Positions 1 to 64,000 of a stretch of 64,000 nucleotides of DNA are shown piece by piece. The stretch is from Aporhodopirellula aestuarii (lineage in GTDB: Bacteria; Planctomycetota; Planctomycetia; Pirellulales; Pirellulaceae). Within the stretch, counting starts at the first letter, position 1; each line of letters opens with the position of its first letter. Location of the stretch: NCBI RefSeq assembly GCF_023701485.1, contig NZ_JAMQBK010000081.1:1-64000 (forward strand). Direction: 5' to 3'. The translations under genes were made by a program, and so were the position numbers. The notes beneath the pieces are model-generated. The model was not told where the DNA came from, made no database searches, and worked only from the letters and a program-made list of their open reading frames with translations.

Positions 1-534
1 AAGCGAGCCAGAACCTTCGCCAGTGATAACAGCGGCCTTTCTGGTGCCAAAATGCTGCTAAGCAGGTACATGGAAGTGATTCGGTATAACGACAATTCCG
101 CTGATCGTGATCGGTTCGGCGTAGGCCGGACCAAGGAGCCTAAGCGACGCTGTTCCGGCACGACTGAGCAAGTGAATGCCGGAACTCGCGAAGCCTCGGT
201 CCGGCCTACAGTTCGCGGCACGTTTCGCCAGATGATTCCTGCATACCTGCATACCTGCTTACGACGCTTCCAAGCCCAGCCGATTCATAAAATGTCCGTT
301 GGCCGTTTCAACACACAACATTGTGCCGCATCAAATCATGGACTTGCTGAAATCAAGAGGGATCAGCATCTCTCCTCCAGCGGAACTGACAGCATTTCGA
401 TATCGGAAACCACCTTTGCACAACGGGATGAACGCCGATTTAAGTCCCGCCCTCGCTAAACGAACACTACCCCTGCACAAGGGCGGGCCATTGGCGAGCT
501 TTGAGAAGTGATCGGTTTGTTTTGCAAAACCCTT
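1..534. other. Intergenic stretch with palindromic repeats, no supported gene
   Basis: No reading frame here has recognisable family features. Short frames exist on both strands, but they run through palindromic repeat sequence. Two inverted repeats are visible: one at 121-209 (listed separately) and one pairing CCCGCCCT (446-453) with AGGGCGGG (480-487). The second lies just downstream of the minus-strand sulfatase stop and could act as a transcript end, although no U-run follows it. A 12-bp palindrome, GTTTTGCAAAAC, lies at 519-530. The far left could be the tail of a gene outside the window, but nothing supports that. Confidence 0.5.
121..209. repeat. Imperfect inverted repeat (REP-like palindrome)
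   Basis: GTAGGCCGGAC at 121-131 is the reverse complement of the arm at 199-209, and the interior is partly self-complementary (GTTCCGGCA against TGCCGGAAC). The same type of arm, GTAGGxCCGG paired with CCGGxCCTAC, recurs inside the element at 37958-38055. This suggests a dispersed palindromic family in this genome. No adjacent transposase was found. Confidence 0.55.
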
Positions 535-1926
535 TCACCTTGCCTTCTCTTTCAGCTGCCAGAATCGCTTTCGCATCTCGCTCAACTTCACGGCATACTC
601 AGGATTGCTGACGAGATCTTGTTCCTCGATCGGGTCGTTCTTTAAGTCGAACAGTTGCTCACGGTCGAACTCGGGCCAGTACATGTACTTCCAATTTTTG
701 CGAACGAGTGCCTCGGACGCGGGGATGAATTCGGTGCTTTTGAGCATCGGATGCTCATAGAAGAACTCGTCACGCCACGCCGGTTTTTCGTCCGACAGGT
801 AGAGCGGTCCGATGTCAGATCCCTGCATCGTCTCTGGCGACTCGATACCGACTGCGGAAAGGATCGTCGGTGCGAGGTCAACGTTTAACGTCATGTCGTC
901 GTTGGTGCTGCCCCGCTTGCTGGCCGCCATACGAGGATCACGGATGATCAATGGGACTCGAATACTTTCCTCGTGTGGATACCACTTGTCGGCGAGCCCG
1001 TGTTCGGCGTGATAATACCCATTGTCCGTGGTGAAGATGACCAGCGTGTTGTCGAGGGTCCCCTGTTTCTCCAATTCACCGATTAGCCGACCGCATGTCG
1101 AATCGACCTCCGTCGCCAGGCGATAATAGTTCTTCATCATCGTCTGATACTTTTCGGGCGTGTCAAACCGCCAGTGCCATCGGTTTCGGCCTTCGTTTTT
1201 TTCATTCCCCACGAACTCAGGCAAACGTTCGAAGGATTCCTGGGTGGCGTTGACGGGGACGGGAATCGTGACGTCTTCGTACAAGTCCATACTCTCGGGT
1301 TGCGGCAAAAACTGCAGCGGGTTGTGATCCTCGGCATGCGTCGCAAAGAATGCAACCGTCAAACAGAAAGGCTTGTTATCCGGTCGAGTTCGGAGAAACT
1401 CCATCGCATCGTTTTCGTTCTTCTGCGTCACATGAATTTTTGATCCGTCGTCCTCTTCAATCCAGTGTGTTCCAGAATAGGCCCGAGCAAAATCGAACCG
1501 GTCAGCGGGAATCCTTCCGTTATGCCACTTGCCAACATGACCGACGAAATACCCGTTCTCACGAAGTAGGCCGGGCAGTGTCTCATCCCAAGCGGTGTCC
1601 CACGGCTTGAATGAACGGTTACCGTGCCGCGACATCCATTGGCCGGTGAAAAGCGATGCACGGCTGACTCCACAAATCGCGGTTGTCACATAGTTGTGCG
1701 TGAATCGAACACTTTGTCTGGCGAGTTGATCCAAGTTGGGTGTTTTGACGATCGGATTGCCAGCGACACCGAGCGTGTCATGCCGCCAATCGTCGGCATA
1801 GAGAAGCAGAATGTTCATCTGATTCAGCGCCTTGGTGCCCTCGTCTGCGTCGCATGGTTGCAGGTCGCAATTGACTAATGCGGTAAAGAAACAGAGCAAC
1901 AGAGAAAAATGGGTCAGTTTAAACAT
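535..1926 (-). CDS. Exported sulfatase (S1 family, CGVSR active site)
   Basis: A 463-residue sulfatase predicted to hydrolyse sulfate esters on carbohydrate after export. A hydrophobic N-terminus (residues 6-20) acts as a signal peptide. The metal-binding pair is in ADDWRHD (D45, D46). The formylglycine site is CGVSR at C85, followed by ASLFTG. A second metal and substrate region, [17 protein letters not shown], precedes [11 protein letters not shown]. The C-terminus carries the usual [14 protein letters not shown] block. The third residue of the active-site motif is Val rather than the common Pro or Ala. This is the last gene of the minus-strand cluster, 256 bases after the DUF1080 gene with a stem-loop between them. 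The sulfated substrate cannot be read from sequence. A later start at residue 37 would remove the signal peptide and is less likely. Confidence 0.92.
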
Positions 1927-2072
1927 TTTGGGCTTTATGGGTTACGAATCGATCGTATGAGTATGGGTACTTCATACAAAGTGAATGAAACAATGATAGA
2001 GAATTGGGGAGACGACTTCAGTTGTGGCAGCGGGGCAGGAATGTCTTTGCTGAGAGATTCGTGTTCTCGATT

Positions 2073-2116
2073 GGATCGTGTTGGTGATCGCATTCAAAGT
2101 GATCACCAACCGATCC
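2073..2116 (-). other. Stem-loop between the DUF1080 and sulfatase genes
   Basis: TTGGTGATC at 2081-2089 pairs perfectly with GATCACCAA at 2101-2109 across an 11-nt loop. The helix continues outside with GGATCG (2073-2078) and CGATCC (2111-2116) after a small bulge. It lies about 70 bases past the DUF1080 stop on the minus strand. No U-run follows, so it is more likely a 3'-end stabiliser or processing site than an intrinsic terminator. Confidence 0.5.
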
Positions 2117-2182
2117 AGTTTATTCATCACTCTCCCCGCTTGTACATCAGCAAAAAGAGTGCATGCGACGTAGAACACGAGC

Positions 2183-2986
2183 TCAGTCAGCCAACTCTTT
2201 GACTTGGATATTTCTGAACAGGATCGTCCCGGCTTTCCCCTTGTGAACCTGCAGTGCAAAGAATCCGTCGGCATAGGTCTCGTCACCCACCCAGTGCGCA
2301 CACGGAACACCGTTGAGCCAAGTTTTGACCACGTCACCTTGGGCGGATATCGTCACACGATTCCATCCCGTGGCGTCTTCGGCTGCCCGAGCTTTTTTAT
2401 GTTCTTTCAACCACAACGGGTAGAAGTATCCGCCGCAGCTTTGTCCATAGATACCGCCGGACCAGTGTCGGCCGTTCTTACCCTGTCCTTCAATTTCAAC
2501 TTGAGGTCCGTACACGGTCTCTGAAGTTGCCCCTGGCGTTTCTCCCGGTTTCGATTTCGACCGAAACTGGACGCCCGTGTTCCCATCGACTTCCATCTTC
2601 AGGTCGCAAGTAAAGATGAAGTTCTTGTAGTCCGATCTTTCAGTGCAGAGATACGTGCTGTTGGATCCCGGCACGCACGTTCCAATGATCAGGCCTTCTT
2701 TGACTTCGAATGTGCAGGTTCCTCCTTTCGCAATCCATCCGGTCAAATCGGTGCCGTTGAATAGAGGCGTGAAACCTTCTGACAAATCAGGCTCGCCGTC
2801 AGTGTTGAGCAACATCTCTTCGGGTTTGGGCGCGTTTGGTTGCTTGGAATACAGTTTTGCCCATTCTTGTTGTTGCGGATCGAGTTCCTGCCCAACGGCA
2901 TCGTCACTCACGCAAGCCAAGCAAACCAGTGTCACTGGAATCAACAATCGAATGCTCATTGCGTTTTGCCTCGTTAACAGTTTCAT
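2183..2986 (-). CDS. Exported DUF1080 (3-keto-disaccharide hydrolase-like) protein
   Basis: This encodes a 267-residue secreted protein with one DUF1080 domain, a concanavalin-like beta-sandwich found in glycoside-active proteins. The family mark LFNGTDLTGW sits near residue 80, and the tail FFALQVHKGKAGTILFRNIQVKEL closes the domain. The start at 2986 gives a signal peptide (hydrophobic stretch around residues 12-27) and has AGGGA about seven bases upstream. An in-frame start at 3022 would add twelve non-hydrophobic residues. Some members of the family hydrolyse 3-keto-glycosides; others may only bind sugars, so the activity here is inferred. The same domain is fused to a GH78 enzyme at 8383-12321 in this cluster. 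Confidence 0.88.
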   Translation of the reverse strand: MKLLTRQNAMSIRLLIPVTLVCLACVSDDAVGQELDPQQQEWAKLYSKQPNAPKPEEMLLNTDGEPDLSEGFTPLFNGTDLTGWIAKGGTCTFEVKEGLIIGTCVPGSNSTYLCTERSDYKNFIFTCDLKMEVDGNTGVQFRSKSKPGETPGATSETVYGPQVEIEGQGKNGRHWSGGIYGQSCGGYFYPLWLKEHKKARAAEDATGWNRVTISAQGDVVKTWLNGVPCAHWVGDETYADGFFALQVHKGKAGTILFRNIQVKELAD

Positions 2987-3046
2987 TTTTGTTCCCTGGT
3001 TGTAGATGATCTTGAAAAGCATCGTTTCTGTTGTTCACCGGCCACA

Positions 3047-3310
3047 TCATTTTCGATCAGTTCCCAAACATCGTGAACGGTGGCAAACACTATACTCGCC
3101 CATGCGTTTGTGTAATTCCGTCGTCAGCGTATTGACGATTTTAGTTTGTTCGAGCTTTTCCGAAACGTTCACATTCTCATCGGGATCGCGTTGGTGGTCG
3201 TAGAGCATTCGTCGCGTTTGTTTGCCACCGGGACGCGTGTGTAGACTAAGGCGATGGCGGTCGGTGCGGATCGTGTCGCCCGCTTGAAACCGCTCAATCA
3301 CCACGGACTT
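3047..3310 (-). pseudogene. Sulfatase C-terminal remnant
   Basis: About 87 codons resemble the C-terminal end of an iduronate-2-sulfatase-type protein. The frame contains AGDTIRTDRHRLSLHT, then LYDHQRDPDENVNVSEKLEQ and a closing helix. This matches the SIRTDRYRYTEW and LYDHxxDPxENxN blocks of intact sulfatases such as the one at 15441-17045. The N-terminal three quarters, including the metal and formylglycine sites, are missing. The upstream DNA is already occupied by the GH10-like gene, which ends at 3384. The remnant most likely reflects deletion of an ancestral sulfatase gene between the GH10 and DUF1080 genes. It has no start of its own and is unlikely to be functional. Confidence 0.75.
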
Positions 3311-3383
3311 ACCGGTTCGTTTTGAATTCTTGCAGGAAAACAAATCTCTGTCCTTCCAAGTCATCCGGCGATGGTACTTATGA

Positions 3384-5327
3384 TCATTTCGCAAGGATGT
3401 GGGCGGCAGCCTTTGGTTTGGGTAGTTGCACTCGCAATTCGGTTCCGTCGGTGGTAACCGTCGCGTCCACTGTTCTGGTCACTCCGTCGTTCGTGACGGT
3501 GATTTGATAGTCGCCCAAGAAACCGCGTTGCTGACTGTTGCCATCGTCGTCGGTGTGAGTCACTTCGTCGGTCCACCACTGGTTGGCGACCAGGTCGACA
3601 AACACCTCCCCCGCGGGCTTGATTGTCCAATCTGCACGCCACAGCGCCGCGGCGGGTTTCCAATGCATTTTTTCCCAGAATCCCCACTGCACGATTGCCA
3701 CAAAGTTTGGATGGCTAAATGAGGCAATCATCACATCGCGGAAATAGTCCGCCTGCAACGCTTCGTCGTCACCGGCGTCCACATCGAATTCACTGAGTTG
3801 TAGCTTTGGCGCGATCTCGCCAAATTCGTCATAGACTTTCAGCAACTCTTCGGGAGGAGTCAGCGAGGCCAACCCGAAGTGAGCCATGAAGCCCACGATA
3901 TCAGCCGGCTGGCCTTGTTCGTTGAGATAGCGAATGATCTCTTTGTATGGTTCGCGTTTGTAACCGTCCGGAAGGATCTTGCCCTCATTGATCGCGTGGG
4001 TCGCGTTCGGTGCGAGGCGACGAGCTTCGGCCATGATCTCCGCGTAGATTTTGGGGCTGCCATACTCTTTTTCGTAGGTGTGTTTTCCCCAGCCGATGAT
4101 GTGATTGATGGTGTCCCACTCGGTGACAAACTCGCTGGTTGCAGGTAGCACGTCATTCATGTGCGCCCAGAGCCACTCGCGATGAGCCTTCGGATCACCG
4201 ACGAATTCCTTTTCGATTGAATTAAAATCCATCGGAGCCCAAGCAACGTAGTGTCCTCGCACGTTGATGTTGTTACTACGCAACCAAGGAAGAGATTCTT
4301 CGAAAAAGATTCGGCGTTTTCGACGTGCCCCCGCGTTATCTCCCTTGAGCCCTTTCCATACGTGAGGCCGCAGTTCCGATTCAAAGGTTACCCGATCAAA
4401 ATATCTCTTAACAACCTCGCGGTACTTTAGAGCTTCATCCCAGGTGACGATAATCTTTTTCTTAGGATTGACCGGGAAGTCCTCTTTGGCTGCCCCGATT
4501 ACCTCAGAGTTGATCGTGTTTCCGAACCCGAACGCATGCTTCTGCATCGCGACATGAACGCTTGCGTCCGAAATAGGTTGCCCCTCGGAATCAACAACCG
4601 TGATGGCGAGATCACCCTTGCGGATTTTCTCGATCCGCGCGAGTGCTTCTTTTCGCCACTGGGCATCTTCCTGGCGGCCATCGTACATGATCGTTGACCG
4701 GGGTAGCGTGCCGATGTCGTACGCAGATCCGTAGTTAATCAGCCGCAAATCGGCGATCTGCACCCTTGGGCCAGCTTCGCCCAAATTGAATCGCAGGCAA
4801 GCTTCGGACGAATCAAAATCACCTGTTGCCACAAACGAACGAACGTGCTGTACCCACTCTTTGTACGCAGACAAGTTGTATTGATAGGATGTTGATTCCG
4901 GCTTTGCATCAACGAAAAGGTAGGCGTTGTTGGGTTGGCCGCCGGCACCAGGACGTCGCATCCAAAATGAAATCAGCACGACGTCGCCCTTGCTAACCGT
5001 TCCGTGAACTGGAACCCGTACTCGCATGTTTTCGGGGTCGCTGAAACGCGTGTCTGATTCGATACTGTAAGCATTGGCGAACGGCATCTCTTCGACCGAG
5101 ATCCACTTGCCGTTTGCTTCCACATGCTGCGATTGAAAATCGATCGGTTTCTCGGGGCCGAACGTCGTGAGATCGTGCCCACCAGGCGGCGGAGTGATCG
5201 CAGTACCTGTCGCAACCGACTGTTCTGCGGTGCTAATTCCTGCCAACGCGACCAGCAAAAATGCAATACTGAGGGCCTGCCGAATCAACGGTAATTGGTG
5301 TGATGTGAGCCGAGCGGTGAATGTCAT
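3384..5327 (-). CDS. GH10-like endo-xylanase with carbohydrate-binding N-terminus, acid/base residue replaced
   Basis: A 647-residue exported protein with a signal peptide (residues 18-34). Residues 55-200 look like a jelly-roll carbohydrate-binding module, and residues 235-580 form a GH10 TIM barrel. GH10 landmarks are visible: VTFESELRPHVWKG near 313, RGHYVAWAP near 357, and the nucleophile region LSEFD with E513. The acid/base segment normally reads WDVVNE, but here it reads WDTINH, so H409 replaces the catalytic Glu. The protein may therefore be inactive, use another residue, or act as a binding protein. GH10 enzymes cleave beta-1,4-xylan; a xylose-containing polysaccharide would fit the cluster. 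The start codon overlaps the stop of the upstream GH78 gene by four bases (ATGA), which suggests translational coupling. Confidence 0.87.
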   Translation of the reverse strand: MTFTARLTSHQLPLIRQALSIAFLLVALAGISTAEQSVATGTAITPPPGGHDLTTFGPEKPIDFQSQHVEANGKWISVEEMPFANAYSIESDTRFSDPENMRVRVPVHGTVSKGDVVLISFWMRRPGAGGQPNNAYLFVDAKPESTSYQYNLSAYKEWVQHVRSFVATGDFDSSEACLRFNLGEAGPRVQIADLRLINYGSAYDIGTLPRSTIMYDGRQEDAQWRKEALARIEKIRKGDLAITVVDSEGQPISDASVHVAMQKHAFGFGNTINSEVIGAAKEDFPVNPKKKIIVTWDEALKYREVVKRYFDRVTFESELRPHVWKGLKGDNAGARRKRRIFFEESLPWLRSNNINVRGHYVAWAPMDFNSIEKEFVGDPKAHREWLWAHMNDVLPATSEFVTEWDTINHIIGWGKHTYEKEYGSPKIYAEIMAEARRLAPNATHAINEGKILPDGYKREPYKEIIRYLNEQGQPADIVGFMAHFGLASLTPPEELLKVYDEFGEIAPKLQLSEFDVDAGDDEALQADYFRDVMIASFSHPNFVAIVQWGFWEKMHWKPAAALWRADWTIKPAGEVFVDLVANQWWTDEVTHTDDDGNSQQRGFLGDYQITVTNDGVTRTVDATVTTDGTELRVQLPKPKAAAHILAK

Positions 5328-8251
5328 AGTGCTGTTGAATAGGTTGCTAGAGTTATTTGATGCCTTCCTGAAGGCAGGCGAATGGACTGCTTCTTTTGAA
5401 CCACCGCGGTTCGATTTAGCGGGTGTGGTTGATATCCATCGAGGTCATGTGCTTGGCCGTTAAGCATGATGGACTTGATGGATTCCGCCGCTAACACGAA
5501 TTCACCGGTGCAGTTTGCTGGGATGATCAGTTCGATCGCGTAGTTATCATCGCCGATCCGCTGCCAGCGAATGCTTGTCGGGCCCTGGATCGAATCGAAG
5601 TGGTACTCGGCATCATCCACCTGGCTGATGAATTGCGGTTCGAAAAGGATGTTCTTGAATCCCGGCTTTGTCAGATCGCAGCGAATCCCAGCGATGTATC
5701 GCGTCAGGTAGTTGTCGACGTAGCCCAAGAAGTGATGGATGCGGGAACCGCCGCCGGTCCAGTGTTCCCATACTGTCGTAGCGTCATTCGCCAACATCTT
5801 GCCGTACCCCGGAAAGGTATCGGTGGAAAGCACATCATGAGCGAGCTCGGCATGCCCGGATTGTGGCATGACTTCCCACGCAGCTTGACCCGTGAAGATG
5901 CCTCCATAGACATGCAGGTCGCGATCAACCGTGATGTCCTGAATCAACCGCTTCAAGACTGCTTCGCAGTGTTCTGGCTTGGCGATGCGGCAATACAGTG
6001 CCATCGCGTTGGGGCCCTGACGATACCCTGACGGTTTTGTGCCTGTGAAAACGGTTTGATTGGCATCAAAACAGTGCGTGTAGAGTGCCTGGCGAACTTC
6101 TTCGGCTTGCGACTTGAAATCCATAGCGTCCTCCATCTTGCCCAGAACCTCCGCCATGTGCGCCATCCGCTGTAGCACCAGAAAGAAGTTCATGGTGGCG
6201 TAGACTTCCACACCCTCTTCGCCTTTATTGCCATGCGGTGACGTCCAGTCGCCGTAACCGTCTTTGAAGATGCCCCGTTGTCCCGGCACACCGTTGTGTT
6301 TCCACACGCCTTCGGTAAAAAGTGAAAGCCTGTCCCAATTGCGCTCGAAGATTCGGGTATCACCGTAAGTTTGATACATGTACCAAGAGACATGAACACA
6401 GGCGGCTGACCACAGCGGCGAACGGCCACGCTTGCGAGCGTTGCTGTTGCAAGGCGCGATCGCAGCCATGCTGCCTTCGTCATCCTGGGTATCGAGCATG
6501 TCGCCGACAAACTTGGTCATCAAAGCGGCCAAGTCATAATTGGCCATCCCGTATTCCATGCCGGTAGTAGCATCACCCATCCAACCATTCTTTTCACGGT
6601 GCGGGCAGTCGGTGGGGATGCTATGCAGATTGGATGTCAACGAGCGACGGCAAATCATGTGCAGTTGGTTCAGCATCGCATCGGACGTTTGGAATGTCGA
6701 CACATCGGTCACGTCCGAGTTGACTTGGCAGACCTCGACATCATCGGCGGTCAAGGGCTTGTCGTGTCCCTTGATCAACGCATAGCGAAACCCTTTATAT
6801 GAAAAGTGACATTCAACAACTTCACCCGGTTCGCCTTTGGCAACGTAAGCATTTTGCTGGTAACCGCCGGGCTGGCTGTGTGTGAGTGGATCCGAGTCTT
6901 CACCGTAGTAAATGGTGATGGGGGTACCTTTGGGGGCATCTACCTTGACGCGCAGCCAGCCCGCCAAGTTGGTGCCGGCATCAACGAGGAAACTTCCTCG
7001 ACCGCCTGGTTTAACGCCGACGGGCCGAAACGTTTTCACCACACGGATCGGCTCACAGAGTTGCGATTTCAAGTCACCTTCGGGCGCAGGAGCCGAATGT
7101 ACCGAGTCCCAACCGGCGTCATCAAATTCGGGTGTATTCCAACCAGGAATTTCCTTCGTTGCGTCGTACACTTCGCCCATGTGGGGGCAATCGTATTGAA
7201 TGGGACCGCCGGTGACTTTCCAACTCAGGTCGCTGACCACGTTGTCCGTCGTCCCATCTTCATAGTCAATCTTGATCAGGCACTTCAGCTTCGGTTGGCC
7301 AATGTAGCCGCCCTTCTTGTAGAAGCCCCAGTGATCCAGAGCGAGCATCCCATAGTTGCCGCGTCCCAGCATCACTCCGATCGCATTGTCACCGTCGCGA
7401 ACCAGGTCGGTTACATCGTGCGCGACATACAGTACCGTTCGGTTGTACTGGGTCCAACCGGGATCCAGCACATGGTCGCTGACGCGGGATCCATTGAGGA
7501 ACAATTCATGATACCCCAGGCCGCAAATGAAGACCTTGGCACTAGCGATCGGTTTCTTCGCGGCGAATGTTTTGCGCAGCAGCGGCGCGGGATCGTATCG
7601 GTTATCGCCATGAAAATACATACGCTCGAACATATTCATTCGGGCACCGAAGTACGAAGGAAGATAGAATTCCTGGCATTTCAATTCGACCTCTTTACGC
7701 TTCCACCACGCATCTTGCCAAGTGTCGTGTTCTTTCCAAGCGATCCACTGAGAATCCGTCCAATCACCATCGATTAGCAGTCCCGTAGCAAACTTGGCCA
7801 TTTGGCTCCATTTTGATGGTTTGTCGTCTCGGCCCCAAACGCGAACTTTCCAGTAGTAATCCGTGGCGGATGACAGAGGTTTTCCGTGGTATGCGATGTG
7901 GACGCTGCCGTCGTGCTGAGCCTTGCCAGAATCAAAGACATTGCCTTTGTTTTCTGCGATCAAGGATTCACTGGACGCCACGATTAATTGATAAGCGGTT
8001 TGGACGACATCGTTTTTTTCTGAAGTGACCTGCCAGAAGAAACGCGGATCAGGCATATCGATACCTTGCGGATCGGTCAGGTATTCGCACTTCAGTTCGG
8101 TCGGTTCGATGTCTGCGAACTGGCTCGAATCATGAAGAGACGAACTCCCTGCTTTTTCAACGTCCTGTGGCCGCGCATCATCCGACCGCGTGATGCCCAA
8201 AAAAGCGATCACGAGGAAGAATACGTAAATCTTTGGCGTGGTGGGGGGCAT
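5324..8251 (-). CDS. Exported GH78 alpha-L-rhamnosidase
   Basis: This 975-residue protein has a signal peptide (residues 7-22) and the standard GH78 layout: an N-terminal fibronectin-like domain (TELKCEYLTDPQGIDMPDPRFFW), a beta-sandwich with GLGYHELFLNGSRV, an (alpha/alpha)6 barrel and a C-terminal beta-sandwich. The catalytic segment DCPHREKNGWMGD supplies D548, the presumed general acid E553, and D560, with the spacing known from characterised GH78 enzymes. The general base is probably E829 in ATTVWEHW. It should release terminal alpha-L-rhamnose by inversion. It ends four bases inside the following GH10-like gene and starts 131 bases after the GH78-DUF1080 gene. Exact linkage and substrate are not deducible. 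Confidence 0.94.
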   Translation of the reverse strand: MPPTTPKIYVFFLVIAFLGITRSDDARPQDVEKAGSSSLHDSSQFADIEPTELKCEYLTDPQGIDMPDPRFFWQVTSEKNDVVQTAYQLIVASSESLIAENKGNVFDSGKAQHDGSVHIAYHGKPLSSATDYYWKVRVWGRDDKPSKWSQMAKFATGLLIDGDWTDSQWIAWKEHDTWQDAWWKRKEVELKCQEFYLPSYFGARMNMFERMYFHGDNRYDPAPLLRKTFAAKKPIASAKVFICGLGYHELFLNGSRVSDHVLDPGWTQYNRTVLYVAHDVTDLVRDGDNAIGVMLGRGNYGMLALDHWGFYKKGGYIGQPKLKCLIKIDYEDGTTDNVVSDLSWKVTGGPIQYDCPHMGEVYDATKEIPGWNTPEFDDAGWDSVHSAPAPEGDLKSQLCEPIRVVKTFRPVGVKPGGRGSFLVDAGTNLAGWLRVKVDAPKGTPITIYYGEDSDPLTHSQPGGYQQNAYVAKGEPGEVVECHFSYKGFRYALIKGHDKPLTADDVEVCQVNSDVTDVSTFQTSDAMLNQLHMICRRSLTSNLHSIPTDCPHREKNGWMGDATTGMEYGMANYDLAALMTKFVGDMLDTQDDEGSMAAIAPCNSNARKRGRSPLWSAACVHVSWYMYQTYGDTRIFERNWDRLSLFTEGVWKHNGVPGQRGIFKDGYGDWTSPHGNKGEEGVEVYATMNFFLVLQRMAHMAEVLGKMEDAMDFKSQAEEVRQALYTHCFDANQTVFTGTKPSGYRQGPNAMALYCRIAKPEHCEAVLKRLIQDITVDRDLHVYGGIFTGQAAWEVMPQSGHAELAHDVLSTDTFPGYGKMLANDATTVWEHWTGGGSRIHHFLGYVDNYLTRYIAGIRCDLTKPGFKNILFEPQFISQVDDAEYHFDSIQGPTSIRWQRIGDDNYAIELIIPANCTGEFVLAAESIKSIMLNGQAHDLDGYQPHPLNRTAVVQKKQSIRLPSGRHQITLATYSTAL

Positions 8252-8382
8252 TGATTTTGGATGGGTGAATGTGGTGACTTAATTGGTGCGATTAGGATGC
8301 AATCGTTCAATCGTTAGCGGTAGGAGTACTTTTTGACCTTCATGCACGCCTTCGTCTGACGACTATACGGATAAGAATTCCA

Positions 8383-11300
8383 TCACGGTTTCGTTTGATT
8401 TCGATTCAACATTTCTTGGTGCTTCTTAAGTTTGGCACGTTGGGCATACGTGACGGGTTTCCAGTTTGCGGGCAGCCGCCCTTGCGGTTTCACTTGTATC
8501 GCGTCATCCGGGATCTTTGAGCTTTCACGCTTGATAAGCGGAAGATCATCGGGCAAACGTTTAAGATAGAACTCTTTGAATTGAATCTTCATCGGCGGCC
8601 CGACATGGACCTGCACCGCCAAGGCTCCTTCCAACGCACGTCCCGATTCATCGAGATCAATTACATCCACTGTCTTCTGGTCGTCGATCCAGTGACGTAG
8701 ATGGTTGCCTTCGGCAAGGATTCGATACTGGTGCCATTGGTCGGGTGCAAAACTGACAACGGGCTTTGATTGAGTAATCCATGGCTGCCCCTCGGTGTCG
8801 ATCACAACCGTCTTGCCCTGTCGCGCAAGAATGCGACGCCCCTGCTCTTCGTAGAGCATTCCGTTGTACGCGGGTTGCTTCGCTACGATATCGCACTGGT
8901 AGCCAGAAACCCGATGTGGCCCGAGGTCGGGCCGAACCTTGCCTCGATACTGCAGTCCGCTGTTGCCCGCTTCACTCACACGAACCATGACTTGTAATTC
9001 GAAATTCTTTAACGGTTGACCCTGCCAGACGATGAAGCGGTTCGCGGTCAACGTTCCGTCGGCGACGCCCGTCAACGCACCGTCTTCTACGGTCCATTCG
9101 TCGCCGCCTTTCCAGTCGTCCAAATTCGTGCCATTGAACACACTAACGAATCCTGCCGGTGCTTCCGCGTTCGACCCCGTCCCTTCGGAATGCGTGACGG
9201 GTTTGGACGCTATCCATTCCAATTCATGCTGGCCAGCTTTTAGATTGAAGCTTTGGGCGTCACCGACCGCTTCTCCGTTGAAGCGAAGATTTGCGATTGG
9301 ATCAGGCAGACGTGTCTCCGCGACACAGTTGGGTGGAATCTCAATCTGCCAGGTGACCGAACTGCCTTTCTTTTCCCACCTGCTTTTGACGGTTCCGTAG
9401 GAAGTCCGAAGCGTTCCACTGGCATGATCCAAATCGGTGGGAATGTGCGGAGCGAGCAACAACTGTCGCATTCCAGGATGCTCCGGATGCGATTGGATGC
9501 CGGCGATGTCGTTGAGCAACCATGCCGAGGGGTGATTCATTGCGTGATGGTCTAACGACTGCACCAACTGACGACTGCGAGAGTCGTTGCGAAACCTTTC
9601 AAAGATCGTTGTCGCGTCGTAGTCACGGATACTCTGCGCGATGCCCGGATAACTTGGATTGCGAAGCATCTCGAGCGCTAAGTCAACGTTGCCAGACTTA
9701 GTCAATTCCGGATAAATGTTGTATGACATGAATCCGCCGTCAAACTGCTTGCCGTTCTCTCGGTAAACCTTCTCAAGCGATGCTGCCAACGCCGGACGTT
9801 TCGAGGCATCCACAATGCCGAACGACAACGCAAGACTGTCGTGAGTTCCATTGCCGAACGTGTTTTGTTCCTCGTCGTAGTATCTGTTGACAACTGATTT
9901 CGCGATGCGTTTGGCGAGATCACGACTCCAATTGGCGTCCTTTGTATTCCCAAGTGCTGCCGCGAGATCGGCAAAGCGATCCGCCGCTGCGTAGAAATTC
10001 AGCGCCGCGATAAGCTGGGGATCGGCTGGCGTTCGATCGATCCCGATTGGCGGAGCGTGATCCCCGTAGCGGTAGATGTGCGGGATCAACTGAGGGGAAT
10101 TTTCTTCAAAGAAACGCGGGAAGTCACGCATTTCCTGATAGTGATCTTTTGCCGAGCCTAGATCACCGCTGAGTTGGTAGTGATGCCAAGCGGTGAACAG
10201 CGGCGATACCGACCAAGTGAAGTCAAGCGTTTTCCTGGTGGAACGTTTTCCAACACCGATCCGGCCAGGGATTCCCAGTGGATCCATCGGAGGCGTGTAA
10301 AACAGTCGGGCCTGTTGCCGGTAAAAAGAGCCCGAATCGAGCGTGTAAAGTCCTGTTGCCCATGACGAGTGCAGATCACCGCCCCACAAGCACTTCTCAC
10401 GATGGGGACAATCTTCCAGAATGGAATGCATGTTGTTGAGGTGCGTTTGAACGCCCATCTGAAAGATCCGATCGAGCAACGGATCCGATGATGAGAAGGT
10501 GGCGATCACGGGCGTGTCCGTGTGAACCACCAACCCTTTGATTTGTCCCGGCGATGGCGGTTGGCTGAGTCCCGTCATCTCAGCGTAACGAAAACCGTGG
10601 TAACTGAAATAGGGACGCCACTGATGCGGCTTGCCATCCGCGATAATGCGGTGGTGCTGGGGTGCGGCATGACAATTCCAATGCGACTTGGGCACGTTGT
10701 CGAGGTGTGTGTTGTCTTCCGCGAGCATCTCGCTGCAACGCAAGCGAATCACTGTGCCGGACGGTTCATTGAATTGCAGACCGATTCCTCCGCTGATGTT
10801 TTGTCCTAAGTCGACAACCCAAGTTTTTTCGCCAACTTGCCATGTTTTAACGGGATCGATTTCACGTACGATGCGGATGGGAGGAAAGTCCTGTGCAACC
10901 AATTTGGGTGACAATGGCTTGACTTTCTGGACCGGTTGCCAACCATCAGGCGTTCCGGGCGTCTTCCATTCTTCGTGCCATTTGCGATAGTCGATGTAGT
11001 CGCCACGGAAAACGCTCGATTCGGTGAGCCCCGACTCTTTCCAATGCCAGCTACCATCCGAGATCACCTGTTGGTGGGTGCCATCGGTGTAGCGGATATC
11101 GATGTACGCACGCAGACCCGGCTTTCCGTAGCGAAAACGCGCGTGCGAAAACATGCGAGTGTTGTTGTACCAACCATCGCCCAGCAAAACGGCAATTGCG
11201 TTGTCGCCCGCTTTGACCTGATCGGTGATGTCGAAAGTTTGATAGTGAGCAAACTGTTCGTAGTCCGTCTGGCCCGGATCGAGAACATGATCGCCGACCT

Positions 11301-12321
11301 TACTTCCGTTGAGATATGGTTCGTGATAGCCGAGGCCGCACACATACAGCTTTGCAGCGACAATCTCCTTGCTGACGGTGAAGTCCTTCTTGTACCACGT
11401 GGCCGCCAGTGGAGCGTGAGGCGAAATCTTGGCTTGCCCCAGTGGGCGTTCGCCGTGCTTGCAAACCACCTTTGCCCGCGTGCTCTCACCATCGATCTCG
11501 ACAACCCAGTCACCGCTTGTACCGATGATCTGTTCGCTGCCGTCGGCGAATACGACCCGCATGCCGAAACTGATCGGAGTCGATCTTTTAGCACCCGTCA
11601 GAGTGACGACGATCGTGTTGTCGGCCTTCATTTGAAAGCCTAAGTCCTTGTAGTGGACCGTCGGTGGGCCTTCCGGGCCGCTGAGTCCCTTGGTTTCGTT
11701 GACCAGAACCGAGATTGCACCCTCGTCGACATGACTCCACCACGTTCCGGCGTAGACAACCTTTTTGTTGGGGAGCGTGAAGCTGTGTCGATAGGTGATC
11801 GTGTCTGCTTCGCTCGCATTCATCGACGCCGCGATCCAGTCGCCCATCACATCGGCGGGACCGTATTCGTCTTGTTGCTCACGATCACAGGAAATCCAGG
11901 TCGCACCCTGCCAATCTTGATCCCTTAGCAACCCGGCATCAAACCATGAGGTCTCGGACCAGGGAAGGTTCTCGCCGCGGTCATCTTTGATGCGGACACG
12001 CCAGTAAACGCGTCGCTTTGCAGCGGGAGGCTTTCCTTCATAGGCAATCGCGTGTGATCGCACGTCTTGGACCCAACCAGTATCCCAAAGGTCAGGCTGA
12101 GTCAACTTGCCGAGTGAGGTCGCCGCCTGAATCTGATACGCGGTCTGCGAAATGTCTTTGCGTACGTCATCCAACCGCCACGACAAAAGTGGTTCGTCGT
12201 GATCAACCGCCAGCGGCGTGACGCGATGATCACACTTCAAGCCAACGACACCGGCGATTCCGTTTTCCGGTAACGCGGCAGTCATCATCAAGAGCAGGAG
12301 GATGTGAATTCTTGCTGTCAT
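8383..12321 (-). CDS. GH78 alpha-L-rhamnosidase fused to a C-terminal DUF1080 domain
   Basis: This protein of about 1312 residues combines two modules. Residues 1-1040 form a complete GH78 enzyme with a signal peptide. It has the N-terminal LKCDHRVTPLAVDHDEPLLSW, the sandwich motif CGLGYHEPYLNGSKVGDHVL, the catalytic segment DCPHREKCLWGGD with correct Asp/Glu/Asp spacing, and the base segment ATTIFERF. Residues 1057-1270 form a DUF1080 domain opening with VFNGTNLDDWKGG. The C-terminal tail is basic. The ATG at 12321 is chosen over a TTG two codons upstream. Fusion of a rhamnosidase to DUF1080 suggests that the second domain binds or processes the same glycan. A 191-base spacer with a repeat separates it from the upstream GH78 gene. 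Confidence 0.93.
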   Translation of the reverse strand: MTARIHILLLLMMTAALPENGIAGVVGLKCDHRVTPLAVDHDEPLLSWRLDDVRKDISQTAYQIQAATSLGKLTQPDLWDTGWVQDVRSHAIAYEGKPPAAKRRVYWRVRIKDDRGENLPWSETSWFDAGLLRDQDWQGATWISCDREQQDEYGPADVMGDWIAASMNASEADTITYRHSFTLPNKKVVYAGTWWSHVDEGAISVLVNETKGLSGPEGPPTVHYKDLGFQMKADNTIVVTLTGAKRSTPISFGMRVVFADGSEQIIGTSGDWVVEIDGESTRAKVVCKHGERPLGQAKISPHAPLAATWYKKDFTVSKEIVAAKLYVCGLGYHEPYLNGSKVGDHVLDPGQTDYEQFAHYQTFDITDQVKAGDNAIAVLLGDGWYNNTRMFSHARFRYGKPGLRAYIDIRYTDGTHQQVISDGSWHWKESGLTESSVFRGDYIDYRKWHEEWKTPGTPDGWQPVQKVKPLSPKLVAQDFPPIRIVREIDPVKTWQVGEKTWVVDLGQNISGGIGLQFNEPSGTVIRLRCSEMLAEDNTHLDNVPKSHWNCHAAPQHHRIIADGKPHQWRPYFSYHGFRYAEMTGLSQPPSPGQIKGLVVHTDTPVIATFSSSDPLLDRIFQMGVQTHLNNMHSILEDCPHREKCLWGGDLHSSWATGLYTLDSGSFYRQQARLFYTPPMDPLGIPGRIGVGKRSTRKTLDFTWSVSPLFTAWHHYQLSGDLGSAKDHYQEMRDFPRFFEENSPQLIPHIYRYGDHAPPIGIDRTPADPQLIAALNFYAAADRFADLAAALGNTKDANWSRDLAKRIAKSVVNRYYDEEQNTFGNGTHDSLALSFGIVDASKRPALAASLEKVYRENGKQFDGGFMSYNIYPELTKSGNVDLALEMLRNPSYPGIAQSIRDYDATTIFERFRNDSRSRQLVQSLDHHAMNHPSAWLLNDIAGIQSHPEHPGMRQLLLAPHIPTDLDHASGTLRTSYGTVKSRWEKKGSSVTWQIEIPPNCVAETRLPDPIANLRFNGEAVGDAQSFNLKAGQHELEWIASKPVTHSEGTGSNAEAPAGFVSVFNGTNLDDWKGGDEWTVEDGALTGVADGTLTANRFIVWQGQPLKNFELQVMVRVSEAGNSGLQYRGKVRPDLGPHRVSGYQCDIVAKQPAYNGMLYEEQGRRILARQGKTVVIDTEGQPWITQSKPVVSFAPDQWHQYRILAEGNHLRHWIDDQKTVDVIDLDESGRALEGALAVQVHVGPPMKIQFKEFYLKRLPDDLPLIKRESSKIPDDAIQVKPQGRLPANWKPVTYAQRAKLKKHQEMLNRNQTKP

Positions 12322-12404
12322 GTTCAAGCTAATAATCGTCTAAGTGTTGTGTGTTGCTGCGTCACATCGAGGTTCGGTGCAAGCTAAAGTTAAATCGTAA
12401 ACTC

Positions 12405-12443
12405 ACCCTCCCTCGGGAAGGGTCGAGCCGAGCGCGGGGAGGG
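12405..12443. repeat. GC-rich inverted repeat in a GH78-GH78 spacer
   Basis: CCCTCCC (406-412 of the 12 kb block) pairs with GGGAGGG at 12437-12443, with a further GGGAAGGG nearby. The surrounding spacer 12322-12512 has no gene. Followed on the plus side by CTTCCCCGTC-type pyrimidine tracts, it resembles a dispersed planctomycete intergenic repeat rather than a classical terminator. Confidence 0.4.
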
Positions 12444-12512
12444 CGTCCAGTCGCTGCCTCGTCTTCCCCGTCCTAACGTCAGGCGAACGAGTTGGTTTGA
12501 TCCACTTGATGT

Positions 12513-15431
12513 TTAAAGGTTTATTTCGAATGCGTGTGTCCCCGCATCCAGCGTTTGACTTGGTTGCCCATTGGGGAACTCGACGGTTGCCGTTGTGTTT
12601 GGGGGGACGACGACCTCCATCTTGAGTTTGCCATCACGTAATTGCCAACCACTAATGGCTTTTCCGTAGTTGGTTTCGAGTTCAGCACGTGCTGACGTGA
12701 GCGGCCCGCCTATCAACGGACGGACGAAGAAATGTTTGTAACCGGGATGCTCCGGATCGGGCGCTAACCCCGCCACGCGTTCATACATGAACTGGCCGAT
12801 CGCACCGTAGGCATAGTGGTTGTACGAGTTCATGCTCGCATCCCCGAACCCGTCAGCGCGGCTGTAACTATTCCATCGTTCCCACATCGTGGTCGCGCCT
12901 TGGTTGATCGAAAAAAACCACGACGGATAGCTTTCCTTGAACAACAACTCAAAACAAATCTCCGCGTGTCCGATTTCGTCGAAAACGGGGGCAAGCAATG
13001 GTGTGCCAAGAAATCCGGTTTGCAGATGCCGGCCTGCTTCCTCAAATTTTTCTAACAGCAAATGTTTAACCGCCGGGCGTTGTTCGGGATCGACCAAGTC
13101 GTAGCCCAACCCCATCAGGCACGCCGTTTGTGTCTGCGCGCCCGAAGTCGCCTCACCGTTAGGAAAATATTCCGCTGTGAACGCGGATCGAATGTCAGCG
13201 TGCAACTTGCGATATCGTTCCGCGTCATCCGACTTGCCGAGCGCCATCGCGGTCCAGTGCAGAATTCTTGCGTCACGACCGAAGTACGCTGTCGCGATCA
13301 GATCTTGTGCGGTGTCACCTTTGCGATCCAGTTTCGCATAGGGCTGCAACCAATCACCGAATCCCGTCAACGTGGGAATCAAGTCATTGGAACGACTCTC
13401 GTAGACGCTCACCCATTTCTTCATCGCCTCATAGTTGTCTTCCAGAATCCGGATGTCGCCGGTTCGTTCGTAGACTTCCCAAGGAGCCGTCACGACCACA
13501 TCTGCCCAGCCTGGGCTGGAGTATCCAAAGTTAGTCGCGGGAACAGTATGCGGGATCTCGCCGTCGTCGGTCTGTTCATCTCGTACGCTTTGCAACCACC
13601 GAGCCCAAAACGAATACACGTCGTAGTTGAAGAACGACGTTGGCAAAAATGCCTGAGCGTCACCCGTCCAACCCAACCGTTCGTCACGCTGCGGGCAATC
13701 AGTGGGAATATCGAGGAAATTGCTGATTTGGCCCCAGCGGATATTGCTTTGCAGTTGGTTCAGCTTGTCATGCGAGGACGTGAAGCTACCCTTGGATGAA
13801 AAGTCGGTATGAATCACGTTGGCGACAACTGCATCGGTTGTCAGCTCGTCACCCTTGGCCAGACCACTCAATTCAACGTAGCGATAACCAAAGAACGACA
13901 GTGACGGTTGATAGGTGATCGTCCCGGTCTCGGCTGCGACGTAAGTGGCTTGCGATCGAGCGGAGCGATAGTTCGTTGTGTAAAGCGTCCCATCCTGCTG
14001 AAGCATTTCAGCGAATCGAATCTGGACTGTTTCGCCTTTCGTCACCGGCATCGTGATAGTCGGCACGCCAACTTGGTTTTGGCCGAAGTCGAAGACGTAC
14101 TTGCCCGGTTCCGGCTGGGTCAGCGCAACCGCTTGCAGTTTTTTCATGATTTGAACGGGCGGCAACCGCTTGGGAACCACCAACGGATTGGTGCCCAATC
14201 CAGTCGGCTTCACCGGCTTCCAATCCGTATCGTCGAAACCGACCTCGGTCCATCGGCCGAGTGTCTTCGAGGCGTCGTAGTCCTCCCCGTGATAGAACCC
14301 CCCGGCTCGAATCGGCCCTTGATCGGTTGCCCGCCAACTGTCGTCGGTCACGATCTTTTCGACGCTGCCGTCTGCGTAGGTGAGCTCCAACTGCGCCAGC
14401 AGTTTCGGCGTCAACCCGGTTAATTCGCTGCGTTTACGCAGTAACAACTTGCCCGCATACCAGCCTTCGCCTAGCAACGCGCCGATCGCGTTCTCGCCGT
14501 CGTTGACCAAATCGGTCACATCGTAAGTCAACGACTCAACGCGTTTGGCATACATCGTGTATCCCGGCGACAGCATGTCGTTGCCGACTCGCTTGCCATT
14601 GATTCGGAATTCATAGATCCCCAGAGCCGACGCATACAAGCGAGCTCGAACAATCTGCTTTGGTGATTCGAATTCTCGACGCAAGTAGTACGCTGGGTGA
14701 GCTTTGATTTGGGGGTATGGATCAAACGCGCGGTTTTCGGCCAATTCCTTTTGCTTGCGAACGCTATTGATTTCGTAGTCGACCCACAGAGATTTGTCGT
14801 CTCCGGGGGCCGGGTCGCCGCCGAGTCGGGCGGGAACAACTCGGATCGGCGTTGAACCTCGTTGGATTGCCCTTCGGACGTTCTCGGTGACATCTCTAAC
14901 CTTTGCGCCCCCTGCGGTGCGATTGCCAAACTCCGCCTTGAAGATCTTCACATCGTCGGGCTTGCGACTTCCGCGATCCAGCTCGATCCATTGAGCGTCC
15001 CAGTCATCCTGTCCGAGCAATCCCATTTCGACCGTGGCTTCCTCGCTCCACTTGGACTCCCGATCTTGGTCGTCCCAGAACTTGACTCGCCACACGATTT
15101 GTTGCCGTGATTGAAATGCGGGACCTTCGTATTTCACCCACACCGATTGATCCGACTCCACTTTGCCGGAATCCCAAATGGGCTCGGCGTCTTCACCGGA
15201 CGCGGATCGCGGGTGCACGACGATTCGATATGCAGATTGTGCTTTGACGCCCGCGTCGACAGGCAGTTTCCATGAGAATACTGGCGAAGGGTCGTAAAAG
15301 CCGATTGGATCGACAAAGTTCTCACCGACGTTAAGCGAGTCCGGCTGTCTATCGGCGGCGTCAACGAAAGCGGTGCTGATCCAAAGCGATAACACAGCGA
15401 GCGAAACTCTTATTAGATTGAAGTACTGCAC
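12513..15431 (-). CDS. Exported GH78 alpha-L-rhamnosidase (GTG start)
   Basis: A 972-residue GH78 enzyme. The GTG at 15431 opens a signal peptide (hydrophobic residues 7-24) directly in front of the N-terminal domain; no ATG lies close by. The catalytic segment reads DCPQRDERLGWTGD. This is the commoner form of the GH78 motif, one residue longer than in the other three GH78 proteins of the window. The presumed base is in ATTMWERWNSY. The binding motif YASALGIYEFRINGKRVG marks the beta-sandwich, and the C-terminal sandwich ends in LDAGTHAFEINL. An extra segment around residues 165-235 (FKAEFGNRTAGGAKVRDV to KELAENRAF) interrupts the sandwich. The gene starts 9 bases after the upstream sulfatase, so the two are probably co-transcribed. 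Confidence 0.94.
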   Translation of the reverse strand: MQYFNLIRVSLAVLSLWISTAFVDAADRQPDSLNVGENFVDPIGFYDPSPVFSWKLPVDAGVKAQSAYRIVVHPRSASGEDAEPIWDSGKVESDQSVWVKYEGPAFQSRQQIVWRVKFWDDQDRESKWSEEATVEMGLLGQDDWDAQWIELDRGSRKPDDVKIFKAEFGNRTAGGAKVRDVTENVRRAIQRGSTPIRVVPARLGGDPAPGDDKSLWVDYEINSVRKQKELAENRAFDPYPQIKAHPAYYLRREFESPKQIVRARLYASALGIYEFRINGKRVGNDMLSPGYTMYAKRVESLTYDVTDLVNDGENAIGALLGEGWYAGKLLLRKRSELTGLTPKLLAQLELTYADGSVEKIVTDDSWRATDQGPIRAGGFYHGEDYDASKTLGRWTEVGFDDTDWKPVKPTGLGTNPLVVPKRLPPVQIMKKLQAVALTQPEPGKYVFDFGQNQVGVPTITMPVTKGETVQIRFAEMLQQDGTLYTTNYRSARSQATYVAAETGTITYQPSLSFFGYRYVELSGLAKGDELTTDAVVANVIHTDFSSKGSFTSSHDKLNQLQSNIRWGQISNFLDIPTDCPQRDERLGWTGDAQAFLPTSFFNYDVYSFWARWLQSVRDEQTDDGEIPHTVPATNFGYSSPGWADVVVTAPWEVYERTGDIRILEDNYEAMKKWVSVYESRSNDLIPTLTGFGDWLQPYAKLDRKGDTAQDLIATAYFGRDARILHWTAMALGKSDDAERYRKLHADIRSAFTAEYFPNGEATSGAQTQTACLMGLGYDLVDPEQRPAVKHLLLEKFEEAGRHLQTGFLGTPLLAPVFDEIGHAEICFELLFKESYPSWFFSINQGATTMWERWNSYSRADGFGDASMNSYNHYAYGAIGQFMYERVAGLAPDPEHPGYKHFFVRPLIGGPLTSARAELETNYGKAISGWQLRDGKLKMEVVVPPNTTATVEFPNGQPSQTLDAGTHAFEINL

Positions 15432-15440
15432 GGTGGGGGC

Positions 15441-17045
15441 CTATTTCTTCATATTGACGTTGGTGTTCTCGATTCGTCGCGCTGCGTCGAGTTGTACTGA
15501 GAGACGTGAGATGCGTTCGCTCTGATCAGGGGAGCCCGCGAGATTCTTGTCTGGCGTGCTAGTGTGCTGATGGTCGTAGAGTTCCCGCGCGACCACGCGT
15601 TTCGTGCCGGCCTGGATCCATTCGGTGTATCGATAGCGATCGTTTCGCATGCTGTATCCCATTGTCGAGCCACGTGGGTACTGGGTCAGAGCGAATGGCT
15701 TGAAATCCTGATTCGGATTTTGCAACAACGGCTGCAGACTTTCACCGTCGCAAGACTCGGGGACTTCACCACCGGTCATTGACGCCACCGTGGGGAAGAT
15801 GTCGATCATTTCCACCAAGGCTTTGGTGCGTCGACCACGCGCGTGGCCCGGCGCAGAAATGATCAGCGGCACGTGTGCGTCCAGCTCGAAGTTCGTGTGT
15901 TTGCACCACAGCCCGTAGTCACCTAGTTTGTAGCCGTGATCTCCCCACAGAACGACGATCGTGTTATCACGAAGACCGAGCCGATCGAGTTCCGCCATCA
16001 CTTTGCCGACTTGTGCGTCCGCAAAGCTCACCGACGCCGCGTAGCCATGCATCAGCTCGCGAGTCATCTCGTCAGACAGTTCCCCTTCCTGCGGAATTCC
16101 TTGATAACCGCGTAGTTCACCCCAGATGGTGAAAGCGAGATCCGGCGATCCTTCGGGACGCTGACGACTGGGCACGGTGAACTGGTCTGGCTCATAAAGA
16201 TCCCAGTAGCGTTTGGGGGCCGCGAACGGCAGGTGTGGTTTGGCGAAACCGACACACATGAAAAATGGCTTGTCTTTATTCTCTTGCAAGGAAGCGATCG
16301 CTTGATTGGCAACGATGCCATCACGATAACCTTCATCCTCTGTGACAAAACATTCCGTCGGTGGCCCCTTAGCTGCAAGACGGGTTTGATTGACATCCAG
16401 TTTTTGTTCTTTGGCGTCTTCAACACGCCGCGCGATCGCCGCCAACGTCTCGGGATCGGCATACTTTTCGCTGGGTGGTTCCGGGATTTCCGACCAAGAC
16501 GTTTTGTCATCACGCAGGTGGTGGTACACCTTTCCAAATGACGCGGTCACGTAACCACGCTGCTGGAAGTAGAGTGGCAACGTCATCGCGGTCTTGTTCA
16601 CCTTGCGAAGCGGAGTGAACAGATCAACGATTCCGGTGTGATCCGGATACTGTCCGCTCATCATGCTGATGCGAGACGGTGCGCAAAGAGCTTGCTGGCA
16701 ATAAGCCCGTTCGTACAACACCCCTTCGGATGCCAATGTATCGATCGACGGACTTTGAATCGAGTTTACCCCGTAGCAACCAAGCTCCGGACGGAGGTCA
16801 TCAATATAGAAAACCAAAACGTTTTTGATGTCATCTGCCGTCTGGATGTTCTGAGGCTCTGCAAACGCTTGCGAGGTCAGAATCACCGCGAATGCTGCGG
16901 TTAGTGACCGAAAACGAGTGAGTGCGTGCGTCAACCTCAGTCGGCTATGCCTATTATGGAGGTGTCCCAAGCCGAAACGTTTTGCAGAAGCGTTCGGTAC
17001 ATTCATTAGAATCTGGAGAAACGCGAACAGTGTGCTGGAAATCAT
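15441..17045 (-). CDS. Iduronate-2-sulfatase-like exported sulfatase (S1_7-like)
   Basis: This 534-residue sulfatase has the landmarks of the iduronate/uronate-2-sulfatase branch: IDDLRPELGCYG near residue 81, the formylglycine site CAPSR at C121, GFAKPHLPFAAPKRYWDLY, and WGDHGYKLGDYGLWCKHTNFE. The C-terminus has YRYTEW and ELYDHQHTSTPDKNLAG. It probably removes 2-O-sulfate from uronic acid residues, or acts on an equivalent position of rhamnose or xylose. The start overlaps the upstream GH-A gene by ATGA (17042-17045), which argues for the long N-terminus although its signal segment (residues 46-62) is unusually deep. A start at residue 14 is possible. It is followed 9 bases later by a GH78 gene. 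Confidence 0.93.
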   Translation of the reverse strand: MISSTLFAFLQILMNVPNASAKRFGLGHLHNRHSRLRLTHALTRFRSLTAAFAVILTSQAFAEPQNIQTADDIKNVLVFYIDDLRPELGCYGVNSIQSPSIDTLASEGVLYERAYCQQALCAPSRISMMSGQYPDHTGIVDLFTPLRKVNKTAMTLPLYFQQRGYVTASFGKVYHHLRDDKTSWSEIPEPPSEKYADPETLAAIARRVEDAKEQKLDVNQTRLAAKGPPTECFVTEDEGYRDGIVANQAIASLQENKDKPFFMCVGFAKPHLPFAAPKRYWDLYEPDQFTVPSRQRPEGSPDLAFTIWGELRGYQGIPQEGELSDEMTRELMHGYAASVSFADAQVGKVMAELDRLGLRDNTIVVLWGDHGYKLGDYGLWCKHTNFELDAHVPLIISAPGHARGRRTKALVEMIDIFPTVASMTGGEVPESCDGESLQPLLQNPNQDFKPFALTQYPRGSTMGYSMRNDRYRYTEWIQAGTKRVVARELYDHQHTSTPDKNLAGSPDQSERISRLSVQLDAARRIENTNVNMKK

Positions 17046-18511
17046 AGTGCTTCTCGATCCGATGAGACTTTAATGCAGTTGATCGACAATGGAGGCAGCA
17101 ATATCTGTCGCCCGTCGATCTCAATGTCGTCCAAGACCTCATCACTCATCGCGTATGTTTTCATGGCATCGATTGAGTCGAATTTCTGTGCCTGATGTTT
17201 TGTGGGTCGAAGATCGGCGACGCCGTCGACGACAACGTCAAAGGGAACGACTTGCGGTGTCTTGTTGATCGCGAACAAGGTCACGATGCCGTCTTTGACA
17301 ACGGCGGAAGCGGTAACTGCATCAATCCCATCGGCAATCGTGGATGATTCCATGCTGGTCTTGCAAATCTCACTCCCCTCAAACACTCGCCGAACGACTT
17401 CATATGCCGCCCCATAACTGGTTCGGGAATGCGTGCCGGTCGCACGCTCATACTCGATCAGCTTATGACTGGCATTGATCTGGAAGTAGCTCGCGATCGC
17501 AAAGAGTTCTGGATTCTCGAAGAATCCAAGGTAGACATCTGCCATCGCGAGGACACTTAAGGCGTTGTCACCACAACTGACCGACCACTCTGTCACCCAG
17601 ATCGGCAACCCGGGGAAAACTTTGCGTAACGTCTGTCCCGTCTGGACCATGTGCTCACGAGCACCTAGTGTTCGTGCGGCTCCATCAGCGGAATTCTCGA
17701 ATCCCATGTGTTTGTGAAGCGTGATCGCGTCATAGTAGTGATGATCTTTGACCGCCATATTCCAAGGGTTGGATTCCGCCGTCCGCCAGTGGACTGGAAT
17801 GGAAACCAACAGATTGGGCGATGCTGCTTTGAGTGCGGCGGCGTGTGCTTTGGAAACCTTGATATACTTGTCTACGTCCTCGATCGCACGACTGCGCTGC
17901 GTTTTCCAGAATGGCTCGTTACCCAGTTCGACCCATCTCACGTCGAATCCCTTGTCGCGACGATCTTCCAGTCGCCTGACCGCTTTCTCTGGGCTGTCGT
18001 AGTTCACGTTGAACGTTAACACGACATCGAAGCCCAATTGCTGATGCAGCTTATGAAAGCCCTCAAATCCGTATTTCAACTCGGGGTGGTTTTTCACAGA
18101 CGAATCGTAGGGCGTCACATAATCATCCGTGATCCGACGGCCATCGCTTTCCCAGTCATAGAAATTGGCCCAGACTCCATGCGGAAATCGCAGCGACGAA
18201 GGATTCATCGTACTGATGAGTTTTTGAGCGTCGGGATGGTTGTACCCAATTTTGCCGTACAAATTCTCCGGCCAATTGCAGTTGAGTCCCAACAACATGT
18301 TGTTAACCTTCCGCGTTTGCCTAGTGTCGACCGACAAAGTTGCGTGTAACTCAGAAGGTATCTCGAACGGGTACGTCACTTGCGCTAACGTTGGAGACAC
18401 AATTCCTAAGAAGGCAGTCAGAGTTGATAAAACAAAGAGACTAAGACGCAGACTGATACCGCGAACTGGCGTGTCGACGAGGCGAATGGGTAGAGTGGAT
18501 CTTGTTATCAT
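17042..18511 (-). CDS. Exported clan GH-A glycoside hydrolase (GH51/GH39-like)
   Basis: A 489-residue secreted TIM-barrel hydrolase. A signal peptide covers roughly residues 22-43. The acid/base is the Glu of WVELGNEPFW, and the nucleophile is the Glu of IWVTEWSVSCGD, the pattern of clan GH-A retaining enzymes. The N-terminal LGLNCNWPENLYG and the C-terminal beta-sandwich with LFAINKTPQVVPFDVVVDG recall alpha-L-arabinofuranosidases (GH51) and beta-xylosidases (GH39). I cannot choose between these families by eye. Xylosidase or arabinofuranosidase activity on side chains of the same polysaccharide is a reasonable inference. The gene is translationally linked to the downstream sulfatase (ATGA) and lies 81 bases after a GH78 gene. 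Confidence 0.85.
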   Translation of the reverse strand: MITRSTLPIRLVDTPVRGISLRLSLFVLSTLTAFLGIVSPTLAQVTYPFEIPSELHATLSVDTRQTRKVNNMLLGLNCNWPENLYGKIGYNHPDAQKLISTMNPSSLRFPHGVWANFYDWESDGRRITDDYVTPYDSSVKNHPELKYGFEGFHKLHQQLGFDVVLTFNVNYDSPEKAVRRLEDRRDKGFDVRWVELGNEPFWKTQRSRAIEDVDKYIKVSKAHAAALKAASPNLLVSIPVHWRTAESNPWNMAVKDHHYYDAITLHKHMGFENSADGAARTLGAREHMVQTGQTLRKVFPGLPIWVTEWSVSCGDNALSVLAMADVYLGFFENPELFAIASYFQINASHKLIEYERATGTHSRTSYGAAYEVVRRVFEGSEICKTSMESSTIADGIDAVTASAVVKDGIVTLFAINKTPQVVPFDVVVDGVADLRPTKHQAQKFDSIDAMKTYAMSDEVLDDIEIDGRQILLPPLSINCIKVSSDREAL

Positions 18512-18592
18512 CGGGAGTGATTCGATTGTGGAATAATCAATGTGGTAGGTTTCATGTTTGTTTGGCTGCTCGTTTCGAGTGGCCGAAGATGT

Positions 18593-21500
18593 TTACTGAT
18601 CACTGTCAATTTTCAGTTCGGAAATCTCCGGCGGCCCCGAGCACGATTCAATCTGAAGGCGAAGTCTGCTGGTCGTGACTGGTTCAAAAACATGCTGCTT
18701 GCCATTCCCGCAGGAGTCGCCTGATGCAAGATCGTGCCATTGATCTTCTTTCCAGGCCTGAACGCGATAGTTTGTGATGTGGTTGCCAACCTCATTGATC
18801 TGAACACGATTGAATGTTTGCGGCTTAATCCAATCAGCCTCCAACCATTGCGGATGATCGGACGCGGCCTCCCACGCAGTTTCCGGATTTTCGTCATTGC
18901 TTTTGAACGCCTCATGAAAGGGGAGCTTTTCACTCTCTACATGCATGCTCGACGCACTCATGCGGGCAATCGTCGCGAGATTTGCAGGCCGTTCAATAGG
19001 TTCGGGATATGTCGTGTCAGGAACCGCGGAGACGGAAAACTCGTACGTTCCGGAACCGACCTCATAGATCACATAGTTCCCGACCGCGTCGCTCAGTTCC
19101 TCGCCGCAAAAGAGGACGCCTTCGGCTTGTTCCGCGAGGATATCACCTTCTCGCACGTGCGCCTTGCTGACGGCGGGGATGTAAACTTTGGCGGAGCAAT
19201 TAACCGGAATTTCAATGCAGTAGTTGGCTGAAGACTTGGTACGAGTCCAGTTCACCGTGATCCTGCCATAGCCGGACAGAAACTTCGTTTTGGCAAATGT
19301 CAAATCGCCGACGGGCGTGGGCTTGATAAGGAAGTGACGCATCCCGGGTCTTTCAGGATCCGGGCGAATTCCGCCAAAGCCCTTGATGAAGTACCCACCG
19401 ATCCCGGTGTAACAAGTATGGATTCGGCTATCACCCAACGACGACCAGCGTTCGGGCCATACCGTTTCATCTTGCGCAATGAAGTAGCCGTAGCTGGGAT
19501 GAGCTTCGTCGCATAACAACTCGTAGACGAGGTCCATGCGCTCACCGTATTCAGTGAAATAGCGGGTGTAGAGTGCTTGTCCTGAGCTTCCGCAATCGTA
19601 GTACGGGAATTCATAAAGCACTTCGTCGACTAAGCGGTCATACACTTTCTGTCGTTCTGATTCAGGAGGAACGCCCGCAATGAGTGCGAACGCCTGGTTC
19701 ACTTGTTGACCGTTTCCGTAGTCACCAGTTTCTGAGTCGTAGGACAGCGTATGAGTGGCTCGACGTTGTACGTTCAACCGGTCCGAATAAGTTTCCGCGT
19801 CGACATTCTTCCCCAAGGCGGTAGCAATCTTCACGGCTCGATCGAGCATGAAGGCATACAAACAATTATTGAAGTGAGCCGCCTCCGGTGAATTGCTACT
19901 GTCCCAGAAATTTCCCTTTGGGGTGCACCAATCACCGAGCCCGGGGAATTGCCGTTCACCATGTTCGCCGATGATGAGCGCACCGCCGGTGGCGTAGTTG
20001 GAGTTTTCGAACAACCAGGTCATCCACTGTTCCATGGATGCGTAATTGTCTTCCAAAATCTTTTTGTCGCCGAGCATCTGATAGGTCGCCCAGATCGTGA
20101 TCGGGCTGTTGGCTTTCCACATCAAAAAGGGCCGATCTTGTTCGTTGATGACCGCACGTATTCTCCCATCGGGGAACTGAGCGTCTCGCATGAACTGTGT
20201 GTATTGATCCATGTAGGCTCCGCTTTCAAAATTCGGCAGAGCGTCACCGTATATCGCCGCAACGGTAACCTCGCCCCATCCGCGACGTTCGCGATGAGGA
20301 CAGTCCATCAAGATGCCGTCCAGCGTATTGGCGATATACGTGTCGATGTTCATTTCGTAAATGCGGTTGAGCAATTTGTTTGAACACTCAAACGCGCTGG
20401 TCCGTTTTCGATTACTCGTGATGACATATCCCGTGATGTCGTCCAACGTCGGCGCGGCTTCGAGACCGCTTACGGTGATCCAGCGTCCGCCGGCAAGATT
20501 GAAACGGTTTGTAAATAATCCTTCCCCGGTTTTGTCGAAGACGTATTCGCTCTTCTGGTTCCAGTTGCAGCGTTTTTCCTTTTGATCCGTAATTTCAAAC
20601 AACACTTTCTGCCCAACTTTTCCGCCACGAAGGTGAATTTGAAAGTGGCCGGAATAGTTTCGTCCCATGTCGATCACAAAAGCCTCATCCTCAAGCGGCG
20701 TGACACTGCACGGTGTGATTGTTTCGTATTTGACTTGGGGTTCGACCATCTGAGCGCTCAAGGTCGCAGGAATGTCGCCTTCCCAGACTGTCGCTTGGTC
20801 CCACTGCGTGTCGTCGCAGTTCGGCTGATTCCAATCCGAGATCCCATTGCGGGCATCGATGCGTTCGCCACCGAAATCGAGGATGTTCCAGTCCCCGATG
20901 TACTCACTGTGGCTCTTACGACATTTCCACGTCTCATCCGTCACGAGTGTTTTGGTTTCTGTGGCACTGCCAATCTCGATCTGGGCCTTGAAAGCAAAAG
21001 GCGGAGTCCGGTATTCGGTAACTCGCCGCCACCGAACCCATCCGGCTGCGTGCCAGATCGCGACCACGTTCTTGCCCGGTTTCAAATAGTCACGAAGATC
21101 GTAAGTCAGATAAGGAATCCGTTTCTTCATGAACGTTTGTGCCGGGTTCATCACACCGTCGCCGACCTTGCGTCCGTTGACATAAAGTTCGTGATAGCCG
21201 AATGAAGCAACGTAGGCGAACGCGGTCGAAGGGCTTTGAGACAAAGAGAACGTTTTGCGGAACCAGTTGTGGTCGGTTTCGAGTTGATCCTCCTTGTGAA
21301 TCCAGGAGCCTAGCCAGTCGTTTGAATTCAGTAGGCCGATCGTGAAACGTGCAGGTGCGCTCCAATCGCTAGTTGCTCCTGCCGCGTCCCGAACTCTTAC
21401 CTTCCAGTAACAGGTCATTCCAGACGTAAGCCGCTCGCCCGCGAAAACGATGTTTTGAGAATCGGATTGCTCGACCAGCCCACTGTCCCACAGATCACCT

Positions 21501-21760
21501 TGATTGGCGTTGAGTTTCGTGAGACTGCTCGCGACGACGACTCGGTATCCCGTCTGTCGCTGATTTCGCTCGGCCAGCGTATCGACGAGCTTCCAACTGA
21601 GCCTTGGACACGTATTGTCGATTCCTAATGGGTTAGTCCGATACTCGCAACGCAAATCCACCGGGGCCACGGCAGCAAAACCGTTGGTAGACGCAAAGAC
21701 AAGCGTCATCCAAAGTATCGATTGATACGTGCGTCGATCGAAGGATGGTAGGGCGTTCAT
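18593..21760 (-). CDS. GH78 alpha-L-rhamnosidase with C-terminal discoidin domain and variant catalytic loop
   Basis: A 1055-residue secreted GH78 protein. The ATG at 21760 leads into a signal peptide; a TTG eight codons upstream also opens the frame. Family marks are LRCEYRTNPLGIDNTCPRLSW, ASFGYHELYVNGRKVGDG, DCPHRERRGWGEV and ETVWPERWSS. In the catalytic segment the first Asp and the general-acid Glu are kept. The GD pair expected after the Trp is replaced by GE with one residue fewer, so the third acidic residue is shifted. From about residue 905 (ATIARMSASSMHVESEKL) to the end, an F5/8 type C (CBM32-like) domain with TSRLRLQIES is present, probably for galactoside or glycan binding. It lies between a sulfatase and the GH-A gene. 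Confidence 0.91.
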   Translation of the reverse strand: MNALPSFDRRTYQSILWMTLVFASTNGFAAVAPVDLRCEYRTNPLGIDNTCPRLSWKLVDTLAERNQRQTGYRVVVASSLTKLNANQGDLWDSGLVEQSDSQNIVFAGERLTSGMTCYWKVRVRDAAGATSDWSAPARFTIGLLNSNDWLGSWIHKEDQLETDHNWFRKTFSLSQSPSTAFAYVASFGYHELYVNGRKVGDGVMNPAQTFMKKRIPYLTYDLRDYLKPGKNVVAIWHAAGWVRWRRVTEYRTPPFAFKAQIEIGSATETKTLVTDETWKCRKSHSEYIGDWNILDFGGERIDARNGISDWNQPNCDDTQWDQATVWEGDIPATLSAQMVEPQVKYETITPCSVTPLEDEAFVIDMGRNYSGHFQIHLRGGKVGQKVLFEITDQKEKRCNWNQKSEYVFDKTGEGLFTNRFNLAGGRWITVSGLEAAPTLDDITGYVITSNRKRTSAFECSNKLLNRIYEMNIDTYIANTLDGILMDCPHRERRGWGEVTVAAIYGDALPNFESGAYMDQYTQFMRDAQFPDGRIRAVINEQDRPFLMWKANSPITIWATYQMLGDKKILEDNYASMEQWMTWLFENSNYATGGALIIGEHGERQFPGLGDWCTPKGNFWDSSNSPEAAHFNNCLYAFMLDRAVKIATALGKNVDAETYSDRLNVQRRATHTLSYDSETGDYGNGQQVNQAFALIAGVPPESERQKVYDRLVDEVLYEFPYYDCGSSGQALYTRYFTEYGERMDLVYELLCDEAHPSYGYFIAQDETVWPERWSSLGDSRIHTCYTGIGGYFIKGFGGIRPDPERPGMRHFLIKPTPVGDLTFAKTKFLSGYGRITVNWTRTKSSANYCIEIPVNCSAKVYIPAVSKAHVREGDILAEQAEGVLFCGEELSDAVGNYVIYEVGSGTYEFSVSAVPDTTYPEPIERPANLATIARMSASSMHVESEKLPFHEAFKSNDENPETAWEAASDHPQWLEADWIKPQTFNRVQINEVGNHITNYRVQAWKEDQWHDLASGDSCGNGKQHVFEPVTTSRLRLQIESCSGPPEISELKIDSDQ

Positions 21761-21850
21761 GAGTAGGGATGCGATCAGATTCAATTGATCAGAAATGTTG
21801 GCGAAAAAGGCCGCGAGTAAACGATGAAAGAGAAACGAGTTTGGTTTCGG

Positions 21851-23299
21851 TTATTCCTCGTTTTCTTTAAACAGAGAAGCGAACTCTTGATGGATCTCCG
21901 GATGTAGCTTTGCGAGATTCGTCGTCTCACCGGGATCGGATGACAGGTCGAATAATTGGGTCGGTTGGTCCAGACCGTAGCGACCGGCTTTCCAATTGCC
22001 ACGGCGAGCCGCTTGAAAGACTTCGCCGACAACGCCCGAGTTCGGGTCGCCGACTTGCTTGCCAAATTCCCAGTACAACGTTCGTTCCGGAATCGGGTTT
22101 GGCTCGTCACTGAGCAGCGGATAGATCGACGTTCCGTTCGTTTTGACTCGAGGAACCGAAAGCAGTGAAACGCCGGCGATGTCGGCAAACGTGGGCAGCA
22201 CGTCGGCAAAAGCCCACGGCGTTTCGTCAACTCGGCCGGTTTTGATCCTTGCCGGCCAGTGAGCAATCATTGGTACGTGAATGCCGCCGTCGAACAGGTC
22301 TCGTTTCATGCCCTTGAAAGGTGCGGCGGCCTCGAAGAAGTCGGGATCGCCACCGCCCTCATCGTGAGGGCCATTGTCCGATGTGAAAATGATGAGCGTG
22401 TTGTCAACGATGCCGCGCTTGTGCAACGTGCCAACGATCTTGCCAACATAGGCGTCTAAGGCAGTGACCATGCCGGCGAGTGTTGCACGCGGCCGATCGA
22501 CCGGCTCGGGATAGTACCACGCGTACTGGTCTGATGGTTCGCCGGTCGACATTCCCGCGTACGGAGTTTCATCAAACTGCGATTCGTACGGTTTGACAAA
22601 TTCGTCCGGCGCGGCGAGTTCGGCGTGTGGGGATGAAAACGCGAGCATCACAAAGAACGGATTCTCGTGATCTTCGCTGATGTAGTCGATCGCCTCTTGG
22701 GCAAACAGCTCTTGCGCGTAAGCCCCCTTCTTACCGCCCTCGTTCTCGGTGATGCGTAGTTTCCGACCGTCGTGCCATAAAATCGTCGGGTACTGCCGGT
22801 GGCCTTCGAGAATCGAATACATGCCGAACCACGTATCAAACCCCATTGCCAAAGGATCGGTCACGCCCATTTGTGATCCGATGGAATACTTGCCAAACAA
22901 GGCGGTGTCGTACCCCGCATGCTTGAGCACGTGCGCCATCGTGACGTCGATATCGGCCAACTGAACTTTGTTGGAATTGTTCTGCATCAACCGTCCATCA
23001 CGTCCCGTGAATAGCGAAACACGAGAAGGCGAACAAACAGTGTTGCCCGCGTACGCGTTCGTGAACCGGATTCCGTCCGCAGCGAGACGATCGAGATGGG
23101 GCGTCTTGATCGGCGTGTTGCCATACGCACCGATTTGATTGAACCCCAAGTCGTCAGCCAAGACGAAAATGATGTTGGGAGCTTCAGGCGTTGTAGGTTC
23201 AGTCGCTTTCGAGAGCGAGAGCGCCGCGAGACCGAGCGAACAGAAAATGATGCAGCGGAACAGGTGCTTGGAACGCGGACGAGTTCGAGAGAATGTCAA
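21851..23299 (-). CDS. Exported arylsulfatase-type sulfatase with TTG start
   Basis: A 482-residue sulfatase. No ATG lies near the true N-terminus. The TTG at 23299 is preceded by GGAGAG, overlaps the upstream stop as TTGA (23296-23299), and opens a signal peptide (residues 13-31). The frame stays open far upstream to 23701, but that part reads as arginine-rich shadow of the neighbouring gene. Sulfatase marks are FVLADDLGFNQIGAYG, CSPSR with C89, ALFGKYSIG, FTSDNGPHDEGGG, and the terminal LFDLSSDPGETTNLA. The Lys region and the HAELAAPDEFVKPYE segment fit family S1. It probably desulfates a polysaccharide fragment in the periplasm or outside. It sits between the BNR_4 and GH78 genes. Confidence 0.92.
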   Translation of the reverse strand: MTFSRTRPRSKHLFRCIIFCSLGLAALSLSKATEPTTPEAPNIIFVLADDLGFNQIGAYGNTPIKTPHLDRLAADGIRFTNAYAGNTVCSPSRVSLFTGRDGRLMQNNSNKVQLADIDVTMAHVLKHAGYDTALFGKYSIGSQMGVTDPLAMGFDTWFGMYSILEGHRQYPTILWHDGRKLRITENEGGKKGAYAQELFAQEAIDYISEDHENPFFVMLAFSSPHAELAAPDEFVKPYESQFDETPYAGMSTGEPSDQYAWYYPEPVDRPRATLAGMVTALDAYVGKIVGTLHKRGIVDNTLIIFTSDNGPHDEGGGDPDFFEAAAPFKGMKRDLFDGGIHVPMIAHWPARIKTGRVDETPWAFADVLPTFADIAGVSLLSVPRVKTNGTSIYPLLSDEPNPIPERTLYWEFGKQVGDPNSGVVGEVFQAARRGNWKAGRYGLDQPTQLFDLSSDPGETTNLAKLHPEIHQEFASLFKENEE

Positions 23300-24789
23300 A
23301 GGGAACTCTCCAGGTTTTTGGTGCGGATGATTGGTTTGAGATGGAAGTCGATGACGTGTAGCGGTGAGGGGACTCCGTCGACCGGACCGGTCTCGGTGGT
23401 TCGAATGACTTTGGTGGGAGCGGCCTGGACGTAGACGGAAAGAATTCTTTCGTTTTCCCATCGTGCAACGTCCACCAAGGGTTCTCCGAAAGTTGTTTGT
23501 TCGGGAGCAGCAAGTCGTTCCCACTGCCACTTGCTTTGCGACGCATTCGGGATTCCGCGAGCAATGAACAATTGATAGCCGTCGTTGACTTCGTCGGTGT
23601 ACACCAAAACTAACACGCCGTCTTTGTCTCCAACGAGCTTCGGGCGTTGTCCCGAAAACGGTAAGACTTCCAGATTCCACCGTCCATTGACGCCACGCCA
23701 ATAGTGGTGATAACGATGCTCGAAGCGGCCTGCTTGTAGCTGTCTCACAATCACGTGGACGCTGCCATCATCGAACGCGTAGTGAGTGTTTTGGTTCGCA
23801 ATACCGCTTTCCGGAGCGATGGGAAAGACGACCAATCCAGGTGTATTGAGATGAAGAGGATTCGTACCAGTCACGCCGATGAATTTTCCATTTGAGTTGC
23901 GCCACGTTTTTCCGATGTCGTCACTGTAGGCGTAACACAGGTCATGTTGATTTCGCGGATCAGTCCTCTCAAAACGGTCTCGCCAAACCCAAGTGGCATG
24001 AAGTCGTTGGTTTGAAAACGACAACGAGTTCATGTAGGGACATCGATATGGGCTGGTGCGACCGTTGTGTTCATAAACACCAATATCACGCGCGATGAAC
24101 TTCCCCATTCCCGGCACCCATTCGTGGGAATCGCCGTCGTATCGTTCGATCACGCCATCACCATTTCCCGATGTCACCGCCCGGTAATACAGCATCAGGT
24201 CGCCATCAGGGGAAGAGAAAAAGCGTGGATACGTCACTTTTGAGGACGTCTCGATCGATCCCAATTTATGCTGAACCGGCCCAAACAGACTTTTCTCCCA
24301 AGCAAACGATTCCGGTCGGTTGGCCACGTGCTGTTTCGACACACGATAATTCAGCGGAGTCGCGTGATGATCAAATGCCAAGTGGATGGTTCCATCCTTG
24401 CTGGAAATGCCGATGACCACTGTGTTGTGAGAATCGTTCGACTCAAATCGATGATCGTCAAAACGAATCACTGACCAATCCGAATCAGGCAGCTTTCGTC
24501 GCGCCAAACACACCTGTCGGTTCGCGTCGACATAGGCGACGTATTGGTAGCCTCGGTGAGAGACGATCGGTTGTTGCTGGTGGGAGCGACCGTTGACGGT
24601 ACCACCAAAACGAGCAGCCGGACCGTCGGCAAACGTCAACGCGTGAGCATCCACGATCGTGTTCTCGATTTTCTGGAAATCGCCAGCGAGTACGCTGCGG
24701 GGGAACAACACCGCTGCCACGTAAAAGGAGCCCAAGACGATTGCGCGAGCGGCGACGTGCATGCGAAAGTATTTAGTAAGAGTTTCCAT
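23296..24789 (-). CDS. Exported BNR_4 beta-propeller protein, possible polysaccharide lyase
   Basis: This 497-residue protein has a signal peptide (residues 12-35) and a BNR_4-type seven-bladed propeller. Visible features are the NGRSHQQQPIVSHRGYQYVAYVDANRQVCLARR opening (in blocks), DSHNTVVIGISSKDGTIHLAFDHH, YPRF, and DLCYAYSDDIGKTWRNSNG. BNR_4 propellers include the ulvan lyases of families PL24 and PL25, where a catalytic His and Tyr pair sits in the DSHN and HLAFDHH region. Equivalent His residues are present here, so a lyase role on uronic-acid/rhamnose polymers is plausible but unproven; many BNR_4 proteins have no known activity. Its stop overlaps the TTG start of the next sulfatase, and the GH106 gene lies 15 bases downstream of the promoter side. 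Confidence 0.83.
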   Translation of the reverse strand: METLTKYFRMHVAARAIVLGSFYVAAVLFPRSVLAGDFQKIENTIVDAHALTFADGPAARFGGTVNGRSHQQQPIVSHRGYQYVAYVDANRQVCLARRKLPDSDWSVIRFDDHRFESNDSHNTVVIGISSKDGTIHLAFDHHATPLNYRVSKQHVANRPESFAWEKSLFGPVQHKLGSIETSSKVTYPRFFSSPDGDLMLYYRAVTSGNGDGVIERYDGDSHEWVPGMGKFIARDIGVYEHNGRTSPYRCPYMNSLSFSNQRLHATWVWRDRFERTDPRNQHDLCYAYSDDIGKTWRNSNGKFIGVTGTNPLHLNTPGLVVFPIAPESGIANQNTHYAFDDGSVHVIVRQLQAGRFEHRYHHYWRGVNGRWNLEVLPFSGQRPKLVGDKDGVLVLVYTDEVNDGYQLFIARGIPNASQSKWQWERLAAPEQTTFGEPLVDVARWENERILSVYVQAAPTKVIRTTETGPVDGVPSPLHVIDFHLKPIIRTKNLESSL

Positions 24790-24804
24790 TGTTTGATGAA
24801 TGCG

Positions 24805-27800
24805 CTATGGTTCCAACGTTTTGCGGATCGCGAAGTCGAGTTTGACCGGACCTAACAATCCGGATTCGAGCAGCGGTGAATCTTGAGTGTGGAACTTCCA
24901 CGTAGTGAATGTCTTCGCCTTTGTCGCTGGGCGCTGCGTGCTGTTCTCCAACCACGCGGGGATTTCCACGATCAATCCCTCACCGGGCTTCACGTTCGGC
25001 TCGTAGCGTTCGACCGACTCGAATCGTTCGTCACCGATCAGCCGATTGACCCACAAGTTGGTGACGCGAATCTCCAGTTGATTTTTGCCGGGTTGAACCA
25101 GCCCCGTAACCTCGACGTTGAAAGGTGGTTTCCACAACGTTCCGACATCTTCACCATTGAAGATGACTTCGGCGAACAGTTTGACGTCGCCAAGATCCAG
25201 TCGAACCAATCGATCCCTTCCAATTCGGTCTGCCGGAACATCGAAGTTTTTGCGGTAGATAGCGGTTCCCGAGAAATACTTTAGTTCCGGATCGCTGTGC
25301 TCCGTCCACGAAACCAAACGGTCCAAAACGACGTTCTCAGGTCCCCAGACGCGAGGACATTGCAACTTCCAATCCGTTGAGAGATCGATCGCCTCGGGTA
25401 TCGTCGGGACTTCCAACGAGTTGCGATTTCCATCCGAATAGACCAACTCGTACGTGCCCGGTTCCCAGGCGTGTAGAGCGATGCTTTCGCTCGAAATTGC
25501 CAATGTTGCCGGTTCCGCCGAGGCAGGAATCGGATTGGTCACACGATTCAAAACGAGCATTTCGTTTTGGTTCACTACCGTTGAGAACTTCTCCTGACCG
25601 ACGGAATAATTCACCCGCAGTTGCTTCAGAGATCCAGGGGCGGGATCGAGGCCAAAAAGATCCCATTTCACTTCGACATTGATCGCGTTGTTGGCGATCT
25701 TGGATCTTACTCGCTCGGTCACGTCGACGTGACGACTAGCATCGCCATTCAGATCGCCATAGGTCGCGCGGTGGATGACGAGTGATTCGGCCCGTTTTTC
25801 TCCGTTCGAAAAAGGAGTCGAGCCATTATGCAGGATGTCGACGACGGAGCGATTTTTCGATGGTTCATCAAAGACTACAAAAATGGCTTCGGCCGAATCC
25901 AAGAACAGTTGCACGCGGGTGCGTCCATCGTCGGTGGGTTCATAAACGGGAGCCTGCTTGATTCCCCCCGTTTGAGCGTTCCATAGTTGCGGTGTTCGAC
26001 CATCGACGCGAAACGTGACTTCGACCTGCCTCGCGACTTCCTGTTGGTTTGAAATCAGATAAACATCCACGTCGTCGATTGAACGGTGAATCCATTCGTA
26101 ACCAACCCCCGAATACAAAGTCGTCGCAATCGGCTGCACCGAATGAAACTCAACGTCGGGTGGAACGTCCAGCGATGCGAGGATCTTCTGAAGCGAACCG
26201 GGCCAGTAAACCTTTCCTTGTCCGACGACGTTTTCGCGTACTTCATTTCCGTCGCACTCACCCCAGAGAGCGTTCGCCGTTTGCTGGAGCACCCGATCAC
26301 TATCCGGATAGTTCTGCAGTCCCGGGGCGCGTTGTGGTTTGGCCCAAACAAGGTGACCGCCGCTCTTCAATAGTTGGTGTGCCTTTTCAAACACCTGCTG
26401 TCGGACCGGTCCTTCGGGCATCACTAGAACGCGGTACTGCATGCGTCCGGGCAAAACGATGCGACCATCCTGGACGGTCAGTTGCATGAATTTGTCGCAG
26501 GAGATTGTGTCGTAGTCGTATCCGTCCGGAACCGCCGGTTGCATGTCGTTGCGGTTCGGACATGCCTGCGGCGCATTCTCGCCTGGAAAGTAGCAAAGGT
26601 CCGCCTGGAAACTACCTTGTTGCAGCAGATATTGACTGCGTGTCAGATATTCGTTCCAGGCTTTCCCTTGTTCGTACCACGTGTTGTTGCGGTTATTCTG
26701 GAACCCCCATGGCCCCATCGTCATCCCGGGGAGAACATCGTTGGCCCACGGTTGATGCACGAAGGTGTGAAAGATGAAACGGTTAACGCCCTGGCAGAAA
26801 AAGTAATCGCCCTGTGCTTTCAAACGGTACGGATGCTGAACAAAGGCTGCGGTAGCGCGTCCCGCCGTGAAGGCTTCCGCTCCAACGATTCGACGCCCGT
26901 TGGTATGGGCGGCTGACGCTGCCATCTTGGACGATCCAAAGTGCAACCCCGGCGGAGTTCGCGCCCACCATTCGCCCATCGGAATATCCGCAACATCAGC
27001 GACGGCAAAGTTATCGAGGTTACCCGGTTTCCCATACGGTTCGATCGACAACTTGAGTCCGCTACGGTGGCATCGATCGGCGAAGTGCTGGTAGTAGTTC
27101 TCGGTCAGCAGATCTGCAATCACACGGCGAAAATCCCAAAGGAAACGCTCACTGACATCCATGTTCGTGACCACTCGTCCGGTCAGTACAGGCAAGTAGT
27201 TTTTGAGATCATATCCCATTCGTTTTTGGAACTCGATCTCAAGACCCTTGGTCCAGTTCTGCTCCATCACCTCATAGCTATCGACGAGAATGTTGTTGAG
27301 CACCTTCCCTGCCAGAGGACCGGCGTCATCAAGCACTTTTTGAACGCAATTCTCCCAGTGCAAATCGACAGCAGCTTTGCTGAGCTTGTCGCACTCGTAG
27401 CCGCGTCCTTCCTGAGGAGCGGGGCGGTTACGAACGGCGGTGGGTGTGTAAGCAAAACGCACGACGGTCCAATCACCGTGGGGAACGTCCCACATGATCT
27501 TTCCCTCGGCAGTCATCTTGTCGCCTAGGTCGACGATTGTGTCGGTGCTGATCACGTCGCCTGGATCAACGGTGCGAGTATCACTCTGGATGTGGTTATC
27601 GCGTTCGAATCCCGCTTTTGCTTGCCAGTTGTCGATACGAAACCCAGGTTTTCCTTGCGACTCGGAGTGTGGCGTGGGAAACGCGAGGACAGCGATGTCG
27701 CGTGAGTAGTTGTCGCGATCAGTTGGCCTTTCTAGTTTAATCGTCACTGGTCGCGGTCCGGCGACTCGTTGCTCGGTCCACGCCACCTTCATCATTGACG

Positions 27801-28212
27801 CTTCGGGCGTGATCCACGGACCTCCACTGCTCGACCATCCCGCACAATTATGAAAGCACACTTCCAAACCGAGTCGATCGGCTTCCTCGATTGCGTGTTG
27901 CATCAGCCGACGCCAATCATCACTCAGGTACTTGACCGGCCCCGGTGACATTCGGCGTTCGATTTGGAATGCCTGAAATCCACCGATGCCGGTTCGCTTC
28001 ATCGCTTCCAAATCAGCAGTGATGCCTTCGCTCGACACATACCCGTTCATCCAGTGCCACCATGTGTGTGGTTTGGCAGAGTTCGGTGGCGATTGGAAAT
28101 GTTCTCGCAGCGAATCGGTCGCGGATAGACTCCAACTGTTAGCACAGATCGAAACGAACACCAATAGTTGCGACAGAATTAGTTTTGCGTGAAATCGGTG
28201 TCCGAAACTCAT
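24805..28212 (-). CDS. Exported GH106 alpha-L-rhamnosidase
   Basis: A 1135-residue GH106 enzyme. The opening LREHFQSPPNSAKPHTWWHW, then NGYVSSEGITADLEAMKRTG and GLEVCFHNCAGWSSSGGPWI, is diagnostic for the family. The barrel continues with LNNILVDSYEVMEQNWT, LKLSIEPYG and AEAFTAG. The C-terminal third has a GH2-like jelly-roll with AVIFNGEDVGTLWKPPFNVEVTG. The ATG at 28212, one base past the upstream stop, begins a proper signal peptide; the frame is open to 28413, but that part overlaps the preceding gene. GH106 enzymes remove alpha-L-rhamnose from complex glycans by inversion. Tight packing with the other GH106 gene and the BNR_4 gene suggests a shared transcript. Confidence 0.93.
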   Translation of the reverse strand: MSFGHRFHAKLILSQLLVFVSICANSWSLSATDSLREHFQSPPNSAKPHTWWHWMNGYVSSEGITADLEAMKRTGIGGFQAFQIERRMSPGPVKYLSDDWRRLMQHAIEEADRLGLEVCFHNCAGWSSSGGPWITPEASMMKVAWTEQRVAGPRPVTIKLERPTDRDNYSRDIAVLAFPTPHSESQGKPGFRIDNWQAKAGFERDNHIQSDTRTVDPGDVISTDTIVDLGDKMTAEGKIMWDVPHGDWTVVRFAYTPTAVRNRPAPQEGRGYECDKLSKAAVDLHWENCVQKVLDDAGPLAGKVLNNILVDSYEVMEQNWTKGLEIEFQKRMGYDLKNYLPVLTGRVVTNMDVSERFLWDFRRVIADLLTENYYQHFADRCHRSGLKLSIEPYGKPGNLDNFAVADVADIPMGEWWARTPPGLHFGSSKMAASAAHTNGRRIVGAEAFTAGRATAAFVQHPYRLKAQGDYFFCQGVNRFIFHTFVHQPWANDVLPGMTMGPWGFQNNRNNTWYEQGKAWNEYLTRSQYLLQQGSFQADLCYFPGENAPQACPNRNDMQPAVPDGYDYDTISCDKFMQLTVQDGRIVLPGRMQYRVLVMPEGPVRQQVFEKAHQLLKSGGHLVWAKPQRAPGLQNYPDSDRVLQQTANALWGECDGNEVRENVVGQGKVYWPGSLQKILASLDVPPDVEFHSVQPIATTLYSGVGYEWIHRSIDDVDVYLISNQQEVARQVEVTFRVDGRTPQLWNAQTGGIKQAPVYEPTDDGRTRVQLFLDSAEAIFVVFDEPSKNRSVVDILHNGSTPFSNGEKRAESLVIHRATYGDLNGDASRHVDVTERVRSKIANNAINVEVKWDLFGLDPAPGSLKQLRVNYSVGQEKFSTVVNQNEMLVLNRVTNPIPASAEPATLAISSESIALHAWEPGTYELVYSDGNRNSLEVPTIPEAIDLSTDWKLQCPRVWGPENVVLDRLVSWTEHSDPELKYFSGTAIYRKNFDVPADRIGRDRLVRLDLGDVKLFAEVIFNGEDVGTLWKPPFNVEVTGLVQPGKNQLEIRVTNLWVNRLIGDERFESVERYEPNVKPGEGLIVEIPAWLENSTQRPATKAKTFTTWKFHTQDSPLLESGLLGPVKLDFAIRKTLEP

Positions 28213-28213
28213 G

Positions 28214-31200
28214 CTAAATACCTTGTTTGAGAAGCATGTGTTTGATGTCATTTGGCGTTGAATCTCGATTCCCGATCTGGTTGGCACCGGTGATCCACCA
28301 ATAGACCATCCCCGCGTCAGAGCAATCGAAATGGTTCGTTTGGAATTTGACGACTCCATCTTGTTCGGCGTAGGCGAGTTGTTGCCAGATCCACTGCAGG
28401 TTCTTGTCGTCATAGTCCTTCACCCAATCCCAGCGTTTGATAGCCGTTTTTAAGCCGACGTTTTGATCTCCGATTTGATGTTCGTTGACGCCGAAATCAA
28501 GGATCTGTTGCCATGAGAAAAAGTCGCCCGCGTTGTCGTTCGCCGGGTGATGGGAAATGACATGAACGTGTCGGCGACGCGTTGGATCGGCGGCCTCGAG
28601 CGCGAAACCGATGACATCGGGCTCTCCAGCTTCGATGATCCATAGCGGGTCGTTCGAAGTGGATTGATTGATCGCGTCTCGCAAATCGTTCACAGCCGCT
28701 CGTCGATCGGTGCGGCAATTGAATGTGCCCATAAGATTCGGAAACGGACCGAATTGCTTCACACCGTCATGGCAGATTTGAGTCAACACTTTTTGGCGTC
28801 GCAGTTCGTCTTCTGCGGAGATGCGAGCGGTTGGTTTCAAGTCACACGAATGAGACAAATGCACGAGCCGATCGCTCAGTCCTGACCCTTTGAGCAATCC
28901 AAAAATCACCGCGGTGGCGCCGATGTCGTCCGGGTCGGGCGAGTTTCCGTCTGCAACGACCGCGAGTCGACCGGCAGGAGGACGGATCGCATCTTCAACC
29001 GAGTCCGCAGCGAAATTCGTCAAAATTTGTGGTGCTTCCGCTGCCACATCGAAACCATTGATAGCTTCCGTTACTTCCTGTGGAGCGGGCTCGGATTTTC
29101 CGACACCGCGTTGTGCTGAATCATCCGCCTTTGCATCTCGGATAGCTGGAACCTTGATAAGCTTGCCGACTTTCAAACACACGTCGCGGCTAAGTCCAGA
29201 AAACTCGAGTGGCGAGTCCTTGCTCGGATGACCGATCGTCCAGGTCTTCCGTTGTGCGACCGGCAATTGCGAGTCAAAAACCAGCCGGTTGTGCCACGTG
29301 CTCGTGACCTGGATCGAAAGCGCGTTTTCACCTGCCCGGACGCGGTCGGTAATGTCCAGGCGATAGGGAGCTGACCAAATTGTGCCGGCATCGATTCCGT
29401 TGACGTTGACTTTCGCAATGTTGCCGACACGTCCCAAATCGAGTCGCCAAAATTCATTCTCGCGTTTTTCTCCGACGGTGAAATGAGTGGCGTAGGTCGC
29501 AGTCCCAGAGAAGTGACGCACCACTGGCTCGTCGAGCTCCGACCAAGGCTGGATTCGATCCAGGGCGATCAAATCTGGTGTATCCCAACCGTCTGGAAAA
29601 CGGAGACTCCAGCCTGTCTGCAGCGGAATTGCATGTGTGCCGCTAACCGTGACCGAACTTGTCTGTCCGTCGCCGCGGGTCATCTCATAGGTACCGTCGT
29701 TGTAAGCGATCAGGTTCTCGCCCTTACGATCAAGTTCGACGGTCTGCGGCGAAGGATCAACCCACGGCTGAGTGACTCCATAACGATCGATCCCAAATGC
29801 GGGAAAACCAGCGGTGGTGTCAACGCGAGACACGTCGGTCGCATCGAGCAACTTAGCACCACCACGAGAGATTTGGGTCAGTTTCGCGATAGACGGCTTA
29901 CGCGTTTTTGGTTCTGGCCGGAAGACGACGAAAATCGACCCGGCGGCCGGCAAGTGAATGGGAATCGCGGTTCCCGCAGCAGTTGAGTCAAACATCAGCG
30001 CCGGCGTGCATGATCCATCGAGCGGGTTCCAGAACTCCGGACGCCCCTCCGCTCGAAACAGCAACGTCGCGTTCAGCGGCTCCGTTTGCCCGGCCGTTAC
30101 GAAATAAATATCGGTGTCGTCGGATCGACGATGGCACCATCGCTCCGGCAACGTTCCGCTGACGTCCGGCCGGATATTTGATGCTTCAAGTGTGTCCTGT
30201 AGAGAGTCGCCCCACAGCAGGCGGCCTTGGCCGATTCTGCGATCACCGCGATCGCCGTGATCATTGCCCCAAAGCTCGTCAACGAGATTTTCGAATGCCA
30301 CATCGGCGCTAGTGCCACCGCTCAGCGAAGGGTTCATCACGGGCGGCGGCCCGATGACGACGCCCCCGCTCTGAACCAGCGTCTTGATGCGTTGCAGCGT
30401 TCTGGATGTCAGTCGTCGGCATTGCTCCGGCGCCAACCACAATACCTTCCAACGCGTGCCCTCGGGAACAACAAAGTGATCATCTTCGAACGCTAGCCGA
30501 TTCAATAGCACATCCGCGTTCAGATAATCGAAATGATACCCTGACGGGAAAGGTGAATCTTGACGTGGTTTGTGATCGAGATCATCGCCGAGGTACCACA
30601 GCACATCGGCAACCGGTCGGCCCTGTTCGAGCATGTGGCTGCAACGGGCGAGGTAGTCCGTGAAGTACGGCATGTGATGCCACCACGTTTGGCCACGTAG
30701 AAACGGCGTTCCAATCGTGCCACCGAAAGACGTTCCAGGCTGTCGATTTAGAGGGTTATGGGTGTACGTGTGAAAGACGAGATGCGTGATGCCAAGGGCG
30801 AAACTGCGGTCGGCGAAGTGTTTTAGAGAAAACGGATGCTCTCGCCAATTCATGGGTGCCGATGTGAATGTCTCCGCTGCAACGCGACGCTTGCCATAGA
30901 TGTGTGCGGCCGAAGCGGTCGGCGCGATCGGCTTCGTTTCTAACCCACCCTCATGCGGATCGTTGGGTTTCCAGACCTCGCACATCGGGATGTCGGCTGA
31001 CTTGAAGTACTGCAGGATGTCACCCGGCGACACATCGCCGACGGCGGTTTCGAACGATAGTTCGAGACCGCGTTCTCTGCCGAGTTCCGCCAGTCGACCG
31101 TAGTAATTGTCAACGATTAAGTCGCTAATCGTCGCCCGCCAATCTCGCAGAAACCGTTCGCTCGTTCGATGATCCTGCACCACCCAACCTGCCAGTGCTG

Positions 31201-32674
31201 GCAACCACTTTCGCAACGCATAACCTCGGCGTGCTTCGAACTCGGATTCCATCGCGGGCGTCCAGGTCTGCGTGTAGCATTCCCAACTATCGATCAACAT
31301 TCCCTGCAACCGACCGTCGTCCGCCGGGCCGCCGGGCTTGGATACTCGACCGATGTACCCAGCGAAGTGCTGTTCAGCACCGGCCGCTGAGAGCTTGTCA
31401 CATTCAAACCCGGTCGCTTCCGGCGGCGCTGGCTTGTTCGTCACGCCCGTGTTGACATGACCAAATCGGACGACCGTCCAGTCTCCATCCGGCGCTTCCC
31501 ACGTCAGATTTCCTGAGGTATCTGTGTTCTCACTCAGGTCAATCACGTCTTCAAGGCGCAGCCAAGCTGACGATGCCTGTTTGGGTGGGGGCCTTCGCTC
31601 GAGGCTTCGCAGGGCGTAGCCGGCCTGAGCTTGCCAATCATGAAGTTTCGCTGTTGAGGAAAGTTTCAAGTGGGAAATTTCCATCGGGCGGCCGTTGTGA
31701 AACGTCATGCGATAGCGAGTGGATTTCGCATCGGGGACCGCCAACACATAATGGACTTCGGGTTGTCGATCCTGCCAGTTCCCACGAGGCACCACGTGCG
31801 TGACCAAATCATTCCACGCGTCTTCTTCAAACGCTGCGATGTTGATGGAGGAGTCTGGGGCGAATGATACCCGCTTCATCAAGTTCTCGATCGGCGGCAA
31901 CTGAATCGATCGCAAGGTGACTGGCTGGTCGAATTCGACTTCGATCCACGTGGGCGAAGAATCAGCCGACGCGTTCAAAACAGCTGGAATTTGAACTTTG
32001 ATGTCGTTGCCCGCGAAGAGCCCCTCCCAATCCGCATTTGGCAGATTGCTCGTAATCTGATTCGGATGGAGGGGCTGTCCCGAATCATCCGCCACGGTTG
32101 GGAAGGCGACCACGGCGATGTCTCGATAATCACGCCATTCTTCGTGGCTTGGTTCCGGTTGCGCGAGCTTGATTGTTATCGGTCGACCACCGGTAACGTT
32201 CACGCGACTGTAGATCAAATGCCGCATCGCTTTGTCGGGCGAAATCCACGGGCCACCGGACATCGCCCATCCCGGACAATTCTGCATGGTAAATTTCAGC
32301 CCCAACCGTTTCGCTTCATCGGCGGCATGACCGAGCAACGCATCCCAGGTTTTACTGAGCGTTTGAACCTGTGGCTGGACCCCGGGCCAAGGTCGCCCGC
32401 GACCATGAAACAATTGAATTCCGCTTATGCCGGCTGCCCCAACTGCTTCCATATCCGTTGTTAAGGCTTCTCGATCAACGTTGCCGCCAATCAAATGGAA
32501 CCAGGTCTCAGGATACGAATTCTTCGATGGCGATACGAACCCACGCTCCAGCGCCAACGCATGTTGTGGTTCGGCCCAACTTGACACCATGACAACAGCG
32601 GTGAACAGCCCGATGAATAACAATCGGCCTATCACGGTAAGAATTTCGCATTCTTTGAACGGCAATAGCGACAT
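28214..32674 (-). CDS. GH106 alpha-L-rhamnosidase fused to a nucleoside-hydrolase-like domain
   Basis: A 1486-residue protein. The ATG at 32674, with AAAAGGG just upstream, gives a signal peptide (residues 17-34); an in-frame ATG at 32767 overlaps the neighbouring gene. Residues 45-1180 are GH106, with TWFHLIGGNVDREALTTDME, LKFTMQNCPGWAMSGGPWIS, LQGMLIDSWECYTQTWTP and AAETFTSAP. After a linker, residues 1230-1486 form a second domain opening with VVADGNSPDPDDIGATAV, which resembles the Asp-rich calcium site of the nucleoside hydrolase fold. It also contains HVISHHPANDNAGDFF. This fold occurs in exported planctomycete proteins of unknown role; a ribohydrolase-like activity on glycans is conceivable. 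I know of no characterised protein with this fusion. Confidence 0.9.
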   Translation of the reverse strand: MSLLPFKECEILTVIGRLLFIGLFTAVVMVSSWAEPQHALALERGFVSPSKNSYPETWFHLIGGNVDREALTTDMEAVGAAGISGIQLFHGRGRPWPGVQPQVQTLSKTWDALLGHAADEAKRLGLKFTMQNCPGWAMSGGPWISPDKAMRHLIYSRVNVTGGRPITIKLAQPEPSHEEWRDYRDIAVVAFPTVADDSGQPLHPNQITSNLPNADWEGLFAGNDIKVQIPAVLNASADSSPTWIEVEFDQPVTLRSIQLPPIENLMKRVSFAPDSSINIAAFEEDAWNDLVTHVVPRGNWQDRQPEVHYVLAVPDAKSTRYRMTFHNGRPMEISHLKLSSTAKLHDWQAQAGYALRSLERRPPPKQASSAWLRLEDVIDLSENTDTSGNLTWEAPDGDWTVVRFGHVNTGVTNKPAPPEATGFECDKLSAAGAEQHFAGYIGRVSKPGGPADDGRLQGMLIDSWECYTQTWTPAMESEFEARRGYALRKWLPALAGWVVQDHRTSERFLRDWRATISDLIVDNYYGRLAELGRERGLELSFETAVGDVSPGDILQYFKSADIPMCEVWKPNDPHEGGLETKPIAPTASAAHIYGKRRVAAETFTSAPMNWREHPFSLKHFADRSFALGITHLVFHTYTHNPLNRQPGTSFGGTIGTPFLRGQTWWHHMPYFTDYLARCSHMLEQGRPVADVLWYLGDDLDHKPRQDSPFPSGYHFDYLNADVLLNRLAFEDDHFVVPEGTRWKVLWLAPEQCRRLTSRTLQRIKTLVQSGGVVIGPPPVMNPSLSGGTSADVAFENLVDELWGNDHGDRGDRRIGQGRLLWGDSLQDTLEASNIRPDVSGTLPERWCHRRSDDTDIYFVTAGQTEPLNATLLFRAEGRPEFWNPLDGSCTPALMFDSTAAGTAIPIHLPAAGSIFVVFRPEPKTRKPSIAKLTQISRGGAKLLDATDVSRVDTTAGFPAFGIDRYGVTQPWVDPSPQTVELDRKGENLIAYNDGTYEMTRGDGQTSSVTVSGTHAIPLQTGWSLRFPDGWDTPDLIALDRIQPWSELDEPVVRHFSGTATYATHFTVGEKRENEFWRLDLGRVGNIAKVNVNGIDAGTIWSAPYRLDITDRVRAGENALSIQVTSTWHNRLVFDSQLPVAQRKTWTIGHPSKDSPLEFSGLSRDVCLKVGKLIKVPAIRDAKADDSAQRGVGKSEPAPQEVTEAINGFDVAAEAPQILTNFAADSVEDAIRPPAGRLAVVADGNSPDPDDIGATAVIFGLLKGSGLSDRLVHLSHSCDLKPTARISAEDELRRQKVLTQICHDGVKQFGPFPNLMGTFNCRTDRRAAVNDLRDAINQSTSNDPLWIIEAGEPDVIGFALEAADPTRRRHVHVISHHPANDNAGDFFSWQQILDFGVNEHQIGDQNVGLKTAIKRWDWVKDYDDKNLQWIWQQLAYAEQDGVVKFQTNHFDCSDAGMVYWWITGANQIGNRDSTPNDIKHMLLKQGI

Positions 32675-32732
32675 GAACCCTTTTCGATACGACTGAGGTG
32701 AAACGCATTGATCGCCCACCATTCCATGAATG

Positions 32733-34724
32733 TTAGATAACAGAGACTTGGCACTGGACGGTTGCATTAGGCTTGGACAACTTCACGACGATCGGAATCG
32801 CTTCGGCGCCGGGGACCATGTTGAAGACCCGCCCCTTTTCAGTTGCTTTGATCGACATCGGAGCATCCGATTCGACGACAACGGTGCCTTGCGGCTTGAC
32901 GATTTCGATTCGTGTCTCGGAGACTTGCCGGACTTCCTCACCCGACGGCGAAACGATCGGAAGCACCAACGACGCCTCGGTTCCCTTCACTGCCTGAGGC
33001 GAAACAGAAGCCGAGATATGTGCCTGAGTGCCGTTGAACTGATAACGAAGTTCGCACGCCGAAGCGTCGCCGGCGAGCTTGTTGCGCGACTCGTCTTGCA
33101 GCGAAGTTTCGACCTGAATGTCGATCTGCTGCCCGTCGTCTTTGGCGGACACTTCGGCAGTCAGATCGTACAAGTTCGTAAACCAACCGCCCTGGTCTCG
33201 ACTTTCGACGCGAGTCGTCAGAGGGAAATCCTCGCCGGGCTGCGGCTGCATGTTCAGCGGCTCGACCATCTCGTAGCGTGCCATGCTCGATGCGAGCAGC
33301 AGGCCGACTTTTTCGTGATAGAGCACCGCGAGCGAACCGCCGGTGGGTTGCTGCAAGAGCCCAGATTTCTTGGTCTTGTAGATCGAATCGTACGCCGAAA
33401 CGGTCGCTCGCCACGGACCGCGGGCCGCCAACCACACATTCAGTTCAGGAAAGTGATTGATTCCGTCTGCCGTCTGACGCGGCAGAGGCGTGCTGCTGTC
33501 GACCTTGGGCATCGCGTGCATTTTGTCCTGCACCAGTGCCATCACTTTGGCGTGAGCGAACGTGTGGTGCATGCAGGGTTGAACGCCATGGGAAACGTAA
33601 TGCGGTCCGCCGTGCAAAAGCCCGTCGGCGGTGCATCGCTGCAACAACTCAGCATTCTTAATCGCGGCAGTCCCGAACGCCGGGTTATAGCCCGCCATCA
33701 AGCTGAACGCTGGCTGGCACCCGTCCGACGTGCGGCTACCCCAGTAGCTCCACTTCTGTGAACGGGTGCCCCAGCTGTTATCCCACGCGCCATCAGGCAA
33801 CATAAATTCCAGGTGACCGTTTAAAGTCTCGACGGCGAGATCAAGCATTTCCTTGTCATCGACCTCGAGTGCGTAAAGAACAACACCGTTGAGCGATTCT
33901 TCGACGTTGTAACCAAGGTCCACCGGCAGCAATCCGCGACCGCTGCGGTTGTCATTCGGTTTTCCTTCGCCCCACAGCAGCGTGTTCGGCTCCGTGAAGA
34001 ACTCCTTGACACGTTTGGCGAACTGTTCGCTTCGCTGCGTGTATTTCGAGTTATTCAACAGTCGACCAAACAGGTGGAAACCGTAAACCCCGGTCATCCC
34101 GTAGTTCAGGTTCGTGAAATCGATCGTCTTGAAATCGCGATAGAGATAACCACCAACGGCTTCGTCAAGTCGCTTTGTCCAGGCGGCTCTCCGCGCCTCG
34201 TCCAATACTTCCCCATGGTAATGCAGTGCTTCGGCGAGCGCGATCGCACCAAAGATGGTCGTGCCTCGCCAAGCTTTCGGATTGATGTCGTTGGTCCAAC
34301 TTCCATCGGGTTGGCTGACATTGTTCTCGGCCCAGTCATAAACGTTGATCGCCGCGTCGAGGTATTTCTGTTCGCCGGTCACGTGCGCCAGATGCAAAAA
34401 CGGATACAACGCGTCGCTGCAGCGACCGTGAATATGGCTGCATGACGGGCAGAGAAGCGCGCCATGACGACTCGGATCGCTGGGATCGTTCACCTGCCGT
34501 CGGATCATGCCGTCGCACCAATCTAACAGGAGGCTGTTCGTCAGCTCATGGAAGCGAGCGTTGTCATACGAGGGTTCGGTGCCACCACTTTGTTCGGCCG
34601 CATGACCAACGAATGGGTTCAGAACAACACCCGACACCAGGGAAACTCCCGTGAAACTCGCAAGTGCCGACTGAAAAAATTGACGTCGATTTGTGCCGGT
34701 ATGTTTTTTCATTGAGTTACTCAT
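32733..34724 (-). CDS. Tat-exported alpha-toroid protein with beta-sandwich tail, candidate lyase or hydrolase
   Basis: A 663-residue protein with a twin-arginine signal (NRRQFFQSALASFTG, residues 12-26). The ATG at 34724 has GAGGAGG seven bases upstream and overlaps the sulfatase stop as ATGA. Residues 70-440 look like an (alpha/alpha) toroid: repeated helices with LHLAHVTGEQKYLDAAINVYDW, GSWTNDINPKAWRGTTIFGA, NYGMTGVYGFHLFGRLL and GAWDNSWGTRSQKWSYWG. A Cys-x-x-Cys with His (CPSCSHIHGRC) sits near residue 93. The rest is beta-rich, like the C-terminal sandwiches of polysaccharide lyases. I do not recognise a named family; lyases and unsaturated uronyl hydrolases share this fold. The Tat signal suggests that it is folded, perhaps with a metal, before export. 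Confidence 0.8.
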   Translation of the reverse strand: MSNSMKKHTGTNRRQFFQSALASFTGVSLVSGVVLNPFVGHAAEQSGGTEPSYDNARFHELTNSLLLDWCDGMIRRQVNDPSDPSRHGALLCPSCSHIHGRCSDALYPFLHLAHVTGEQKYLDAAINVYDWAENNVSQPDGSWTNDINPKAWRGTTIFGAIALAEALHYHGEVLDEARRAAWTKRLDEAVGGYLYRDFKTIDFTNLNYGMTGVYGFHLFGRLLNNSKYTQRSEQFAKRVKEFFTEPNTLLWGEGKPNDNRSGRGLLPVDLGYNVEESLNGVVLYALEVDDKEMLDLAVETLNGHLEFMLPDGAWDNSWGTRSQKWSYWGSRTSDGCQPAFSLMAGYNPAFGTAAIKNAELLQRCTADGLLHGGPHYVSHGVQPCMHHTFAHAKVMALVQDKMHAMPKVDSSTPLPRQTADGINHFPELNVWLAARGPWRATVSAYDSIYKTKKSGLLQQPTGGSLAVLYHEKVGLLLASSMARYEMVEPLNMQPQPGEDFPLTTRVESRDQGGWFTNLYDLTAEVSAKDDGQQIDIQVETSLQDESRNKLAGDASACELRYQFNGTQAHISASVSPQAVKGTEASLVLPIVSPSGEEVRQVSETRIEIVKPQGTVVVESDAPMSIKATEKGRVFNMVPGAEAIPIVVKLSKPNATVQCQVSVI

Positions 34725-36028
34725 TGGGCTGCCTCCTCGTTCATCCAAGCGTGAATCATCCCTTCCAGTTTTTGCACCGTGGCCGGGTGTTGTGTGGACA
34801 GGTCGTTGCGGTCATCTGGGTCGTGTTTCAAGTGATAAAGTTCGCTACCAGACGGGCGAGCGATCAATTTGTGCCAACCATCAATCACCACGCGAGCAAC
34901 CAAACCGCTGCCCAAGTCTTCGAGTTGATCCAAATCGCTGTCGTGTTCATACACGTCAACAAACACACGGTTGCGTTCCTGCAACGCCTCGGGATCACGT
35001 AGATCGAGCCCGGTCATTTCCGCAGGCGGTTGGATACCACAGGCATGCAAGATGGTCGTTGCGATGTCAATATTGCTAGCCAGCGTTGTTTTGTCGCGCG
35101 CGGGTTCGATGGTGCCTTCGTGAGTGACAAAAATCGGCGTGCGGATTCCCGCTTCGACTGGCTCCCGCTTCGAGCGAATGCTGGCATTCGTACGCTCAGG
35201 ATTTTGAACCCAGCCGTTATCACACGTGAAAACGAAAATGGTGTTCTTGTAGATATTCTTCTGCTTCAAGTAATCCACTATCTGGCCACAACCTTCATCG
35301 AGCCATTCCACGTTAGCCCAGTAGCGTGCCGTCGGCTCGTCTGGGGCGATATCCTTGTACTTATTGAAGAGTCGATCCGGTGCGTTGTGAGGTGCGTGCG
35401 GCAGAAAGACGCCGTACCAGATGAAGAACGGCTGCTCGTTCTCATTGGCTTTGTCGACAAAATCATAGATCGGCTGCATCGTCTCACGGCCAATCCTCAA
35501 ACCAACGTCACCGTGGCGTCCGCCGCGAGAGTGATTACCATGGGTCATCGCATCGGTAAAACCGTGATCGAGCGGATTGCCTTCCCACCATTTGCCGGTC
35601 TGCAGCGTCGCGTAACCGCTCTTCTTTAGTTCCTTTACGAACGAAGGAAACTCACGCATCGGCGCGGTCATTCGATTGCGGAACTCGGTGGAGATCGCAC
35701 GGTACTTTGCCTCTTTACGATTGGTTCCCGCAGGCAACATCGGATCGTTTCCGCGGATGCCGATTTGGTGCGGGTACATCCCCGTCACAAGACTGGCGAG
35801 CGACGGCCGACACAGTGGAGCGGTGACGTATCCCCGCTCATAAACCAATCCACGTTTCGCTAATTCATCGAGGGCTGGAGTTTGGATATGGGGATGCCCC
35901 ATCAACCCATAATCATTCCAACCTTGGTCATCACTCAACAGAAAGACAACATTGGGACGATCAGCATCGACGGACGTGGCGCTCAAAAGTGCCAGGAAAC
36001 AGAATACGGCAAAACGGTTCATCATCAT
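34721..36028 (-). CDS. Exported sulfatase with variant CRPSL active site
   Basis: A 435-residue S1 sulfatase. A signal peptide covers residues 5-22. The metal site is LSDDQGWNDYGLMGHP, and the formylglycine segment is APLCRPSLASLVTGMYPHQIG with C73. The canonical Arg two positions after the Pro is Leu here; the rest of the motif is normal, so maturation may still occur. Further marks are LQTGKWWEGNP, PFFIWYGVFLPHAPHNAPD, FTCDNGWVQNP and the terminal LYHLKHDPDDRNDLS. It should hydrolyse a sulfate ester on a glycan fragment. The stop overlaps the start of the Tat-exported protein, and 33 bases separate it from the upstream sulfatase. Confidence 0.9.
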   Translation of the reverse strand: MMMNRFAVFCFLALLSATSVDADRPNVVFLLSDDQGWNDYGLMGHPHIQTPALDELAKRGLVYERGYVTAPLCRPSLASLVTGMYPHQIGIRGNDPMLPAGTNRKEAKYRAISTEFRNRMTAPMREFPSFVKELKKSGYATLQTGKWWEGNPLDHGFTDAMTHGNHSRGGRHGDVGLRIGRETMQPIYDFVDKANENEQPFFIWYGVFLPHAPHNAPDRLFNKYKDIAPDEPTARYWANVEWLDEGCGQIVDYLKQKNIYKNTIFVFTCDNGWVQNPERTNASIRSKREPVEAGIRTPIFVTHEGTIEPARDKTTLASNIDIATTILHACGIQPPAEMTGLDLRDPEALQERNRVFVDVYEHDSDLDQLEDLGSGLVARVVIDGWHKLIARPSGSELYHLKHDPDDRNDLSTQHPATVQKLEGMIHAWMNEEAAQ

Positions 36029-36061
36029 CCAGAGGTTGCGAGGCAGGTTGAAACTGAGCTT

Positions 36062-37483
36062 CTATTTTCGAGGGTTCTTTGCAGACTTTTTTCGAGGAAC
36101 CCAAGTCTCGGGGGCTTCGAGCATCAAAGGCGGATGAAACACCGTCAACGCGTCGCCTTGATCCTCAATCCAACGGTTCAATTCTGAAGTCAGCTCGTGC
36201 TGAACGGACGAAAGCTCTTCACGGCCGGCCAAATTGCTCAGTTCATTCGGGTCGTTTTGCAGATCATACAACTCGTACTTGGGACGGCCGTAATAGCGGG
36301 CGACCACGGCGGCGGCGTGCGCATCGGTCTTCGCAGCTTCTGTCCATTCTTTGAAGTAGTCACCCGACGTCTCTCGCAACAGCAGATCGATATACGAGGT
36401 GAACGCAAAATCGGGATGCGGATTCCAAATCAACTTATAGCGGCCCGTTCTCACGCTGCGACTCAGGTACACGTTCATCAACAGATCACCACTGTGCGTC
36501 GTGAAAATCTGGTCGCGATGCGAATCGCTTTGCCCACTCAGCACCGAGGCGAAAGAACGGCCATCCAGGCCCTCGGGAACTTCACCACCTGCGATGTCAA
36601 TCAGCGTTGGCAGGATATCGACCCAGCTAACCATCGCGTCGGTACGAGATCCGTGTTGAACCCGACCGGACCGCGCCACGATTAAGGGTACACGAATACC
36701 TTCGTCGTAAAGCGTCCACTTACCAAAGGGATACTGAGCCCCGTGATCGCTCGAAAACAAAAACACGCTGTCATCGGACAGATGCTTGTCCGTCAACTCG
36801 CGAAGTTCACCCAAATACGCATCCAGATCCTTGACCTCTTGCAAGTATCGCGAACGCTGGACTCGCGTGCGTGGAGTATCTAGCAACTGCGGCGGCATCG
36901 TCATCGAATCGGGATCGACAGTCGATTCGCTGGGCCAAGGCACGTGCGGATCCGAGACGCCAACAAAGAGGGCCAGCGGCCGTTTGTCGGTTCGGTTTTC
37001 GAGAAAGCCTTTGACCGTCACCTGCAAGTCGGGAATATTCTGTTTCAGGTCATAGACGTCAAAGTGGTAGTCGGGGGCACTACGCAAATGCGCAACTTTG
37101 CCAAAGGCAGCGGTTTGGTAGCCAAGGTCACCTAGCACCTTTGGAAGACGCAGAACATCTTCACGCGGGTAGCTGTGATTTTCCTCAGCCCCATTTCGCG
37201 CAGGCATCAATCCGGTCAACAGCGCCGCCCGACTGACCGCACACGATGGGCTGGCGACAAATGCGCGGTCGAATGTCATGCCATCGGCGGCCAACTGATC
37301 AATCGCAGGCGTCTGAATATTCGTGCCGCCGTAGACCGGCAGATCTCTCGCCGACAGATCGTCCGCCAAATAGACAACGATATCCGGCAACGGTTGCTCA
37401 TCGCATAGCGCTGGCATCGCAAAACCCACCACCACGCAGCCCGCGATAAGTCGACCTGCGAGCCTAATCATTAGTTTATTCAT
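36062..37483 (-). CDS. Exported sulfatase (S1 family, CAVSR active site)
   Basis: A 473-residue sulfatase with a signal peptide (residues 6-27). Landmarks are VVYLADDLSARDLPVYG, the formylglycine site CAVSR at C81 followed by AALLTGLMPARNG, FGKVAHLRSAPDYHFDVYD, LFVGVSDPHVPWP, and FSSDHGAQYPFGKWTLYDEGIRVP (in blocks). The terminal ELYDLQNDPNELSNLAG block is complete, followed by a basic tail. The Val in the third motif position is shared with the sulfatase at 535-1926. A second possible start lies four codons in. It is the first gene after the repeat-rich gap that separates it from the GH2 gene, so a promoter may lie in 37484-38113. Confidence 0.91.
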   Translation of the reverse strand: MNKLMIRLAGRLIAGCVVVGFAMPALCDEQPLPDIVVYLADDLSARDLPVYGGTNIQTPAIDQLAADGMTFDRAFVASPSCAVSRAALLTGLMPARNGAEENHSYPREDVLRLPKVLGDLGYQTAAFGKVAHLRSAPDYHFDVYDLKQNIPDLQVTVKGFLENRTDKRPLALFVGVSDPHVPWPSESTVDPDSMTMPPQLLDTPRTRVQRSRYLQEVKDLDAYLGELRELTDKHLSDDSVFLFSSDHGAQYPFGKWTLYDEGIRVPLIVARSGRVQHGSRTDAMVSWVDILPTLIDIAGGEVPEGLDGRSFASVLSGQSDSHRDQIFTTHSGDLLMNVYLSRSVRTGRYKLIWNPHPDFAFTSYIDLLLRETSGDYFKEWTEAAKTDAHAAAVVARYYGRPKYELYDLQNDPNELSNLAGREELSSVQHELTSELNRWIEDQGDALTVFHPPLMLEAPETWVPRKKSAKNPRK

Positions 37484-37893
37484 TCAGCCGGTAAGATTTG
37501 ATAGAAAGCCGTTCGCTCGCCTGGACGAGCATTACCCCCCCTTTAAAACCCGAGTTCGCGCACAAAAATTGCACGGATTCCATCAAGAAAACAAACATTT
37601 GCTGGTTTTCACCGCGGAGCCACGGATGCCACTCGATCTGGCAAATCAAACGCTGCCGAAGTGGCACCCAGACAATGAGCCCGGCTGCACGCCATCATTT
37701 GAAAACTTTCACCATGCCCGGGGTCTCCGGTGCCGACACCCTCTCTCAATAACCCTCTCTCAAAACAGGTGTTTCCTGAACTCAGCCCTCACCGAGAGAC
37801 GACCCATCGCCTAGTTTTTCGAAGACGATGACAGAATCCCCATGAACGATGAGACCGGAGTGCTCGCGGGCTTCAGTTGCTTCGCAAAGCCAA

Positions 37894-38098
37894 GTGAGCC
37901 GACAGCGGCAACTGCGGGCCTCCAATGACTGTGTCCTCACCGCTAGCCCGCGGCTAGAGCATTTTGACGAATGATGCGCAATGTAGGGCCGGTTCCTGCC
38001 GGCCGATTTGAATTCGTCCGGCGGGAACCGGACCTACATGATTTGTAAAAATGCTCTAGCGCAGTCGGCTTATTAAATCAACAGCCCGCTTGCGCCGC
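37894..38098. repeat. Dispersed intergenic repeat copy, interrupted by a palindromic element
   Basis: The flanks 37894-37957 and 38060-38098 align closely with an uninterrupted copy at 57448-57549. Shared blocks include CAATGACTGTG, CCTCACCG, GCCCGCGGCTAG and ATCAACAGCCC. A third, inverted relative lies at 47831-47875. The gap 37484-38113 that holds this repeat contains no supported gene. Confidence 0.75.
37958..38055. mobile_element. 98-bp palindromic MITE-like element with CTAG duplication
   Basis: The element begins AGCATTTT (37958-37965) and ends AAAATGCT (38048-38055), a perfect 8-bp terminal inverted repeat. Its two halves are complementary through ATGTAGGGCCGGTTCCTGCC against the right-half counterpart, so the whole unit folds as one hairpin. 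CTAG precedes it (37954-37957) and follows it (38056-38059). The paralogous repeat at 57448-57549 has a single CTAG (57509-57512) and no insert, which is an empty site. A 4-bp CTAG duplication is typical of IS5-group transposition; no such transposase is in this window. Confidence 0.72.
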
Positions 38099-38113
38099 AC
38101 AGCTGAGAAAGCA

Positions 38114-41100
38114 CTATTGGCTTGCGACTGGCCTACAGAAAAGAATCATATTGAGGTGGGAAGTTCGCCCCTTTCCTTGGTCCGCATTGCCGGGGATACG
38201 CAGCCCTTCGTTCTTTACAAGACGCTTTGTGTAAAGCTGCAGTTTTCCTCGATTCAGAAGAACTTGGTCATCGGTTTTCTGGAACCCTTTCAGCCAATTT
38301 GGTAGCGGCGCCTTGGGATCGTGCGCTACGAAGAGCTCGAGGTCCTGTCCAGCGGTTGCAACGATGTAGTCGGCGGCCCAGTAAGCACTGTCATTTTTGG
38401 CCGTACGTATGACTTGGCAGTTCGTTAAGTAGCCGGGAACCTCCTTGATGTAGATCCTGGCTTCATCAGAATAGGGAAGCATTTCGTGTTGATAAGGAGT
38501 TTCTATTCCGCCAGCACCATTGCCCGTGTAGGCAAACATCGAGAACAAGCGATCGCCTTCAGTCGCTTCAGCAAGCGCAACCGGAGGAGCGTTTCTCAGC
38601 TTGGAAAGCTCCGCAAGCTTGTCCGCATCGATGTCGGGGCGTGATGGAAGCGACGTCTCAAAAACGGGCGGAAGCGTATTCAGGATACCACCGTGAATCG
38701 CGACCGGGTTTGATTTCAGCCGCAGTGTTGCGGACGCTAGGCCGTCGCGTCTCGCCACAACAGTGACTTCGCCGGCTTGCAAAGTCGATCGGATACTGAC
38801 GCGATTGACCCCGCACTCGGTGTCGAGATATCGATGGTTAATACTGTCTTCCTTACCACTGTTATAGCCACCACGCCAAATCCCTGGACCAGACACATCA
38901 AAATCGACGCGAGCCTGATCGGTAGGGCAACGTCGGCCTTGCGCATCGACAACTTCAAAGTCGACCAGAGCAATATCCGAACCGTCTGCACGCCATCCAC
39001 CAGGGGCTGTTATTGGCGTAAGCCGAATCGCGACGGGCTCTCCCGCGGTTTGTTTGACTTGCGATGCGACCTCGTCACCATCGCGAAACGCAACCACTTT
39101 GATCTCGCCCGGTTCGAACGCGACGTCATGCCAGGTAAACAAGGTGTCGAAACTGCGTTGCCCCTCGCCGAGGCTTTTGCCGTTAACAAACAACTCCGCT
39201 CGATCCGCTTTCGAAACCGCGTACATCGGCTTCACCGATCCCGGCGGGTAGTTCCAATGCCCGATTAAATGGACGCGGTCTTCGTGATCCCACGTTGCCT
39301 GCAATGCCCAATACGCTTCCTTGGGCAACCGCACGGCGTCGACTTCACCGGTCGCCCGGGCGCAATCGGTTCGTTGCCGCGTTCCGTGTGTCCCGTCTGA
39401 GAAGATCCAGTTCGCACCTCCCGAGTGATCAGGCTTGCTTCCAAACAAAGTCCACCACTCTTCGATCGCGTTGGTTGCAAAACCTTCCGATGTGAGGTTG
39501 TAGGTATTCAATTCAGCGAGCTTGCCGAGGCTGCCAAAATCCGGTGGAGAGTATTTGTCCCAAACACGGCGAGGTGTCTCGGTCCGGTCATACTCAGTTT
39601 CCACGACGGGCAATGATGGGAACGCGCGTGTTCGTCCCACCGTTCCCAATTCCAAGTCGATGCTTTCAACCATTTCGGGCGTCGACATACGGAAGCCAAA
39701 ATAGCGTTGTCCGCGAGGATCCCATTTTTGGGTGATCGCTTTCATTTCGGCGGCATGGCTTGGGCTAACGCTATAGTTGCCGCCTTCCCAGACACAGATA
39801 GCGGGATGATTGCGATAGTAGATGATCATGTCGCGGAACGCCGCGGTGCGAATCTGCCAGGCTTCGCCGTGACAATCTTTCTCGCCGTCGACACCCGGCA
39901 TGATGGTCACAAAGCCATATTTGTCGCTGCTTTCAACCCCGACGGCCGGCCCCGCACAGTGCCCCCAGCGGATCAGATTGCCACCGGCCTCTTCCATTAA
40001 CTTCAGAGTGTAGTCGTGCATCCAGTTCGGAATGCCGGCTCCCAATCCGGCCCACCCCGCAATCGGCTTCTGGCCCCATCCGTGCAGTTTGAGAGGATGA
40101 CCGTTGATCCAAAAACCCGTGTCCCTGTCAAAACGATAGTTGCGAAAACCGAACGGGCTGGTGCTTTTGTCACGTTTAATTCCATCCACACTCACCGCGA
40201 CCTCCACCGTGTAGACATACGGATAGTCGGGTTCCCACAAGTGCGGGTCGGTGACGTTCAGCGATGACTCCACCTTAGCTCTCTCGCCCGCTGCGATCTT
40301 GGCTATCGTCTCAGTGCAAGCAACGATTTCGCCATCGTGTCCACGCAACGAAAACGTCACAGTCGCATCGGCGTCCACCTGCTGTGCGTTTTCCACTTCT
40401 GCGGTAAGGCCAACGGTCGCTCGATCTTTGCTGAGCGATTCAGTCCATGAGTAAACGCCCTCAGTCCCCAGCTTTCCATACAGTGGTAACGTCACATGGA
40501 CCGGATCAAGCACGTGAAGATAGACGTTGCGATAGATTCCTCCGTGAGGTGGATGCCAGTTCTGATGGTGCCAAGGCGTGGTGCCGGCGTAGAGCTCCGG
40601 TTCGACCGTATTGTTTGCCTTGACGGCCAACACGTTCTTCCCGGTCTTGCTGAGGTACGGGGTCAGGTCAAACCCAAACGGAATGAAACCAGTCTTGTCT
40701 TGACCGAGGTGATGCCCGTTGAGATAGACATCGGCGATCTGTCGGACGCCCTCGAACTCGATAACGATTTGCTTGCCCGCCGTGTCCGCTGGCAGCGAGA
40801 ACTCTTTGCGATACCACGCCGTTCCCTGCCACAGGTCAGTTTCGCCTTGGTGACCGCCGGTGCCAAAATCGTCGAACGTGTCGATGTCGTTCCATGTGTG
40901 AGGACAGCTAACGGTGGTCCATTCACTGTCGTCAAACGTTGGCGACTCAGCCCCCTTGGCATCATCGCGAACGAAACGCCAACCCGCGTTGAGGTTCATT
41001 TTTCTCGGCGTGGCTTGGATTCCCTGTGACTCGTCTGCACGGACATCGCACCCCAGCAACGATGCCAAAAAGACGAGGGTCAAGAATGCCAATCCGCGTG

Positions 41101-41191
41101 CCGGTGGCGGGCATGAACGAAACAACGCTGGGGACGCGGCGAAGAAGGCAACCTTGCCAAACCGATCAGGACCGAGATTAGGGGCGGACAT
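38114..41191 (-). CDS. GH2-family glycoside hydrolase, probable lipoprotein, atypical acid/base site
   Basis: A 1025-residue GH2 protein. The N-terminus is long; a hydrophobic stretch (34-46) ends in LLGC at C48, which reads as a lipobox. A sugar-binding jelly-roll (GWRFVRDD, AWYRKEFSL, VYLNGHHLG) leads to an immunoglobulin-like domain, then the barrel from FWINGHPLKLHGWGQK. The nucleophile is probably E533 in VVETEYD. The usual NE acid/base position in LWSLGNE is here VWEGGNY, with Y473 in place of Glu and E469 nearby. This variant may define a subgroup with a displaced acid, or an inactive one. The residues after about 700 are beta-rich. It may act as a beta-galactosidase, glucuronidase or similar exo-enzyme at the head of the cluster. 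Confidence 0.88.
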   Translation of the reverse strand: MSAPNLGPDRFGKVAFFAASPALFRSCPPPARGLAFLTLVFLASLLGCDVRADESQGIQATPRKMNLNAGWRFVRDDAKGAESPTFDDSEWTTVSCPHTWNDIDTFDDFGTGGHQGETDLWQGTAWYRKEFSLPADTAGKQIVIEFEGVRQIADVYLNGHHLGQDKTGFIPFGFDLTPYLSKTGKNVLAVKANNTVEPELYAGTTPWHHQNWHPPHGGIYRNVYLHVLDPVHVTLPLYGKLGTEGVYSWTESLSKDRATVGLTAEVENAQQVDADATVTFSLRGHDGEIVACTETIAKIAAGERAKVESSLNVTDPHLWEPDYPYVYTVEVAVSVDGIKRDKSTSPFGFRNYRFDRDTGFWINGHPLKLHGWGQKPIAGWAGLGAGIPNWMHDYTLKLMEEAGGNLIRWGHCAGPAVGVESSDKYGFVTIMPGVDGEKDCHGEAWQIRTAAFRDMIIYYRNHPAICVWEGGNYSVSPSHAAEMKAITQKWDPRGQRYFGFRMSTPEMVESIDLELGTVGRTRAFPSLPVVETEYDRTETPRRVWDKYSPPDFGSLGKLAELNTYNLTSEGFATNAIEEWWTLFGSKPDHSGGANWIFSDGTHGTRQRTDCARATGEVDAVRLPKEAYWALQATWDHEDRVHLIGHWNYPPGSVKPMYAVSKADRAELFVNGKSLGEGQRSFDTLFTWHDVAFEPGEIKVVAFRDGDEVASQVKQTAGEPVAIRLTPITAPGGWRADGSDIALVDFEVVDAQGRRCPTDQARVDFDVSGPGIWRGGYNSGKEDSINHRYLDTECGVNRVSIRSTLQAGEVTVVARRDGLASATLRLKSNPVAIHGGILNTLPPVFETSLPSRPDIDADKLAELSKLRNAPPVALAEATEGDRLFSMFAYTGNGAGGIETPYQHEMLPYSDEARIYIKEVPGYLTNCQVIRTAKNDSAYWAADYIVATAGQDLELFVAHDPKAPLPNWLKGFQKTDDQVLLNRGKLQLYTKRLVKNEGLRIPGNADQGKGRTSHLNMILFCRPVASQ

Positions 41192-41745
41192 ATCAATCTC
41201 AATTAAAGGTGCAATGTCGAGCTAACGGGCGTTCGAATCTCAGTTTCGAAACGAACACTTCTCGCAACGGTGGGAAGAGGGAGCAAAGTTGTCGAGCGAG
41301 ACTTTCATGAGCGCCATCAGCATCCCTAGCAGGCATTTCGATTGAGCCGATCGCCATGTCGCATGTGATAATCTCACGTCAGGTGAGCGAGAGGATTACA
41401 AAGCAAGCTGCCGATTATTCGTGACACCGAAGTCACTCAAATCTCGACGGACGCAATCGAACGCAAGAACGATACGAAACCAAGATTTATCGACAGGCGG
41501 GCGACATCGTCGACCGATTGGCAGCTGCGTCGTGGGATGGCTGCCGTTGGAACAGCCGCTAAAGATTCCTGATCTAACACAATCAAATCGCCCTTGCGAT
41601 TCCGGATGCATGCGGGATACGTGCCCAATACAACCCCAGAGCTCGCTCCGACGAAGCGAGCGCGGATCTTCCGGAGTTAATAACACGCTATGTGGAGATA
41701 GCAGAGAAACGGACTGGAGCAATGCACCCGCACAACGCTCGTGGA
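41192..41745. other. Intergenic stretch, one short hairpin, no supported gene
   Basis: No frame here shows family features. A 7-bp perfect stem, GCTCGCT (41641-41647) with AGCGAGC (41655-41661), lies about 85 bases past the lipoprotein stop and could mark its transcript end, though no U-run follows. The upstream region of the GH2 gene (41192-41400) presumably holds the promoter of the polysaccharide cluster; no clear -35/-10 pair could be picked out. Confidence 0.4.
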
Positions 41746-41928
41746 CTACTCCGAAATTTCTTCATCAGCCGAAGAAAAATCTTCGTCGCTGACGAGCGGA
41801 ACTGGGTTGTCTTCGACGTACTTTTCCAGTTCACTTTTTTCGAATGGCACCGTCTCGCCACCGTCACCGCAACCGACGAACGCCATCGACACCGACAAAA
41901 CACCTACCAACGACAAAAAACGCTTCAT
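41746..41928 (-). CDS. Small lipoprotein paired with DUF1559 gene (copy A)
   Basis: This encodes about 60 residues. A lipoprotein signal MKRFLSLVGVLSVSMAFVGC ends in the lipobox FVGC, so the mature protein is a short acidic peptide of roughly 40 residues (GDGGETVPFEKSEL and a Glu/Asp-rich end). An ATG three codons upstream (41937) is an alternative start. No function is known. It follows a DUF1559 gene with a hairpin-bearing spacer. The same arrangement occurs at 48054-49609 with a different lipoprotein sequence. Such small lipoproteins next to DUF1559 genes are common in planctomycetes. I infer a joint role at the cell envelope. Confidence 0.75.
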   Translation of the reverse strand: MKRFLSLVGVLSVSMAFVGCGDGGETVPFEKSELEKYVEDNPVPLVSDEDFSSADEEISE

Positions 41929-41958
41929 GTTAAACATCTCAACTGATAACTAACTGGT

Positions 41959-41988
41959 AAAAACAAAGCCGCCCACGGGGCGGGCGGC
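41959..41988 (-). terminator. Intrinsic terminator or attenuator after DUF1559 gene (copy A)
   Basis: GCCGCCC (41968-41974) pairs with GGGCGGC (41982-41988). Read on the minus strand, the stem is followed by TTTGTTTTT, the layout of a rho-independent terminator. It lies 58 bases after the DUF1559 stop and before the lipoprotein start, so read-through would decide the expression of the lipoprotein. Confidence 0.7.
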
Positions 41989-41998
41989 CAACCAAAAT

Positions 41999-42020
41999 CA
42001 CGGACCCACACGGGTCCGTG
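41999..42020 (-). other. Nine-base-pair hairpin in the DUF1559-lipoprotein spacer
   Basis: CACGGACCC (41999-42007) pairs perfectly with GGGTCCGTG (42012-42020) across an ACAC loop. It lies directly upstream of the terminator-like hairpin on the minus-strand transcript and 26 bases past the DUF1559 stop. It may protect the 3' end of the DUF1559 message. Confidence 0.6.
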
Positions 42021-42046
42021 TGAACTGAAATCAAACAGAACGTCGA

Positions 42047-43303
42047 TCAGAACTCTGTGTCGATCGTTTCTTTCATCGCCCTGGTGCCAAGACTACCCCA
42101 CAGCCCGAAGGGACTTTGCGTGCCCGCCTTCAAAGCGGGGCCTCGCCAGCCAACATGGAAGCTGTTTTGGTCACCGGCTTCAATCGAATCAGTGATGAAC
42201 TTGACTGCACCATCACCCATGAGCACGTGAACGCCGCCCTGGTGACGACTGCTCGCCGATGCAACCGCATCACTGATCCCGAGCGAGCCGCCACAGTACG
42301 GTTTGTTTGGCGGAACGGTCGTATTGAAACCTGTAAACAGAAGACGACCAAACGCCCACTTATAGCCGCGTCGAACCTCGACATTCGGACCGATGCTTGC
42401 GTTGAACGTAATGTCTACCAAACTATTGCTCCAAAACTGAGGTCGCGTTGTATCGATCTGGCCTTGGCATGCGTTGTTTGTTCCCTGTGCGCCGGTCCAA
42501 CCATGCGACATGAGACCCGAGTCATGAACCGCAGGATGCGTGCGGTTGTCCCGGTCACCCAGATCGGTTGCGATCTCGCCCGCCATGATGGTGTTTGATA
42601 AACCATCCAGGATATCTCGGAACTTCGACTTCCGTCGAAATCCATAAAATCCGCGATCCGAAATACGCTTCCGCTGCATATCCCGCGAATGGTTGGCGGG
42701 GGGCGGTACATTATTGTTTCCGTTGACTCCACCGTGAACATAAAGCGCAGAGTCGCCCATACAAGCCGCGTAGTTAGTTCGTGCAGCTGCTGGCAAGCCC
42801 ATACCGGGGTCGCTCGGGCAGCGGAAGCCGGGCAGTTCTGTTACCCATGGATCATATGGCTGTCCTGAGTGATCCTGCAGGCGACGTCTGGGGGTCGGGC
42901 CCATCGCCTGAAAGACATCACCAGTGGTCGCTGAATTCTGATCAGAGTCATATGGGTTGCTAATCTGCTCCCATAGTGCCTGCTGCTCGATAAACGGCAA
43001 CAGCCCCACCAAATAGCTGTTTTCGAAAGCGTTGGTTGCTCTCGGGATATCAGCCGCCGTCTGAGCTAGCCCGGTGGCTGAGCTACCAGTTGTTCCACCG
43101 CCCTGCATAGGAAGCTGCTTGTAGGCGGAGTGGTAGTTGTGCACTGCCAAACCAATTTGCTTGAAGTTGTTGCTGCAGCTCATGCGGCGAGCCGCTTCGC
43201 GTGCCGCTTGGACGGCCGGCAGTAGCAGCCCAACGAGAACGCCAATGATGGCGATGACCACCAAGAGCTCAACGAGGGTAAAACCGGTACGCAAACGTTT
43301 CAT
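42047..43303 (-). CDS. DUF1559 protein with prepilin-type N-terminus (copy A)
   Basis: A 418-residue protein of the planctomycete DUF1559 family. The N-terminus MKRLRTGFTLVELLVVIAII is a class III (prepilin) signal: basic leader, G|FTLVE cleavage site with the Glu at position 5, then a hydrophobic helix. The family block AVQAAREAARRMSCSNNFKQ follows, and the C-terminal HQGGVHVLMGDGAVKF with its H-x9-DG motif is present. AGGA lies seven bases upstream of the start. These proteins are thought to be pseudopilin-like envelope components with a beta-rich domain; exact function is unknown. It is divergently placed against the ECF sigma gene and followed by a terminator and a lipoprotein gene. Confidence 0.93.
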   Translation of the reverse strand: MKRLRTGFTLVELLVVIAIIGVLVGLLLPAVQAAREAARRMSCSNNFKQIGLAVHNYHSAYKQLPMQGGGTTGSSATGLAQTAADIPRATNAFENSYLVGLLPFIEQQALWEQISNPYDSDQNSATTGDVFQAMGPTPRRRLQDHSGQPYDPWVTELPGFRCPSDPGMGLPAAARTNYAACMGDSALYVHGGVNGNNNVPPPANHSRDMQRKRISDRGFYGFRRKSKFRDILDGLSNTIMAGEIATDLGDRDNRTHPAVHDSGLMSHGWTGAQGTNNACQGQIDTTRPQFWSNSLVDITFNASIGPNVEVRRGYKWAFGRLLFTGFNTTVPPNKPYCGGSLGISDAVASASSRHQGGVHVLMGDGAVKFITDSIEAGDQNSFHVGWRGPALKAGTQSPFGLWGSLGTRAMKETIDTEF

Positions 43304-43588
43304 TTCGAGATCCTGAGACGAGAAAGAAGAAAATTAAAAAGCGAGACGGCGCGGCTGTTTTCCGCTAAATCACGCCTGTGTTAGTATTAATCCGATTACA
43401 CAGACGCCTTTTTGCGCACAATTTCCCGAAATCTATATTCCGATCGTCCAAATGACGTTTTTATTTATAGAAACCGTCCAAAAGTATCGCAAAAATTAAT
43501 TGTCAAATTGGGTTTCTTATGTCAGGGGATGGGTGGCACTTGGAGTCACGGGCTGACGTCATGCGCTCCCCATCGCGAATCTCGACGA
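43304..43588. promoter_or_regulatory. AT-rich divergent intergenic region upstream of DUF1559 and ECF sigma genes
   Basis: This 285-base stretch lies between divergent genes. From about 43320 to 43510 it is clearly richer in A and T than its neighbours (runs such as AATTAAAAA and TTTTTATTTATAG), as expected for a promoter region. CTGTGT (43376-43381) and ACACAG (43398-43403) form a spaced inverted repeat that could bind a dimeric regulator. Promoters for both directions are probably here. The exact elements are not recognisable. Confidence 0.4.
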
Positions 43589-44119
43589 ATGGACAAAGCT
43601 ATCAATCAGGATCCTTCCCAAGACGAGTTCGTCCGGCTGTTGGCGAGCCACTCTAGCCGGCTGATGTCCTTCATCCGAATCATCACAATGAATCGGCAGG
43701 ACGATGCTGAAGAGGTGTTCCAGCGAACATGCGTCATCCTGTGGCAGAAATACTCGCAATTTGATGGCGAGAACTTTCTGGCATGGGCTTGTCGGATCGC
43801 GCGCTATGAGATGCTCAAGCATCGAGATTCGCAAAGACGTGTTAAGGTTTTCGGCGACGAGACCATTGAGTATCTGTCAGCCGATGCGTACCTCGTCGCA
43901 CGTGAAGTAGGAGACCGCCGGACGGCCTTAGGTACTTGTCTGAAAAAATTGGACGATGCCGACAAAGAACTGATCAAGCACAGGTATTACGACGGATTAA
44001 GCGTGAAAGAGATCGCTGAACAATTAGGACGGTCAAGCTACGCCGTCTACCGTGAACTGAGTCGCATCCACGGCATGCTGTCGAGATGTATCGAACGAAC
44101 GTTAGCAGAGGAAATCTAG
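43589..44119 (+). CDS. ECF-type RNA polymerase sigma factor
   Basis: A 176-residue sigma-70 factor of the planctomycete ECF type. Region 2 covers DEFVRLLASHSSRLMSFI to FLAWACRIARYEMLKHR (residues 12-80). Region 4 is LDDADKELIKHRYYDGLSVKEIAEQLGRSSYAVYRELSRI (in two blocks, about 120-165) with a clear helix-turn-helix. It would direct RNA polymerase to a specific promoter set. The start at 43589 (MDKAINQDP) fits the family; the frame is open upstream to 43412 through unlikely sequence. It overlaps by one base (TAGTG) with a membrane protein gene that is a likely partner or anti-sigma factor. Divergent position suggests control of the adjacent DUF1559 gene or of itself. Confidence 0.92.
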   Translation: MDKAINQDPSQDEFVRLLASHSSRLMSFIRIITMNRQDDAEEVFQRTCVILWQKYSQFDGENFLAWACRIARYEMLKHRDSQRRVKVFGDETIEYLSADAYLVAREVGDRRTALGTCLKKLDDADKELIKHRYYDGLSVKEIAEQLGRSSYAVYRELSRIHGMLSRCIERTLAEEI

Positions 44120-45906
44120 TGGCACCGGACAACGACGACTTGTCGACACTACGCCGGCTGATTCTGAAATCGCAACAAGAATCATTGAGCGACTCGGAAT
44201 CCGAGCAGGCCAATCGAATCGCACAATCCAAGGCGGGATCGAAAGAAGCGGTCGCGATGATCGATCAGCTATGCGCGTTCAGCGAATTCAGCTCGCTCGA
44301 CTCACCGTCGTTGGCGAAAGATGTTTTTGATGTTTTACGCGAACAGCCTGATCCCCCAGTTAAGGCAGCCGTCCGACGGGTGCCAACGGCGCTCAGAAAC
44401 GTCGTCGCGGTCAGCCCCAGCGCACCGAGCACAGCCAGCTCGCCGAAGTCTTCGAACTATCTTTGGATCCTGTCGCTTGTCGCAAGCAATATTTTGGTCG
44501 CATCATTGGCGTGGTCATTGGCCGGCAGCCTGTCGAAGAGACAACCGGTAGGGGACATCGTCACACAGGCAGTTTCACCGCAGTTGGTGTCCATGACGGC
44601 GTGTGTGTGGAGTTCTTCGGATGATTCCGTTCCGGCGATCGGTCAACCGATTCCGACCGGCGAGGTCTTGAGCCTCGTCGAAGGGATCGCGGAAGTGCGG
44701 TTCGGTGACGATGCCACACGTGGTGCGGTCGTGCGTATCGAGGGGCCCGCTAGCGTCCAAATCCGCGACAATGGCGAACTGAGGCTCCTCCGCGGATCGT
44801 TAACTCTCGATTCATTCGGGTCGGACGCCGAAACTCTCACGATCGACACAACGATCGGACGTGTCCTCGTTGCCGGCCAAAGTTCAATCGGACTGGTTTC
44901 CGACGATATCGTTAGCGAAGTGCACGTGTTCACGGGGTCTGCGTTGCTCAATCCTCGCGGCGTTACGTTTGAGACAGAGCAGATCCGCTTGATCGAATCG
45001 GAAGCCGTTCGAGTCTTTTCAACAACCGACATGGGATCGCAACTCGTTCGCTTTGCCGCATCAAAGTCGAGCTTCGTTTCAGCCCGATCAGCGGGTTTTG
45101 ATGCGTTGAAAATCGGCGACGATTACGTCAAAGCCGTCAAGCAATCCGAACCGGGTGTGTATTGGCGGTTCGAGCAACTCCACGGTGAAAACCCCTTCTA
45201 TATCGAGAACGAGGGAAGCATCCCAGGCATGAATGCCGTCATTGTCGGTAACCCCACGTGGCGGCAATATGGAAACAACCGTGTTGCCGAAGTCGGAACC
45301 GCGAGAGCATCCGCGTTTCGTGCTCTGGAGACGTGGCCCGAAGAACCGTTGGGCGAGTACAGCGTCGAACTGTGGGTCAAGCCTCAGCTTTACCACCACG
45401 GCGAGGTGATTTGCTTGCACGAGCAAGAAGAACTCGAAGATGGTAGGCATCAACATACAATGATGCTGGAGGTGACTACCAAGCACCACTTTACGCATCG
45501 CTTGAGCGACTCCGCTCCCAACCGATTTCGTTTTGTCCATCGTCAACTCGGCGCACCTCAGCCGATCAGCGCAACCAGTCTCTTCGCTGAACAACCCTAC
45601 GAACCGCGAGTGTGGCAGCACGTTGTCGCGCAGAAAAAAGGTGATCGCCAATTGCTGTGGGTGAACGGGCAAATCGCCGCCGAGCGAATTAACCCTGTTC
45701 CACTCTCTAAGAACGTTCAGATCCTTGTCGGCCAGGTGTACCCGAATTCCGAATACCGCCGATTCGCTGGCCAAATCGACGAAATTGCGATCTACGATCG
45801 AGCTTTGTCTTCTCAAGAGATCCGAACGCACATCAGAGCAGCGGGGCGTTCGATCGCGCCGAAACGAGAGGCAACCGACAAAGACAGCGGAACGACATCG
45901 CCGTAA
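44119..45906 (+). CDS. FecR-like membrane protein with LamG domain, putative anti-sigma partner
   Basis: A 595-residue single-span protein. The GTG at 44119 overlaps the sigma stop as TAGTG and has AGAGGA eight bases upstream, so it is preferred over the ATG at 44086 inside the sigma gene. Residues 1-110 are cytoplasmic, and residues 114-138 (YLWILSLVASNILVASLAW) span the membrane. A FecR-like beta domain follows (GIAEVRFGDDATRGAVVRIEG, LLRGSLTLDSFG), and residues 340-585 form a LamG/concanavalin domain (YSVELWVKPQLYHHGEV, GQIDEIAIYDRALSSQEI). By analogy with FecIR systems, an outside signal sensed by the LamG domain could release the sigma factor. The ligand is unknown; a glycan is a reasonable guess. 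Confidence 0.87.
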   Translation: MAPDNDDLSTLRRLILKSQQESLSDSESEQANRIAQSKAGSKEAVAMIDQLCAFSEFSSLDSPSLAKDVFDVLREQPDPPVKAAVRRVPTALRNVVAVSPSAPSTASSPKSSNYLWILSLVASNILVASLAWSLAGSLSKRQPVGDIVTQAVSPQLVSMTACVWSSSDDSVPAIGQPIPTGEVLSLVEGIAEVRFGDDATRGAVVRIEGPASVQIRDNGELRLLRGSLTLDSFGSDAETLTIDTTIGRVLVAGQSSIGLVSDDIVSEVHVFTGSALLNPRGVTFETEQIRLIESEAVRVFSTTDMGSQLVRFAASKSSFVSARSAGFDALKIGDDYVKAVKQSEPGVYWRFEQLHGENPFYIENEGSIPGMNAVIVGNPTWRQYGNNRVAEVGTARASAFRALETWPEEPLGEYSVELWVKPQLYHHGEVICLHEQEELEDGRHQHTMMLEVTTKHHFTHRLSDSAPNRFRFVHRQLGAPQPISATSLFAEQPYEPRVWQHVVAQKKGDRQLLWVNGQIAAERINPVPLSKNVQILVGQVYPNSEYRRFAGQIDEIAIYDRALSSQEIRTHIRAAGRSIAPKREATDKDSGTTSP

Positions 45907-45934
45907 AAACAGCCCTTTGTCGCCGACGGCTCTT

Positions 45935-47507
45935 TTAGTCGTCCGAACGCAGACTGCCCCACCAATTCGCATTGGGTTGCCAGTCAGGTCGCAGCATGGC
46001 GGCGTGTGCCTTTTGGAGATTCGCCTTCAGTGTCGTTTGGTCCTGAATCGCCCTTGTTTCGGCATTTGCGGGATCAAATTGCGGATCAAAGACCGGGATC
46101 CCCGTATTCACGCTTTTAAGCCAGTCATTGAGCTCCCCCAACAATTTTGCTGTCGTGACAGGCATCGAAAGCGCCAAGTCGCTCGTTTCACCGGCATCTT
46201 CAGCAAGGTTATCGAGCTCATTGTGATAATCTGCGTAGTAGTGAGTGAGCTTCCATGGGCCTTTGCGGATGATCGAAACCAGTTCGCCACCCTGGTTTTC
46301 GCAGTGCGGATAGTGCCAAAACAACGGTCGTTGTTTCATTGGCTTGCCCTCCATCGCTGAAACGAGACTGACGCCGTCAACATGCTGATCGGGCAACATG
46401 TTTAATCCGCACAGATCAAGGATTGTCGGAAAGAGATCCGCACCGGTCACGGGCGTGTCGCTTACACCGCCCCCTTCGAATCGTTCTGGATAACGAATGT
46501 AGAAGGGTTCACGAATTCCAGCTTCCCACTGGCGTCCCTTTCCGCCACGAAGCGGCAGGTTGCTTGTTGAGAATCCGTCCCCCGAAGACACACCATTGTC
46601 GCCTGAATAGGCGACAATCGTCGAGCGACTCAATCCGCACTCATCAATTGTGGCCAACACGCTTCCGACCGCGTTGTCCAGCGATTCCATCATACCCGCA
46701 TAGACAGGGTGATCCTGAACCTGACGAACCGGCATCGTCCGATCGATTTTGCATCTAGGTTGTGGGTTTGCTTTGGTCGCTGCGACCTTGCGATACTTCT
46801 CCCACAAATTTTTCATTGACTGGATCGGCCCGTGCACGGAATAGAACGAGAGCATCGCAAAGAACGGTTCGTCTTGATGGTTACGAACGAACTCGGATGT
46901 TTCATTCGCCAAACGCAATGGCAACGACTCCCCATCGGGACCGTCTTCCAACAGCGCGTTGTGGCACGGCGCGAAATAACCTCCCGGCGGCGTACCACGA
47001 TCGATACCGCCAATATTGACTCGTACCCATATTCGGTCGGCACCGACCCTTCGCCTCCGAGGTGCCATCTGCCAGCAAAAAAGGTTCGATAATCGGCCGC
47101 GTTCCTTGCCTCGGCAATGGTGGTGTCTGAGTGCGGAAGGTTCCGTACATAGTCAGGCACGCATAGCCGATCACCTATCGATCTGTTTAACCCGGCTGCT
47201 GCACCGATCCAATCCGTGACACCGAGGCGGGCGGTGAACTTTCCGGTGTGAATCCTCGCACGGGAAGGACTGCAAACCTGGCAGTTGGCATAGCCATTGG
47301 TGAATCGCACGCCGCCTTTTGCCAATGATCAATATGCGGGGTTTGTTAGAACGAACTACCTTCGATCGCAATGTCATACTTCCCAAGATCGTCCACCAAA
47401 ATGAACAATACGTTAGGTTGCTTCGGCCGATCCGTGGAAGGCAGTTTAGCCCACGAGACGGATGCGGTCAGCAGAGTGACCAAGCAAAACAGAGAGCGGT
47501 AGAACAT
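45935..47507 (-). pseudogene. Sulfatase pseudogene with one nonsense codon and two frameshifts
   Basis: The reading can be stitched as one sulfatase. It begins MFYRSLFCLVTLLTASVSWA (signal peptide) and PNVLFILVDDLGKYDIAIEG, then meets TAA (47348-47346) where family members have Tyr. One base is lost near 47326, in the codon before LAKGGVRFTNGYANCQVCSPSR, which keeps the formylglycine motif. A second base is lost near 47019, between VPTEYGYES and NIGGIDRGTPPGGYFAP. The remaining 377 codons are intact to the stop at 45935. Three lesions make expression of a full protein very unlikely. Conservation between lesions implies recent decay, or less likely sequencing error. It converges on the FecR-LamG gene. 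Confidence 0.85.
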
Positions 47508-48053
47508 AGAACACATCGCTTTTGAGGGTTAAAAGAATGCAGCCAACACCGGACTGCATTCGCATACCAGCGGTGGTCAACAGGTCACAAAACAAAAGCG
47601 CGAGGCAGTCGCCAGGTGCGTCTTTGGTCGGGACAAACAATAGGTGCTGGTCCCGACGACACGCCATAGCCGCTTGGGCCGATTCGAATGAATTTGCGAA
47701 GTGAAATCCCCGCGAATGGACCTCGAATCGTCAGGTCACAACATTGATACGAAGAGATCGATCTCACGCGTCAAACTTGCCACCCAAAGCATTTCAGGGA
47801 ATGTTCGGAAACAACTTCGGCATTCCCAATTTTAGCGGAAGGGCGCGAGCGGGCTGTTGATTTACTAGCCCGCGATTTATTAACCCGCAGCGCAAGCAAG
47901 GGATTCCGTTCCTGCACTCGCTTGCGCGTCGGGCTAGTATTGATCCCCCGCAGCAGTCAAATTCGCCTCAATCCACAGGCCGCGAGCCCTCCGGAGACAC
48001 ACCGGGCAGCTCGCGTCGCTCCGCTAACAACGAACTTAATTCCGAACGTGTCC
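47508..48053. other. Intergenic stretch with an inverted copy of the dispersed repeat
   Basis: No supported gene. From 47831 to about 47940 it holds the dispersed repeat in inverse orientation. The reverse complement gives GGGCTAGTAAATCAACAGCC and GCCCGCTCGCGCCCTTCCGC, matching the right halves of the copies at 38060 and 57513. It also has an inverted pair TACTAGCCCG (47863 area) and CGGGCTAGTA (47930 area) enclosing CGCAAGC/GCTTGCG arms. The rest shows nothing recognisable. Confidence 0.5.
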
Positions 48054-48239
48054 TCAATCTTGTGGAATCATCATCGCACTTTGTTTCTCGTTGTATTCGT
48101 CTCGTTCTTCCTGAGTCAAAACCTTTGCCTCTGGATTTGGGGCAATTTGCCTGTTGCCATCGTCTGAGCAACCAGTCATCCCAACGCAAACCGCGGAGGA
48201 AAACAGCGCGACCAACGCAGCCAATAGACTCGATCTCAT
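48054..48239 (-). CDS. Small lipoprotein paired with DUF1559 gene (copy B)
   Basis: This encodes 61 residues. The signal MRSSLLAALVALFSSAVCVG is followed by MTGC, a lipobox with the Cys at residue 24. The mature part is a short polar peptide (SDDGNRQIAPNPEAKVL, EERDEYNEKQSAM). AGGA lies about eight bases upstream of the ATG. It does not align with the copy A lipoprotein beyond the signal, yet it has the same position, size and strand relative to a DUF1559 gene. Function is unknown. A 14-bp hairpin separates it from that gene. Confidence 0.78.
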   Translation of the reverse strand: MRSSLLAALVALFSSAVCVGMTGCSDDGNRQIAPNPEAKVLTQEERDEYNEKQSAMMIPQD

Positions 48240-48263
48240 CTTGAAATTCCTGTTGTTTAATCT

Positions 48264-48294
48264 AGGACTCGACGAGAGCGTCTCGTCGAGTCCT
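48264..48294 (-). other. Perfect 14-bp hairpin in the DUF1559-lipoprotein spacer (copy B)
   Basis: AGGACTCGACGAGA (48264-48277) pairs perfectly with TCTCGTCGAGTCCT (48281-48294) across a GCG loop. On the minus-strand transcript it is followed by AGATTAAACAACAGGA and then the lipoprotein start, so it sits just upstream of that ribosome binding site. There is no U-run; it may act as an RNA processing or stability element. Confidence 0.7.
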
Positions 48295-48358
48295 GGTGAT
48301 TGAGATGTCGGAACACGATCCGGACAGGACGGTGCTCACGCGGAACCACATTCGTTAC

Positions 48359-49609
48359 CTAGAACTCTGTATCAATGATCTCACGTGATGCTCGCGTTCC
48401 GAGCGATCCCCAAAGACCATAAAGACTTTTTCCACCGATGTTGGTATCGGGACCGGCGCGTGTGGGCGTGGGCGAGGTTTGATTCCCTGCCTCGATCGAG
48501 TCAGTAATGAATTTAACCGCCCCGTCGCTCATCAAGACATGAACGCCGCCCTGGTGGTTACTGCTCATGCCGAAGACACCGGCGTCGTCGGAGTTGTTTG
48601 CGCAAATCAAACTATTTGGAGGCTTGATCGTAAAACAACTTGTCTGACAGGGGATATGCGACGCCCAACGATACCCACGTGCCTTGCCCGCGAATGCTGG
48701 GTTGTCTGCGACATCAACGGTGGCGGTCGAGAGCCAAAATTGCGGACGTGCGGGGTCGACGAAGGAGTCACAGCGTGTGATGTACCCTTCGGCACCCTGC
48801 CCGGTTCGGGCGCTCGTGCGGACGTCGCGGTCGCCGAGGTAGGTTGCAATTTCACCCATGGCGATTGTGTTGGACAATCCATCAAGGATATCGCGAAACC
48901 CGGTGAACTCGTGGGTTTTGAAAACGCCACGCTGCCCCGCTTGCGACGCCCTGGCCCCGCCCCATGAGAACCAACCCGCGCCAGCTACATCAACCGCGAG
49001 CGTCGTCCCGCGATTGCCATAAAGGGCGAGCAGGGGTGAATCACCTTGACACAACGCATAGTTCGTTCGCCCCTGAGCGGGAAGCCCTGTGCCAGGATCG
49101 CTCGGACAACGCAATGTTTGCATCTCGGTGAGATAGGGTGTGTAAAGCTCGCCATCGACTTCTTGAGGCGTTGGCCCCATTGCCGGATACAGCTCCCCCG
49201 TTTCGACAGTTCCGTTCTGGTTGTGATCTACAAACAGGGGATTCGAAATTTGCTCCCACAGCGCCTGCTGCTCCATAAACGGAGTGAGTCCGACAAGCGC
49301 GCTGAGTTGCATCGCATTGTGATCGAAGAACGACCCAAAAACGTTTGCCCCGCCAGCGAGAGGCCCATCAACAGTCCCCGACTTTGTCCCCACGCCCTGC
49401 ATGGGCAAACGATTGTATGCGGAGTGATAGTTGTGAAGAGCCAAGCCGAGTTGCTTGAAGTTGTTGCTACAACTCATCCGACGGGCTGCTTCACGGGCAG
49501 CCTGCACGGCGGGAAGAAGGAGGCCTACCAGGACTCCAATAATTGCGATCACAACCAAGAGTTCGACCAGCGTAAAGCCGCGTCGACACTGTTTTGCATC
49601 TAATTTCAT
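48359..49609 (-). CDS. DUF1559 protein with prepilin-type N-terminus (copy B)
   Basis: A 416-residue DUF1559 protein, a paralogue of the one at 42047-43303. MKLDAKQCRRGFTLVELLVV carries the prepilin cleavage site, followed by AVQAAREAARRMSCSNNFKQ. The C-terminal HQGGVHVLMSDGAVKF and the ending RASREIIDTEF match copy A closely. The ATG at 49609 has GAGGTG seven bases upstream and is preferred over an in-frame start eight codons earlier. The middle of the protein (residues 90-330) differs more, suggesting distinct partners. It is probably exported and assembled or anchored at the envelope. A hairpin and a small lipoprotein gene follow. Confidence 0.93.
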   Translation of the reverse strand: MKLDAKQCRRGFTLVELLVVIAIIGVLVGLLLPAVQAAREAARRMSCSNNFKQLGLALHNYHSAYNRLPMQGVGTKSGTVDGPLAGGANVFGSFFDHNAMQLSALVGLTPFMEQQALWEQISNPLFVDHNQNGTVETGELYPAMGPTPQEVDGELYTPYLTEMQTLRCPSDPGTGLPAQGRTNYALCQGDSPLLALYGNRGTTLAVDVAGAGWFSWGGARASQAGQRGVFKTHEFTGFRDILDGLSNTIAMGEIATYLGDRDVRTSARTGQGAEGYITRCDSFVDPARPQFWLSTATVDVADNPAFAGKARGYRWASHIPCQTSCFTIKPPNSLICANNSDDAGVFGMSSNHQGGVHVLMSDGAVKFITDSIEAGNQTSPTPTRAGPDTNIGGKSLYGLWGSLGTRASREIIDTEF

Positions 49610-49914
49610 AGTGGTCACCTCGTATGAGAACAAATGATCTACTTGTTGGGATGAACGGGTTCACACTCCACTACAAGCGGAGCCCCAACGATTCTCTGAT
49701 TGTATCAGTCGGTATTTGCATTTCATTTCACAATTGCGGCAATCAACTTCGATATTTCATCTCGCGACGCCCCCTGACTTGAAAGACATCAGATGTGGAC
49801 AGAAACGAACGCAATTGCACGCAACGCACAGCCATCATAAGTTGATGCACGACAAGTTGCAAAGCCAACGCTGGTCTCCCTCTCATCATCCCAACTCGCA
49901 TTCGCATATTTGCT
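49610..49914. other. Intergenic region between the GH2-discoidin and DUF1559 genes
   Basis: No gene is supported. The stretch 49690-49760 is relatively AT-rich (GTATTTGCATTTCATTTCACAA) and presumably contains the minus-strand promoter of the DUF1559 gene; no clear -35/-10 pair could be assigned. Confidence 0.35.
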
Positions 49915-52900
49915 TTATTGTCTTTCAGGGAGATCGAACAGTAGTTGGATTTCCGCAACACTTATGAGACGTGGTTCCGGGACTTGGACTTCCAGTTGCG
50001 ACAAGCCTGCCTGAAGACGGAGTCCGTTCGTGGTCACGGGCTTTGAGAACCGGACCGTCTTAGGTGATGCTGTCGCTTCAAACTTTCCTGTTGTTACTGA
50101 ATACCATGTTCCTGCCTCGTCACGAGCGAATATTTCATATCCTTTGACTCTGGTCGGGGACTTGTCCTGTCGCGGCGTTAGGATGATGCCGTTAAGGGTG
50201 CAGGGACGATGCAACCTTACTTCGAGCCAATGAGGCGGTTGCGCCACTGGAGTCCATCGCGTGTGCCACATCGTTTGATCATTTCCATCGATCGCGTTCG
50301 ATGCTTCGTAACCGCTTTGCATGCTACTGGCTCGGATGCTCTCCACTGCTGACTGAGTTTTGGATAGCTTTTTAATCAGCGATCTCACTTGCTCTTCAGT
50401 AACGCTCTGCGAAGGAGCAAAGCTCTCGCTGGTCATGTAGGCCTGGAGAGAGACCAACAGTTGCTTCGCGGCGGGACGATTATCCAGGTCGTTTGTGAGA
50501 TCGACCGAAGTCACAAGGATTTGGCCGTCATCTAATTTGGCTTCCCAGGCCAATGCAAGTTTTTTGGGGCGAAACCAATTAGGTACGACTTGGATCACCG
50601 GTTCGACGGTGCGAGGAAGATCTTCCATCGGCATCGCGGCCGATTTCGAGAGAATGTCCCACCACTGCCAATTGCAGTGGAATTCGGTAGGGAACTCTTT
50701 TAGGCCAGCGTGATCAGGATCGCAAAAAACTCCGAGAGTGTGCGGGGCTTGTCCATTCGTCCAAGCCCAATTCCAAAATATTGGAGACATTCCGATTTTC
50801 ACATCGGTGGCCACCTGGTCTGGCGGGATTGTCAAAAGGACTTTCTTACCCTGCTTTGCTGCGTCAACGGCAAGGCTGAGGCTGTTGGTCATTGTAAACG
50901 GGGAGGCATTGCGTTTTTGATCCGTATCGCGATGGGACGGATACACCCAGAAGTCCCAATCGTTGGACGCGACGATGTCGCTGTCAGGGATTGTGACTTC
51001 AAGCGTGAGCTTGGTTGCAGTAGCGATGTCATTGAGCGGACACCGGATGGTTCCGATCGAATACAGATCGCCAGGGATTTGGCCCTCAAGACTCCATTTT
51101 CCGCTGGCGATTAATCCTCCGTCACTCTGCGTGGCGTGTCGAATTTGCCACATTGCGCTGCCAGCCAATGGGAGCTTTCCAAAATGCGATATTTCAACTT
51201 CGGCGACAAACGTTTCGCCCTGCTTCCACACTCGTTTGGGCATCCTCGCGAGGGGCACAACCGGCCCGCAGAACTTCCTGAATTCCGCTGAATCCATGTA
51301 AGGCTTTGGATCCCAAAATGGGTCCAGCATCCCCACAACCGCCGTTCCTTGTCCGGGGAAGTCTCGGAGGTCCAACAACTGAAACCCACCAAAAGGATGA
51401 GTCCGAAGCGCCGATTCGATTTCTTCCTTGTACGTCAGGACCTGCCATCGCCCTGAGGCCATGAGGAAGTCACGAGACTGATGCAGCATCCCTGCGTCGC
51501 GAAGGAAATCGCGGAAGATTTCAAAGTTCTTCGGTCTCAGTGCGCCCGTGTACTTCGATATCTCGTCAAAGTTTGGGTAGGCGCACCATTGACCGATTTC
51601 GTGAGCGACAACAACTGCCGACTGCTTGGAGACGAACTCATCGTAGTCGGTGATTGTTTCGGGGTGGCGCGCATTGATACGACTATTTAGTTGCTGGCCC
51701 CATTGTTGAATTCGCGGGTGAGGCGTGACATGGAATTCATTGGCCGTGATCATCGGCCATCCCGCTCCGGATGTCACCAGCACGCGATCATCCTGTTGCT
51801 TGAAGTGTTCCACCCACGGCGATAGGAATTTACCGCCGTTCGATTCGCCAGCGGGCTCATTGCCCGCGCAAAATAGAACGAAAGACGGATGATTACCGTA
51901 CTCAGAGAGCACACGATCGGCTTCCCGATAAATCCATTGATCGATCGGATCCCCACGGCCTAACGCTACGCTCTGGTTTGGCCACGACGAGCATTCGACC
52001 TGCAAATAGAAACCCAATTCATCTGCCGCTCGAAACGCAGCCTCGGGCGGACACCATGAGTGAAAACGAATGTGATTGAGCCCATGTTGCTTGCATATCT
52101 GGATGATGCGCCGCCATGCGGCAACATCGGTCGGCGGATATCCGGTGAGCGGAAAGATGCAGCATTCCAATGTGCCGCGAAGGAAAATCGGTCGACCGTT
52201 GAGAATCAACTGGCCATTGCTGGTTTTGATTTGGCGATACCCAAAGCTGCCGCGCCATTCGCTTGAGACATCTGACGCATTCACATCGGGCTGGATTGAT
52301 CGCGCAGGTTCGAGGCGGTCACCTTCAACGACCTTTACCGTCAGCTCACAAAGTTGTGGATCGAACTCGTCCCACAGCGACGGCGCAGACTCGAAGCGGA
52401 TGGTTTGCCTGATCTTCGGTGTGCCCGGTTCAATCTCTACGACCACATCCTGGTTTGCGATTACCTTCCCACCTTGTGCGACGATGATTTCGATTTTTCG
52501 TGACCGAGTGCTATTCTCATGGTTTGAGAAAATGATATCTGCGTGCACGACACCGCCGTCCAGGTTTGGGTGTATGTCAACTCGATTGATGTCGATTTGT
52601 GGATGAGCGTTCAGTGCAAGTTCACCAACAATTCCGTGCCAAGCTGATTGCGTATGGTCGGACACACTGTGCGAATTGATGCCAACATCGATGGCTTCGA
52701 TTGAATTGTCTACTTCGATGGCGAGCACGTGGTCGCCAGGAGGTAAGAGGTCGGTCAGATCGAATCGATGCGCTACGCCGAGTGACTCACCATGGCCGGC
52801 GGGCTTTCCGTCGACACTGACGCGAGTCAGCCAGTGTGGACGCTCCAGTTTGAGCACCACGCGATGTCCTGACCAATGCTGAGGAATACTGACGGACCGT

Positions 52901-53274
52901 AGGTAAGTTGCTTTACCGACATAACGTCGATCAGGCTGTAGCCAAAATGGCATCTTGAAATTGCTGGAGGTTCGATACGGCGCGTATTCAGGTCGGTCCC
53001 AAATTTCATCACGACTCCCTGCAATCCACTCAGTCCCGGGCCCAGGGACATGGCCGATTCCCGAATCACGCAGTGCACCGGGCAAGCGGACGTCACTTCG
53101 GTCGTGAGCATCAGCAAGTTTGACCTGCCAGATACCAGCAAGGTCAATCCGATTGATCGGTTTTGTTTCAGCTACGCAATTTGCGTGCGAAGCGTAAAAA
53201 AGCCCCAAGCATGCGATGAGAGTGCAGACACACCTATTCGCAGACGGGAATGGATCGAAAGGAGGCATGGCCAT
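49915..53274 (-). CDS. Exported GH2-family glycoside hydrolase with discoidin-like C-terminus
   Basis: A protein of about 1119 residues from the chosen start. A signal peptide (CVCTLIACLGLFYASHANC) lies 15-30 residues in. The jelly-roll domain (GIWQVKLADAHDRSDVRLPG, ATYLRSVSIPQHW, RVSVDGKPAGHGESLG) and an immunoglobulin-like domain precede a TIM barrel. The acid/base Glu is in FCAGNEPAGESNGG, and the nucleophile is probably the Glu of VVVAHEIGQWCAYPNF. The last 150 residues form an F5/8 type C domain (RASSMQSGYEASNAIDGND, TMWHTRW). The start is uncertain: the frame opens with GTG at 53403, and ATG codons at 53319, 53274 and 53268 lack Shine-Dalgarno sites. It may be a beta-galactosidase-like exo-enzyme. 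It stands apart from the main cluster. Confidence 0.85.
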   Translation of the reverse strand: MAMPPFDPFPSANRCVCTLIACLGLFYASHANCVAETKPINRIDLAGIWQVKLADAHDRSDVRLPGALRDSGIGHVPGPGTEWIAGSRDEIWDRPEYAPYRTSSNFKMPFWLQPDRRYVGKATYLRSVSIPQHWSGHRVVLKLERPHWLTRVSVDGKPAGHGESLGVAHRFDLTDLLPPGDHVLAIEVDNSIEAIDVGINSHSVSDHTQSAWHGIVGELALNAHPQIDINRVDIHPNLDGGVVHADIIFSNHENSTRSRKIEIIVAQGGKVIANQDVVVEIEPGTPKIRQTIRFESAPSLWDEFDPQLCELTVKVVEGDRLEPARSIQPDVNASDVSSEWRGSFGYRQIKTSNGQLILNGRPIFLRGTLECCIFPLTGYPPTDVAAWRRIIQICKQHGLNHIRFHSWCPPEAAFRAADELGFYLQVECSSWPNQSVALGRGDPIDQWIYREADRVLSEYGNHPSFVLFCAGNEPAGESNGGKFLSPWVEHFKQQDDRVLVTSGAGWPMITANEFHVTPHPRIQQWGQQLNSRINARHPETITDYDEFVSKQSAVVVAHEIGQWCAYPNFDEISKYTGALRPKNFEIFRDFLRDAGMLHQSRDFLMASGRWQVLTYKEEIESALRTHPFGGFQLLDLRDFPGQGTAVVGMLDPFWDPKPYMDSAEFRKFCGPVVPLARMPKRVWKQGETFVAEVEISHFGKLPLAGSAMWQIRHATQSDGGLIASGKWSLEGQIPGDLYSIGTIRCPLNDIATATKLTLEVTIPDSDIVASNDWDFWVYPSHRDTDQKRNASPFTMTNSLSLAVDAAKQGKKVLLTIPPDQVATDVKIGMSPIFWNWAWTNGQAPHTLGVFCDPDHAGLKEFPTEFHCNWQWWDILSKSAAMPMEDLPRTVEPVIQVVPNWFRPKKLALAWEAKLDDGQILVTSVDLTNDLDNRPAAKQLLVSLQAYMTSESFAPSQSVTEEQVRSLIKKLSKTQSAVESIRASSMQSGYEASNAIDGNDQTMWHTRWTPVAQPPHWLEVRLHRPCTLNGIILTPRQDKSPTRVKGYEIFARDEAGTWYSVTTGKFEATASPKTVRFSKPVTTNGLRLQAGLSQLEVQVPEPRLISVAEIQLLFDLPERQ

Positions 53275-53403
53275 AGTGACTTTTGGGTGGGGCTCACGAG
53301 AGAGCAAGTCGACAGACATCGGCGACAGACTGTCGCCGGCGGGTCTAGGTGGGAGGCTTGCTGCAACTTTTGCACGTCCGATGTATGCGGCAGGCCGTTT
53401 CAC

Positions 53404-53890
53404 CGATCACTCGGTGGGATAGACACCACTATTGTCGAGTGATATCGAAAAACAATCCGATATTTCGTCAACGGCCTTCCATTATGCATCGAGGGGTTTT
53501 GCTGGCGTGTCCGAGGAATGTTCTCGCTATCAATGATTCTGAATCTTCTTCCACCGCTAATTTCATCCGTCGTAATGCGGCTTGACGCTTTAGCGCCGCC
53601 GCCAGAAAGCATATTGCCATTTTTTGGAAAAGTTCTTGGGTGTCTCGTGCGTGTACATTGAATGGGACGCGTGCCTTAAGAAAGCACATACGCGTTGTGG
53701 CTTGAGCATGCCAGAACGCTGCGAATGCAAGCGACTGCAGAGTTAATTGAATCGCAGCGATGATCGCCTCCAGCACAACATCGTCTCTTAATGCGACAAC
53801 CAGGCGACATACAAAAGCGGTACCTTTGAGCTTCTGCAATCGACGCTGATCTCGTCGAGCAAAGAGGCTTCGTCTGTAACCAAGGTGTAA
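53404..53890. other. Intergenic stretch with one unassigned 123-codon frame
   Basis: A minus-strand frame at 53468-53839 is open for 123 codons and Ala/Leu-rich (LRDDVVLEAIIAAIQLTLQS, AICFLAAALKRQAALRR), but it has no family resemblance, no ribosome binding site and lies in repeat-like sequence. I do not call it a gene. The inverted pair TATCGAAAAACAATCCGATA near 53441 is the only local symmetry noted. Promoters for the GH2 gene may be here. Confidence 0.35.
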
Positions 53891-55450
53891 TCAGGATGCA
53901 TCAATTATCTGTTGGAGTTCTTGCTTCATTCGCTCCGCAACACGCTGATGATCTGAAAGAACATTCGTCGTCTCGCCAGGATCGTTTCCCAAGTCATACA
54001 ACGCATATCTCGGGATTTGCGTCGTCTTCATGTCTAGGTCGCTGTTTAGCATTTTGCGTGAATCACAACGGACCAATTTCCATTTGCCTTTACGGTATCC
54101 GAAACTACCCCAACCGTTGTCTTGTTGGAGCAAGAATGATCGCCCAACCGCATCGGTTTCTCCCAACAGTGCTGGCATTAAATTGATACTGTCGCGAAGT
54201 GCTCCGGTTGGGACCTTTGCACCGACCCAGGCTGCGAAACTGGCAGCTAGATCAATCGTGCAGATGACTTGATTGCTCTCATCGACAGGTACGGTTCCAG
54301 GCATCGAGACTATGAAGGGTGTTCGAGTCGCACCTTCGTAGACGTTGTATTTGCCTCCTCGGAAGTCCCCGTTGGGATCGTGATCGCCGAGCAGTTCATC
54401 GGATCGATCTTTGTAGTCGTCAATTAAGACGGGTCCGTTGTCACTACAGAACACAACTAAGGTCCGTTCAATGAGCTTGAGGTGCTTGAGTGATGCCATG
54501 ATTTGCCCAACGGTCCAATCGAGTTCGGCAATCGCATCACCTCGGGGCCCCATTTTGGACACGCCTTGAAACTGCTCGTCGACAATACGCGGTGCATGGA
54601 GCGAGTGCGGGGTAACGAGCAAGAAGAACGGAGTGCCCGCGTGTTTGCTCAGCCAAACTTTGGACTCGGATACCCATCGTTTCGCGAGATCTTCGTCGCG
54701 ATACAACGCCGCTTTTCCGCCAGTGAAATAGCCGATCCTTCCAATGCCGTTGTGAATCGTTCCATGATGGCTGCCGACCGTGGTCATTCGCAAAGCCGCC
54801 GGATTTGATCGGGCATCCTGGTGTTCGGGCGAAGGCCTTTGATTACCGACCCAGAGGGGATCGTTTGAATCGAGGTTTTCAACGTGGTGATTGCGCACCA
54901 AAACAGGCGGCACGCGATCATTCGTCGTCGGAAGAATGAGCGCGTCGTCAAAACCAATCTCCAATGGACCGGGGGACAACGTCCCGTTCCAGTCTGGCCC
55001 ACCGGGTTTCTCACCCAGGCCGAGATGCCACTTTCCGATGATGCCGGTGCGGTACCCCGCGTCGTTCAAGACCGAGGCGATGGTAGGAGTTTCCGCTGGG
55101 ATCAACGCGGGAGAATTTGGCGGAGCAATACCTGAGCCGGGGACTCGAAAGGCGTGCACGCCAGTCAGTAGTGAAAAGCGGGTCGGCGTGCAGGTGCCTG
55201 CCGAGCAGTACCCCTGAGTGAAACGCAAACCTTTCGCAGCCAGTTTATCGATTTCGGGAGTGGAAACCCCCGTTCCTCCGTAACAGCCCACATCGCCGTA
55301 ACCTAAATCATCCGCCATGATCACGACGATATTCGGCAGTTCACCCGTCACATGCTGGGCGTAAACCGATGGAGCAGCGGCGATTGAGGCAGCCAGCAAG
55401 CCTATCGCTGCAAAAACAAGTAGCGGGTCGAAGCATCGGAGTCGGATCAT
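53891..55450 (-). CDS. Exported arylsulfatase-type sulfatase (CTPTR active site)
   Basis: A 519-residue S1 sulfatase. The signal peptide (residues 9-31) ends near SVYAQH. Landmarks are IMADDLGYGDVGCYGGTGVS, the formylglycine site CTPTR at C87, IGKWHLGLGEKPGG, FFLLVTPHSLHAPR, FCSDNGPVLIDDY, GGKYNVYEGATRTPFIV, and the terminal ALYDLGNDPGETTNVLSDH. All catalytic segments look intact. The Thr in the fourth motif position is allowed by the consensus. The substrate is not deducible; it may serve the same polysaccharide as the main cluster. The gene is isolated by gaps of about 490 and 770 bases. Confidence 0.93.
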   Translation of the reverse strand: MIRLRCFDPLLVFAAIGLLAASIAAAPSVYAQHVTGELPNIVVIMADDLGYGDVGCYGGTGVSTPEIDKLAAKGLRFTQGYCSAGTCTPTRFSLLTGVHAFRVPGSGIAPPNSPALIPAETPTIASVLNDAGYRTGIIGKWHLGLGEKPGGPDWNGTLSPGPLEIGFDDALILPTTNDRVPPVLVRNHHVENLDSNDPLWVGNQRPSPEHQDARSNPAALRMTTVGSHHGTIHNGIGRIGYFTGGKAALYRDEDLAKRWVSESKVWLSKHAGTPFFLLVTPHSLHAPRIVDEQFQGVSKMGPRGDAIAELDWTVGQIMASLKHLKLIERTLVVFCSDNGPVLIDDYKDRSDELLGDHDPNGDFRGGKYNVYEGATRTPFIVSMPGTVPVDESNQVICTIDLAASFAAWVGAKVPTGALRDSINLMPALLGETDAVGRSFLLQQDNGWGSFGYRKGKWKLVRCDSRKMLNSDLDMKTTQIPRYALYDLGNDPGETTNVLSDHQRVAERMKQELQQIIDAS

Positions 55451-56223
55451 GGCGTTAAATTTGATACGGGAGAACTAACATTTCAAACAAGATACACGCA
55501 CCATCCCGTCTTACCACGAAGGCGACTGCGGTAGCCATTTGAGAACATACCGGATCGGTGCTCCTTTAAGTTTGAGCTATTCAGCTGGGAAACGTCAAAG
55601 AGATCGAATGTCGGCGCACACCTCAAACAGTTTGTCTTGCTGGAGCCTATGTCTTCCTCTAGCGGTCGAGGCAGAAGGCAAATCGCAAATGCTCACCGCA
55701 TGCATACGATCAGCGCCATCATCGTGTTGTTCGCGTCTACTACCGCGACTAAGCCTGCATGAACTCAACGTGCCCTTCGACAACCGATATAAAATTCTCG
55801 TACTATCTCACCCAAAACCTATCTGCAAAACTCGTCAACCGGCGCATTGAATCGCCCCGCATCGAGGACACGGGACAACTAACACACGGCGCAGCGGGCC
55901 GCCACGTTTCTGACCCGACGTTGCAGCGACTATTTGCGACAAAATTGATCAGAATTTCGTTTTTTCATCTTGGTCACACCCGGCAAGGTTGTGGAGAACC
56001 GGAACGATGACGCGATTCGTATCGACTCGCTAGACGACGCCGCTGGCGGTGGCTCACTCGTACAGATTCTACGGGTTGTAAGCGGAGCCTCCCTGCTTTT
56101 GGCGGAGAATGAGTGGGGTTCCTGCAATTTGGGAGGGGGTGTATTCCGATTGATCACCGTATCGGAACTTTCGGTTTCAGGGGGGGGGCGCTATGACTGA
56201 TCTATTAGGAATCTGTTTTTCAC
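55451..56223. other. Intergenic stretch, no supported gene
   Basis: Short frames occur on both strands, for example 55930-56157 minus and 55970-56200 plus, but they overlap each other, lack family features and have no convincing start. GGGAGGGGG and GGGGGGGG runs lie at 56131-56190 just before the GGDEF gene. Promoters for the divergent sulfatase and GGDEF genes are expected here. Confidence 0.4.
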
Positions 56224-57261
56224 ATGCCAGCATCCAAACCGACGAAAAAAACCTCGCCTTTTGAGATCGCCCGAGAAGCACTTGGGCACGTGGGGAAATT
56301 CCAAACCCCTCCGACGCCTTCAGTCTACGAAGTTTGGTATCGGTACGTGGAAGGGGTCGATGACATTATCGCCAACCTTGCTCATGCGGTCGAAGACGTC
56401 AACGCGGTCAGCGTCGACATGCTGGAGCAATTGCACGAGCAGTATTGCCGAAACATCGACGACTCCAATGCGGAGTTGAGCGATAATCTCGCCCACGAGA
56501 TTTCGTCGCTCCAGTCGATCATCGAGTCTCAAATGCACGCCGGCGTGCAGCTTGGCAACGAGCTCGACGAAGCATGTGGGACACTCAAAGAGACGACACC
56601 GACGGCTGAGAGCGTTGCGGAATGCGCGCAGAAAATGTTGTCGAGCAACAACACGATGCAGGACCAAATCCGTCAACTGCAGACCCAGTTGCAGGCATCC
56701 CAAGCGAAAGTCGAATCCCTGCAAGCGGAATTAAGCGAAACGCAATTGGTGGCGATGACGGATCCGCTGACCAACCTCGGTAACCGTCGGCATTTCGATG
56801 TCCAGGTTCACCAAGCCTTGATGCTCGCCAAGTCAGAAGATCTATTCTCGTTCTTGCTGCTCGTCGATCTCGACCACTTCAAATACATCAACGACACCTT
56901 CGGTCACGAATCTGGTGACAAGGTGATCCGATACGTCGCCTCCCAACTCACGCAGCTTTGTCCGGAGTCGCCAATCTCCCGCCTCGGTGGTGATGAGTTC
57001 GCGATCATTTTGCGCAACGATGACTTCTCGGAGGCGACGGACATTGCCGCTGAGATCCGACAGTACTTTGCCTCGACACCTCTGAAGCTAAGCGGCAGCG
57101 GCGAAGATCTCGGCAAGATTGAACTGTCGATCGGTGGCGCCCGTCTGCGTCAGGACGATGACGGACGGAGCTGGTTTATTCGCGCCGACAAGTTGCTATA
57201 CCAAGCCAAAAACTCAGGACGCAACAGTGTGATGTTGGAACATTCACGCGGGGGAGTGTGA
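56224..57261 (+). CDS. Soluble GGDEF diguanylate cyclase with helical N-terminus
   Basis: A 345-residue protein. Residues 1-175 are helical and end in a coiled coil (MQDQIRQLQTQLQASQAKVE); no membrane span is present, so it is cytoplasmic. Residues 178-340 form a complete GGDEF domain: AMTDPLTNLGNRRHFD, LLVDLDHFKYINDTFGHESG, the active site SRLGGDEFAI, and the closing ADKLLYQAKNSGRNSV. All catalytic residues for c-di-GMP synthesis are present. The inhibitory RxxD site normally five residues before GGDEF is absent (PESPIS), so product inhibition at this site is unlikely. The ATG at 56224 has only a distant AGGA. No operon partner is visible; the next gene is convergent. Confidence 0.92.
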   Translation: MPASKPTKKTSPFEIAREALGHVGKFQTPPTPSVYEVWYRYVEGVDDIIANLAHAVEDVNAVSVDMLEQLHEQYCRNIDDSNAELSDNLAHEISSLQSIIESQMHAGVQLGNELDEACGTLKETTPTAESVAECAQKMLSSNNTMQDQIRQLQTQLQASQAKVESLQAELSETQLVAMTDPLTNLGNRRHFDVQVHQALMLAKSEDLFSFLLLVDLDHFKYINDTFGHESGDKVIRYVASQLTQLCPESPISRLGGDEFAIILRNDDFSEATDIAAEIRQYFASTPLKLSGSGEDLGKIELSIGGARLRQDDDGRSWFIRADKLLYQAKNSGRNSVMLEHSRGGV

Positions 57262-57447
57262 CCGGTTTTGAAGGATACTTCCCAGAGGGACAGCGTCAGT
57301 TTGAATTAGCCGATCGGGGTTGGCCGCGGTTTTCGAAGGGAGAACCGTGGCTAACGCCAAAGCGGCTAATGACATCGACCATGCGGCGAATCACGGTACA
57401 TCTGTTATAGAGTGGCGCTGTCCAGCTAGTTGTATTCGTAGAGCTTA

Positions 57448-57549
57448 GTAAGGCGACAGCACTCGCCGCGGGCCACCAATGACTGTGCCCTCACCGTTAC
57501 GCCCGCGGCTAGCGCCGTCGGCTCATTTAGTCAACAGCCCACACGCGCC
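57448..57549. repeat. Dispersed intergenic repeat, uninterrupted copy
   Basis: This copy shares CAATGACTGTG, CCTCACCG, GCCCGCGGCTAG and TCAACAGCCC in the same order as the copy at 37894-38098, but runs directly through CTAG (57509-57512) without the 98-bp insert. The surrounding gap 57262-57656, between convergent genes, holds no supported gene. Another arm-like GGCGCGAGCGG lies near 57576. Confidence 0.72.
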
Positions 57550-57656
57550 CTGCCGCTAGAAGGTCCAGCGGAACGGCGCGAGCGGTTTGGTCCTAACTCG
57601 ACGAAATCCAACGAACACGGTCATGCACTTATCATGCTGAGCATGCCCTTGTCGTT

Positions 57657-60600
57657 CTACAACAGTTTCGCCATCGCGGCGTCGATTGCCGATGGGTCCG
57701 TCGAGGCTTCTTCCGATCCTTTACCAACCTGTTGAGCGGCAACCAAGCGGTCTAAGACATCGTCATCGATCGATTCGCTTGAATCCGAACCACCGACCCA
57801 TTTGTCTTCTTGCTCGAACAGATCAAACGTTTCCACAGCGAGTTCGTCCGCGGATCGCGATTCGTGCGATGACGGCGAGTCCGTCACCGGGGCGATCGGT
57901 TCACCGCTGGCAACCGGTGCCGAGTTTGACGTAACCGTCAGAGGCAATGGTTCACTAACGCTACCGGAAGTGTCTCGGCGATTCAGTTCATTAATGACTT
58001 GCAACGCATCGAGTTCCGTGATGATTCGGTTCCCCGAAACGTCGAAGTACCCTGCTCCATATTCCACACCGTTGAACAGGTACGTGTTCGGTGGGATCGG
58101 ATCATCCGTCTCGACGGTGACATTCGCTGCCGTCGGGATCGTACCACTGGCCCCGGCGAAGCGGTTGAGATGGTTGATCACCAGCAAGGCATCCAGAGCC
58201 GAAACTTCCCCGTCGTCGTTCACGTCGTAACGCAGGTCTGGGTTCTGTAGACGGCTCGAGACCACTTGCAAGCTGACCGTAGCCAATCCACTTCGTCGTC
58301 CTCTGGAATCAGCGACCGAGTATTGGAACGAATCTCGTCCGGTGAATCCGGCCGCCGGCGTGTAACGGATCGTGCCATCCGCCAACGGTGTGATGGTTCC
58401 AGCGGATGGACCAGATTCAATCTGGATGCTCGTCGGATCGATCGTGTCGGTCGTGGCCGGATTGCCGTCGGTTTCTTCAGGGTCCTCATCATTGGCAAGA
58501 ACATTGATGATGATGGACTCACCCACATAGGCGAAGCCATTATCATTCCGCACGATCGGAGCAGCATTCGGGCTGATCGTTACGAGACCGCCCTCGCTAA
58601 GAGCACCGAGATCGTCACGAACACTGTATTCAAAGGAATCGAGTCCCTGGAACGAGGTGAACGGGGTGTAGACGATCGTGCCATCCGGATTGACGGTCAC
58701 TTCACCAAACGCAGGCTGGCTGGTGATTTCCAGTGAGCTCGGTTGGATGGTGCCATCGATATCTTCATCATTACCGAGGACGTCAATCGTCGTCGAACCG
58801 GTGGTGTTGAGCGTCGGCGTGTCCGGATTCAGGATCGGAGCGTCATTCACCCCTTTCACGTTCACCGTGACCAGAACACTGTTGCTTTGGCGAACCGGTG
58901 TAACGCTACGTCCGGCGCGATCAGTAATGGCATAGGCAAACGAATCGGCGACCACAGGTGAATCAGGACGTAGAGATTGCAATTCCCGTGAATCGACGCG
59001 ATCGGTCGGATCGTACGTCACAATCCCCGTAACCGGATCGAATGTCACGAGGGCCCCACGGAGACTTCGCTGGACCAGCGGCATCGACAATTGCAACACA
59101 TCCGGATCGGCGTCGAAGCGGTCAATATCGATGTCATTCGCGAGCAGCACCGACGCAGGAATTGTCAGAATGTCGTCTTCGGTGGTCTGCGGCAGCTGTT
59201 CTCCCACAGCCAACGGGAAGTCGTTCACTGGCGAGACGACAATTTGCAATGTCACCGACGCACTTTCGGCTCCTTCGGAGTCGAACGCGACGACTTGCAA
59301 GTTGGCCACACCGTTCGCGTTCGCCGCTGGCGTGAAACTCAGGATTCCGGTTGTTGAAATCTTCGGCTGTCCCTCGGTCGTGAACAATGCCGCGTCACTG
59401 GCGGAAACCGGTGTGACACGGAACTGCACCACCTGCGAGGCTTCGTCGGCGGGTCCCGCAGCGACGCTGGTCGCCCATGTCGCGGTGTATGGACCTCGGT
59501 CTTCGTCAACCGTAACGGTTCCTCCTGGCAAGAACGATGGTGCGTCATTGACGGGGTTGACGTTAATCGTGAAGGTCCGAATATCGGACGCGAACACGTC
59601 GCCGTTTCCGACATTATTTGGACCTTCATCGAACAGTTGCACGGTGAATGTCGCTGCCCCGTTCGCATTCGGTGCGAGCGTGTAGTTCAACGATGCGGTT
59701 CCGTTATCGTTCACCGTCGCCGTAGGTTGCACGGTGAACAATCCGGTATCACCACTGACATACATGATCTCGAAGAAGAGCGGCTGACCGTCAGCGGTTG
59801 ATGTTCCATTTTCGTCGTCCGCACCGGGAGGTCCGGCCTGGACGTTGGTTGCCCAGTCTTCAATCGTGACCACACCGCGGCCATTACCGTCATTCGAGTC
59901 TTCATCACTGGTGACATCACCAGCACCGCTAAACTGCGGGGCATCGTTGACGGGTTTGACTTCGAAGGTGACAGTGCCCGACGCGACTTGCGGCTCACTC
60001 AAGGGGACGCCACCGGTTCCCACTGGCACGGTGACCCCGTCGTCGGTGACGGTGTAGATGAAGTTATCCGGACCGACGTAGTTTTCTCGCGGAGTGTATC
60101 GGAAGTACGGACTACCCACGGTGGGTGTTACCAGAACGAGCGTTCCACCCTGCGCGGTCGTCAGCGGAATCGGCTGAGTCAATTGCAGCGTCTGATTGCC
60201 ACCGGGAACGATGTCTGCGGCTTCATTGGCAGGACCGACCTGGAAGACGTCGAGCAGCCCCACATTCGTTCCGTCGCCGTTGAGCAAGACGTCAATCGAA
60301 CCACCTTCGGATACTTCGAAGTTGAGCGGATTCGTTTCGGGGGTATCGAATTCAGGAGCGATGACGGGCCGATCGTTGACCGGCTGAACGTCGATGGTCA
60401 GCGTAGCAGGAAGCGAGGACTGCAAGTCGCCCCGAGTGCTGTTGTCGGCACCGTCGTCATTGAGCACGATCGCAAATTCGAACGTACCGTACACATCCGC
60501 TGCCGGTTTGAATCGCAACTGACCCTGCAAGTTGACCGTTGGGAAGATTTCGAAGAACTGTTCGAAGTCCGCATCATCGAACGTCAGGCTCGTTTCAGTA

Positions 60601-63600
60601 AAGTTGAGCGTCTGACCCGTTCGTGAACTGGTCTCATCGAAGGCACTTTGTGCAGGACCGGCGGAGATGCCAAAGGCAAACCCGTTGATAATTTGCAGCG
60701 GTCCATCCTCGGCGACTTCATAACGTAGATCCAAAGTCGAAAACTCAGGTCGATCGTTAACCGGGTTCAGGCTGAGCTCAACCCGAGAGGATGCGGTACG
60801 ACGATTCTGAATCAACGAGTTCGTACCGGTCGAATAGGTTTCACCATCGCCTGGGTTATCGTCTCGTACGGTGTACTCAAACGTGTCAACCGCTCCATTG
60901 ATGTTGTTGAAGTCGGTCGGTGGCGTGTAGAGCAAACCGATCAACAGCGGGTTGCCGTTGCCATCCACTTCAGTCGTCGAGAACCTTGGTGTCAACGATC
61001 CGCCCAGCGAAGTCTGACTTGGGAAATCAAACAGTTCGAGCTGCTGAGGTCCACCGGTTGGCACTTCGGCCGTACCGACGAGGGTTTCGTTGGCAGGTCC
61101 GACGTCATAGATATCGAGCAGACCGAGGCGGGTGTAAGGCCCGACCACCACGCTGCTGGCGATGTCGGCCGGCAATTGTCGAGCACGATCGATCGGGATG
61201 AAGTAATTTCCCGTTTGAACCTGTTCGGTATCGCCGGCGACCGGCCGCGTGTTGTCCTCTCGCAAGGTGTAGCGAATGGTCGCCTGATCTTGGAAACCAT
61301 CGCCATCGGTATCGAATCCGGTCGTGACCGAGAAACCTTCGTCGCTATAGCGACCATCGATCGCATCCGTGCACGTCAGTGCAGCGAGTTCGGCAGGAGT
61401 GAGGTAGTTCGGGTCATTCGGATCGTCGGAGACATTATTAATCACGCACTGAGTGGTTCCCGCAATCGATGGGTCGATCCGTGGCGGATCATTGACCGGA
61501 CGAACGTTGATCGTGACTCGTTGCGGCGCCGATTTGACCGTGGGCTCGGCAACCTCAAACGCAACAATCTCATAGACCAACTGCCCAAACTGATCCGGAG
61601 CCGGGAAGACCGTCAGCGAACCTTCGGTATCACCGGGGTTATAGTTGATTACCGGATCACTACTCATGATCGATGGATCACCCGAAACCAAACGCGGAGC
61701 CTCGAAGTCAACTTGCTGCGTTTGAACTTCGTCGAATGCACCGCCAGGTCCCGCGAAGATACGCGACACGAACTGCGGGATGGTCGTCGAAGAATTGTCG
61801 TCTCGCTCCAGCACGTCGATCGAAATTTGGCTATCGAAGGTCGGCGCGTCGTTGACGGCTCCAACGGTAATCGTCAACGTTCCCGATTGAGTTGACACTT
61901 CCGCCGGAAGATTCGAAACGTTCGCAGGACTTGTCACCGTTGTCAGACCATCGTCGATGATCTTGTAACTCAACAGCTCACGTGCAGAGAACGGCAACTG
62001 TTCGTTGTAGTCCGTCGGCGGCGTGTAGTAGATGTTGTCAAAGTACCGCAGCGTTGTGCCGTTGACGGTCTCCTCTGCAATCGAGAATCGGAAGATTCCG
62101 CCAGCATCGCTGACCAAACAAGCTTCATTCGGGCCACATGGATCCAGCGTTCCGATCGACGCCGGATCTGCCGATACCAACGCGGTATTGGTTTGCAGAT
62201 TCAACGTACCGCCGGCCACGCTAAATTCGATGATACGTAGACCCGCGATCTGCTCGGCTTCGTTGAATGGAGCTCCCAGTCGCGGATCGAAATCACCAGG
62301 GGCCGCGGGCAGTTCACCCGCGACGGCTTGGCTGAGAACTTGGATCGAAACCCGAGCCCGGTCAGCCGGCAACCCAAATGCTCCGATCTCCGCTGTTGCA
62401 CCGAATCCGATGGAACGGAGTTGTTCTTGCAATGCGATGGCGACTTCATCGGCCGTATTTGCGGTCGTGAACGCAACGGCAACATCCGCACCCGTGGAAG
62501 GTATTCCCGAGGTGTTGAACTCGACAACCGATTCATCGCCACCGGCATCGCGGATGCGAATCCGGTGACCATCCATCAACTGTGAACCGTCAGGCACGAC
62601 GATATTCGTTCCGTTGATTTCTATGCTACTGGCCGCACGGTCGAGAGTGATTGACTGAGCATCGCTCAGTTGAACGCTTCCCGATTGTAAATTCGCACCA
62701 ACACCGAGCCCCTGCAGCGCGGTCGCAAGTTCCGCGAGTACGGTACTGAGCGAACCGATCGGGTCGTATGCGATCGCGATCGTACTGCCCGCAGCTGGAA
62801 TACCATTGACGTTAAATTCGATCACGAAAGCTTCTGCGTTGTCGTTGGTGATCGTGACCGTTTCGCCATCAATCATCTGAGCGAGAGGAGGCAGGATCAG
62901 ATTCGTACCGTCGAACTGAATCGCCGACGCCGGATCGTTGATCACGACAGAAGTAACGTCATTGACCGTCACGTCCCAGACCACGAATGTTACCGGTGTG
63001 GCAGAGACCGCTGAGGCGTTCGGATCCGTCGCATCGTTGAGTGCAGCCGTCAACCGAGCGGTCAAATCAGCAACGTTGTCCGTCGACACATATGGAATGA
63101 AGACGTAAGACGAATCGCTAGCTGAACCGGTTCCGAACTCAACGGTGGTGGTTCCACCCGTGGAGTTCTCGATCAAAAGCAATTCGCCGTTTTGCAACAT
63201 CCCGCCGCTTGGCAAGACGACGTCACTGCCGATCACGCGAATGGCCGACGTGCCGGACTGGGCGGCAATCGACGCCGCACCATTGACCCGCACGCGGAAC
63301 ACCGTTTGAGCCGTTGCGGCGGCATCACCGCCAAACCCTTCGGAACGCATTGTGGACGAGAGAGCTTCGGCGATCTGCTGCGACGAATCCGCACTAGTGA
63401 TTGCAATCGGAATCACCCCGCTGGCAACACTTCCCGTCGTTGTGAATTCGAAGACATGGTCCACTCCGGCGGCGTCGCGGACCACGACGCGTTCACCATC
63501 AGCGAGGTCAGCTCCAGATGGGATCGTAACGACCTGCGAAGGTCCATCGACGTCGAGAGATGTCGGGCGAACCACTTCGTCGACCAAATTGGCATCGTTG

Positions 63601-64000
63601 AATGCAACTTGGTTACCGGTTGCTGTTCCGCCGAACCCGATCGCCCGCAAGGCTTGTTCGAGCCTCGTGGCGATATCCGTTGCCACGTCACCGGCCGTGT
63701 AACGCACGACCCGGTCAATGCCCAGGGACGCAACACCGGAGGTATTGAACTCGACCGCAACACGCTGACCGTTGACTGCCGTCAAGATCAAGACTTCTCC
63801 ATTGATCAAATCATCGGCATCCGGCAATGTGACGCCGAAGTTCGACACCTGAATTTGCGAAGATGCCGTCGGTGAACCGCTAAGCACTTCTGCTGCAGTG
63901 ATGGTTAACGGGGTGTCCTCGGCGGTTCGATGCAGTCGATCGTAGGCAACCGGAGCGTCGTTCACGGGCGCGACAAAGATCGTCGAAGTGATTGTTGACG
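57657..64000 (-). CDS. Giant cadherin-like surface protein with C-terminal dockerin (5' end outside window)
   Basis: At least 2113 codons are open and the frame continues past the right edge. The visible N-terminal part (62370-63850) has five tandem repeats of about 100 residues. Then follow many cadherin/Ig-like modules, each closing with PVNDAP or a close variant (PVNDRPEF, PVNDPPRI, PVNDFPLA). Two modules have long VLxNDEDxD linkers (TIDVLGNDEDIDG, IINVLANDEDPEE). Near the C-terminus are two dockerin type I EF-hands: YDVNDDGEVSALDALLVINH and FDVSGNRIITELDALQVINE. An acidic tail ends the protein. Such proteins are exported, bind calcium and are thought to act in adhesion or matrix. No signal peptide can be checked because the start is missing. 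Confidence 0.93.
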   Translation of the reverse strand, partial: STITSTIFVAPVNDAPVAYDRLHRTAEDTPLTITAAEVLSGSPTASSQIQVSNFGVTLPDADDLINGEVLILTAVNGQRVAVEFNTSGVASLGIDRVVRYTAGDVATDIATRLEQALRAIGFGGTATGNQVAFNDANLVDEVVRPTSLDVDGPSQVVTIPSGADLADGERVVVRDAAGVDHVFEFTTTGSVASGVIPIAITSADSSQQIAEALSSTMRSEGFGGDAAATAQTVFRVRVNGAASIAAQSGTSAIRVIGSDVVLPSGGMLQNGELLLIENSTGGTTTVEFGTGSASDSSYVFIPYVSTDNVADLTARLTAALNDATDPNASAVSATPVTFVVWDVTVNDVTSVVINDPASAIQFDGTNLILPPLAQMIDGETVTITNDNAEAFVIEFNVNGIPAAGSTIAIAYDPIGSLSTVLAELATALQGLGVGANLQSGSVQLSDAQSITLDRAASSIEINGTNIVVPDGSQLMDGHRIRIRDAGGDESVVEFNTSGIPSTGADVAVAFTTANTADEVAIALQEQLRSIGFGATAEIGAFGLPADRARVSIQVLSQAVAGELPAAPGDFDPRLGAPFNEAEQIAGLRIIEFSVAGGTLNLQTNTALVSADPASIGTLDPCGPNEACLVSDAGGIFRFSIAEETVNGTTLRYFDNIYYTPPTDYNEQLPFSARELLSYKIIDDGLTTVTSPANVSNLPAEVSTQSGTLTITVGAVNDAPTFDSQISIDVLERDDNSSTTIPQFVSRIFAGPGGAFDEVQTQQVDFEAPRLVSGDPSIMSSDPVINYNPGDTEGSLTVFPAPDQFGQLVYEIVAFEVAEPTVKSAPQRVTINVRPVNDPPRIDPSIAGTTQCVINNVSDDPNDPNYLTPAELAALTCTDAIDGRYSDEGFSVTTGFDTDGDGFQDQATIRYTLREDNTRPVAGDTEQVQTGNYFIPIDRARQLPADIASSVVVGPYTRLGLLDIYDVGPANETLVGTAEVPTGGPQQLELFDFPSQTSLGGSLTPRFSTTEVDGNGNPLLIGLLYTPPTDFNNINGAVDTFEYTVRDDNPGDGETYSTGTNSLIQNRRTASSRVELSLNPVNDRPEFSTLDLRYEVAEDGPLQIINGFAFGISAGPAQSAFDETSSRTGQTLNFTETSLTFDDADFEQFFEIFPTVNLQGQLRFKPAADVYGTFEFAIVLNDDGADNSTRGDLQSSLPATLTIDVQPVNDRPVIAPEFDTPETNPLNFEVSEGGSIDVLLNGDGTNVGLLDVFQVGPANEAADIVPGGNQTLQLTQPIPLTTAQGGTLVLVTPTVGSPYFRYTPRENYVGPDNFIYTVTDDGVTVPVGTGGVPLSEPQVASGTVTFEVKPVNDAPQFSGAGDVTSDEDSNDGNGRGVVTIEDWATNVQAGPPGADDENGTSTADGQPLFFEIMYVSGDTGLFTVQPTATVNDNGTASLNYTLAPNANGAATFTVQLFDEGPNNVGNGDVFASDIRTFTINVNPVNDAPSFLPGGTVTVDEDRGPYTATWATSVAAGPADEASQVVQFRVTPVSASDAALFTTEGQPKISTTGILSFTPAANANGVANLQVVAFDSEGAESASVTLQIVVSPVNDFPLAVGEQLPQTTEDDILTIPASVLLANDIDIDRFDADPDVLQLSMPLVQRSLRGALVTFDPVTGIVTYDPTDRVDSRELQSLRPDSPVVADSFAYAITDRAGRSVTPVRQSNSVLVTVNVKGVNDAPILNPDTPTLNTTGSTTIDVLGNDEDIDGTIQPSSLEITSQPAFGEVTVNPDGTIVYTPFTSFQGLDSFEYSVRDDLGALSEGGLVTISPNAAPIVRNDNGFAYVGESIIINVLANDEDPEETDGNPATTDTIDPTSIQIESGPSAGTITPLADGTIRYTPAAGFTGRDSFQYSVADSRGRRSGLATVSLQVVSSRLQNPDLRYDVNDDGEVSALDALLVINHLNRFAGASGTIPTAANVTVETDDPIPPNTYLFNGVEYGAGYFDVSGNRIITELDALQVINELNRRDTSGSVSEPLPLTVTSNSAPVASGEPIAPVTDSPSSHESRSADELAVETFDLFEQEDKWVGGSDSSESIDDDVLDRLVAAQQVGKGSEEASTDPSAIDAAMAKLL
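62370..63850 (-). repeat. Five tandem ~100-residue repeats within the giant protein
   Basis: Each unit opens with a hydrophobic strand and a L-x-D/N-G-E-x-x-x-I pattern (ADDLINGEVLILT, GADLADGERVVVR, GGMLQNGELLLIE, LAQMIDGETVTIT, GSQLMDGHRIRIR). It continues with a VEFNTSG-type strand, then I-A and a helix ending ALx-x-x-GFG. Sequence identity between units is low at DNA level, so these are old repeats. The unit does not match a family I recognise. Confidence 0.75.

Follow-up and report, generated by a model that had tools for sequence, protein, structure and literature searches.

Planctomycetes carry many sulfatases, the targets of which are mostly guesses. The locus described here, 17 genes on the minus strand at positions 535-41191 of the Aporhodopirellula aestuarii window (the whole 64,000-nucleotide stretch that was analyzed), raises two questions: (i) which sulfated polysaccharide does it break down and (ii) how are unsaturated uronate ends removed without a close GH88/GH105 enzyme. 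Judging from the families encoded, the locus is likely to encode enzymes that break down, mostly from the chain ends, ulvan or a polymer built of the same Rha3S-GlcA/IdoA and Rha3S-Xyl(2S) units. The substrate is very likely ulvan; the distinction between ulvan and a close relative of it is one that we infer. The locus thereby offers a concrete, testable substrate.

Organization of the locus

The gene products are listed in Table 1. Pfam scans, which took in 30 of the 59 window ORFs of at least 150 aa, confirm all six rhamnosidase assignments (four GH78, two GH106) of a first-pass annotation made from the sequence alone. The GH10-like, clan GH-A, GH2, BNR_4, toroid and DUF1080 proteins that it described are also present, all on the one strand. 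Its five intact sulfatases do lie within 535-41191, but the sulfatase remnant that it counted with them, although real, lies outside at 45935-47325, where it is split over two ORFs of differing frame, 45935-47068 and 46813-47325. Two more proteins fall beyond the interval: a second GH2-like one at 49915-53403 and, at 53891-55450, a sixth sulfatase, also intact. Because the window starts at base 1 of its contig, the cluster may be truncated at its 3' end. Scans of the window for Rfam families, tRNAs and composition gave nothing relevant to locus function.

Table 1. Genes and domains of the locus, in order of position
Feature	Position	Strand	Supporting match
S1a sulfatase, motif CGVSR	535..1926	-	Pfam Sulfatase 5.3e-45; 79% in R. 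rubra
DUF1080 / 3-keto-disaccharide hydrolase-like protein	2183..3022	-	Pfam 8e-36; 87% in R. rubra
GH10-like protein	3384..5327	-	Pfam GH10 1.5e-23; PDB 7d88 beta-xylanase 6.1e-28
GH78a rhamnosidase	5324..8251	-	Pfam 6-hairpin domain E 1.6e-68
GH78b rhamnosidase with C-terminal DUF1080 domain	8383..12327	-	Pfam 7e-43 and 7.1e-36
GH78c rhamnosidase	12513..15431	-	Pfam 6.8e-112; 81% in R. rubra
S1b sulfatase, P18_S1_7-like, motif CAPSR	15441..17045	-	PDB 6HHM 436.6 bits
Clan GH-A protein (GH39/GH51-like)	17042..18511	-	NCBIfam ArfA 1e-8, far below cut-off; weak GH51/GH39 PDB matches
GH78d rhamnosidase with F5/8C domain	18593..21784	-	Pfam 2.6e-52
S1c sulfatase, motif CSPSR	21851..~23290	-	Pfam 1.9e-59
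BNR_4 propeller, PL42-type L-rhamnose-alpha-1,4-glucuronate lyase candidate	23296..24789	-	Pfam 4.7e-70; PDB 7esk 1.8e-51
GH106a	24805..28413	-	Pfam 1.5e-194
GH106b, whole protein	28214-32767	-	GH106 part 29003..32767, Pfam 6.6e-183
NHL, C-terminal nucleoside-hydrolase-like domain of GH106b	28214..29002	-	
Tat-type toroid, homologue of ulvan oligosaccharide dehydratase P29_PDnc	32733..34748	-	8/8 mutated P29 residues
S1d sulfatase, CRPSL in place of C-x-P-S-R	34721..36028	-	Pfam 1e-46
S1e sulfatase, nearest solved S1_8A, motif CAVSR	36062..37483	-	Pfam 6e-36; 9bb9 1e-35
GH2a protein	38114..41191	-	Pfam; NCBIfam GalA 7.1e-111, LacZ4 glucuronidase 2.7e-59, both below cut-off

Two gene starts need comment: that of S1c is uncertain, as the position given by the ORF caller (23701) falls within the neighboring gene, and the true start of GH106a is probably downstream of 28413. 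The clan GH-A protein has no Pfam match even at E 10; it carries the motifs NEP and TEW, which we take to be those of clan GH-A, and is found at 79% in R. rubra.

Enzymes that point to ulvan

The toroid protein has, with equal spacing, all eight residues mutated in Formosa P29 (D272, E278, E279, D293, D314, R324, K327 and Y330), and 20 of the 22 rows of the alignment, the toroid's own among them, have the full set. Of the eight, D272, R324 and K327 match P29 D248, R300 (printed once as R230) and K303, whose mutation is reported in PMC8511951 to inactivate P29. The toroid thus belongs to the P29_PDnc family by sequence and is predicted to eliminate water from GlcA/IdoA-Rha3S. Pfam labels dehydratase homologues PF25840/PF25841; neither gave a match in the scan of the window.

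The BNR_4 propeller had been read as a counterpart of PL24/PL25 ulvan lyases. That assignment is not supported: ulvan lyase chains match at 8.1e-11 or weaker, against 1.8e-51 for the PL42 enzyme FoRham1 (Uly1 belongs to PL25). The propeller keeps 12 of 13 FoRham1 active-site residues, the exception being Tyr26, replaced by His (H70). The His-His-Asp triad and the Arg neutralizer of PL42 (D83, H85, H105 and R166) correspond to propeller D119, H121, H142 and R203; of the rhamnose-binding Y26, N275, Q276 and R331 and the supporting E381, all but Y26 are kept (4/5). Among the best 120 of 1023 homologues, D83, H85, H105, Y150, R166, S170, Y202, R220 and R331 are each present in at least 118. PL42 also takes in the former GH145, the family of 5muk and 5mvh.

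The best solved match of S1b is, by a wide margin, 6HHM (next, 235.3 bits), which is P18_S1_7, the endo-2-sulfo-D-xylose sulfatase of ulvan; together with its formylglycine motif this places S1b in S1_7 (P18 type). The genome is rich in sulfatases (with 150 of 227 candidates scored, 153 matches over its 9.07 Mb), so that 0.69 would be expected in 535-41191; five or more has P of about 7e-4 by a Poisson estimate that ignores clustering. The ulvan-type substrate put forward by the first-pass annotation is supported by the P29 homologue, the P18_S1_7-like sulfatase and the PL42-type lyase candidate, grounds that are independent of the rhamnosidase count.

Two of the three GH106 copies in the genome lie within the locus. 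Close relatives of GH78d, at 56-60% overall, adjoin the dehydratase gene in several flavobacteria. In contig placement over 21 genomes, all 9 non-planctomycete genomes with a match of 60% or more have this relative on the dehydratase contig, in 6 of the 9 no more than 1.2 kb from the dehydratase. GH78d was also considered as the equivalent of Formosa P20, and this was discarded: 6gsz, which we take to be P20, ranks only third among its PDB matches, at 172.8 bits, whereas 6i60 scores 356.5.

Conservation of the gene set

The same block, from S1a to GH2a, is found in Rhodopirellula rubra, the closest named relative, at 72-90% for 13 shared genes. It ends there at the same gene, with the next sulfatases on the opposite strand; further out in R. 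rubra, and on our own contig beyond the window, there was no match to window proteins. GH78d and GH106a are missing from the R. rubra block, and a search for GH78d at 1e-100 found nothing in 9 of 21 dehydratase genomes, among them R. rubra, so the gene set is not fixed.

Neighborhoods were counted in the best 80 of 247 dehydratase loci, over about ±10 kb, with some loci cut by contig ends and kinship ignored. These comprise 12 loci from Planctomycetota, 7 from other PVC (one Kiritimatiellota) and 61 others (60 Bacteroidota, one Pseudomonadota); queries were domain-trimmed and run at 1e-20, and no random control loci were counted. S1 sulfatases lie near the dehydratase in 9/12, 5/7 and 40/61 of the three groups, respectively, GH78 in 6/12, 1/7 and 42/61 and GH106 in 4/12, 2/7 and 26/61, and all three are neighbors in many flavobacterial loci. 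The GH78 count may be low, one locus with a Pfam GH78 catalytic domain having been missed at 1e-20; for GH106 we use the trimmed query, because one including NHL inflates the count (7/12, 2/7 and 29/61). S1b-type sulfatases (at least 35% identity) were found in 1/12, 1/7 and 11/61, clan GH-A counterparts in 1/12, 0/7 and 1/61 and GH10-like counterparts in 2/12, 0/7 and 0/61. Propeller relatives (at least 45% identity) occur in 5/12, 1/7 and 0/61, a planctomycete versus other contrast that is partly due to kinship.

A proposed route and its missing steps

From family membership, active-site residues and conserved neighborhoods we infer the order of steps and the direction of the P29-type step. 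Sulfate would be removed by the S1 sulfatases: from xylose by S1b and S1e, as their resemblance to S1_7 and S1_8 suggests, and from rhamnose by the others. The GH78 and GH106 enzymes would release terminal rhamnose. Once desulfated, terminal rhamnose may be split from uronate by the PL42-type lyase through beta-elimination, which leaves the uronate end unsaturated, and the P29-type enzyme would interconvert GlcA/IdoA ends and unsaturated ends. The GH10-like, GH-A and GH2 proteins could cleave xylose- and uronate-bearing fragments. Free rhamnose may enter a microcompartment, two BMC shell genes being present in the genome.

The dehydratase and the PL42-type lyase should both make unsaturated uronate ends, and it is the removal of these that the locus exposes as a missing step. 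No GH88/GH105 or GH3 was found in the 30 scanned window ORFs, and the sole GH88 match of the genome is divergent (78.9 bits) and on another contig. In its own genus, 8 of 13 genomes have the dehydratase and none of the 13 has GH88/GH105 at 1e-30, whereas each of the 15 dehydratase genomes searched outside PVC has it at E < 1e-60. This contrast would fit a P29-type enzyme that runs here as a hydratase, adding water to the ends made by the PL42-type lyase to give GlcA/IdoA for removal by GH2, with GH88/GH105 unneeded. The P29 reaction was reversed in vitro according to PMC8511951, and the propeller relatives near planctomycete dehydratases, to which kinship contributes, point the same way. However, sequence cannot give the direction of a reaction, strong GH88 matches exist in two planctomycete dehydratase genomes besides the divergent one here, and 7 of the 12 planctomycete loci have no such propeller in the stretch covered; we regard the hydratase route as doubtful.

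An endo-acting ulvan lyase, which would make the first cut in the polymer, was not recognized in the window either, and FoRham1 is an exo enzyme. The toroid could supply that cut if it were a broad-specificity ulvan lyase and not a dehydratase. Its predicted model, a helical domain and a beta-sandwich, does have toroid lyases as top Foldseek matches (E 7.7e-10), but P29 had no lyase activity on ulvan from seven sources, according to PMC8511951, and we consider the lyase role unlikely.

A nucleoside-hydrolase-like domain

GH106b ends in a 262-residue domain, NHL, that the first-pass annotation overlooked. It has the nucleoside-hydrolase fold; nucleoside hydrolases and the Saccharophagus protein 2yhg are its fold relatives, at 8-16% identity in aligned rows, but, unlike them, NHL sits in polysaccharide loci. 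No family library searched, Pfam included, gave a match. Literature searches linking ulvan to nucleoside hydrolases gave, to judge by titles and opening lines of abstracts, no paper on ulvan enzymes, and none linking DUF1593 to polysaccharides, most subscription papers being outside the scope of both searches. On these negatives we call NHL undescribed.

NHL goes with the dehydratase: it is present in 10 of 22 dehydratase-positive and 3 of 219 dehydratase-negative family members, counts that ignore kinship. Genome searches for NHL, GH88/GH105 and GH78d covered 33 of the 80 loci (31 genomes), and several genomes of the GH88/GH105 search recur in the family survey. A simple replacement of GH88/GH105 by NHL was rejected, since NHL (E < 1e-99) accompanies GH88/GH105 (E < 1e-60) in every one of the 15 dehydratase genomes searched outside PVC, and 9 of the 22 dehydratase-positive family members lack both NHL (1e-60) and GH88/GH105 (1e-30). 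Such replacement could at most be one role among several. Tentatively, NHL would be an undescribed carbohydrate-active family of nucleoside-hydrolase fold acting in ulvan breakdown across several phyla, and planctomycetes would run a GH88/GH105-free pathway in which the unsaturated-uronate step is divided between a PL42-type lyase and a P29-type (de)hydratase; the two parts together are possible rather than likely. As a conserved domain that accompanies the dehydratase, NHL can be assayed directly.

Other substrates

GH106 acts on rhamnan sulfate. With six rhamnosidases and five sulfatases in the locus, the target might be that polymer or a different sulfated rhamnose polymer, from green or micro-algae, that lacks the uronate backbone of ulvan, with GH106 and GH78 as the main enzymes; in diatom-bloom Verrucomicrobiota, GH78/GH106 among sulfatases have been linked to rhamnose-containing polysaccharides (PMC8857213). 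Such a target is improbable, as it leaves without a role the P29-type and PL42-type enzymes, both of which need uronate next to rhamnose, and the xylose-2-sulfate-type sulfatase. A non-ulvan, rhamnose-capped uronate glycan (arabinogalactan-like or a diatom exopolysaccharide), with the PL42-type enzyme removing the caps, is suggested by the gum arabic enzyme FoRham1 as nearest solved relative of the propeller, but is also improbable given the P29 homologue, the P18_S1_7-like sulfatase and neighbors common with flavobacterial dehydratase loci.

Comparison with known ulvan systems

For ulvan, then, the locus carries parts of a gene set common across phyla, without SusC/SusD. The pair that marks a Bacteroidota-type PUL, and which Formosa ulvan PUL H has, was found in none of the 30 window ORFs, nor was a transporter family, in agreement with the first-pass annotation. 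Its proposed comparison with the Formosa locus holds for the P29 and P18_S1_7 types and fails for GH105/GH88 and SusC/SusD, which were not seen in the window. Judged by its relatives, the ulvan route here would differ from the well-studied Formosa one.

Planctomycete dehydratase homologues were already noted in PMC8511951, of which sections 3-4 describe neither the other genes of the locus nor the PL42 link nor the NHL domain. FoRham1, likewise a BNR_4 protein, shares 12 of 13 active-site residues with the propeller; it is an exo enzyme on rhamnose-capped gum arabic, whereas the propeller lies in a sulfatase-rich bacterial locus. Compared with Formosa agariphila PUL H as listed in section 4 of PMC8511951, no GH105/GH88, GH3, PL28 or PL40 was recognized in the window. 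The two share a P29-type dehydratase, a P18_S1_7-type sulfatase, GH78, GH2, a GH39/GH51-like protein and S1 sulfatases, to which the window, unlike that list, adds GH106, a GH10-like protein and the PL42-type propeller.

Composition and genomic setting of the locus

The gene cluster at 535–41191 is real and, with high likelihood, a polysaccharide degradation locus of the ulvan type, in a planctomycete variant. The identity of single enzymes, together with their neighbours in other genomes, is stronger evidence here than gene counts. The genome (9.07 Mb in 165 contigs; the window spans bases 1–64,000 of a 144,364-base contig) has 153 sulfatase matches and is so full of them that sulfatases alone are weak evidence: five in the interval gives a P of about 7e-4 under a Poisson model that ignores clustering. 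Two of the genome's three GH106 genes lie in the locus. Pfam scans of 30 window ORFs bore out the gene list of the first-pass annotation and, as it had claimed, no SusC/SusD or transporter family is found among them. The sulfatase remnant that it placed within the interval lies outside. So do two intact genes, one for a sixth sulfatase and one for a second GH2-like protein.

Genes of the locus in minus-strand order, followed by nearby features
Feature	Position	Strand	Remarks
GH2a	38114–41191	minus
S1e	36062–37483	minus	sulfatase
S1d	34721–36028	minus	sulfatase
Toroid	32733–34748	minus	P29-type dehydratase homologue
GH106b	28214–32767	minus	nucleoside-hydrolase-like (NHL) domain, 28214–29002
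GH106a	24805–28413	minus
Propeller	23296–24789	minus	BNR_4, PL42-type
S1c	21851–23290	minus	sulfatase
GH78d	18593–21784	minus
GH-A protein		minus
S1b	15441–17045	minus	sulfatase
GH78c	12513–15431	minus
GH78b	8383–12327	minus
GH78a	5324–8251	minus
GH10-like		minus
DUF1080		minus
S1a	535–1926	minus	sulfatase
DUF1559 proteins	42047–43303, 48359–49633		two; N-terminal methylation motif
ECF-type sigma factor, then LamG-domain protein	43412–45906	plus	possible regulator pair
Sulfatase remnant	45935–47325		two frames
GH2-like + F5/8C domain, and sixth intact sulfatase	49915–55450	minus	adjacent; sulfatase motif CTPTR; apart from main block
Cadherin-like/Big_9 repeats + dockerin	57657–63998		>2,100 residues

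The dehydratase tree places the organism beside Rhodopirellula rubra (84%), then R. maiorica, inside a planctomycete clade. R. rubra has an equivalent block from GH2a to S1a, terminating at the same gene, with 13 common genes at 72–90% identity and one additional GH78 at 31–39%. GH106a and a further two GH78 genes are present in the window but not in that block.

Single enzymes

The toroid matches none of the Pfam or NCBIfam models searched. Its alignment with relatives of 54–84% identity holds an ungapped pattern, D-x5-EE-x13-D-x20-D-x9-R-x2-K-x2-Y, whose residues are the eight positions mutated in the Formosa ulvan oligosaccharide dehydratase P29_PDnc (D248, E254, E255, D269, D290, R300, K303 and Y306; PMC8511951, where an inactive variant is printed as both R300E and R230E; R300 is adopted here). 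All eight are present in 20 of 22 aligned rows, the window's among them; the other two deviate at the Y306 position alone, and the P29_PDnc Y306 mutant is still active (PMC8511951). The predicted structure, of moderate confidence (mean pLDDT 69.8), comprises a helical domain and a beta-sandwich, as in glycosaminoglycan lyases. The planctomycete dehydratases form a single clade (support 99, quick tree method), which gives no sign that they were recently acquired from flavobacteria.

The best PDB match of the propeller is FoRham1, the gum arabic L-rhamnose-alpha-1,4-glucuronate lyase (1.8e-51), followed by 5muk (1.1e-26); its matches to ulvan lyases are Uly1 at 8.1e-11 and a short ulvan lyase at 3.7e-8 or weaker. 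Twelve of the 13 FoRham1 residues named in PMC8377490 and PMC10951650 are retained, Y26 being replaced by His. The catalytic residues are almost invariant across the best 120 of 1023 homologues. By sequence, the propeller is predicted to be an exo-type enzyme releasing rhamnose from Rha-alpha-1,4-GlcA by beta-elimination. Ulvan lyases cut a rhamnose–uronate linkage of the same kind.

The PDB comparison of sulfatases covered S1b–S1e. S1b matches 6HHM at 436.6 bits (runner-up, 235.3), which PMC9096561 describes as P18_S1_7, an endo-2-sulfo-D-xylose sulfatase for ulvan. The nearest relatives are S1_8A for S1e, 7an1 for S1c, and 6bia plus an S1_16 carrageenan sulfatase (about 113 bits) for S1d. 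The proposal of a sulfated rhamnose-rich polysaccharide such as ulvan is thus supported by the P29 residues, the S1b–6HHM match and the PL42-type propeller.

We also note that S1d carries C-x-P-S-L in place of the formylglycine motif C-x-P-S-R, as do 14/14 relatives of at least 38% identity in dehydratase loci of planctomycetes, other PVC and Bacteroidota.

Neighbourhoods in other genomes

Public genomes contain 247 dehydratase relatives, of which the best 80 loci were used.

Loci with relatives of window genes near the dehydratase (1e-20, domain-trimmed queries; counts from dehydratase loci only)
Gene	Planctomycete	Other PVC	Other
S1	9/12	5/7	40/61
GH78	6/12	1/7	42/61
GH106	4/12	2/7	26/61
Propeller	6/12	2/7	4/61

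The fewer GH106 neighbours obtained with trimmed queries weaken that one line of support; the odds of ulvan are unchanged, because the case rests on single enzymes. Searched genome-wide in 21 dehydratase genomes, GH78d has a 1e-100 match in 12 and none in nine. Its relatives in nine non-planctomycete genomes (60–67% identity over the C-terminal two thirds, 52–58% over the N-terminal third) share a contig with the dehydratase in every case, at ≤1.2 kb in six and 25 to 107 kb in three; whole-protein identity to flavobacterial relatives is 56–60%.

The place upstream of S1e, occupied by a GH2 in the window, is taken in another planctomycete dehydratase locus (L006:5998–8466) by a fusion of a GH78 catalytic domain and DUF1080; several other loci probably share this arrangement, to judge from a DUF1080 match adjoining a weak GH78 match.

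The NHL domain of GH106b

None of the family models searched matches the C-terminal 262 residues of GH106b. Their confident predicted structure has a nucleoside hydrolase fold, and the domain carries an invariant motif, DGNSPDPDD. A sequence search matched 654 proteins at 1e-3. The domain lies within a 298-residue ORF adjoining the dehydratase in R. maiorica and at the end of a 956-residue protein in Neorhodopirellula; one metagenome protein combines it with a dehydratase-domain label. Among dehydratase genomes, strong matches are present in six of 12 planctomycetes, the other six lacking the domain, and in all four other PVC and all 15 non-PVC members. In the 25 genomes with a strong match it shares the dehydratase contig in 22 and lies within 40 kb in 19. 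Across the Pirellulaceae it is found in 10/22 dehydratase-positive versus 3/219 negative genomes (p 1e-9), at about 6 kb or less from the dehydratase in eight of the ten. This co-occurrence and proximity argue that NHL belongs with ulvan-type dehydratase loci. Few members of Paraglaciecola's order have the domain (4/295 sampled genomes); the two annotated loci among these four hold sulfatase, GH78 and BNR_4 genes, and one also two GH88 genes.

The unsaturated-uronate step

The missing uronate step and NHL are the points that deserve work. The dehydratase and the PL42-type enzyme should both yield unsaturated uronate ends. GH88/GH105 (PF07470, E < 1e-60) occurs in 15/15 non-PVC dehydratase genomes searched, 2/4 other PVC and 2/12 planctomycetes, and six of these 12 have none even at 1e-3. 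At 1e-30 it is present in 4/22 dehydratase-positive versus 47/219 negative genomes among 241 Pirellulaceae (Fisher p = 1), and in 0/13 genomes of the organism's own genus, eight of which have the dehydratase. NHL as a plain GH105 substitute is rejected, since the two occur together in all 15 non-PVC dehydratase genomes searched.

Downstream of polysaccharide breakdown, a microcompartment may operate: the genome has two BMC shell genes, and PMC8857213 describes microcompartments for fucose and rhamnose in the PVC superphylum.

In Formosa, GH105 clears the unsaturated uronate ends. Here, one divergent GH88/GH105 protein over the Pfam cut-off (78.9 bits, different contig) could clear them after all. 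The P29 reaction is reversible in vitro (PMC8511951), and a P29-type enzyme working in reverse is one possible way round the step that GH105 performs in Formosa.
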